From Planctomycetota bacterium (lineage in GTDB: Bacteria; Planctomycetota; Phycisphaerae; Phycisphaerales; SM1A02), in the NCBI GenBank assembly GCA_003671055.1, contig QWPV01000025.1, forward strand, positions 1 through 34,378: a stretch of 34,378 nucleotides of DNA, read 5' to 3'. A program made the position numbers and the translations under genes. The notes below the pieces were generated by a model that was given only the letters and a program-made list of their open reading frames with translations, did not search any database and was not told the DNA's origin. Positions within the stretch are counted from its first letter, which is position 1. Each line of letters opens with the position of its first letter. Shown here piece by piece: positions 1 through 34,378 of this stretch.

Positions 1-52
1 CGTGCTCGCTGTGCTCGTGCAACGAAGTCGCGTTGTGCGGTAGAGTCCACGC

Positions 53-1057
53 ATGAACACTCGATTGATCGCGGCCGTTTCACTGCTTGCCACACTTGCA
101 TGCGTGCCATCGTTGTCTTGCAGCGATGGCGCGCCGATCGCATCTGTTCCTGCGCAAGCGCAAGTTGCGAAGCCTCGCATCGGCGTTTCTATTCCAGCCG
201 CGGATCACGGTTGGACTGCTGGCGTGGTGTGGTGGAGTCGTGAGTGCGAGAAATTGCACCCAGAGTGCGAGTGGACTATCGCAACAGCAGAGACACCAGA
301 GAAGCAGATCGCAGACATCGAAACCATGATTGCGAAGGGCGTTGATGGCCTCGTCATTCTCGCAACTGAATCCGCACCAATCACACCTGTTGCCGAAGAA
401 GCGCACTCGCGTGGCATCTTGGTGGTGAATGTTGATCGTGGTTTCCTCAAGCCCGTCGCAGACATCTTTATCGAAGGCGACAACAACGCGTTCGGTCGCA
501 AGAGTGCGGAGTTCATGGTGGAGAAACTCGGCGGCAAGGGCAATGCGAAGGGTGAAATCATCATCCTCGAAGGCATTCCTTGCACAGTGAATACTGATCG
601 CGTGCAAGCAGCCCTCAAAGTCTTCGGCACCGAGAAGGGCATCAAGATCGTCGGTCAACAAGCGGCAAACTGGAATCGTCAGAAGGCACTCGAAGTCACA
701 CAGACGATGCTACAGAAGAACCCCAAGGTCACCGCAATCTGGGCATCTGACGATGACATGGCGCTCGGCGCAGAGCAAGCACTCACCGAAGCAGGCATCG
801 AAGGCGTATGGATCCTCGGCGGCGCAGGCATGAAGGACATCGTGAAGCGCGTGATGGACAAAGATCCAATGTTTCCTGCGGACATCACCTATCCGCCCTC
901 GATGATCGCCACCGGCATGGAACTCGCGTCCACAGTCCTCGTCGGCGGCAAGAAGGCTGAGAAACTGCAGTTCATGCCCAGCCACATGATGATCGACATC
1001 GAACTCATCACCCCAGAAAACGCCAAGCGCTTCTACTTCCCGAAGAGCGTGTACTAA
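53..1057 (+). CDS. Sugar-type ABC transporter substrate-binding protein (exported)
   Basis: This 334-residue protein looks like a periplasmic binding protein of the ribose/xylose type (Peripla_BP_4, LacI-like fold), which would capture a small solute, probably a sugar, outside the inner membrane. Residues 1-25 form a signal peptide with a Cys at about position 23, but the lipobox is weak, so lipoprotein status is uncertain. The mature part starts around KPRIGVSIPAADHGWTAGV. It contains the family pattern of a short VDRGF segment, an IEGDNNAFGRKSAE segment typical of ligand contacts, and an IWASDDDMALGAEQAL segment in the second lobe. The length is normal for the family. The ATG has no obvious Shine-Dalgarno site, and only 52 bases of upstream sequence are visible. 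No permease or ATPase gene follows, so transporter partners would have to lie upstream or elsewhere, or the protein may act as a sensor. The ligand cannot be read from the sequence. Confidence 0.85.
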   Translation: MNTRLIAAVSLLATLACVPSLSCSDGAPIASVPAQAQVAKPRIGVSIPAADHGWTAGVVWWSRECEKLHPECEWTIATAETPEKQIADIETMIAKGVDGLVILATESAPITPVAEEAHSRGILVVNVDRGFLKPVADIFIEGDNNAFGRKSAEFMVEKLGGKGNAKGEIIILEGIPCTVNTDRVQAALKVFGTEKGIKIVGQQAANWNRQKALEVTQTMLQKNPKVTAIWASDDDMALGAEQALTEAGIEGVWILGGAGMKDIVKRVMDKDPMFPADITYPPSMIATGMELASTVLVGGKKAEKLQFMPSHMMIDIELITPENAKRFYFPKSVY

Positions 1058-1107
1058 ACGCATCGCGTCGACAAGAAAACGGAAGTGAGTTTCGAACGGG
1101 ATCTATT

Positions 1108-1155
1108 CACCACCATGTGTCGTCAAGGCGTTCCCCTTGATGGCACATGGTGGTG
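1108..1155 (+). terminator. Two-tier hairpin after the substrate-binding protein gene
   Basis: CACCACCATGTG (1108-1119) pairs perfectly with CACATGGTGGTG (1144-1155). Inside it TCAAGG (1123-1128) pairs with CCTTGA (1135-1140), with a 3+3 internal loop and a CGTTCC loop. The sequence TTGTTTGTC follows, which is only moderately T-rich. It lies 50 bases after the stop codon and probably ends or stabilises the transcript. The rest of the 1058-1246 stretch shows no gene. Confidence 0.6.
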
Positions 1156-1246
1156 GTTGTTTGTCGCGGCACGCCACGCGCAAGAACGTTGCGTGAACGA
1201 ATAGCGCCAGCGTGCCAAGTTAGATGGTCACGCAACGGCACTGCAA

Positions 1247-1320
1247 TAGGGCGGGCCGGATTCGAACCGGCGTCTTATCGATTATGAGTCGACGGCTCTA
1301 GACCGCTGAGCTACCACCCC
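1247..1320 (-). tRNA. tRNA with CAU anticodon (elongator Met or Ile2)
   Basis: The minus strand folds into a full cloverleaf. It has a 7 bp acceptor stem beginning GGGGTGG with a G:U first pair, a GCTC/GAGC D stem, an anticodon stem GTCGA/TCGAT around the loop CTCATAA, and a T arm GCCGG/CCGGC with loop TTCGAAT. The discriminator base is A, and CCA is not encoded. The anticodon is CAU. The anticodon stem lacks the three G:C pairs of an initiator tRNA, so this is either elongator tRNA-Met or the Ile2 tRNA modified by TilS. Sequence alone does not settle this. Confidence 0.93.
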
Positions 1321-1332
1321 AAACCGTGGGCG

Positions 1333-1338
1333 ATTCTA
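1333..1338 (-). promoter_or_regulatory. Possible -10 element for the CAU tRNA
   Basis: On the minus strand TAGAAT lies 12 bases before the first tRNA base. I see no convincing -35 at normal spacing, so this is only a weak candidate. Confidence 0.25.
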
Positions 1339-1384
1339 CCTCGGTTCTGTAAAGCGAAGGGCTGCGCGCCACTTTCGTGGAAAC

Positions 1385-2383
1385 TCAGATTGGCGAGCGC
1401 GCTTTGATCACGCGGAAACTGTGTGGGATCTCTCGTGGAAGTTGTTCGCTTCGCCAGGTGCTGAGTGCTGTCGCGAACGCGTCAACTCTTCCACCGTTGC
1501 TGATGAAGGAGTGGGGGTCGGTGATGGTTGCAGCGAGGAGTTCTTCGCTTGAAGTTTGTGGACCGATGACGGTGACTTGCTCCGCGTTGATTGCGCCGAG
1601 ACCGGTTTTGGGATCGATGATGTGCGCGTAGCGTGTGCCGTTGATCTCGACGAATTGTTCGCTGTCGCCTGATGTTGATGCGCTTTGGCGCAGGAGTTCG
1701 ATTGCTTCGCGAGTGCCGTTTTTCCATTGAATGTCGACGGTCCAAGCGGTGCTACCGATGGGCGCTTCCCCAGCGGCGATGTCTCCTGCGACGCTCACGA
1801 GCGCGCGTGGGCAACCGTGGTTTGCGAGGACGACGACCAACTCTGCTGCGGCGAGACCTTTGCCGATTCCTCCGAGATCGAGCGCTGTTTCTGCGACGAT
1901 CTTCGTCACGGAGCCAATGCCGTTGGATTCGATGTGCTTGAAGTTCACGCGTGCGCGTGCGGCGCGCAACGCTTCGTCGCTTGGCAATGCGAGTGATGCT
2001 CGCGACGCACGCCACAGTGCAACCAGTGGCGCCATCGTTGGATCGAACACGCCGTCGGTCGCGAATGCGACTTCGAGTGCGAGTGCGACAGCGGCGCCAG
2101 TTTCGGGACTGACTGCGATCGACTCTGCGCGTTGCGTGGCGTTAAAGCGTGTGAGTTCGGAGTCGGTTCGCCAATCGCTCCAGAGTTCGTCGAGCGCATC
2201 GATTCTCGCGAACGCTTGCATTGCCGCAGTGCGCGCGACTGCTTCGTCTGGCTCGTCGATGCGCAGTTCCACCTTCACACCCATCGAACGCTGCACGAAA
2301 TAGTGCGGCTCGCGTGATTGTGTTGACGCGACGCATCCTGTGAGCAGGATAGTGAGCGTGGTGATCGAAGCGACAACACGCAT
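1385..2383 (-). CDS. apbE: FAD:protein FMN transferase ApbE, lipoprotein
   Basis: ApbE enzymes attach FMN from FAD to Thr or Ser residues of exported flavoproteins. This 332-residue protein has a signal peptide with lipobox LLTGC, so Cys17 is probably lipidated and the enzyme faces the periplasm. Family motifs are visible in order: DLGGIGKGLAAAE (169-181), VSVAGDI (197-203, where GGD is commoner), ASTSGD (235-240), AHIIDPKTG (263-271) and VDAFATAL (300-307, the metal-binding ADAxxTA-type motif). About 20 residues (279-299) are inserted between the VTVIGP strand and that last motif, which is unusual. It starts 9 bases after the end of msrBA on the same strand, so the two are probably co-transcribed. 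No obvious target flavoprotein such as NqrB/C or RnfG is visible here. Confidence 0.93.
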   Translation of the reverse strand: MRVVASITTLTILLTGCVASTQSREPHYFVQRSMGVKVELRIDEPDEAVARTAAMQAFARIDALDELWSDWRTDSELTRFNATQRAESIAVSPETGAAVALALEVAFATDGVFDPTMAPLVALWRASRASLALPSDEALRAARARVNFKHIESNGIGSVTKIVAETALDLGGIGKGLAAAELVVVLANHGCPRALVSVAGDIAAGEAPIGSTAWTVDIQWKNGTREAIELLRQSASTSGDSEQFVEINGTRYAHIIDPKTGLGAINAEQVTVIGPQTSSEELLAATITDPHSFISNGGRVDAFATALSTWRSEQLPREIPHSFRVIKARSPI

Positions 2384-2392
2384 TCGTGTGTG

Positions 2393-3541
2393 TCAGCGCG
2401 CAGCCGCTGGTGTTGCGGCGCTTTTCGTGATCCACCACGGCTTGCCGATGTGGCACCCGCGTCCGGTGTTCTTCACCAAATAGTCTTGGTGATACTCCTC
2501 CGCGGCGGTGAATGCTTTCGCAGTCTGCACTTCGGTCACTGCCTTGCTCTTGCTCTTTGTCAGTGCAAGCACGTTGTAGTTCGTGATCGCAAGCAGTGCG
2601 GCAGTTTGTTGCGCATCGCTCGTCGTGTAGATCCCGCTTCGATATTGCGTTCCAGTATCTGGTCCCTGCATGTTCAACTGCGTGGGATCGTGCATCTGAA
2701 AGAAGCCTTCGAGCAACCGTGCGTAGCTGATCCGCGTCGGATCGAACACAACCTTCACTGCCTCCGCATGCGGAATGTAACTCGCTGGCCGCGACGCAGC
2801 CGGAACGTTGTCTTGTTGACAGATCTCGTCGTAGGTTGGTGCCGCGCTGCTGCCACCCATGTAGCCGCTTGTTGCGCTGATCACTCCAGGTGCGAGCTGA
2901 AAGTAGTGCTCGACGCCCCAGAAGCAACCGCCCGCGAAATACGCAGTTTCAAAGGTGATTGGCATAGATTCACTTGGGCGAACTTCGCCCTTTTCGTAGA
3001 ACTTCAACGCCGCGCCGTTGAGGCAGAAGCGAAGACCCGTGGGCCTTGGACCGTCGTCGAACACATGCCCAAGATGCGCATTACAACGCGCGCAGTTGAT
3101 TTCGACACGCCTCATTCCCAAGGTGTCGTCTTCAATCTCTGCAACATGTGCCTTGTCAAACGGCTGAAAGAAACTCGGCCATCCGCTGCCTGAGTCGAAC
3201 TTGTGTGCACTCGAAAAGAGTGGCAGTCCGCACACGATGCAGCAGTAGTCGCCCGTCTTCTTGTTGTCGAGAAGCGTGCCGCAGAATGCTTGCTCCGTGC
3301 CAGAGTCTTGCGTGACGCGATACTGTTCGGGCGTGAGCTTCTTCGCGAGTTGCGCGACAACATCGCGAGCGAGCGGTCGGACATCGAAACCAGAGCGGGA
3401 ATATTCGACAGGTGTTGTCGTCACGGGAATCGGAACCTTAGGAGGAGCGGTTGAAGTTGGTGGCGCGCAAGCGATCGCAGAGCCACAGAGAAGGAGCAGC
3501 ATGAGCATATGCATGGTTGTTCTACGGGTGAGAGTTTCCAT
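2393..3541 (-). CDS. msrBA: MsrB-MsrA fusion methionine sulfoxide reductase, exported
   Basis: This bifunctional enzyme reduces both diastereomers of methionine sulfoxide in proteins. From the ATG at 3541 it is 382 residues. A basic n-region and hydrophobic stretch end at Cys25 (GSAIAC), suggesting a lipoprotein or secreted protein. The MsrB domain comes first (about 55-185), with zinc ligands C101/C104 and C150/C153 and catalytic C173 in [11 protein letters not shown]. Cys87 in the GTEQAFCG segment may be the resolving Cys. The MsrA domain follows (about 198-360), with catalytic C206 in GGCFWG. B-before-A is the less familiar order compared with MsrA-MsrB fusions. The frame stays open upstream to 3631, but that extension is translated tRNA-Leu and is rejected. 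No Shine-Dalgarno site is visible, and ATGs at 3514 and 3508 are alternatives. The likely role is repair of oxidised envelope proteins next to apbE. Confidence 0.94.
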
Positions 3542-3553
3542 AGTGGCGCAAAA

Positions 3554-3637
3554 TGGGCTTGGTGGGAGTCGAACCCACACGCTTTTTAGGGCTGCGGATT
3601 TTAAGTCCGCTGCGTCTGCCAGTTTCGCCACAAGCCC
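3554..3637 (-). tRNA. tRNA-Leu (UAA)
   Basis: The minus strand gives an acceptor stem GGGCTTG/CAAGCCC, a class II long variable arm, an anticodon stem GCGGA/TCCGC around loop CTTAAAA (anticodon UAA), and a T arm GTGGG/CCCAC. The discriminator is A, and CCA is not encoded. It lies between gnd and msrBA on the same strand, so it may be processed from a shared transcript. Confidence 0.96.
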
Positions 3638-3660
3638 AAGTGGAAGACTTTATTCTCTCC

Positions 3661-4671
3661 TTAGTCCTTTTTCTCGAGGTGCCCGCCGAATGCGAATCGT
3701 TGGGCGGAGAGCACTTGGTTCGCGAAGTTTCCGTTGCCGCGTGAATTGAACCGCGCGAAGAGCGCTGCAGTGAGGACTGGCGCAGGAACGCCTTCTTCGT
3801 TTGCAGCAGCAAGAGTCCAACGACCTTCGCCAGAATCGCTCACTTTGCCGCCGAATTGTTCGAGTTTCGGATCCGACGCAAGCGCTGCAGCGGTGAGATC
3901 AAGCAGCCACGAACCAACCACGCTGCCTCGGCGCCACACTTGTGTAACCGATGCGAGGTCGATCTCGTACATGTAATGCTCGGGGTTGCGCAGGGGAGCC
4001 GTCTCCGCATCGTTGTCGCGCACATGCTTGCCTGCGTTCGCCCCACGAATGATGTCGAGGCCTTCTGCGTAGGCTTGCATCATGCCGTACTCAATGCCGT
4101 TGTGAACCATCTTGACGAAGTGACCAGCGCCAGCGGGCCCGCAGTGGAGGTAGCCCATCTCTGAGGTGCCCAGTTTGTCTGCGCCAGGAGTGCGATCGAC
4201 GGTGCCCATACCAGGTGCGAGCGTCTTGAACGCGCTGTCCATGCGAGCGACAGCTTCAAGCTCGCCGCCGATCATCATGCAGTAGCCGCGCTCAAGTCCC
4301 CACACGCCGCCGCTCGTGCCGCAATCGACGAAGAAAATTCCGGACTGCGCGAGATTCTTTGCGTGTGCGATATCGTCGATGTAGTAACTGTTGCCGCCAT
4401 CGATGATGCAGTCGCCCTTGCTCAGGTGAGGCACCAAAGCCTTGATCGTTTGATCAACGAACGCAACGGGAAGCATTAACCAAACATGGCGTGGGCCGGT
4501 GAGCTTCGCGCAAACATCGGCGAGGCTTGTGGCAGCGGTAGCGCCTTCACTCGCGAGTGCTTGCACTGCAGAAGCGTTCACATCGAACACCACAACTTGG
4601 TGCCCTCCGCGAAGGAGACGGCGAACCATGTTTGCGCCCATGCGCCCGAGGCCAATCATTGCAATTTGCAT
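3661..4671 (-). CDS. gnd: 6-phosphogluconate dehydrogenase, decarboxylating (short form)
   Basis: This enzyme converts 6-phosphogluconate to ribulose 5-phosphate and CO2 with reduction of NAD(P)+, the oxidative pentose phosphate step in the cytoplasm. The 336-residue protein has an N-terminal Rossmann motif GLGRMG (7-12), the substrate-binding segment GTSGGVWGLERGY (118-130), and the catalytic segment GHFVKMVHNGIEYG (183-196) with Lys187 as the probable general base. It is the short GntZ/YqeC-like form of about 300-340 residues, not the roughly 470-residue form. NAD+ preference is common in short forms but is not proven here. It starts 35 bases after coaB on the same strand, suggesting a shared transcript. 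Confidence 0.93.
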   Translation of the reverse strand: MQIAMIGLGRMGANMVRRLLRGGHQVVVFDVNASAVQALASEGATAATSLADVCAKLTGPRHVWLMLPVAFVDQTIKALVPHLSKGDCIIDGGNSYYIDDIAHAKNLAQSGIFFVDCGTSGGVWGLERGYCMMIGGELEAVARMDSAFKTLAPGMGTVDRTPGADKLGTSEMGYLHCGPAGAGHFVKMVHNGIEYGMMQAYAEGLDIIRGANAGKHVRDNDAETAPLRNPEHYMYEIDLASVTQVWRRGSVVGSWLLDLTAAALASDPKLEQFGGKVSDSGEGRWTLAAANEEGVPAPVLTAALFARFNSRGNGNFANQVLSAQRFAFGGHLEKKD

Positions 4672-4706
4672 AACGGTCTAGGGTAGCGGATTCCGAATAC
4701 TCCGAT

Positions 4707-5420
4707 TCACGCAGACGCGCTCATTTGCGCAACTAACCATGCTGCGAAATCGCGCTTTTCCATCCATCCTGGCGCGAGCATCGTCCCATCGCTCCACAGC
4801 AGAGTTCCGTCGATGCCTGACGCTTCCATCGTTTCGAGTGGATTCGCAACGATTGCATCCACGCCTTTCGAGCGCAACTTTCGGCGTGCGGCCTCGAGCA
4901 TTCCCTCGCGTACTTCAAGAGCAAACGCGACGCGTCGTTGATTGGGACTGGTGATGTCGCCGAGAGCAGCAACCAAATCCGGAACCGGAGTCAACTCAAT
5001 GGTGAGGGGCTCGCTGCCACGACGGAGCTTTCCCGCGTGCTTGCTGCTTGGGCGGAAGTCAGCAACAGCCGCCGACATGATCAAAAGCGTGTGCGATGGC
5101 CATTCGAAGCGCATCAACTCATTCAAGTCTTGTGCAGAGCGAAATCGCTTCACGCAAACGCGCGGATCGATCGCGCCAGCGTTGCACACTGGTCCGAGCA
5201 GGAGCGTGACTTGATGACCCGCTTCGACAAACGCATTCGCGATGGCACAACCCATTTTTCCGCTCGATCGATTGCCGATGAAGCGGACATCATCAATCGG
5301 TTCCTCGGTGGGTCCTGCTGTGACGAGCACACGGAGCGTTATTGGCGGGGATTCGGGCAACATGGCGTGCGAGGGAGTCGACGAGTTTGGATGCTTGCGG
5401 CTGAAGCCGCATGGAGTCAT
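4707..5420 (-). CDS. coaB: Phosphopantothenate-cysteine ligase (stand-alone CoaB domain)
   Basis: CoaB joins cysteine to 4'-phosphopantothenate during coenzyme A synthesis, using a nucleotide-activated intermediate. The 237-residue frame contains the CoaB hallmarks VLVTAGPTEEPIDDVR, FIGNRSSGKMG, SAAVADFRP and the Lys-containing loop HAGKLRRG. It also has an ANPLETM segment where CoaB proteins usually carry an N-x-N type motif. The flavin-dependent CoaC decarboxylase half found in most bacterial CoaBC fusions (about 400 residues) is absent, so a separate coaC is expected elsewhere. Two starts are possible, ATG 5420 and ATG 5363. The domain needs only the second, and neither has a clear Shine-Dalgarno site. 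It is divergent from the first pilus ATPase gene across a 134-base gap that must hold both promoters, but I cannot pick convincing hexamers there. Confidence 0.88.
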   Translation of the reverse strand: MTPCGFSRKHPNSSTPSHAMLPESPPITLRVLVTAGPTEEPIDDVRFIGNRSSGKMGCAIANAFVEAGHQVTLLLGPVCNAGAIDPRVCVKRFRSAQDLNELMRFEWPSHTLLIMSAAVADFRPSSKHAGKLRRGSEPLTIELTPVPDLVAALGDITSPNQRRVAFALEVREGMLEAARRKLRSKGVDAIVANPLETMEASGIDGTLLWSDGTMLAPGWMEKRDFAAWLVAQMSASA

Positions 5421-5554
5421 ACTACGAGGCTCGGCTCAACGTTCCCAATGTGGGGTGTGTTGGGTGCAAAGCGTATCTTTCGCGCGTCTCTCGCGAGGGT
5501 TGTGCTTTCTGACCGAGCGTTTGCAAAGTTTCCCGAATCCACCACCCTCCCCCT

Positions 5555-7318
5555 ATGGCACGCAAGAACAAGAAGAAAATAGGCGAGATCTTGGTCGATT
5601 TCGGTGTCACGACCGCGGACAAGGTCCAGCTTGCTGTTGCGGAAGCGAGTAGGACTGGTAAGCGCACCGGCGAAGCGCTCGTCGAACAATATGGTGTGCT
5701 GGAGATTGACGTTGCGCGCGCACTTGCGGAGCAGTTCGGGCTCGAGTTTCTGAACCTCGCTCGAGCAGAACAAGCAAACCGTATCCAGCGATCGCTCATT
5801 CCTGAAGACATCATCCGCCGCTATCTCGTCCTTCCGATGGAGAAGAAGGGCAACGAACTCACGCTCCTCGTGCACGATCCACTCGATGTGGAGTTCGAGC
5901 AAACGATTTGCTTCCGTCTCGGACTTGATCGATTGCGTATGGCAGTCGGAAGCCGCGAGCAGATTCGCAGCCTTGTCGAGGGCGAGAAGTCATCGTCGAA
6001 GCCGAAGGGCCAGTTGCTCAGCGACTCGCTCGACAAATCTGTGGACAAGTCGGTGGATCGCTCGGTCGATCGTTCGGTCGACAAATCTATTGACGTCGAC
6101 GTGGAAGAAAGTCGCATCGTTCGACTCTGTGATCGCATCATTGTCGAAGCAGTGAATGGTCGCGCGAGCGATATTCACATTGAACCACGCAAGGATGGCG
6201 TGATGTTGCGCTATCGCATCGACGGCATGTGCATCGAGCGCGAGTTCTTTCCAAAATCACTGCAATCCTCGCTCCTTGCGCGCTTCAAGCTCCTTGCGGG
6301 CGTGAACATTTCTGAGCGCCGCATTCCGCAAGACGGTCGCATCAAGAAGATCATCGGCGAGAGCGGCGTAGATTTCCGCGTGTCGGCGTGTCCTGCAGTG
6401 CACGGCGAAAGCATCGTGTTGCGTATTCTTCGTCCAGACAGCGCGCGCATTGGTCTTGTGAACCTCGGCTTCGAGCAAGACAACCTCGATGTCTTCAACA
6501 AGATCATTCGCCGCCCCAACGGCATCTTCCTCGTGACCGGTCCGACTGGTTCCGGAAAGACGACGACGCTGTACTCCGCGCTTGACACGCTCAATCGCCC
6601 CGACAAGAAGATCATCACTGCTGAAGATCCAGTCGAGTACGCGTTCAAGGGCATCAACCAAGTCCAAGTGCGCGAGTCGATTGGGTTGACATTCCCAGCG
6701 GTGCTTCGCTCGATGTTGCGTCAGGCACCGAACATTATTCTCATCGGTGAAATTCGCGATCGTGAAGTCGCGGATATCGCGATTCAAGCAGCGCTCACCG
6801 GTCACTTGGTGTTTTCGACGCTCCACACGAATGACGCGCCGAGCGCGATCACGCGTTTGATTGACATGGGCGTGAAGCCCTTCCTTGTTGCGAGCGCCAT
6901 TCAAGCCGTCATGGGACAGCGACTTGTTCGCATGTTGTGCGTCAAATGCCGCACGCCCGACACGGATCCCGATCCCAAGTTGCTCCGACTCGTGGGCATC
7001 TCTGAAGAGGAACGCTCGCTCGGCAACATCCACAAGGGTGTGGGTTGCCCGAACTGCGATAGCACTGGATACCGCGGTCGAAAAGCGATCTTTGAGCTGA
7101 TGGTCATGAACGCCGAGATTCGCGACCTTGCGTTCGGGCGCTCTAGCGTCTCCAAGATTCGAAATGCGGCGATCCGAGGCGGTATGCGAAGTCTTGTGTT
7201 CGATGGCAAGCGCAAGATCCTCAAGGGCGACACCACGCCGCTTGAAGTCGCGAACTTCGCGCAGATGGATGGATTCGATCCGAACGAGGTTGCTGGTTCG
7301 GGATCCCTTGATGATTGA
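5555..7318 (+). CDS. gspE: GspE/PilB-family assembly ATPase 1
   Basis: This hexameric ATPase family powers pseudopilus or pilus extension from the cytoplasmic face. The 587-residue protein has an N-terminal GspE/MshE-N type domain (about 8-150, starting IGEILVDFGVTTADKV) and then a short repetitive linker (160-180). The ATPase core has Walker A GPTGSGKTT (329-337), a DPVEY Asp box just after it, Walker B IILIGEIRD (394-402) and a His box TGHLVFSTLHTNDAPSA. A zinc finger is formed by C462/C465 and C498/C501, typical of GspE and PilB but absent from PilT. It opens the plus-strand pilus cluster, 58 bases before pilT. A second paralogue lies just beyond pilT. I cannot tell which of the two is the main extension motor. 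Confidence 0.95.
   Translation: MARKNKKKIGEILVDFGVTTADKVQLAVAEASRTGKRTGEALVEQYGVLEIDVARALAEQFGLEFLNLARAEQANRIQRSLIPEDIIRRYLVLPMEKKGNELTLLVHDPLDVEFEQTICFRLGLDRLRMAVGSREQIRSLVEGEKSSSKPKGQLLSDSLDKSVDKSVDRSVDRSVDKSIDVDVEESRIVRLCDRIIVEAVNGRASDIHIEPRKDGVMLRYRIDGMCIEREFFPKSLQSSLLARFKLLAGVNISERRIPQDGRIKKIIGESGVDFRVSACPAVHGESIVLRILRPDSARIGLVNLGFEQDNLDVFNKIIRRPNGIFLVTGPTGSGKTTTLYSALDTLNRPDKKIITAEDPVEYAFKGINQVQVRESIGLTFPAVLRSMLRQAPNIILIGEIRDREVADIAIQAALTGHLVFSTLHTNDAPSAITRLIDMGVKPFLVASAIQAVMGQRLVRMLCVKCRTPDTDPDPKLLRLVGISEEERSLGNIHKGVGCPNCDSTGYRGRKAIFELMVMNAEIRDLAFGRSSVSKIRNAAIRGGMRSLVFDGKRKILKGDTTPLEVANFAQMDGFDPNEVAGSGSLDD
6032..6094 (+). repeat. 12-base in-frame repeat encoding DKSV/DRSV tetrapeptides
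   Basis: Five units of Asp-Lys/Arg-Ser-Val/Ile plus a final Asp occupy residues 160-180 of ATPase 1. They sit between its N-terminal domain and its ATPase core. Units vary at synonymous sites (tct/tcg, gac/gat), so the array is not newly expanded. The second ATPase has no such linker. Confidence 0.85.
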
Positions 7319-7376
7319 AAGCGTTGAGTACCGGAACTCGCATTGAAGCGATAGTTTTCTAGCAAGATAGGTTCAC

Positions 7377-8492
7377 ATGTCCACAATTCAGATTGACCGT
7401 CTTCTCGACACGATCGTCCGCAACGGGGCGTCGGATCTCCATATCTCCATCGGTCGACCACCGACGATTCGGTTGCACGGCAAGTTGAAGAGTCTTGCCA
7501 CGAAGGTGCTTGAGTCTGACGATTGCACCGCATTGATGAAGTCAATTACGCCTGAGAAGAATCAGCAGGAACTTGCGGAAGTTGGCGGCACTGACTTCGG
7601 TTTCGCGTTCGGTAGCGCGGCACGTTTCCGCGCCTCTATCTTCCGTCAGCGCGGCGACATCTCGATGGTGCTGCGTTTGATTCCGAACAAGCTTCTGACG
7701 TTCGCAGAAATTGGTCTGCCGACGATTGTGCAGGATCTTTGCCGTCGTCCGCGTGGCCTCTTCCTCGTCACTGGTCCAACTGGTTCTGGAAAGTCGACGA
7801 CGCTCGCCACGATGGTGAATTTCATCAACGACGAATACGATCGACACATCGTGACGATCGAAGATCCGATCGAGTACTACCACTATCACAAGAAGTCCGT
7901 GGTGAACCAGCGCGAGGTTGGCCGCGACGTGCCGACCTTCTCAGAAGCATTGCGCCGCGTGCTCCGTTCGGATCCTGACGTCATTCTCGTCGGGGAAATG
8001 CGAGATCTCGAGACAATTGAGGCAGCAATTCGTGCGGCTGAAACGGGCCACTTGGTCTTTGCAACCTTGCACACCGCAAGCGCGTCGGGAACCATCAACC
8101 GCATCATCGACGCCTTCCCAACCACACAGCAAGCGCAGGTTCGCGTACAGCTGTCGACCTCGCTGATCGCAGTGCTCTCGCAGCAATTGTGCGCGCGCAC
8201 CGACAAGCCAGGGCGCGTAGCTGCTTACGAGTTCATGGTCGTCACGCCCGCCATCTCCAACCTTGTGCGTGAGAACAAGACTTTCCGCATCGACTCTGCC
8301 ATTCAAACCGGCAAGAAGTTCGGCATGCAATTGCTCGACACCCACCTTTGGGAACTCTATTCCAAGGGCTGGATTTCAGCTGAAGAAGCGGTCGATAAGT
8401 GCAAGGACGCAGGCGCCTTCAGCGAGAAAATCCATCGCTCCGGTGGCACGGTTGGACGAGCGGAACTCGACGAAGCGCACGACGCAACTTGA
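7377..8492 (+). CDS. pilT: PilT-type pilus retraction ATPase
   Basis: PilT depolymerises type IV pili and so drives retraction and twitching. The 371-residue length fits PilT. It starts with the PilT-like segment LLDTIVRNGASDLHISIGRPP and has Walker A GPTGSGKST (133-141). Walker B is VILVGEMRD (202-210). The diagnostic AIRAAETGH motif (217-225) is followed by LVFATLHTASASGTINRIIDAFP, a His box and C-terminal linker characteristic of PilT rather than PilB. It lacks the zinc-finger Cys pairs of the two flanking ATPases. Its presence argues that this cluster builds a retractable pilus, or that a T2S-like pseudopilus has acquired a retraction motor. The C-terminal 25 residues have no recognised feature. 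Confidence 0.95.
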   Translation: MSTIQIDRLLDTIVRNGASDLHISIGRPPTIRLHGKLKSLATKVLESDDCTALMKSITPEKNQQELAEVGGTDFGFAFGSAARFRASIFRQRGDISMVLRLIPNKLLTFAEIGLPTIVQDLCRRPRGLFLVTGPTGSGKSTTLATMVNFINDEYDRHIVTIEDPIEYYHYHKKSVVNQREVGRDVPTFSEALRRVLRSDPDVILVGEMRDLETIEAAIRAAETGHLVFATLHTASASGTINRIIDAFPTTQQAQVRVQLSTSLIAVLSQQLCARTDKPGRVAAYEFMVVTPAISNLVRENKTFRIDSAIQTGKKFGMQLLDTHLWELYSKGWISAEEAVDKCKDAGAFSEKIHRSGGTVGRAELDEAHDAT

Positions 8493-8512
8493 TGATTTCC
8501 GGCGCTCGTAAA

Positions 8513-8529
8513 CCTCCAATCATTGGAGG
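8513..8529 (+). promoter_or_regulatory. 17-base palindrome that includes a Shine-Dalgarno-like GGAGG
   Basis: CCTCCAA (8513-8519), TCA and TTGGAGG (8523-8529) form a perfect 7 bp inverted repeat. It lies 20 bases after the pilT stop. The 3' arm contains GGAGG, a strong Shine-Dalgarno sequence placed 8 bases before the GTG at 8538. As RNA the hairpin would hide that site. As DNA it could be an operator. Confidence 0.45.
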
Positions 8530-8537
8530 AAACGAGA

Positions 8538-8789
8538 GTGATCTCCACGACTCAATGCACAACAACTCTGCAGCACAAAACCGCTGCCACAGATTCCCTT
8601 GCCTGCACACCAATCCAAGAGTCCAATGATATTGTCCGTTTTCTTCGCGACTTCTACCTCCACCATCGCCGTATAGGACGGACACTTCAATGGAATGCAA
8701 GCGCTTCGTTGCATCTCTCGAAATGTTGTCCGCTGCTGACGTCTCGTGATCAATCGATGTGTGAAGTTTCTGCCTGCCTGACTGCCTAA
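8538..8789 (+). CDS. Possible small protein, unrecognised
   Basis: The 318 bases between pilT and the second ATPase gene hold one open frame with a good translation signal: GGAGG (8525-8529), then GTG at 8538. It would encode 83 residues with six Cys, ending 21 bases before the next ATG. I recognise no domain, signal peptide or membrane segment. Its codons look less biased than those of the neighbours, and several Cys and rare ATA codons argue against a real gene. The alternative is an untranslated spacer with a regulatory hairpin. Nothing else is visible in this gap. Confidence 0.22.
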   Translation: MISTTQCTTTLQHKTAATDSLACTPIQESNDIVRFLRDFYLHHRRIGRTLQWNASASLHLSKCCPLLTSRDQSMCEVSACLTA

Positions 8790-8810
8790 CTGTGTGAGAG
8801 ACCCTACGCC

Positions 8811-10556
8811 ATGCCGAATCTCCCCATCGAGGAACTCAAGGGCCGCCGAATCGGCCGCGCACTCATCAAGCTTGGAAAGGTGACGCGTGAGCAAGTGCAC
8901 GAAGCGCTCTCGCTGCAGCAGTCGACGAAGAAGGGGGAGCTGCTCGGTCGAATCATGATCGAGTTGGGGTTGATTTCCGAAGACGACCTCCTGATGGCGC
9001 TCGCTGGGCAAAAGGGGATTGACTTCGTTGATCTCTCCGCAGTGACGATTGACCCAGCCGTTGTCGAATCGCTTCGCCCAGAATCTGCGATCACCTACCA
9101 AGTGATGCCGATCGAGTTTGATGCGCAAGCGCGCAGCATCACGGTCGCGATGAAGAACCCGGAGAATTTCTCCGCGCTTGACGATCTCAAGATGCTGCTC
9201 GGATTCCGTCGCGTGAATGCGGTGGTCGCGCGCCCGGCTGAAATCGATGCACTCATTGCGAAGCACTACGCAGGCAAGAAGACTGACCTCGGCAAAGTCT
9301 TCGCCGAAGCAGCCAACGCGGAAGGCTTGAAGGGTCTCGCGAATCGCGGCGAATCCATCGACCTTGCGAATCTTGTTTCTGCTGCGGGCGACAACAAGAT
9401 TGTTGACCTCGTGAACCAGACGCTCATGATCGCGATTCGCGACAAGGCATCTGACGTGCACTTCGAACCATTCGAAGATGAGTTCAAAGTTCGCTATCGA
9501 ATCGACGGCGTGCTTTACGAAATGCATCCGTTGCCCAAGCACCTTGCGATGGCTGTGTGCAGCCGCGTGAAGGTCATGTCAAAGCTCGACATCGCTGAGC
9601 GACGACTTCCGCAGGACGGTCGCATCGAATTGACGATCGGTGATACGCCGATCGATCTTCGCGTCGCTGTGCTTCCCACGATGTTTGGCGAATCGGTCGT
9701 GATGCGTATTCTCGATCGCTCGAACGTGCAGTTGTCGCTCGACAAGGTCGGCTTCCGCCCTGATGAGCTTGAGAAGGTGCGCGGCATCATTCAGCGTCCC
9801 AACGGCATCGTGGTTGTCACGGGTCCAACGGGTTCAGGCAAGACGACGACGCTCTACGCCGCGCTCAACGATCTGAATCAACCCGATGTCAAGATCCTCA
9901 CCGCGGAAGATCCCGTGGAGTATGACATCGCTGGATTGATTCAGTGCCAGGTGAACACCGATCAAGAGTTGACGTTTGCGCGACTGTTGCGCTCGTTCTT
10001 GCGTCAAGATCCCGACATCATTCTCGTCGGTGAAGTCCGCGATCTTGAAACAGCGCAGATTGCGATTCAAGCATCCCTCACCGGCCACTTGGTTTTCACG
10101 ACGCTCCACACCAACGATGCGCCGAGCACGATTCTTCGTCTTGTCGATCTCGGCGTGGAGAGCTTCCTTCTCACCGCAACAATTGAAGCGATCATCGCGC
10201 AGCGCCTCGTGCGTCGTATTTGCGTGAAGTGCAAAGTTCCATTCGTCCCGAGCGAAGAGCAATTGCTTGAACTCGCGTTGCGACCCAACATGGTGGAAGG
10301 CCGCACGTTCTTCCGCGGCAAGGGATGCGACAGTTGCCTCAAGACTGGATACCGCGCGCGCATGGCGCTGTTCGAAATCATGCAGATGGACGACGGCATG
10401 CGCGAGCTCATCATGAAGCAAGCATCGACGACGGTGATTCGCAACGAAGCGAAGCGTCGCGGCATGCGAACACTTCGCGAGAGCGGACTGCTGGGCATTT
10501 ACGACGGACTCACCACGCTCGATGAAGTCGTCCGCGAGACGATCGTCGAGGATTAA
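8811..10556 (+). CDS. gspE: GspE/PilB-family assembly ATPase 2
   Basis: This is a second 581-residue extension-type ATPase. The N-terminal GspE/MshE-N domain begins at about residue 10 (GRRIGRALIKLGKVTREQV). The core has Walker A GPTGSGKTT (338-346), Walker B IILVGEVRD (403-411) and the His box TGHLVFTTLHTNDAPST. Zinc-finger Cys pairs are C471/C474 and C506/C509. It resembles ATPase 1 closely through the whole core, including matching RPNGI and TAEDPVEY segments, but lacks the DKSV linker. Standing directly before the platform-protein gene is the usual position for the cognate motor (gspE-gspF, pilB-pilC), so this copy is the better candidate for the extension ATPase of the pseudopilins downstream. 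Confidence 0.95.
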   Translation: MPNLPIEELKGRRIGRALIKLGKVTREQVHEALSLQQSTKKGELLGRIMIELGLISEDDLLMALAGQKGIDFVDLSAVTIDPAVVESLRPESAITYQVMPIEFDAQARSITVAMKNPENFSALDDLKMLLGFRRVNAVVARPAEIDALIAKHYAGKKTDLGKVFAEAANAEGLKGLANRGESIDLANLVSAAGDNKIVDLVNQTLMIAIRDKASDVHFEPFEDEFKVRYRIDGVLYEMHPLPKHLAMAVCSRVKVMSKLDIAERRLPQDGRIELTIGDTPIDLRVAVLPTMFGESVVMRILDRSNVQLSLDKVGFRPDELEKVRGIIQRPNGIVVVTGPTGSGKTTTLYAALNDLNQPDVKILTAEDPVEYDIAGLIQCQVNTDQELTFARLLRSFLRQDPDIILVGEVRDLETAQIAIQASLTGHLVFTTLHTNDAPSTILRLVDLGVESFLLTATIEAIIAQRLVRRICVKCKVPFVPSEEQLLELALRPNMVEGRTFFRGKGCDSCLKTGYRARMALFEIMQMDDGMRELIMKQASTTVIRNEAKRRGMRTLRESGLLGIYDGLTTLDEVVRETIVED

Positions 10557-10642
10557 ACGAACGCACGACTGACCTAATACTTCACTCGATTCTTCACGAT
10601 TCTTTAGGCGCACCTGCCGCACCCCGCACGAGACTCCTTTCT

Positions 10643-11944
10643 ATGTCGAACTACACCTACGAAGCGATGAATGCCTCCGGGAAGAGCCAGAAGGGCAATG
10701 TGGAGGCGAACTCCGCAGACGAAGCCGCGAAGAAGATTCGCGAGCTCGGCTTCTTTCCTACCGCCGTTCGAGAGCAGAAGGTCAAGGGCGGCTTTGGTGA
10801 AGACGGCAAGAAAGCTGTTACGCGCGACGCGAAAAAGAAGAAGGGGTTCAACCTCAATCTCTCCTTCGGCGGCGTTTCAACGAAGAAACTCACGCTCTTC
10901 ACGCGCCAACTCTCAACGCTGCAAGACGCAGGTCTTCCGCTGCTCCGTTCACTCCAGATCCTTGAGAGCCAGCAACGGCCGAGCTCGTTGAAGACCACAT
11001 TACAAGGCGTCTGCGAGTCAGTCGAGAGCGGCGAAAGTCTCTCCGAGGCGATGCAGAAGTTCCCTCGCTGCTTCGATCGACTCTATTGCAAGATGGTTGC
11101 GGCAGGCGAAGTCGGCGGTGTGCTTGACACGATTCTTCAGCGACTCGCGGACTTCATGGAGAAGGGCCAACGACTGAAGCGACGCATCACAGGCGCACTC
11201 ATCTATCCGATCGTTGTCATCTTGATTGCCGTCGCAATCGTGACGGGCATCATGTACTTCGTCATCCCGAAGTTCCAAGACATCTTCGAGGACTTCGATG
11301 TCGAGTTGCCTGGTCTCACCGTGTTCCTCATTGACGCAAGTAAGTGGGTGGCAGGTACATCAACGAAGGATCAAGCGATTCCTGGAGCAATCTGGATCGC
11401 ACTGTCTCCAGTGCTCATCTTCCTGTTTTTCAAACTCATTCGGAAGACAGAGTTCGGGCGCGCGGCGACTGATCACATCATCATTCGTATCCCTGTGATT
11501 GGGACGCTCGTGCGCAAGACAGCAGTCGCGCGCTTCACTCGAACGCTCGGCACGCTCATCGCTGCAGGTGTTCCGATTCTCGAAGCGGTGCTCATCACTC
11601 GAGACACCTCTGGAAACTACGTCTTCGAGAAGGCGCTCACGAAAGTGCATGACTCGATTCGCGAAGGTGAATCGTTTGCGACGCCGCTGCGCGAATCGAA
11701 GGTTGTGGATGCAATCGTCGTGAACATGATCGACGTCGGTGAAGAAACCGGCGATCTCGATCTGATGTTGATGAAAGTCGCGGACAACTACGACGAAGAA
11801 GTGGATGTTGCGGTTGCCAGTTTGCTCAGTTTGCTCGAGCCCTTCATGGTTGTCGTGCTCGGTGGCATCGTGCTCATGATTGTTCTTGCGCTCTTCCTCC
11901 CACTTGTTTCCATGATCGAGTCGGTGTCGAGTCCCAAGAAGTAA
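10643..11944 (+). CDS. pilC: PilC/GspF inner-membrane platform protein
   Basis: This family couples the cytoplasmic ATPase to pilin polymerisation in the inner membrane. The 433-residue protein starts with a short domain (YTYEAMNASGKSQKGNVEA). A charged linker follows, then the first T2SSF repeat (about 85-210) opening with KKLTLFTRQLSTLQDAGLPL, and a second repeat (about 285-415). Likely membrane segments are at GALIYPIVVILIAVAIVTGI (about 185-210), at the Ile/Leu-rich WIALSPVLIFLFFKL, and at the C-terminal VVVLGGIVLMIVLALFLPLV. Length and layout are normal for the family. An 86-base gap separates it from ATPase 2, and a strong hairpin follows its stop codon. Confidence 0.95.
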   Translation: MSNYTYEAMNASGKSQKGNVEANSADEAAKKIRELGFFPTAVREQKVKGGFGEDGKKAVTRDAKKKKGFNLNLSFGGVSTKKLTLFTRQLSTLQDAGLPLLRSLQILESQQRPSSLKTTLQGVCESVESGESLSEAMQKFPRCFDRLYCKMVAAGEVGGVLDTILQRLADFMEKGQRLKRRITGALIYPIVVILIAVAIVTGIMYFVIPKFQDIFEDFDVELPGLTVFLIDASKWVAGTSTKDQAIPGAIWIALSPVLIFLFFKLIRKTEFGRAATDHIIIRIPVIGTLVRKTAVARFTRTLGTLIAAGVPILEAVLITRDTSGNYVFEKALTKVHDSIREGESFATPLRESKVVDAIVVNMIDVGEETGDLDLMLMKVADNYDEEVDVAVASLLSLLEPFMVVVLGGIVLMIVLALFLPLVSMIESVSSPKK

Positions 11945-11954
11945 ATGAAATGAC

Positions 11955-11984
11955 GCCCTTCGCTCGAACCCTCGAGCGAAGGGC
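11955..11984 (+). terminator. Perfect 13 bp hairpin between pilC and the pseudopilin genes
   Basis: GCCCTTCGCTCGA (11955-11967) pairs without mismatch with TCGAGCGAAGGGC (11972-11984) around an ACCC loop, 10 bases after the pilC stop. The tail CTCTGTCC is not T-rich. It may therefore act as a partial terminator or an mRNA-stability element rather than a full stop. It sets pseudopilin levels apart from motor genes if real. Confidence 0.6.
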
Positions 11985-11993
11985 CTCTGTCCG

Positions 11994-12002
11994 AAAGGAA
12001 GG
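11994..12002 (+). promoter_or_regulatory. Strong Shine-Dalgarno site for a GTG start
   Basis: AAAGGAAGG ends 6 bases before the GTG at 12009. It is one of the few convincing Shine-Dalgarno sites in the window and decides the start of the first pseudopilin gene. Confidence 0.7.
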
Positions 12003-12008
12003 CCATTC

Positions 12009-13046
12009 GTGCTCCACGTCGACCGACAAGCTCAAGCTCGATCACTCGCATTCCGTGCGAGGGCGGCTTTCACGCTCACGGAACTGCTCGTGACCATCGG
12101 CATCGTTGTGCTGCTCCTCGGTGTGTTGAGTGCAGTCGTCGGTGTCGGCACCAAGCGTGCGCAGATGGCGAGCACAAGTTTCTTGATGAGCAGTCTCTCG
12201 CAGGGAATTGAAACCTTCCGAGGCGATCACGGCTACGTACCGCCCGTTCTTGGATTGCGTGATTCGTTTGCGAATGGACAGGGGAGAGATGTGCTTGTGC
12301 CACCGGTGACCGGCGCCAATCAGAACTACTACTCCGTCACAACCCTCGCGGAGTTTCTACTCGGCTACGGTGATCGACTCAGCGATGGCTACGGCGGCGT
12401 TGGGATTCCAGCGACGAATACGCCAGGCTCGCGCGAAACTCCAACGCTAGGTTTCCGATCGCCAACGAGTGATGGTTGCTGGGGCGCGATTGACAACCCA
12501 TGGCTCACGACGCTTCCTCAATCAGTGCGTGGATATTTCCGCTATCGCAATCCGATGCGGATGTCGACCAATCCATTCGCATCGGGGAACACCGCGCTGC
12601 TCGAAGGTCGCGTGTACGGACCCTACATTGATCTCAAGGACGAGTCTTCACTCGCAGGACTCGCAGGCTTCAACACGGATGGCTCGCCGAATCTTGTGAT
12701 GCAAGATCAAGGCGTCGCGAACTTCGATGCGCTGCCCAAAGTAATCGTGGATTACTGGGGCAAGGCGATTCACTACTACCGACGACCCTATCTCGGCACG
12801 GACTTGAAAAGCCCAAACCTCCAACTCAACCTCGGCGACATCATTGCCCTTCGCCCAACCCAATTCCGTGAGACTGAAACTGCGATCGGAATCGCGGACG
12901 CGAACAACGACGCCTCAACTTCATCAGCGTTGATCGGTGCAACTTTTGCACTCTTCAGCGCGGGTCCTGACAAGCGCTTCAACGGCGTCGTGCGCGCAGA
13001 CAGTGACCTCTTCAACGCAGACAACCTTGTGGAGACTGCACGATGA
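12009..13046 (+). CDS. Prepilin-like protein 1 (GspG-like C-terminal motif)
   Basis: This is a pseudopilin candidate of 345 residues, started by GTG behind a good Shine-Dalgarno site. A basic leader of 20 residues ends at Ala20, followed by the prepilin signature FTLTELL with Phe21 as +1 and Glu25 as +5. A hydrophobic helix then runs to about residue 45. The -1 residue is Ala where Gly is usual. The globular part is large for a pseudopilin. Near the C-terminus FALFSAGPDKRFNG, followed by DLFNADNLV, resembles the calcium-binding loop of major pseudopilin GspG. It may be a major or minor subunit. It is the first of six coupled genes and overlaps the next by ATGA. Confidence 0.85.
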   Translation: MLHVDRQAQARSLAFRARAAFTLTELLVTIGIVVLLLGVLSAVVGVGTKRAQMASTSFLMSSLSQGIETFRGDHGYVPPVLGLRDSFANGQGRDVLVPPVTGANQNYYSVTTLAEFLLGYGDRLSDGYGGVGIPATNTPGSRETPTLGFRSPTSDGCWGAIDNPWLTTLPQSVRGYFRYRNPMRMSTNPFASGNTALLEGRVYGPYIDLKDESSLAGLAGFNTDGSPNLVMQDQGVANFDALPKVIVDYWGKAIHYYRRPYLGTDLKSPNLQLNLGDIIALRPTQFRETETAIGIADANNDASTSSALIGATFALFSAGPDKRFNGVVRADSDLFNADNLVETAR

Positions 13047-13867
13047 TTCCTTCTCTCCGCTCATCAACAAATTGCACTCGCCGCGCGTTTACGCTGCTTG
13101 AAATCCTCGTTGTCATCGGCATCATCGTGATCGTCGCAAGCCTCGTGCTCGCTGTGTCGAGCTCGGTTGCACGCGCAGGTGAAATTCGAAAGACAGAAGC
13201 GGCGCTCGCCACACTGAATTCCGCCGTCGAAGAATACGAGCGTGCGATCGATCGACGCATTACGCAGTATGCGACGCCAACAGGTGCTGGCGTGAGCGGC
13301 GCAGGCGAGTTCTGGGATATTCAGCAAGCGCCAGCGACACCACCAGTGATCGTGGGTCCAACGCAGTACACATGGCCAGTGTTGCCGAATCCGTACGCCG
13401 CGATTCCTGCGCCAGGCGACATTCCACATCCATCGAGTTTGGTCTTCCGACGAACTGCGCATCTCATCGATCTCATTTCGAAGCAGACGGGTGCGCAAGC
13501 AATTCTCCTGCAATTGCCATCGGATCTCTACCGTCGCATGCAGAAACCTGGGCTCAGTGCGCCAACATTTTACGAGTTGCGCGAAGTGAACGATGCGTGG
13601 GGGAATCCGATCGTTGCCGTCTTCCCAGGTCGCGAATGGGTTCCTGCGGATCAAACGCTCTGGGGCAATCCTGACCAGGATGGCACCATCCGTACCGCAG
13701 GCGAGAAGCCGAACAACGGCGTGTCTGCTGGTCTTGATGTCGTGTGCCGAGATCGCAAGATCCTCTTCATCAGCGCGGGACCAAACGGCAAACTTCTTGA
13801 GCCATTGCCGGGCCAAACCATCTCCACGATTCGCGATGACGACAACATCTACAGCTACACGCCGTGA
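13043..13867 (+). CDS. Prepilin-like protein 2 (GspG-like C-terminal motif)
   Basis: This 274-residue prepilin has a leader of 15 residues ending RRA. The signature FTLLEILVVIGI follows, with Phe16 as +1 and Glu20 as +5, and then a hydrophobic helix to about residue 40. A helical region follows (EIRKTEAALATLNSAVEEYERAI), as in GspG and PilA. The C-terminus has KILFISAGPNGK and, 14 residues later, DDDNIYSYTP, a good match in form to the GspG calcium loop and DDI ending. Together with its smaller size this makes it my best candidate for a major pseudopilin. The start overlaps the preceding stop as ATGA, so translation is probably coupled. The -1 residue is Ala again. Confidence 0.87.
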   Translation: MIPSLRSSTNCTRRAFTLLEILVVIGIIVIVASLVLAVSSSVARAGEIRKTEAALATLNSAVEEYERAIDRRITQYATPTGAGVSGAGEFWDIQQAPATPPVIVGPTQYTWPVLPNPYAAIPAPGDIPHPSSLVFRRTAHLIDLISKQTGAQAILLQLPSDLYRRMQKPGLSAPTFYELREVNDAWGNPIVAVFPGREWVPADQTLWGNPDQDGTIRTAGEKPNNGVSAGLDVVCRDRKILFISAGPNGKLLEPLPGQTISTIRDDDNIYSYTP

Positions 13868-14856
13868 TCTTTCATCACACGCGTAAGAAACGAGTTCTGC
13901 GAATGACGAATCACTTCCAGCACCTGACACCGCGGCACGCGAGAAGCGCACAGCGCGCCTTCACGCTGGTTGAACTCATGGTGGTCATTGCAATCATCGG
14001 CATCCTCGCGGTAGTGACGCTCGTGTCGTCGCGCCGCATGAGTGCTGGCGCGCGGGTGTCGAGCGCGACCAATGCGGTGACTGCAGTGCTCGCGAACGCA
14101 CGAGCCGCAGCGATTCGCGACAACAAACCAACCGCCGTTGTGTTCCGCGCAAGTTGGGATGCAACGAAGCCGCATCTGCCGCAACAGACGGAAGTCATCG
14201 TGGTGCGATCGACCGGCGACCTCGTGCAATTCGGTTCGCCTTCAAGCGCGGGACCGAATGTTGCAGAGCGATTCTTGCCACTCACCGATGTGCAGTCAGT
14301 GAAGTTGTCGGAAGGCATCAAGGTCGCGGGACCACTCTATGAAGGTGATTTCAGTGTTGGCTCGGGCAACGCGAGCGATTACGCATGGGTGACGCAGGGC
14401 GAGATGCCGTTCATCATGAACGGTTGCCAGGAAACACCACGTTTTAGCCGCCAATTCGCAGTGTTCTTTGGTGCGGATGGTGCGTTCCTTACGAGGCCCC
14501 CGAATGCATCCGCGGGCGATCACAAATGCTACGTCGATTGGAATCGCAACGGTGATGCGATCACGCCGCCAGCGGATCCGCAGGATGTGGCGCTTGGTTC
14601 ATGCAACTCTGGTAACTACGAAAACTACTGGTTGCAAGACCATGTTGATGACGAAACCAACTTGGTCTTCGTGCCGTTCCTCGCAATCTACGACGATCGT
14701 GTTGCTCGCGAGCGCAAGTCAGTCGCGTGGGATGGCTCGGGCAGTTACGCAGGCATTCTCAGCGAGTTGACGGGACCGAGTGGATTTATCTCCGTCTTCT
14801 CTGATCGAATTCAGTTCAACCGATACAGCGGCGTACCGGAGGTGCGCGGACGATGA
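13864..14856 (+). CDS. Prepilin-like protein 3 (GspH/FimT-like)
   Basis: The prepilin signature is FTLVELMVVIAIIGILAVVTL, with Glu at +5 and Ala at -1, followed by SATNAVTAVLANARAAAIRDNKPTAVVF. That Ala/Arg-rich helix and strand are characteristic of GspH/FimT minor pseudopilins. The GTG at 13864 overlaps the previous stop as GTGA and gives 330 residues with a 32-residue leader. ATG 13903 would give a more usual 19-residue leader. Neither has a clear Shine-Dalgarno site, and I keep the coupled start. A CYVDWNRNGD segment in the middle is Asp/Asn-rich and could bind a metal. The protein is about twice the size of typical GspH. It would be a minor, probably tip-complex subunit. Confidence 0.85.
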   Translation: MIFHHTRKKRVLRMTNHFQHLTPRHARSAQRAFTLVELMVVIAIIGILAVVTLVSSRRMSAGARVSSATNAVTAVLANARAAAIRDNKPTAVVFRASWDATKPHLPQQTEVIVVRSTGDLVQFGSPSSAGPNVAERFLPLTDVQSVKLSEGIKVAGPLYEGDFSVGSGNASDYAWVTQGEMPFIMNGCQETPRFSRQFAVFFGADGAFLTRPPNASAGDHKCYVDWNRNGDAITPPADPQDVALGSCNSGNYENYWLQDHVDDETNLVFVPFLAIYDDRVARERKSVAWDGSGSYAGILSELTGPSGFISVFSDRIQFNRYSGVPEVRGR

Positions 14857-16133
14857 GCCTACGACGCAACACAACGACAACGCGACGGCGTGCATCGAGC
14901 GGTTTTTCGCTCGTTGAGATGCTCCTCGCCATCTTCATCCTCGGCATCGGTGTGATCTCGATCTCCTCGCTCTTTCCTGCGGGCATCGTGATGCAGCGGC
15001 AGTCAACCGACGACCTCCTCGGTCCCGTCGTTGCAAAGAACGCGCTCGGCATGCTTCGCGCGCGACTCACGCAATCGGACTTCGGCGGCTTCCAAGAATT
15101 CAATTCGACGCAGACACCGCTGCAAGTGCAGCCGATTGGTGCGGCAGCAATTCGCACGATCGAAGGCGACTGGCCTTGGATGCGCCCGAGTTTCTTGTTC
15201 GACAATCCGAGCACCCCATTCGACGAAGGTGCAATCGACATCTTCTCGAGCGAGTTCACACGCGCGCAGATTGGTCTTCCAACCTCCACGTTCAACTTAC
15301 GCGCTTCTGAACTCTTCCTCGGTTGGCCACTCGCAAGCCGCGTGTTGTGGGGGATTCCTTACAACACGACGAAGTATCCGCTCTACGGCCGAGTGCTCGC
15401 GAACGGACCAGCTGCAGCGGGGACGAATGTGCTTGCCCAGCGCTTGATTGAACCCGATGTCATGATCACTTCACGCGAGCGCTACTGGCCGCAGGGCAGT
15501 GAGATGGGACCGAACGGAACGATTGCGCAGCGACCACAGTATGTGTGGGAGTGCATGTTCCGTCGCTACGGCGGCAAAGTGCAAGCCTGCATCTTCGTGT
15601 ACCGCGTGCAAGCACCAGGTGGTGAAGCGAAGCAATACTCCGTCGCGCCTGCGGAGATCAACAGTGCGTTTCCGCCGAACACGATCTTGACCCCATTCAC
15701 GCCGCCACTGCCAATGTTCTACGCAGCTCCAGCCGCTGCAGGTGGACAGACGTGGCCTGATTCACTCGCGACTCCGCTTGTTCCTGCAGACGAGATTCCC
15801 AACACGCAGGGTGGTACCACAGGCTTTGCGCCGCTTGATATCACGAAGACCTTTGATGATTGGCAGAGCCCAGGACAATTGTGGGTCGACAACAACGCGA
15901 TCATTCACAAGGTGCTCGTTGGTCGCAAGACGCAATACGAGGGGCGCGTGAAATTGACGCGACCAATCGCGCGTTCGATCGATGCGCCAATCAACGGCGT
16001 GCAACCAAACGCTGTTGCGCCAGCTGCAGGCTTCTGGCCGTCGCGCTGCATCGGTGGCATTTGGTTCTTGCCTGGTCGCGATGCAAATGGCAATCAACTC
16101 ATTCCTGTGTACTTGACTGTGGAGGAACTGTGA
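14853..16133 (+). CDS. Prepilin-like protein 4 (GspI/PilV-like)
   Basis: This 426-residue protein has a basic leader ending at Gly17. The prepilin signature FSLVEMLLAIFILGIGVISI follows, with Glu22 at +5, and a PilV/GspI-like start to the helix. Downstream is a large domain without recognised motifs. The -1 residue is the usual Gly. The ATG lies in an ATGA overlap with the preceding stop. Position in the gene order (after a GspH-like and before a GspJ-like gene) supports a minor pseudopilin of the GspI class. The C-terminal domain is much longer than in proteobacterial GspI (about 120 residues), so any receptor or substrate function is unknown. Confidence 0.82.
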   Translation: MSLRRNTTTTRRRASSGFSLVEMLLAIFILGIGVISISSLFPAGIVMQRQSTDDLLGPVVAKNALGMLRARLTQSDFGGFQEFNSTQTPLQVQPIGAAAIRTIEGDWPWMRPSFLFDNPSTPFDEGAIDIFSSEFTRAQIGLPTSTFNLRASELFLGWPLASRVLWGIPYNTTKYPLYGRVLANGPAAAGTNVLAQRLIEPDVMITSRERYWPQGSEMGPNGTIAQRPQYVWECMFRRYGGKVQACIFVYRVQAPGGEAKQYSVAPAEINSAFPPNTILTPFTPPLPMFYAAPAAAGGQTWPDSLATPLVPADEIPNTQGGTTGFAPLDITKTFDDWQSPGQLWVDNNAIIHKVLVGRKTQYEGRVKLTRPIARSIDAPINGVQPNAVAPAAGFWPSRCIGGIWFLPGRDANGNQLIPVYLTVEEL

Positions 16134-17749
16134 TGCGATCGAACTCCACACGAACGAGCGGCTTCACGCTCACTGAACTTCTCGTTGCGATCACGGTGCT
16201 CATCGTCGTGCTCTTCGCGACATCGCGCATCTTCTCGAGCGCGTCGAAAGTTGCGGGCGCTGGTGAAGCGACATCGAATGTGCTGCAGACTGCTGCAGCG
16301 ATTGAGTCACAGATTCGCGCGGACTTCGCGCATCTATCGCGCGATGGATTCTTCGTTGTGCAATGTGTCGAGGCAGCAGGAACGCGCGCCGATCAGCTCG
16401 TGTTCTTTACGCAGCGGACCACGGCGACGCAACAATTCATGGGCTCTCGCGAATCAAGTGCGACCAACGCAGTCGCGTCGACATGGCTGGCGGAGAGCGG
16501 CGTTGCGCGTGTGTATTACGGTCACGGCGTTTCATCGCCTAACCTTGGCCCCGATCAAGATACGGATGGATTCAATAACGGAACCTGCGACGGCAGTGCA
16601 CTCACGCCGTGGGCATCCACAGCATCCGCAGGCAACGCGACGATTGATGCGCATCTCTGGTCTGCAGGAACAACCCAAGGTTCGAAGGGACAGCCGAGCA
16701 TTCCGAAGGAGAACTGGCCACTGCTTCGCAATGCATTGTTGCTTGCGAAGGACGGCGCAGCTCCATCGAGTGCTGACTTGGTGTACGCCGCGAACTTCAA
16801 GAATGCAACGAGCGTGCTCTCCACCGAGAAGCAACGACCGTGGGTTGATGCGTGGTTCACTTCGGGCAACCCGAATCCAACCGGCTCAAGTTACGACCCA
16901 ACATGGCTGAGTGGTCGCGTGGATGTTTGCACCATGACGCTCGGTGATATCAAGAAACAAATCACCGGCAGCGGCTTGCTTCCATTCATTACTGGAACGA
17001 CCGCGAACCCGTGGACGGACAGCCAGCGCACGCGCATGTTGCAGTGCGTGGGGTTCCCGGATCCCTTCACTAATGGCGGCGCGAAGTCGCAACCCTTCTT
17101 GCGCTATCCGCGTGCTGAGAAAGCAACGCCGAGTATGGGACGCGCGGACAGCATGCTCGCGTCATCCATCTTGAGCGCGAATTGCAGTTCATTCCGCGTG
17201 GAGTGGACATGGAGCGATGGTGTTGGTCGCGGTCCGTACGGTTTAGGAATGACTGTTGCAGGTCGAAGCCAGACTCCGTGGTTTGGACTCTGTGATCAAC
17301 CATGCCCAATTTATGGAATCACCGCGAACAATGTGCGACCCGTCTCGAACCACGCGAACTATGTGGGCGATCAAAATGGTGAGTACTACGGCACAATCGA
17401 TGCGCCGCTCGTCTTAGAAAACTCCGCGATTCCTCCCGATGGCGCATCGCCTGTCGGACGAATTGTCTGTTGCGCCGAGGGCGTTCTCAATCTCGATGGC
17501 TCAGATTGCAGACTGCAACAGAAGCCTGTGTGGCAACTCCCGGCCGCGTGTCAGCCCGCGATCATGTACGCCGCAGCGTTTGGCTACAACAGCACCGACC
17601 CAAGCGTGAGTCTAGGGATTTCGAGCGGCAACGGACCCTACACGCCGTGGCCCTCAGCCGTCCGCATCACCATCAAGTTGCATGATCCAAACGGTCGCCT
17701 CGAAGGTGGCCGCGAATTTCAGTTCATCGTGGAGTTGCCACGACCATGA
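16133..17749 (+). CDS. Prepilin-like protein 5 (GspJ/PilW-like)
   Basis: The ATG at 16133 overlaps the preceding TGA by one base (TGATG). It is followed by a 10-residue leader ending in Gly and the signature FTLTELLVAITVLIVVLFATS with Glu15 at +5. The frame is open far upstream to 15860, but that part is antisense-like sequence over the previous gene and is rejected. The protein has 538 residues. Its early region (EATSNVLQTAAAIESQIRADFAHL, followed by VQCVEA and a QLVFFTQRT strand) resembles GspJ/PilW. An Asp-rich loop GPDQDTDGFNNG begins at about 139. Like its neighbours it is oversized. The expected role is a minor pseudopilin next to the GspK-like protein at the pilus tip. Confidence 0.84.
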   Translation: MRSNSTRTSGFTLTELLVAITVLIVVLFATSRIFSSASKVAGAGEATSNVLQTAAAIESQIRADFAHLSRDGFFVVQCVEAAGTRADQLVFFTQRTTATQQFMGSRESSATNAVASTWLAESGVARVYYGHGVSSPNLGPDQDTDGFNNGTCDGSALTPWASTASAGNATIDAHLWSAGTTQGSKGQPSIPKENWPLLRNALLLAKDGAAPSSADLVYAANFKNATSVLSTEKQRPWVDAWFTSGNPNPTGSSYDPTWLSGRVDVCTMTLGDIKKQITGSGLLPFITGTTANPWTDSQRTRMLQCVGFPDPFTNGGAKSQPFLRYPRAEKATPSMGRADSMLASSILSANCSSFRVEWTWSDGVGRGPYGLGMTVAGRSQTPWFGLCDQPCPIYGITANNVRPVSNHANYVGDQNGEYYGTIDAPLVLENSAIPPDGASPVGRIVCCAEGVLNLDGSDCRLQQKPVWQLPAACQPAIMYAAAFGYNSTDPSVSLGISSGNGPYTPWPSAVRITIKLHDPNGRLEGGREFQFIVELPRP

Positions 17750-20700
17750 GTGCGTTGCTTTCTCCTTCCGTTCGATTGGAGCAATCCATGCCACGAAGTC
17801 AGTCTCCCATGCCCATGATCCGACGCGCGAACACCATCGTGTTTGTGATGTCGATCTTGGTGCTGCTCGTCATCATCGCAACTGCATTCGTCACGCGCGC
17901 CAAGGCTGGTCGCCAGATCGCGACTGCGCAGCAAGCCGCAAGTGGCCGCGATGGTCGATCGGACAGTCTTTCGCGTGATGTTGCGAAGGAGATCAGCGCA
18001 AGTCTGTTTCCGAAACCGATTGATCCCACGGATGCGTTTGGTCAGCTCGATAATACGACAGTTCCGCCGACCCGCGTGGGCAGTGCTTCATGGCCGCGTC
18101 TGTCGACTCCTCAATTCGCGACCCGCTACGAGACCGATCGTGATCAGGACGGCGATGCATTTCCAGATTTCCCAACCAACACCACCGCATATGAAGTGAA
18201 ACCGTGGACGAACTGGCCTGATGATTTCCTCTCGCCTATCAGCGCATGGCCGCGCGGCGTGGGCGCGCCAAATGGGCAACTTCTGACACTGACGGGTGCA
18301 CCCCTTGGTGATTCAAATCCCTACGGCAATCCAGGCACTGGTGACACTCGCTGGCTTCGATCAACCGAACCACAGCGCGCAGACTTCAATGCTGACGGCG
18401 TTCCTGATGGCTTCTCACACTGGACGCATTTGACGTGGCTTCCGAGCGCGAACAATGCGTGGCGTGCAGTGCGTGACATCGCGGACATCGAAGGCACGAC
18501 GCTCATCAACCTCAATCAGAATGATCTCACGAAGGCGTTCGGCGTTGCTGTTCCCTATGAACAATGGCTCTCGAATGTTCCGCCCGTTGGATTCTCGTCA
18601 ACTGCAGATCTTCTGACGAATTTCCCAACGCGTCGCGATCAGTGGTTCGCGCCTCCGAACGCAGCGGCGTGGTACGGACTGAACTACCGGTTGCCTTCCG
18701 CGTTGCCGAATTTCTTCCAACTCGCTGCACTCGGTCCTGCGAGCGATGAGTGGCAGCCCAACACCGCGCGACAGATGATTGGTCGCACCTTCACCGATGC
18801 AGATGGCGATGGCTACACCGACAGTTTCTGGTTCCTCGCGCCAAGCCCCGTTGATCGCGGCGTGCGCACGATTGTTGGCGTGTCGATCATCGACAACTCC
18901 TCGATGCTAAATGTGAACATCGCAACCAAGGGCGGCTTCTTCGAGACCGCAGTGAACGCGACTGGCATCACTGTTCCTGGTGGTGGGTCGACGGGTCAGA
19001 CGCCCGCGGATCTTGCATTGGTGTGGAGTAAGAACGACCTCCAAAATCGTTCCGGCGTGCTTGATTCACCTATCAACACCGCAAACGATTACATCGATCC
19101 CGAGGCGATTCCGTACTTCCCCGATTACTTCCCTTCGCTGTGGAGTGGACAGGGCGCGCAGCTCTTCAAGATCGGCAACGGCACATCGATCAACGCATCA
19201 GTAGACTTTGGTCGCGGTCCAAACGGCGTGCAATCAGGCTCCGCAGATTTGTACGGCGATCTCGCGACTGTCGCCGCTGGCGCACCTGACTTCAGCGTGC
19301 TCCGTTCGCTCGGCATCAAGGACATGAATGCTGCGCAGCTGACACTCGCAGCAAATCTTGGTTACCCCATCGTCGACCCTGAAGTGTTCGCGGTCTTGCC
19401 AGGTGAAGTCGGTCGATTCGAGCTTCCCTCCGAGCGACTCGCATGGTTCAAACTCGCAGGCATCGATCCAAATGGTTCACTCGCATCGACGCTTGGTCTC
19501 CGTCCCTTCTCGACTGCTGACGAAATTGAACTTCGCATGGCTGCGGGTTTGAATCAACCTTACACACAGTCTCGACTTGAGCAAGCGTTTAGCCTCTTCA
19601 GCCCAACCGTGCTTGCAGGCAATGCGAATCGTTTTCAAATGCTTCGCGCAACCGTGCAGCGTGAAGAAGCGAATCGCGAACTTGAACCACTTTCACAGCG
19701 CGAGTTGCTCGTCGACATGCGCCATCGCATCACGACCGTCAACGGCGCGCGCAACGATCAACTTCCAGCATGGCTCTGGCCAACGCCGTACTACAACGCA
19801 ACGCGCAATTACCTGCATCCACGCAATGCAGCGATCACGAACACTTCGGATCCGTTGTACGTCGCGTTCAACGACGAGAACCGCGCTGAGTACGCACGAC
19901 AGAAACTGAAGGTCGACCTTCGTCGCCCGATGTTCGCGCTTGAAGATGGAACAGCAGTGTCTCCCGGAGTGCGAGAAGCACGCGAGCAGCAGTGGCGCAA
20001 CGACCTCGCGCGTTTGCTTGAGCGTTCACTGTCTTTCGCAGGCGATGAAGATGCAGATGACGTCGCAGATCACTGGCACAGCTACCTCGATTCTGCGGAT
20101 CCTGCCGATACGGGTGTGGATCCCGAAAAGCAGTACAACAAGACGCTCTCCATGATCGCGAGTTACTCCGCGAATCTGCACTCTGCAAGTGATCAACCAA
20201 CGAAGGCTCCCGCAACAACAGCGACCGTTTGGTACGACCCTCCAACAGTTGCGACGCCCGCAAGCGGCAACCCTGAGAGTCAGTTCAAGCCTGGTCTCGA
20301 TCACGTTGTGTTTGATCCGATCAAACAAGGTCGTTTCTACAACGGCATGGAGAAGCAGCCGTTCATCATGGAAGTGTTCATCGGCGTTGTGTATCCGAAG
20401 AGCAAGATCGATCAGAATGATTGGAACACGGAGTTCGCGATGTGCGGACCAGTCGAAGCGATCTCGAGTCCGCAATTGAAGTTGCCCACGACTGTCGCTG
20501 ATGGCGGCGGCGAGACTTTCGTTGATGACACATCAAAGCCTGCAGCAGTCATCGCGGTGCAGATCGCAAATCCTTACGACACGCCACTGCCTCTCTTTGA
20601 CTTCGAGATTCAGTTCTACGGTCGTTCCTACAGTTTTGCGACAGGGCAGTATGGATTCGTTCCTGTGTTGCCACCTGCAACGAGCGATGGACCAGCGACT

Positions 20701-23349
20701 GCGATCATTTACGCAGTGCCTGATTACATTTACTCCGACTCAACTGAAGCCGCGACGCCGCCAGCGAATCCATCGAGCGCGCAGACCGAACTGTTGATCT
20801 CGCAAAAGATGCTTGACTTCCTCGATATCGAAACTGCACCGACTGACCTTGACGGCGATGGCGATGCGAACGGCACATTCAATGTGAAGGAATACATCGG
20901 TCTCTACGACAGCCACAGCACAGGCGCAACAGATCCGTTCGACGCGCAAGATCGCACACTGGTGTTCAACGCAACAGGCTCATGGCACTGCAAGCAGAAT
21001 GATCCGATCGCGGCAACGTATCAATCGTTTTTCACCGAGCCTGTGACGCTGGTGCGACGCGTCGCGACTGCAGGTGGCATCGTGCGCATGGTGGTCGATC
21101 GACTCGAGAATGATGTCTCGGGCGATGAAGATAGTTTCCGCGCGGAAGTGCGTCGACTCTTCACCGATCCATCGCTGACGCCTCCAGCCAAGAAGTACAA
21201 GTGCCGGATGGGCGAGAAGGAAGTAGATGGCATTCGCATCGGGCAGAATGACTTGTTCATGACCTATGCGCGTTGTGCGCGACCATGGATGTGGGATCCG
21301 CAAAGTTGGGTACGCAATCCAGCAGGGCAATGGGAATCGCTCGCGCAAACCGCGAATGCAACTTCCATCTGCTCACGCGATGTTGATAGTTGGGAGATCA
21401 ATCCACGCTACGTGTTCTCGACACACTCAGTGCCGATTCGCAGCGGAACCGTTTCAGCGGCAGGCGTGGTGGGTCGTCCATGGGACGGCATCATCAGTGG
21501 CGGCGATGAAGAGTTCGTGGGCGATGCGATGACGATCCTTGCTGCCGATGATCCTGACAGCAACGCAGGCTACGGCAGTGGTCCCAAGCGCAGCCTCTGG
21601 CCACGCACTGCATTCATGGACATCTTTGGTCGCAACATTCGTGCGAAGCCAACCTTCTTCTCGATGCAAACTGTGACAGCGGAAGAGGATTGCAGCAATC
21701 CAAATCCAGGCACGGTGTTCGACGCGGTCTACACAGATGGCTCGGGGCCGCTGCCGTTCTTGCGCAATGCGGAAACGTTTGGCGCAGTGATTGATCCAGG
21801 CTCGTACGGCATTGGGCATGCGCGCATCACATGGAACAGCACCCCATACGACGTCGTCGTCGGAAACAAAGGTGCATCCGATGCGGACTGGAAGCGTTGG
21901 CTCGACAACAATGTCGCTCCGGGCGCGGATCAGTATCTCTCGCTGCGTGGTCCACTTCAGTTGACACAGCGCGATGATGACTTTGAACAAGTGGGCGAAG
22001 TTCTTGATGTCTTCTTGTGGGGACATGTGTACGAGAATCCAGGCAACGCGCCAACGTGCGTCGCAACTTTCTCTGAGATCATGCTCAATGCGGATCCACG
22101 CAGCGAATTCCCAGCCGGAAAGGGCCCATTCGTTAATCGCTTGCATGCGCGCGCTCCTGGTGAGCAGAACGTGTACGACAACTCCGGAGCGTTGCTCGTT
22201 GAAGATTTCGGCACGCAGGTTCTGGGTGCGCGTTGGGACTACCGACACGATCCACCGGAACTCAGTTTGTCGTTCATCCCTGGTCAACCAGCGCTACCGA
22301 TGGGAGTCTCGTGGCTCGAAGCACTTGTGTGCGACGGCTACGGTCGCGGCACGCTCGATCGCAACGGTGACAATCTCGTCAACGGGATTGATGATGCATG
22401 GCTCGAACGCCGTCGGTTCGCACTCGCGGGTGATTTCTTTGGCACTAAGACGCCTGGTCTGATCAACATCAACACAGCACCTCTTGAAGTGCTGCGTTCG
22501 ATGCCGTTGATGACGCGGCTTCCGAAGTACGACCTCACCAACGCGCTGCTGCCGTGGGTGTATGTTCGCGTGCCGGATTCAATCGTGAAGTATCGCGATG
22601 GAACCTCCGCGACCGACAGCGCAGGCAATGCCCTTATTACTGATGTGATTCGACCAAGCACGGTGCTTCCAGGCGACATGCCGAGTTACCTCGATCGTGG
22701 ATTGACGCAAGCCGAACTCGTCGGTGCGGGAAATCCTGCCGCGCTCTTCCCTGGCGCGCCTCGTTTCTATCCTGGCATGCGTTCGGAGAAGGGCTTCGCA
22801 ACTCCAGCAGAGTTGCTGCTCATGCGGCGCACGGGGTTCATTGATCCAACCATCGAAGTGAATGACCTTAGTATTCGACAGAGTTATAGTTCACAGTTCT
22901 TCGCGCTTGATCCCTATGACTTGACGAATACAGCGCGCGATCCTGGCGAGTTCCTCGACCTTGCGATCGATCAAATCCCTGGCTATCGCTTCTCGGCTGA
23001 TCGACAAACGCCGAAAGCACGCTTCGCACCCACCGACACACTGCAAGCGAGTTTCCCTGCGCTCTTGAATCTTCCGGTTCGTTGGGATGAACCACTCGGT
23101 GATGCTGAAGATGCAACCCTTGCGTACAAAGCGATCTCCAATCTCGTGACCACGCGCAGCGATGTGTTCACTGTCTATCTCAAGGTGCGTCAGGTCAAGC
23201 AAGACCCAGTGACCCGTAAGTGGGACGCCACCAAGGCAGAGTATGTCATCGATGACACGCGGTATGTGATGGTGGTCGATCGCAGCGAGTGCAACGCGCC
23301 AAGTGATCAGCCCAAGATTCTGTTCTTCGAGAAGTGCTCGACGAACTGA
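17746..23349 (+). CDS. Giant GspK-like minor pseudopilin (1867 residues)
   Basis: GspK caps the tip of T2S pseudopili and is normally about 300-350 residues. This one has 1867. A basic leader (RRAN, about 26-29) precedes a hydrophobic helix (30-48, IVFVMSILVLLVIIATAF) that lacks Glu at +5, as GspK does. Near the C-terminus LININTAPLEVLRSMP (1572-1587) and EKGFATPAELLLMRRTGF match the GspK pattern. The final part (DVFTVYLKVRQVK, then DTRYVMVVDRS) looks like a closing beta domain. Asp-rich loops occur at 131-141, 213-221, 351-359 (DADGDGYTD), 1034-1040 (DLDGDGD) and 1538-1550. They resemble EF-hand or thrombospondin type 3 calcium loops. The start overlaps the preceding stop as ATGA. The roughly 1200 residues between helix and C-terminal motif are unrecognised. 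The gene is the last of the cluster, and a terminator follows. Confidence 0.82.
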   Translation: MSALLSPSVRLEQSMPRSQSPMPMIRRANTIVFVMSILVLLVIIATAFVTRAKAGRQIATAQQAASGRDGRSDSLSRDVAKEISASLFPKPIDPTDAFGQLDNTTVPPTRVGSASWPRLSTPQFATRYETDRDQDGDAFPDFPTNTTAYEVKPWTNWPDDFLSPISAWPRGVGAPNGQLLTLTGAPLGDSNPYGNPGTGDTRWLRSTEPQRADFNADGVPDGFSHWTHLTWLPSANNAWRAVRDIADIEGTTLINLNQNDLTKAFGVAVPYEQWLSNVPPVGFSSTADLLTNFPTRRDQWFAPPNAAAWYGLNYRLPSALPNFFQLAALGPASDEWQPNTARQMIGRTFTDADGDGYTDSFWFLAPSPVDRGVRTIVGVSIIDNSSMLNVNIATKGGFFETAVNATGITVPGGGSTGQTPADLALVWSKNDLQNRSGVLDSPINTANDYIDPEAIPYFPDYFPSLWSGQGAQLFKIGNGTSINASVDFGRGPNGVQSGSADLYGDLATVAAGAPDFSVLRSLGIKDMNAAQLTLAANLGYPIVDPEVFAVLPGEVGRFELPSERLAWFKLAGIDPNGSLASTLGLRPFSTADEIELRMAAGLNQPYTQSRLEQAFSLFSPTVLAGNANRFQMLRATVQREEANRELEPLSQRELLVDMRHRITTVNGARNDQLPAWLWPTPYYNATRNYLHPRNAAITNTSDPLYVAFNDENRAEYARQKLKVDLRRPMFALEDGTAVSPGVREAREQQWRNDLARLLERSLSFAGDEDADDVADHWHSYLDSADPADTGVDPEKQYNKTLSMIASYSANLHSASDQPTKAPATTATVWYDPPTVATPASGNPESQFKPGLDHVVFDPIKQGRFYNGMEKQPFIMEVFIGVVYPKSKIDQNDWNTEFAMCGPVEAISSPQLKLPTTVADGGGETFVDDTSKPAAVIAVQIANPYDTPLPLFDFEIQFYGRSYSFATGQYGFVPVLPPATSDGPATAIIYAVPDYIYSDSTEAATPPANPSSAQTELLISQKMLDFLDIETAPTDLDGDGDANGTFNVKEYIGLYDSHSTGATDPFDAQDRTLVFNATGSWHCKQNDPIAATYQSFFTEPVTLVRRVATAGGIVRMVVDRLENDVSGDEDSFRAEVRRLFTDPSLTPPAKKYKCRMGEKEVDGIRIGQNDLFMTYARCARPWMWDPQSWVRNPAGQWESLAQTANATSICSRDVDSWEINPRYVFSTHSVPIRSGTVSAAGVVGRPWDGIISGGDEEFVGDAMTILAADDPDSNAGYGSGPKRSLWPRTAFMDIFGRNIRAKPTFFSMQTVTAEEDCSNPNPGTVFDAVYTDGSGPLPFLRNAETFGAVIDPGSYGIGHARITWNSTPYDVVVGNKGASDADWKRWLDNNVAPGADQYLSLRGPLQLTQRDDDFEQVGEVLDVFLWGHVYENPGNAPTCVATFSEIMLNADPRSEFPAGKGPFVNRLHARAPGEQNVYDNSGALLVEDFGTQVLGARWDYRHDPPELSLSFIPGQPALPMGVSWLEALVCDGYGRGTLDRNGDNLVNGIDDAWLERRRFALAGDFFGTKTPGLININTAPLEVLRSMPLMTRLPKYDLTNALLPWVYVRVPDSIVKYRDGTSATDSAGNALITDVIRPSTVLPGDMPSYLDRGLTQAELVGAGNPAALFPGAPRFYPGMRSEKGFATPAELLLMRRTGFIDPTIEVNDLSIRQSYSSQFFALDPYDLTNTARDPGEFLDLAIDQIPGYRFSADRQTPKARFAPTDTLQASFPALLNLPVRWDEPLGDAEDATLAYKAISNLVTTRSDVFTVYLKVRQVKQDPVTRKWDATKAEYVIDDTRYVMVVDRSECNAPSDQPKILFFEKCSTN

Positions 23350-23378
23350 GTTAATCAACCAACGTCTGCCACATCCAA

Positions 23379-23424
23379 CCCGGTCTCGTCACGCCCATCC
23401 GGCATGCGAGGCCGGGGTTTTTTT
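23379..23424 (+). terminator. Rho-independent terminator of the pilus cluster
   Basis: CCCGGTCTCG (23379-23388) pairs with CGAGGCCGGG (23407-23416), with one G:U pair and an 18-base loop. One further G is followed by seven T residues (23418-23424). The T run is on the plus strand only, so it ends the plus-strand cluster 30 bases after its last stop and shields the convergent smc gene. Confidence 0.82.
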
Positions 23425-23436
23425 ATGCGGTTCGAA

Positions 23437-26400
23437 CTACGCGTCGCCCCAGGCGTTCGCGAGAGCTTCGGAAGCTTTTCGTGGCTGGGTCGCGACTGCA
23501 AACGTCTCGATCTCGACCGTGAGCGGGCCCACTTCGATTTCTGCGCTTGCGTTCGCGAGTTCGCTCGGGACTTCAACCTGTGGCTCAAGCTCCGCGCGCT
23601 CGGCAGCGGCCTTCGAGAGGCGTCCATCAGCATGCACTTCGTCAAATTTCACGCTCACGCGACGACTCACGCCACGTTGCGGCATCGTGATGCCGTACAA
23701 CTGATGGCACGCCTGCATGGTGCGTTTGTGGTGGGTGATGATGATGAAGTGGCACTTATCCAGGAAGGGCACCAGCGCCTTGCAGAAGCGCTCCACGTTG
23801 GATTCATCGAGCGCGGCGTCCACTTCGTCGAGGATGCAGAAGGGGCTCGGCTTGGATTGGAAGATCGCCATCACCAACGCAACGGCGGTCATCGTCTTCT
23901 CGCCACCGCTGAGTTGGCTGATGAGACGCGGCTCTTTGCCGGGTGGCTTCGCGCGAATCTCAATGCCACTCTCGAGCCAGTCGGTTTCGCCTGATTCGAG
24001 TGGGACGAGATAGAGGTCCGCAGATCCGCCACCGAAGAGTCGACGGAACATGCCATTCTGCCCTGCGAACTGCTCGCGGACAATTTCAAAGGTTTGCTGG
24101 AATCGCGCACGGCTCGCGAGATCCAATTCTTCGATGAGTGAAAGGAGCAGGTCGCGCGCGCTATCGATGTCAGTGAGTTGCGTCGCGAGCTCTTCGTTCT
24201 TGACTTCGAGTTGCGTGAGCTCTTCAATCGCATCGAGGTTGACATTGCCAAGTCGTCGAATCTCTTCGCGGAGCACATCGGCTTCCTTCGTCGCTTCTTC
24301 GCGATCGATGCTGATGAAGTCAGGAGCGACGCGTTCGACTGCGTACTCCTTATACAACTCGCGCAGATCGACCAACGCTTCATGGAGCGTGGACTCCTCA
24401 AGCGTCTCACGACGCACTTCAAGTTCGCGACGCGACAATTCAATCGCATGCGAGTTCCGCTCGACGCGCGACGCTTCAGTGCGCGCACCTTCGAGAACCC
24501 GTGCACACTCCGCGACCATCGAAGTCGAAGTCTCGAGCGAGATCGTCACCTCTGCAAACGCTTGCGCAACTTCGACGAGCACGCCGTCGGTGCGTTCGAT
24601 CTCTGCAGCTGCTTCTTCCGCCTGTGCTTCGGCGCGTTCGATCGCGCCCAACCGACGAGCAATGCCTTCCTTGAGCAACGCGTCCTGGCGTTCCATCTCG
24701 GCCTTTGTTGCTTCAAGGTGACGGCGTTCGCGTCGCGCAGCGTCGAGGTTTCCTGCGGCCTGTGTTTGTGCCACGCGCGCTTGCGAAAGATGCTCCGCTG
24801 CTTCACTCGCGGCAATCTTGGTTGCATCACCCTCGGCGCGAAGTTGTCGCGCATGACCGGTGGCTTCCACAACGCCTGCTGCAAGACTCTCGAGTCGCTC
24901 GCAGAGCTGCGTGCGCTCTTCCGCGCCTGCGCGAAGACGATCAAGCAGCAAGTTGCAGTCGTTCGAAGCGGATTCACGATCGCGCTCGATACGACGAATC
25001 ATGCCATCGAGTCGTTCGGTTGCGTGTTGGGTTTCGAGCAGTGCGCGGCGCGCTTCTTGCAGTCGAAGCGTCAATGCCTTTGCTTCGTCCTGCGCTTGCT
25101 TGGACTCAATCTCAAGGCGCAACGCCTCTTCTTCATGCGCGAAGAGCGTCTTCGAAAGCTCTGCGCTGCGCGCCACAAGTTCGGTCAGTTCCGCACGGCG
25201 ACCGAGCACACCGACCGCGCCTTCCGAGCGAGCCGTTGCATTCGCGATGCCACGACCATATTCATCGATGACGAGTCCAGTGCGCGTGACGATTCGGCAA
25301 CCAGCGAGCGCGCCGGTCGAGAGTTCGAGCGCACGCACTGCATCGTCCACGACAAACGTGTGCGCGCAAAGTCGCTCGACAATACTTCGCGCCGCAGGTT
25401 GCACGCGAAGGAATTGCAAGAGGGGAGTTGCGCCAGCCACTGGTTCAATCGCACGAAGCGCAGATTGTCGGTTGGCACGCTGCGCAATGAACGCGAGTCG
25501 ACCCTTCACACTTCGCGCAGTCTCCACGCACTGCGCAAGTGCTGCAGGTCCATCGACAACGAGCAATTCAAGATAGTCGCCGAGCGCGGCTTCCACGACT
25601 TCCGCATCGCCGCGCGACGCTTCCACCATGTCTGAGAGCACGCCGATCACTGCACTGAACCGTGTGCGATCTGCGAGTGCGGTGCGCACTGCGCTGCCAA
25701 GGCCTTCGTGCGCCTTCAGCATCTCATCGAGCACACGACGACGCGATTCCACGCCCGTGCGCTCATCGCGAAGTTCCGCAAGTTCGCGCAGCTTTCCTGC
25801 GTGCGAAACAGAGAGCGTCGATGCGACAGTCGTGCGGTGTTCAAGTTCGCCCGCAACCAGCGTGATTTCATCTTGCGCCACAGTGCCGCGCACCACGAAC
25901 TGCAACCGCTGCGCACGCGAAGCATCAAGTTCTTGCGCGAAGGGTTCAAGTCGTGCTTCGAGACGAAGGAATTCTTCGTGCAACGAACGCTCACGCGCTT
26001 CGATACCCGCAAGCCGCGTCGCAAATTGACCGCGTTCACGATCGAGACGCATCGCTGCCTCGTTGGCGCGCGTGAATGCTTGATCTGCAAGCAGTGCCGC
26101 GTGCTCTGCTGCACGCCGTCGCTCTCCCGCAGCATGCGCGTCTGCATCTGCGATCTTCGCAGAGTCGGTTGCTTCGGCGAGTTGTTTCTCCGCGAGCGTG
26201 ACGGCATCTGTGAGCCGCGCGCCCTCCGCAGTCGTGGTTGCAAGTCGCGCGCGTTCTTCGAGCAATGCTGTGCGTGAGTCACTCAGCGTTCGCCGTGCGA
26301 AATCGCTGCGTTGACGCGCTTGACCGCTCGTTGCCACCAATTCAAGCCGACGCTGCTCAAGCGCGTGCATGGATTGCTGAATCTCTGAGCGTGCGATTTC

Positions 26401-27345
26401 CGCATCTTGCCGCGCGTTTTCCGATTCGATGAGCGCAACCGTGAGGACGCGCTTCTCATCCTCGATTTTCGCAAGCTCGCTCGTGAGACCCTTGAGTCGC
26501 TCGAGAAGTTCGTGATACTGCTCCAACGAAAGTGCACGACGCAGTTCCTTACGGCGTGTTTCGAATTCTAAGAATCGCTTCGCCTTCTCTGCTTGACCAC
26601 GCACGATGCGAAGTCGGCGTTCGGTGGATGCGAGTTGCTCGCGAAGTTGCACGAGATTGCGTTCCGCAGCCTCAAGCTTGCGCGAGCTTTCAATCTTTCG
26701 AACGCGGAACCGCGCGACTCCAGCAGCCTCTTCAAGAATCGAGCGCCGCTCAGCGGGGCTTGCGAGAAGCATCGCTTCGACCTTGCCTTGCTCGATGATC
26801 GAGTAGCCGTCGTTGCCGATGCCTGTATCGAGGAAGAGATCTCGAATGTCCTTTAAACGCGCCTTGCGGCCATTAATGATGTAATCGCTCTTGCCATCTG
26901 CAGTCAGCCGGCGCGTGACTTCAACGACTTCGCTATCAATCGGAAGGCCTCGGTTGCGCGCGCGATCGCGATCAATCACGCGCTCACTTTGATCTTCGTC
27001 GTCGCCTTCGTGAACAAGCTCTGGTTCAACGAGTTGCGAAGCGTTCACCGCAGCAGAAATGGGCACCAGGACTTTCTCGAGCACTGGATTATCAAACGTC
27101 AGCGTCACAGTCGCCATCCCCGCAGGTTTGCGCGACGCGCTTCCCGCGAAGATCACATCAAGCATTGCGCCGCCACGAAGGCTCTTCGCGCTGCGCTCTC
27201 CGAGCACCCACTTGATTGCATCGACGACATTAGATTTACCGCAGCCATTGGGTCCGACGATGCCCGTGATAGGCGCGTCGAAACGGAACTCGGTTTGGTC
27301 AGCAAAGCTCTTGAAGCCACTGACAGTCAACTTAGCAAGACGCAT
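23437..27345 (-). CDS. smc: Chromosome segregation ATPase SMC
   Basis: SMC dimers compact and segregate the chromosome together with ScpA and ScpB. From the ATG at 27345 the protein has 1302 residues. It contains the head start [16 protein letters not shown], Walker [10 protein letters not shown] (31-39), two long coiled-coil arms, a hinge domain at about 535-705, the ABC signature LSGGEKTM at about 1142 and Walker [14 protein letters not shown] at about 1168. GAGGT lies 10 bases before this ATG on the minus strand and supports the start over ATG 27387. Two oddities stand out. An insertion of about 45 residues, acidic in the middle (about 87-133), lies in the N-terminal head before the [14 protein letters not shown] strand. 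There is also a tail of about 70 residues after the usual [13 protein letters not shown] end. Usual SMC length is about 1150-1200. Large open frames on the opposite strand are shadows. Confidence 0.97.
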
Positions 27346-27472
27346 CGAGTTCACGACCTCCTGTCGTGGATGCGGAAACGCACGCATGCACTTCCGCGAG
27401 TCATCGCTCCGCGAGACTCATTCCAAAACACATTGCTTTCATTCGCTTCCGACACCGCGCCGGAGACTTCAG

Positions 27473-29395
27473 TCAGCGGGGGACAGTATCGCGCGGTACG
27501 AGCGGCGATGCAACTGGTTCTGCTGATTCTGCTGGAGAAGGAATCGCCGCGAGATCACTCGGACTTCCGTCGGCAGTCGTTCCATCCGCAGCCATGGGGA
27601 CGGCTTCTTCCTCGGGGTCGAATTCCGGTCGGTCGTAGCGCTCGTCCTCGCGTTTATTCCGCAGAATTGCAGCTAAAACGCGATCCTGCTCCGCCTTGAA
27701 ATCGCTCTTGAGATAGCCCTGTCGCCAGAGCAAATGGAGCGCGCCGACCGTCTCGCCGTAGGTCAATCCAAGTCCGGGAAATGGTCGCTCGACTGAAGTT
27801 CGATGACCTAAAAACGCGATGAACTCCGAGAGTTCTGGGTCAATCTGTTGCACTTCTTGGGCTGCGCCGGGGGCAGGGCGATAGGCAACCGTGAGTTTGT
27901 CCTCATCGATATCGCCACGAACAATGAGCCGATCGCTCCACGCAAGCAGCGTGATCGGACGCTGGACAGCGAGCCCCGTTCCGAAAACTGCAATGCGCGG
28001 CCTTCCAGATTGCGACACGTACAACATCGGCTGCGAACTTGGAACGAGATCAACTTCAAACTTTCCATCGATCGACATGCGGCCGATGGCGGGATCCTTG
28101 CGCGCGACAAGCGTTTCGTACGCCGCAAGACGCACGTCGGGCTCTTTGTCGTCGAGCAGTTCCCGCAGCGCGAGATCAACCTTTGGATTCGAACCGAGTT
28201 TGCGCAACAGTTCGATCGCACTGAGCCGACTCGACATCTGCGCCTCGCGCGACATCAACAAGAGTGCATCGGCGGTGGTGGGGTCATCCAGATACGCGCC
28301 CGCTTCAAGCGCAGCCAGTCGCGGTCCTTCTTCCGGATAGTCGTAAAGATCTTGAATCACGGGCAGCGAGCGTTTTCCAATGGCTTTGAATCGCCAGCAG
28401 GCATCCGCTGCGGAGCCTGGATTCGCAACCAATGCGCGGCGCACCGACAGCGCATTCACTTCAGGTGCGCTCACATCAAGCGATGCGTGTCGAAGAAGTT
28501 GCAAGAACTCTTCGGTGCGCTTTCGATAGCTCGGTGGAATTGTGATTGCGATGGAATCTGCGTTCTCGCCATGCGCGGTCTCACGACCTTGGAGCGCTTC
28601 ACGCGGAAACACTGCATTTACCGCGCTTTGAATGGTTCGCGCACGCGACGTGCTTGAATTCGCTAGCCGCAACTTCACCGGCATATCTTTCGTGACCAAG
28701 CCTCCATCAAGAATTCGACCGACGAGTCGATTCACGCTGTCGCGCGCCGTCGCGCCTGGTTCGACGAATGGATTGATGAAGACGTTGCCGCTCGCAGACG
28801 CGATAATCAGCGCCTGTCGACTGCCGACGAGCAACGGTCCCGGATGCAGATCACAACTGTAAAGGCGGCCGCCTTCGAGACTGGTCGAATCGGTACCTGG
28901 CAGCGCACTGACGCGCAGATCGAATTTCGAGCCTTTCGGCGCACCTGGCGGAATGACACCTTCAACCACAACAACACCAGTTTCGTCACTGTTGAGAAAC
29001 TGATCCGGCGTCATACCGAGTTCTGCTTTGAGCGCATCCGCAACGCTGCGCCGCGCAATTTCCTGCAGCAACGCCGCGCGCACTTCCGCAGGCATCAAGC
29101 GTCCGCCCGTACCCTTCAACCCAACGACGATTCCATATCCGCGCACGACAGTCGGATTGATGCCAACCATGATCGCTTCAGCACCCACAGTGCCTCGCAT
29201 AATCGGATCAACATCGAGCGTGACGCCCGTCGCATTCGCGCGGTCATTCTTCGGCTTCGAAGGAACCTTCTCAATGATCTCACAACCACACAACAGCGAC
29301 GCAGCAGCAATGAGCGCGAGCGCCGCACGGAATCGGATCCCATGCGAGTGGGTCTGCGGAGTCGAAGATTCCCGACCAGCGGGGGTACGAGGCAT
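27473..29395 (-). CDS. FlgI-like P-ring domain lipoprotein with HEAT-type repeats
   Basis: This 640-residue protein has a signal peptide ending in lipobox LCGC (Cys38). Residues of roughly 75-310 resemble the flagellar P-ring protein FlgI: VVRGYGIVVGLKGTGGR (FlgI has GYGLVVGLNGTGD), then VVEGVIPPGAPKGSKFDLRV and TSLEGGRLYSCDLHPG. A TIQSAVNAVFPREAL helix and a TIPPSYRKRTEEFLQLL segment follow. A helical region at about 340-440 (AALEAGAYLDDPTTADALLLM, then RLSAIELLRKLGSNPKVDLALRELLDDKEPDVRLAAYETL) reads as HEAT-type repeats, which FlgI lacks. The C-terminal 200 residues are unrecognised. No flagellar genes are nearby. The nearest envelope machine is the pilus cluster beyond smc, so a periplasmic ring role is possible but inferred. 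I chose ATG 29395 over TTG 29416, which has no usable ribosome site. Confidence 0.75.
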   Translation of the reverse strand: MPRTPAGRESSTPQTHSHGIRFRAALALIAAASLLCGCEIIEKVPSKPKNDRANATGVTLDVDPIMRGTVGAEAIMVGINPTVVRGYGIVVGLKGTGGRLMPAEVRAALLQEIARRSVADALKAELGMTPDQFLNSDETGVVVVEGVIPPGAPKGSKFDLRVSALPGTDSTSLEGGRLYSCDLHPGPLLVGSRQALIIASASGNVFINPFVEPGATARDSVNRLVGRILDGGLVTKDMPVKLRLANSSTSRARTIQSAVNAVFPREALQGRETAHGENADSIAITIPPSYRKRTEEFLQLLRHASLDVSAPEVNALSVRRALVANPGSAADACWRFKAIGKRSLPVIQDLYDYPEEGPRLAALEAGAYLDDPTTADALLLMSREAQMSSRLSAIELLRKLGSNPKVDLALRELLDDKEPDVRLAAYETLVARKDPAIGRMSIDGKFEVDLVPSSQPMLYVSQSGRPRIAVFGTGLAVQRPITLLAWSDRLIVRGDIDEDKLTVAYRPAPGAAQEVQQIDPELSEFIAFLGHRTSVERPFPGLGLTYGETVGALHLLWRQGYLKSDFKAEQDRVLAAILRNKREDERYDRPEFDPEEEAVPMAADGTTADGSPSDLAAIPSPAESAEPVASPLVPRDTVPR

Positions 29396-29450
29396 AGCTC
29401 GCAGTGTAGCCCCCAATCCTTCAAGCCTTGAAAGTGATTCGTGATCGCAG

Positions 29451-29469
29451 AATGGGCGCCAAGAGGATT
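29451..29469 (+). repeat. Short near-copy of the tRNA-Val 3' end
   Basis: AATGGGCGC (29451-29459) and then GGATT (29465-29469) match 30254-30262 and 30267-30271, the 3' end of tRNA-Val read on the plus strand, with one base difference in spacing. The two copies bracket the hicAB pair about 0.8 kb apart. It may be an old attachment-site duplication, or chance. Confidence 0.35.
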
Positions 29470-29531
29470 ATCCCGCGCAAATGGCACGCCATGAAATTGA
29501 GCAGGCGCTGAAGAATTGGCTCGCGCCGACC

Positions 29532-29559
29532 TTGACAACATGCATACCGTATGTAATAT
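29532..29559 (+). promoter_or_regulatory. Sigma-70 type promoter of hicAB
   Basis: A perfect -35 TTGACA (29532-29537) is separated by 16 bases from TAATAT (29554-29559), a good -10. Transcription would start near 29566, which is the first base of the hicA ATG. Confidence 0.8.
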
Positions 29560-29570
29560 TGAGGTATGCA
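29541..29570 (+). promoter_or_regulatory. Operator-like inverted repeats over the hicAB promoter
   Basis: TGCATAC (29541-29547) and GTATGCA (29564-29570) are exact inverted copies. A second, tighter palindrome CATAC-C-GTATG (29543-29553) lies in the promoter spacer. Together they cover the spacer, the -10 and the start codon of hicA. The ribbon-helix-helix domain of HicB is the expected binder, giving autorepression. Confidence 0.65.
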
Positions 29571-29754
29571 CAGTCGGGAGGTCATCCGCAGACTGCTCGC
29601 CGATGGATGGGTGCTCATCCGCACGCAAGGGAGCCACCATCAGTTTTGCCATCCGACGAAAGCTGGTTTAGTGACCGTGCCGCACCCGAAACGTGACCTT
29701 CCGATTGGAGCCGTTCGAAGCATCGCCAAGCAAGCGAGATGGAGTAAACCATGA
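29566..29754 (+). CDS. hicA: HicA toxin (mRNA interferase)
   Basis: HicA toxins have a double-stranded RNA-binding-like fold and cleave mRNA during translation. The 62-residue protein shows the family pattern: SREVIRRLLADGW at the start, then GSHHQF with the probable catalytic His24, then VPHPKRDLPIGAVRSIAKQA. The length is typical and the toxin looks intact. The ATG coincides with the predicted transcription start, so the message is probably leaderless. That would fit low toxin synthesis. The gene ends in an ATGA overlap with hicB, so toxin and antitoxin translation are linked. The toxin-first order is the usual one for hicAB. Confidence 0.93.
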   Translation: MHSREVIRRLLADGWVLIRTQGSHHQFCHPTKAGLVTVPHPKRDLPIGAVRSIAKQARWSKP

Positions 29755-30239
29755 ACTACCCCGTTGTGATTCACAAAGACCGCAAGAGCGACTATGGCGT
29801 GTGCGTCCCAGACCTCCCCGGCTGCGTGTCAGCTGGTTCAACTGTTGACGAAGCATTGGCGATGATCCGTGAAGCGATAGAACTCCACCTCGAAGGAATG
29901 ATTGAGGAAGGGGGCGTGATTCCATTAGCCTCAACGATTGAAGTCTTGCGCGCCGACGCCGACTACGCGGATGGAACTTGGGCGTTCGTGCACGTCGACG
30001 AATCCAACCTCCGAGTGCGGATCGCGCGGGTTGGCATCACCATGCCGCAGCGTGTTTTGGACGCAATCGACCGACACGCAAAATCGAGCGGCGAAACAAG
30101 ATCAGGCTTGCTCGCGCGAGCCGCGGTGCGCTACATCGGCCGTGAGGCTGGCACAATGCCGGAAGCCAAACGCGGTGGCTCAAAGCTCCGCATCATGCGC
30201 AACAACCTCAAAAAGGCTGCCAAGCGAAAGGGTCGCTGA
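29751..30239 (+). CDS. hicB: HicB antitoxin and repressor
   Basis: HicB neutralises HicA and represses the operon. In this 162-residue protein the N-terminal part (about 1-60) is the HicB fold: NYPVVIHKDRKSDYGVCVPD, LPGCVSAGSTVDEALAMIRE, then AIELHLEGM. A second region at about 98-132 (VGITMPQRVLDAIDRHAKSS, then TRSGLLARAAVRYI) is a ribbon-helix-helix DNA-binding domain of the CopG type. The last 20 residues are strongly basic (NNLKKAAKRKGR) and may aid DNA or RNA contact. The start overlaps the hicA stop. The expected target is the palindromic region over the hicAB promoter. The stop lies 16 bases from the 3' end of the convergent tRNA-Val gene. Confidence 0.93.
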   Translation: MNYPVVIHKDRKSDYGVCVPDLPGCVSAGSTVDEALAMIREAIELHLEGMIEEGGVIPLASTIEVLRADADYADGTWAFVHVDESNLRVRIARVGITMPQRVLDAIDRHAKSSGETRSGLLARAAVRYIGREAGTMPEAKRGGSKLRIMRNNLKKAAKRKGR

Positions 30240-30253
30240 AAACTGGCGGAGTG

Positions 30254-30271
30254 AATGGGCGCTACGGGATT
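30254..30271 (+). repeat. tRNA-Val 3' end copy of the hicAB-flanking repeat
   Basis: AATGGGCGC and GGATT here, within the 3' acceptor and T-arm end of tRNA-Val, are the partners of 29451-29469. tRNA 3' ends are classic integrase targets, but no integrase gene is seen between the copies. Confidence 0.35.
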
Positions 30272-30327
30272 CGAACCTGTGACCACCGCCATGTAAGGGC
30301 GACGCTCTACCGCTGAGCTAAGCGCCC
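30256..30327 (-). tRNA. tRNA-Val (UAC)
   Basis: The minus strand folds with acceptor GGGCGCT/AGCGCCC, D stem GCTC/GAGC, anticodon stem TCGCC/GGCGG around loop CTTACAT (anticodon UAC) and T arm ACAGG/CCCGT with loop TTCGAAT. The middle pair of the T stem is an A-C mismatch, which is unusual. The discriminator is A, and CCA is not encoded. Confidence 0.95.
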
Positions 30328-30383
30328 AAGAGCAATAGTGTACGCGAGCGAGGGCGCGGTTGGCTCTACCATCGGCAAGTTCC

Positions 30384-33300
30384 ATGCATGGATCGCTTGA
30401 CCAACTTCGCGCGCTCGTTGAGAGGTCATTGCTCACCGATCGCGCACGCCTTGGTGGAAGCCTTCGATCGCTCACGCGGCGGCTTGAGATTGAGGAAGGT
30501 CGTGCCGAGGCTGACACTGCGATTTCTGGAATTTTACGCCGCGATTTTGCGCATCTTGAACACCTGCTTGTCCGTTCGAGCAATGAAGTCGAGCGGCGGC
30601 GTGGGTTGCGCCCCTCGCCAGACTACGCGCCGCAACTTCCCGTGACGGCTGCGCTCGATCAGATTCGCGCGGCGCTTGCGGCGGCATCTGTTGTGATCGT
30701 TGCGGGAGAGACTGGCTCGGGCAAGTCGACGCAACTTCCCAAGTTGCTGCTTGAACTTGGTTACGGCGATGCTGCGAGAATCGCGCACACGCAGCCGCGT
30801 CGACTCGCTGCGCGAAGTGTTGCCCGTCGCGTCGCGCAGGAACTCGGCGCGTCGCTCGGCAGAGAGCGCGGTGCGATCGTCGGATGCAAGGTTCGATTCG
30901 GCGACGAGACAGGCCGCGACACTTTGCTCTCTGTGATGACCGACGGCATCTTGCTCGCGGAGATGCGCCAAGATTCACTGCTGCGCAACTACTCCGCCGT
31001 CATTGTAGATGAGGCGCATGAGCGTAGTTTGAACATCGACTTTCTGCTCGGTGCGCTCTCGCGCATTCTGGTCCGACGGCCTGATTTCAAAGTCATTCTC
31101 ACGAGCGCGACGATTGATACACAGCGATTGCAGCAGCACTTTGCAAACTTTGGCGCGACGGTAATCGATGTTCCAGGGCGATTGTTTCCGATTGACATGC
31201 GCTACCGGAGTCTGCGCGAAAATGAGAACGACGAACCGGAACTTGATGAAGAAGATCCTCGTGTGCTTGAAGCAATCGCGCGTGCAGTCGAGGAGATTGA
31301 TGCGTCGCGCGCGGAGGAATCGAAAACGCGCGCGGACATTCTGGTGTTCCTTTCAGGTGAGCGACCGATTCGTGAATGCGCGGACTATCTCAGCCGACGG
31401 CTGCGCGACGGCAGTGAGATTCACATGCTCTTTGCGCGGCAACCAATCGAGGAGCAGGAACGCATCTTCAATCCGCAGGCTGCGCGCCGCATCATTCTCT
31501 CGACCAATGTCGCGGAGACGTCGCTCACGGTTCCACGCATTCATGCTGTGATTGATCCAGGTTTTGCACGACTCAGTCGGTACTCACCGAAGTCTCGCGT
31601 GCAGCGACTTCCCGTTGAGCGGGTCTCGCAGTCGAGCGCGCGTCAACGCGCGGGCCGCGCGGGTCGACTTGAAGCCGGCATCGCGATTCGATTGACGAGT
31701 GCAGAGGAATTCGACGCACGCGCGGTGTTCACGCCGCCCGAGATTCAGCGGACGAATCTCGCGAGTGTCGTGCTGCAGATGGAAGCGCTCGGTCTAGGGC
31801 GCTGTGAAGATTTTCCGTTCGTCGATCCGCCGTCGCAGAAATTAGTGCTCGAAGCGCGGCAAACACTCGTGGAACTGAGTGCGCTCAGTACCGATCCCGC
31901 CACCGCACGCACGGTGATCACGCCACTCGGACGGCAGATGGCGGAAATTCCGCTTGATCCTCGACTCGCGCGCGTGCTGCTTGCAGGCGCAGCCGAAAAC
32001 GTGCAAGCCGAAGTCGCGATCTTGACAGCGGCGCTTGCGGTGCAGGATCCTCGCATTCGAAGCGCGGATGATCGTGAAGCGGCGGATCTCGCGCATTTGC
32101 GATTCCGCGATGACTCCAGCGACTTCATCGCGTTCCTGAAATTGTGGAATATCTATCGCGCCGAGACGAAAGAACTTGGAAGCAGCGCGACACGACGATG
32201 GTGCGAGAGGCATCGATTGTCTTTCATTCGCATGCGTGAGTGGCAAGACACGCTCGGACAACTCCGAGAGATTCTCAGCGAGCGATTGAAGATTTCCGTA
32301 GGTGAACCAGCGAAAGAGACGGACGCGGCGCGTGTGCATCGAGCGCTTCTGACTGGATTCGCGCTGCAGATTGCGGCGCGCTCAGACAAAGGCAACTACC
32401 ACACATCGAGTGGGCAAGCGTTTTTCATTCATCCATCGAGCGCTGTCGCACGGAAGACTCCGCAATGGATCGTTGCTGCTGAAATCGTCGAAACGTCGCG
32501 CGTCTACGGCCGCATCGTCGCGAAGATCGCGCCTGAGTGGATTGAACGCGCAGTGCCGCATCTCTGCACCCGCAACACATTCGAACCGCACTGGCTGCGT
32601 GAGAGCGGTCAAGTCGCTGCGTGGGAGCGCGTGCGATTGGGTGGGCTGGTTCTGTGCGCAAAGCGACGCATCGCTTGGGGACCGATTGATCCAGCAGGCG
32701 CGCGTGACATCTTCATTCACGAAGCACTCGTCGCAGGGGAGATCCGCACCAAGGGCGCATTCCTCGAGAAAAACGAGGCACTTCGCAAAGCGCTCGTCGA
32801 CGAGGAGATTCGCGAACGAAGTCACGGTTTACTTGTCGAAGACGAAGGTGCGTATCGGTTCTACGACGCGCGCGTTCCTGCGCATGTGCACTCCACGCCT
32901 GCTTTCGAGCAGTGGCGACGAGACAGCGAGCGGAACAACCCCTCGTTGCTTCAGATGCGGGAAGAAGATCTGCTTCGAGAATCTGTTACTCGACCTGACC
33001 CCAAGATGTTCCCGCCCTTGATGGAAGTTGCTGGCTTCACGCTACCGCTGACCTACGCGCATCAACCGCTCGAAGAAGCGGACGGCGTGACTGCAGCGAT
33101 TCCAGTCGAAGCACTCGCGCACCTCCCGCAGCAACCCTTCGACTGGCTTGTGGAAGGCATGCTGCTTGAAAAGGTCGATGCGCTCATTCATGCGTTGCCG
33201 AAAGGACTTCGCGTGCGTCTTTTTCCACTCGCTGAAGTTGCAGCGGGCGCAGTGGAAGCTATTGAATTTGGCAAAGGGAATCTTCGCACTGTGCTCGGCG

Positions 33301-34378
33301 CACATCTTTCGAGGCTTGCCCAGTCAGCCATTCGCGTGGAAGACTTCGATCCATCAAAAATTCCTGCGCACCTGATGATGCGCTTCGAGATTCGTGCGGC
33401 GGATGCATCGATCCTCGCGAGCGGGCGAGATCTCGCGGAGTTGCGACAGCGGGTGAGCCGACTTCCGCGGGCTCGCGAAGTAGAAGTCGTCGATCCAAAG
33501 CGCGCGCTCGAACAAGATGTCTGCGATGGACTCACTGCAATGCCTCTTCCACGCGATGTGAAGTATCGCGCGAGTGGCATGGAGGTGCGCGGATACTTCG
33601 CGCTCTCCGACGAAGTGCGAGCAAATGCGCGAGTTCTCGCACTGCGTGTTTATCCCACAGCCGAACATGCGGACGAGTCTCACGCCCGCGCGCTTGCGCG
33701 ACTTCTCGTGCATGAATGCCGAGAAGCACTCCTGCATCACGTGCAGTACGCGCCAGACGCCGAGCGATCCGAACGACATTGGGTGAGTCTCAAAACCCGT
33801 GAGCCCTACGCGGAAGCTGCGTCCATGCGCGTCGCGATGCAGTGGATCGCAGCATCGTGCACGAGTGCCACGCTTCCGCGCGACGCGCAGAGTTTCGAGA
33901 CGCTCGCACTGACATTCTCGAAGAAACTCCATGATGCAACGATTGCATGCGCGTCGCAGATTGCTGCATTCATCCGTGACTGCGCTGCGACGAGTGCGTG
34001 GATTGGCGACGATCATCCGACTGCGATGCTGCACTCAAAGCTCGCAATCCGCGCTCGATTTGACGGACTTCACATCGGTCAAGCCCTCGCAGTCGCGCCG
34101 CCCACACTGTTTGCGCAGATCGCATTCGATGTCGCGGTACTCGCGCAGCGTGTCGAACGATTGCGCGATGGGAACGCAACACAGGATTTCCTCCGCGAGC
34201 AAGAAGTTTCGCCATTCCGAAAGCAACTCGACGCATGGCGATCACGCGCGCTCCCAGAAACTGCGTGGCGAGAAGCCGCAGAACTCCTCCGTCTTTACGA
34301 AGCGCAAGTTTTCGCTCCGCGCATAGTTCCGGGCAAGGGCACCAGCCTCAAACGCCTGCACGAATCATTCGCGCGCGT
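30384..34378 (+). CDS. hrpA: ATP-dependent RNA helicase HrpA (3' end cut by the window)
   Basis: HrpA is a large DEAH-box RNA helicase linked in E. coli to mRNA processing and to release of stalled or collided ribosomes. The open frame starts at ATG 30384 (MHGSLDQLRALVERS) and runs off the window after 1331 codons without a stop. The E. coli protein has 1300 residues, so little is missing. Visible features are Walker A GETGSGKST (108-116), DEAH (209-212), VTDGILLAEM-like motif III context, SATID, motif VI QRAGRAGR (421-428), the winged-helix and HA2 region, an OB-fold region around EIVETSRVYGRIVAKI, and the HrpA-specific C-terminal DUF3418 (for example FDWLVEGMLLEKVDALIHAL). The last visible residues, near GKGTSLKRLHESFA, suit the end of that domain. 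The start has no clear Shine-Dalgarno site. It is divergent from tRNA-Val across 56 bases. Confidence 0.95.
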   Translation, partial: MHGSLDQLRALVERSLLTDRARLGGSLRSLTRRLEIEEGRAEADTAISGILRRDFAHLEHLLVRSSNEVERRRGLRPSPDYAPQLPVTAALDQIRAALAAASVVIVAGETGSGKSTQLPKLLLELGYGDAARIAHTQPRRLAARSVARRVAQELGASLGRERGAIVGCKVRFGDETGRDTLLSVMTDGILLAEMRQDSLLRNYSAVIVDEAHERSLNIDFLLGALSRILVRRPDFKVILTSATIDTQRLQQHFANFGATVIDVPGRLFPIDMRYRSLRENENDEPELDEEDPRVLEAIARAVEEIDASRAEESKTRADILVFLSGERPIRECADYLSRRLRDGSEIHMLFARQPIEEQERIFNPQAARRIILSTNVAETSLTVPRIHAVIDPGFARLSRYSPKSRVQRLPVERVSQSSARQRAGRAGRLEAGIAIRLTSAEEFDARAVFTPPEIQRTNLASVVLQMEALGLGRCEDFPFVDPPSQKLVLEARQTLVELSALSTDPATARTVITPLGRQMAEIPLDPRLARVLLAGAAENVQAEVAILTAALAVQDPRIRSADDREAADLAHLRFRDDSSDFIAFLKLWNIYRAETKELGSSATRRWCERHRLSFIRMREWQDTLGQLREILSERLKISVGEPAKETDAARVHRALLTGFALQIAARSDKGNYHTSSGQAFFIHPSSAVARKTPQWIVAAEIVETSRVYGRIVAKIAPEWIERAVPHLCTRNTFEPHWLRESGQVAAWERVRLGGLVLCAKRRIAWGPIDPAGARDIFIHEALVAGEIRTKGAFLEKNEALRKALVDEEIRERSHGLLVEDEGAYRFYDARVPAHVHSTPAFEQWRRDSERNNPSLLQMREEDLLRESVTRPDPKMFPPLMEVAGFTLPLTYAHQPLEEADGVTAAIPVEALAHLPQQPFDWLVEGMLLEKVDALIHALPKGLRVRLFPLAEVAAGAVEAIEFGKGNLRTVLGAHLSRLAQSAIRVEDFDPSKIPAHLMMRFEIRAADASILASGRDLAELRQRVSRLPRAREVEVVDPKRALEQDVCDGLTAMPLPRDVKYRASGMEVRGYFALSDEVRANARVLALRVYPTAEHADESHARALARLLVHECREALLHHVQYAPDAERSERHWVSLKTREPYAEAASMRVAMQWIAASCTSATLPRDAQSFETLALTFSKKLHDATIACASQIAAFIRDCAATSAWIGDDHPTAMLHSKLAIRARFDGLHIGQALAVAPPTLFAQIAFDVAVLAQRVERLRDGNATQDFLREQEVSPFRKQLDAWRSRALPETAWREAAELLRLYEAQVFAPRIVPGKGTSLKRLHESFAR

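Follow-up and report, generated by a model that had tools for sequence, protein, structure and literature searches.

A class-wide operon of Phycisphaerae with two PilB-type motors, PilT, one platform protein and a giant GspK-like protein is a candidate for a retractable type IVa-like pilus

Ten genes of a planctomycete of the class Phycisphaerae probably encode a single retractable filament of the type IVa pilus kind, with two extension motors, a PilT retraction motor and a bulky tip protein, K. The parts are of known kinds; what is new is that two PilBs, PilT and a single platform go together, as a fixed set, with enlarged pilins and a giant K. The evidence comes from the conservation of gene order across the class and beyond it, from family-model scores and predicted structures of the encoded proteins, and from the complement of pilus parts elsewhere in the genome.

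Results

Layout of the Locus

The window, meaning the whole stretch of 34,378 nucleotides that was analysed, is contig C19 of a 2.85-Mb genome in 100 contigs that is 95.8% complete. Positions 5555-23349 (+) hold ten co-directional genes, for PilB1, PilT, PilB2, PilC, five prepilin-like proteins (P1-P5) and K. Re-read in the window and assigned to families by Pfam and NCBIfam, they have the place, strand and order given in the original prediction; as it also stated, the window ORFs scanned with these libraries include no secretin, PilMNO or prepilin peptidase, and Pfam finds no GspC, GspD, GspL or GspM among them. The features are as follows.

5555..7318, +: PilB1, first extension-type ATPase, 587 aa; MshEN N-domain, two CxxC pairs, T2SSE
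7377..8492, +: PilT, retraction-type ATPase, 371 aa; TIGR01420, AISNLVRE
8811..10556, +: PilB2, second extension-type ATPase, 581 aa; T2SSE, MshEN and c-di-GMP-type N-domain
10643..11944, +: PilC/GspF inner-membrane platform, 433 aa; T2SSF, two stretches
12009..13046, +: P1, GspG-like pilin, 345 aa, AFTLTE; C-terminal DYWG..YYR...SAGPD...DN; TIGR01710 below cut-off
13043..13867, +: P2, second GspG-like pilin, 274 aa, AFTLLE; N_methyl; C-terminal AWGNP...SAGPNGK...DDNIYS
13864..14856, +: P3, putative GspH/FimU-type minor pilin, 330 aa, AFTLVE; N_methyl, 33.7 bits
14853..16133, +: P4, putative GspI/PilV-type minor pilin, 426 aa, GFSLVE; N_methyl, 26.5 bits
16130..17749, +: P5, GspJ/PilW-type minor pilin by position, 539 aa, GFTLTE; marginal matches; GTG start overlapping P4
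17746..23349, +: K, giant GspK-like putative tip protein, 1867 aa; homologue model, C-terminal profile
17821..17925, +: K leader end and hydrophobic helix, RRANTIVFVMSILVLL..., without Glu5
22456..22506, +: K helix-hairpin-helix-like motif, GLININTAPLEVLRSMP; G, N, N invariant in 16/16 rows
23134..23346, +: K C-terminal strands, TTRSDVFTVYLKVR...RYVMVVDRS; R, S, D, F, D-R invariant in 16/16 rows
23398..23416, +: terminator-like hairpin followed by a T-run, 3' of K; consensus match only

The last six genes each have a 4-base overlap, as in a translationally coupled operon, and the gaps before them measure 58, 318, 86 and 64 bases. On either side, the opposite strand carries unrelated genes, a DFP-domain gene upstream and SMC downstream. 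Terminator-like sites such as the one after K number 21 in the window, which is not above shuffled sequence (mean 18.8, sd 4.7).

Motors and Platform

All three ATPases carry Walker A, Walker B-like and His-box motifs and match T2SSE (E 8.4e-122 for PilB1, 5.1e-54 for PilT and 1.9e-136 for PilB2); the Asp box of PilB2 reads DVHFEP. The only NCBIfam motor model whose cut-off is exceeded is that for PilT (452 vs 319 bits on the PilT/PilU family TIGR01420), and the AISNLVRE of PilT is what we take to be a variant of the AIRNLIRE signature. The two PilBs score highest on PilB models and second on GspE models, in both cases below cut-off: the PilB model TIGR02538, the best for PilB1, gives 622 bits for PilB2 and 545 for PilB1 against a cut-off of 676, and neither protein reaches the GspE equivalog TIGR02533 (580 and 516 bits vs 630) or the TfpB equivalog NF053534 (473 and 418 bits vs 850). 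PilC matches T2SSF (E 3.8e-64; 214.7 bits vs a cut-off of 25.2) and falls 25 bits short of the GspF equivalog cut-off. The MshEN N-domain of PilB1 scores 48.8 bits; on the c-di-GMP motif model NF053729 (cut-off 38) PilB1 reaches 33.4 bits and PilB2 passes with 45.9, so that regulation of PilB2 by c-di-GMP is possible.

Conservation of Gene Order

Two sets of related loci were compared, in which the flank thresholds of 6.5 and 9.9 kb were set by us and which overlap by at least two contigs, L075 and L157 being very probably one contig and L071 and L085 another. PilC was present in 19 of the 20 stretches taken from relatives, the order B1-T-B2-C in 9 of the 10 that have at least 6.5 kb upstream, and K in all 17 that have at least 9.9 kb downstream. 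In the named-genome set, which comprises the best 80 of 466 loci by similarity to one PilC rather than a random sample and is mostly labelled Phycisphaerales, Phycisphaeraceae or other planctomycetes, B1-T-B2-C occurs in 41 of the 49 loci that extend at least 6.5 kb upstream, and every one of the 36 that extend at least 9.9 kb downstream contains K. Besides the two split genomes described below, the exceptions to B1-T-B2-C are L084, L086, L113, L136, L156 and L159; L087 was counted as lacking B2, though B2 is in place. The conserved order rules out a hybrid produced by chance neighbours. Compared with the window, motors and platform show a median identity of 60-75%, and prepilins and K one of 29-38%; each gene's figure draws on 10 to 17 relatives, with hits below 60 bits excluded, and those for PilB1 and PilT include paralogue hits where loci lack these genes.

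At the level of genomes, K was matched in 56 of 61, the host included, and a profile of its C-terminus matched 142 of the 148 class genomes, a few of the weakest of these matches (E up to 8e-4, or frames near 530 aa) perhaps being ordinary GspK. Five genomes of the class from outside the order all have T-B2-C-prepilins-K, with B1 in front in four; the stretch from the fifth starts at a contig end. Across a phylum sample the K profile matches 54 of 294 genomes, outside the class mostly weakly, and two such matches (L174, L175) proved on reading to be ordinary T2SS GspK. Outside the class, all ten genes stand in the full order in each of the three f32-family genomes with a match, where the K frames measure 1,569-1,612 aa. 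In family f50, the four of six matching genomes that were read have B1-B2-C, three prepilins and K (862-947 aa) in an operon without PilT, and two PilT-type genes side by side away from it.

On a tree of 85 ATPases, made by a quick method without bootstrap, midpoint-rooted and containing several long branches, B1 (26 rows, SH-aLRT 98), B2 (27 rows, 100) and PilT (25 rows, 86) each form one group; all three groups include f32, and those of B1 and B2 also include f50. Since the B1 and B2 clades span these families, the PilB pair would predate their split, unless transferred. The original prediction had placed two PilB-like motors and PilT beside one platform and had proposed looking for this order in relatives; the order proves conserved there, and the two PilBs belong to separate clades.

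It would have been refuted, by its own terms, if PilT belonged to a separate, unlinked pilus in close relatives. PilT lies between B1 and B2 in the 41/49 and 9/10 loci above, which rules this out for most loci, and in both split cases examined (G029, G038), where the B1-T pair is on a different contig from B2-C, PilT still lies beside B1. A related proposal assigns PilB1 and PilT to a different pilus, such as one using the platforms of contigs C46 or C8, and leaves PilB2-PilC-prepilins-K as the machine; it draws on these same two genomes and on the genome's complement of five platform genes, which together give ten domain matches. We consider it very improbable, because B1-T stands directly ahead of B2-C in 41/49 and 9/10 loci and in the f32 genomes, B1 without PilT is kept ahead of B2-C in the f50 genomes read, and one shared layout argues for one machine. 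Within one machine served by all three motors, the B1-T adjacency in the split genomes suggests a division of labour, in which B2 would be the main extension motor with the platform and B1 would be tied to PilT.

Prepilins and K

All five prepilins carry F[TS]LxE after G or A. P2-P4 are above the Pfam N_methyl cut-off, and P1 and P5 fall below the prepilin-model cut-offs of the Pfam and NCBIfam libraries. Further matches are all below cut-off: P1 to GspG (TIGR01710, E 0.0011, 19 bits); P2 weakly to ComGE, GspH and GspG; P3 to Verru_Chthon D (38.4 bits) and GspH (34.3 bits); P4 to PilV (TIGR02523, 28.7 bits); and P5 to NF007848 (its best, E 0.0035), Verru_Chthon C (E 0.0067) and GspJ (E 0.077). 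The C-termini of P1 and P2 have a GspG-like pattern, seen for P1 in an alignment of 34, and P5 precedes K in relatives. Gene order together with these weak matches suggests the assignment G-G-H-I-J-K for P1-P5 and K.

The AlphaFold model of P1 (pTM 0.81) shows the long helix of a pilin and, at the C-terminus, strands; most of the additional residues fall between the two. Its fold matches are weak (best Z 4.9), Foldseek with the model gave no significant match, and a PDB sequence search with P1 matched pilins over the N-terminal helix only. The host's own T2SS-like cluster, on contig C46, encodes G, H, I, J and K of 139, 172, 157, 371 and 473 aa, sizes that depend on mechanically called starts; the 345, 274, 330, 426, 539 and 1867 aa of the operon are about 1.5-4x those of these counterparts. 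The prepilins had been thought two to five times larger than usual: the enlargement stands, and the factor comes to about 1.5-4x by this measure. A small major pilin is absent from the operon.

K begins RRANTIVF and lacks Glu5; among 51 K frames with a cleavage-like motif, a few of the motif matches being spurious, position +5 is Glu in one and Leu in 30. Ordinary GspK lacks Glu5 too. K passes no family cut-off (PF03934, 13.9 vs 24.2 bits; TIGR02600, 18.8 vs 332). Its conserved parts are scattered, comprising the N-terminal helix, the NINTA hairpin motif and the C-terminal strands, with variable sequence between them, and its frames range from roughly 860 to 2,700 aa across relatives.

We folded the 1,045-aa homologue L152 rather than the window's 1,867-aa K, from an alignment in which many rows end at locus ends; the model is of low confidence (mean pLDDT 53, pTM 0.52). 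The C-terminal strands appear in it, and the top three of 98 chains realigned to it are all of GspK/XcpX type: 3ci0_K (Z 8.6, rmsd 13.5 A, 188 aligned), 9a1f_T (Z 7.0, rmsd 9.2 A, 204 aligned), judged by chain size to be a K subunit, and 5vtm_X (Z 6.2, rmsd 13.0 A, 187 aligned). Residues 489-592 may form a beta-sandwich (Z about 5, too weak to name). Foldseek with the L152 model gave no significant match, and a PDB sequence search with the K C-terminus returned no GspK and two insignificant matches (E 0.33 and 0.43). The expectation that fibre or tip carries large outer domains agrees with the variable regions of K, the enlarged frames and the homologue model.

The first of those two matches, a human EEP-domain protein, touches the NINTA motif of K and, insignificant as it is, could be read in favour of a competence pilus whose K tip binds DNA through the NINTA helix-hairpin-helix; type IVa pili with PilT do power transformation in other bacteria. 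Ordinary GspK carries a NINTA-type motif as well, we know of no DNA role for GspK, and the rest of K varies strongly; we regard DNA uptake as quite unlikely.

The GspG-type C-terminal motif of P1 and P2, the GspK-like K, the G-H-I-J-K order and the lack of a small pilin would also be expected of a T2SS-like periplasmic pseudopilus, a secretion piston that stays inside the cell and is reset by PilT. Against it, the genome already has its separate T2SS-like cluster on C46; the genome's GspL and secretins, used as BLAST queries, were no neighbour's best match in the 20 relatives' stretches; PilT is kept in nearly all loci, yet is often lost in T2SS according to excerpts of PMC6668835; and outer domains of about 1.5-4x the host's T2SS sizes may not fit the lumen of a secretin. 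A periplasmic piston is on balance unlikely.

Parts Encoded Elsewhere in the Genome

A search of the rest of the genome for secretin, PilM/N/O and PilD, as proposed with the original prediction, found four secretins, a PilM-fusion operon and one A24 prepilin peptidase match, with both A24 and A24_N domains. PilM copies lie on contigs C10, C46 and C35. The C35 copy is a 722-aa fusion of PilM_2 to a C-terminus that reads as PilN-like and has no Pfam match; next come a PilO-like protein, 477 aa long here and 450-517 aa in relatives and again without a Pfam match, and a membrane protein X of about 640-700 aa. The order PilMN fusion, PilO-like, X is kept in 7 of 7 genomes read. The fusion occurs in 145 of 148 class genomes, as a single match in 141 of them; K is found without PilMN in three of the 148 and PilMN without K in six, and because both are near-universal their co-occurrence is uninformative. 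The C35 operon is the best candidate for a partner that would supply the alignment complex.

None of the four secretins is linked to the operon. Three lie in or continue clusters with platforms of their own, namely C46 (i), C46 (iii) and C8/C88; the T2SS-like cluster on C46 consists of secretin, GspK, J-I-H-G, F and E. The fourth, on contig C14, has 1,002 aa and weak TPR matches, and no pilus gene was recognised in the 16 kb read around it. By elimination it is the best lead for a partner, though the C46 (ii) cluster is also without a secretin. In genome G056, the PilMN operon has, at a distance of about 3.7 kb, a protein weakly similar to the secretin of the host of the window.

A side observation is a secretin of about 4,800 aa in which the N-domain is matched 41 times. 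As a partner of the operon this giant was set aside; in the present genome its two parts lie with or continue the C8 cluster, where a platform and prepilins are already encoded.

Relation to Known Systems

The operon resembles a type IVa pilus in its extension-type and retraction-type motors, its single platform, the class III leaders of its prepilins and, by position, the H-I-J-K order; the same genome also has, away from the operon, a peptidase and an operon with PilM. It differs in its second PilB paralogue, its unlinked secretin, its GspG-like shaft candidates of 274-345 aa and the fusion of PilM to a PilN-like part. The operon had been called a hybrid because of GspK, a label that does not hold, as the type IVa FimU-PilV-PilW-PilX are listed as the counterparts of GspH-I-J-K in excerpts of PMC7248040; with these counterparts, the G-H-I-J-K order together with PilT fits a type IVa-like filament. 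The giant K remains out of the ordinary: with frames of roughly 860-2,700 aa it contrasts with Pseudomonas aeruginosa PilX, which lacks the large insertion of GspK in the same excerpts (PMC7248040). With T2SS the operon shares the G-H-I-J-K order, GspG-like C-termini and a GspK-like capping subunit; unlike T2SS it contains PilT and a second PilB, and its K falls short of the GspK cut-off.

Two distinct PilB-type extension motors, PilB and TfpB, serve one type IV pilus in Acinetobacter, where excerpts of PMC8213720 propose that TfpB initiates and PilB drives processive extension. By the TfpB model, neither PilB of the present operon is TfpB, and here both motors share an operon with PilT and PilC. 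Modular pilins, which carry an extra module, on or in the pilin and presumed tip-exposed, are widespread, and excerpts of PMC8179133 give GspK as an example and an 860-residue protein as the most extreme multi-domain case. The operon shares the grafting of a module on a pilin (PMC8179133, as excerpted) and differs in that the enlargement affects K and all five prepilins together, within a single operon found across the class.

The Verru_Chthon cassette (TIGR02596, TIGR02598-TIGR02600) likewise has prepilin-type B, C and D proteins and a large A (1,296 positions), and P2-P5 and K match all four models weakly, far below cut-offs. Membership is ruled out by the scores, with K at 18.8 vs 332 bits on TIGR02600 and none of seven relatives' K proteins matched by these models at E up to 0.01. 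In the open-access literature, among the matches listed, we found no paper naming this cassette and no description of the present locus; planctomycetes are absent from the main text of a survey of type IV filaments (PMC6668835).

Discussion

For shaft and tip roles, partners and function, we infer an arrangement in which the genome's single A24 peptidase would process the prepilins, PilB2 acting on PilC would extend the filament, PilB1 would be a second, specialised extension motor partnered by PilT, and PilT would disassemble the filament. The GspG-like P1 and P2 would build the shaft, and the GspH-I-J-K-like P3, P4, P5 and K would make up a tip complex, with the giant K as its cap. Two further parts would come from elsewhere in the genome: the alignment complex, most likely from the operon of the PilM-PilN-like fusion, the PilO-like protein and X, and the secretin, for which C14 is the best lead. 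The fibre may grip a surface or a macromolecule, and retraction would pull the catch in. A conserved engine with fast-changing outer domains fits contact with a ligand, and the pace of sequence change in those domains suggests ligand binding.

The operon is thus a candidate for the planctomycetal "fishing rod" fibres. In Planctopirus limnophila, a species with genetic tools, and in Gemmata obscuriglobus, gold-labelled dextran was found mainly on pili-like fibres and dextran gathers in the periplasm (excerpts of PMC5394234); a later paper refers to pili as "fishing rods" and describes Phycisphaeraceae with fimbriae and no crateriform structures (excerpts of PMC8882080). The full form of the idea, a lineage-specific retractile pilus with an ancient pair of extension motors, PilT and a huge, rapidly evolving, glycan-binding K tip that hauls polysaccharide in for uptake into an enlarged periplasm, strikes us as doubtful. 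The dextran-binding species fall outside Phycisphaeraceae, the excerpts of PMC5394234 and PMC8882080 name no gene for their fibres, and the pilus genes that Singulisphaera upregulates on chitin are chiefly of Tad type, plus PilT (excerpts of PMC11279305), so that polymer-catching fibres may belong to another system.

A single-locus candidate that is present class-wide, and also outside the class, would turn the fishing-rod idea into a knock-out question. The operon would also be an old natural example of two extension motors next to one platform and a retraction motor, with K as a putative tip subunit several-fold larger than the GspK of the same genome's T2SS.

Genes Outside the Probable Pilus Operon

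Outside the ten-gene operon, the window also has:

window 2393-3631, MsrA-MsrB long frame
window 3553-3638, tRNA-Leu
window 27473-29416, protein resembling FlgI (flagellar P-ring) that includes a weak HEAT-like part

The 5' end of the MsrA-MsrB long frame runs into the tRNA-Leu; thus, the true start of MsrA-MsrB must lie further downstream. The FlgI-like gene adjoins an SMC gene, and no flagellar genes besides it were seen in the window.

Operon Version in Family f50

The four stretches read from f50, a family outside the class (L167-L170), carry a version of the operon that lacks PilT. A pair of adjoining PilT-type genes occurs at another site in these four genomes. Two additional genes, possibly encoding signalling proteins, separate PilC from the prepilins in two of these stretches (L167 and L169).

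Further Type IV Filament Clusters and a Giant Secretin

The source genome holds three further type IV filament clusters on a single 76-kb contig (C46; L017-L020): one comprising PilM/secretin/PilB/PilC, one comprising PilC-PilT-prepilin-793-aa, and one that is T2SS-like. Another of its contigs, C10, encodes a PilM-PilN-PilO-251 aa-PilB locus (L021:7173-12652), near which platform, pilin, and secretin were not recognised in the 16 kb read. On C8, a cluster that includes a platform, prepilins, and a GspK-like protein of its own is followed by a giant secretin, which was read at the following loci:

L179:2193-16631, + strand, giant secretin, about 4,800 aa long, with Secretin_N and secretin domain matches
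L187:3-9050, - strand, giant secretin part, source genome C8
L026:3-5525, + strand, giant secretin part, source genome C88

The copy in genome G003 bears 41 Secretin_N matches and one secretin domain; the source-genome protein is split by contig ends, its parts aligning to residues 28-3001 and 2961-4793 of the G003 copy. Among the matches listed, secretin-bearing frames of at least 2,000 aa occur in at least 35 of 61 genomes, the largest being 5,086 aa. Among the 10 titles listed by a literature search on planctomycete secretins, no report of such a giant secretin appeared.

A Conserved PilM-Fusion Operon

PilM also occurs in the source genome as a fusion that opens an operon:

L189:3366-5534 onward, PilM-fusion operon, first gene and following genes, source genome C35
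L190-L195, the same operon in relatives

In all seven genomes read, the operon is conserved: its first gene joins a PilN-like part to PilM (about 680-780 aa), its second encodes a protein resembling PilO (about 450-520 aa), and its third a protein of about 640-700 aa with a hydrophobic stretch at the N-terminus. Neither of the latter two proteins gave a Pfam match. The PilM fusion is present in 145 of the 148 genomes of the class, which we infer to be Phycisphaerae.
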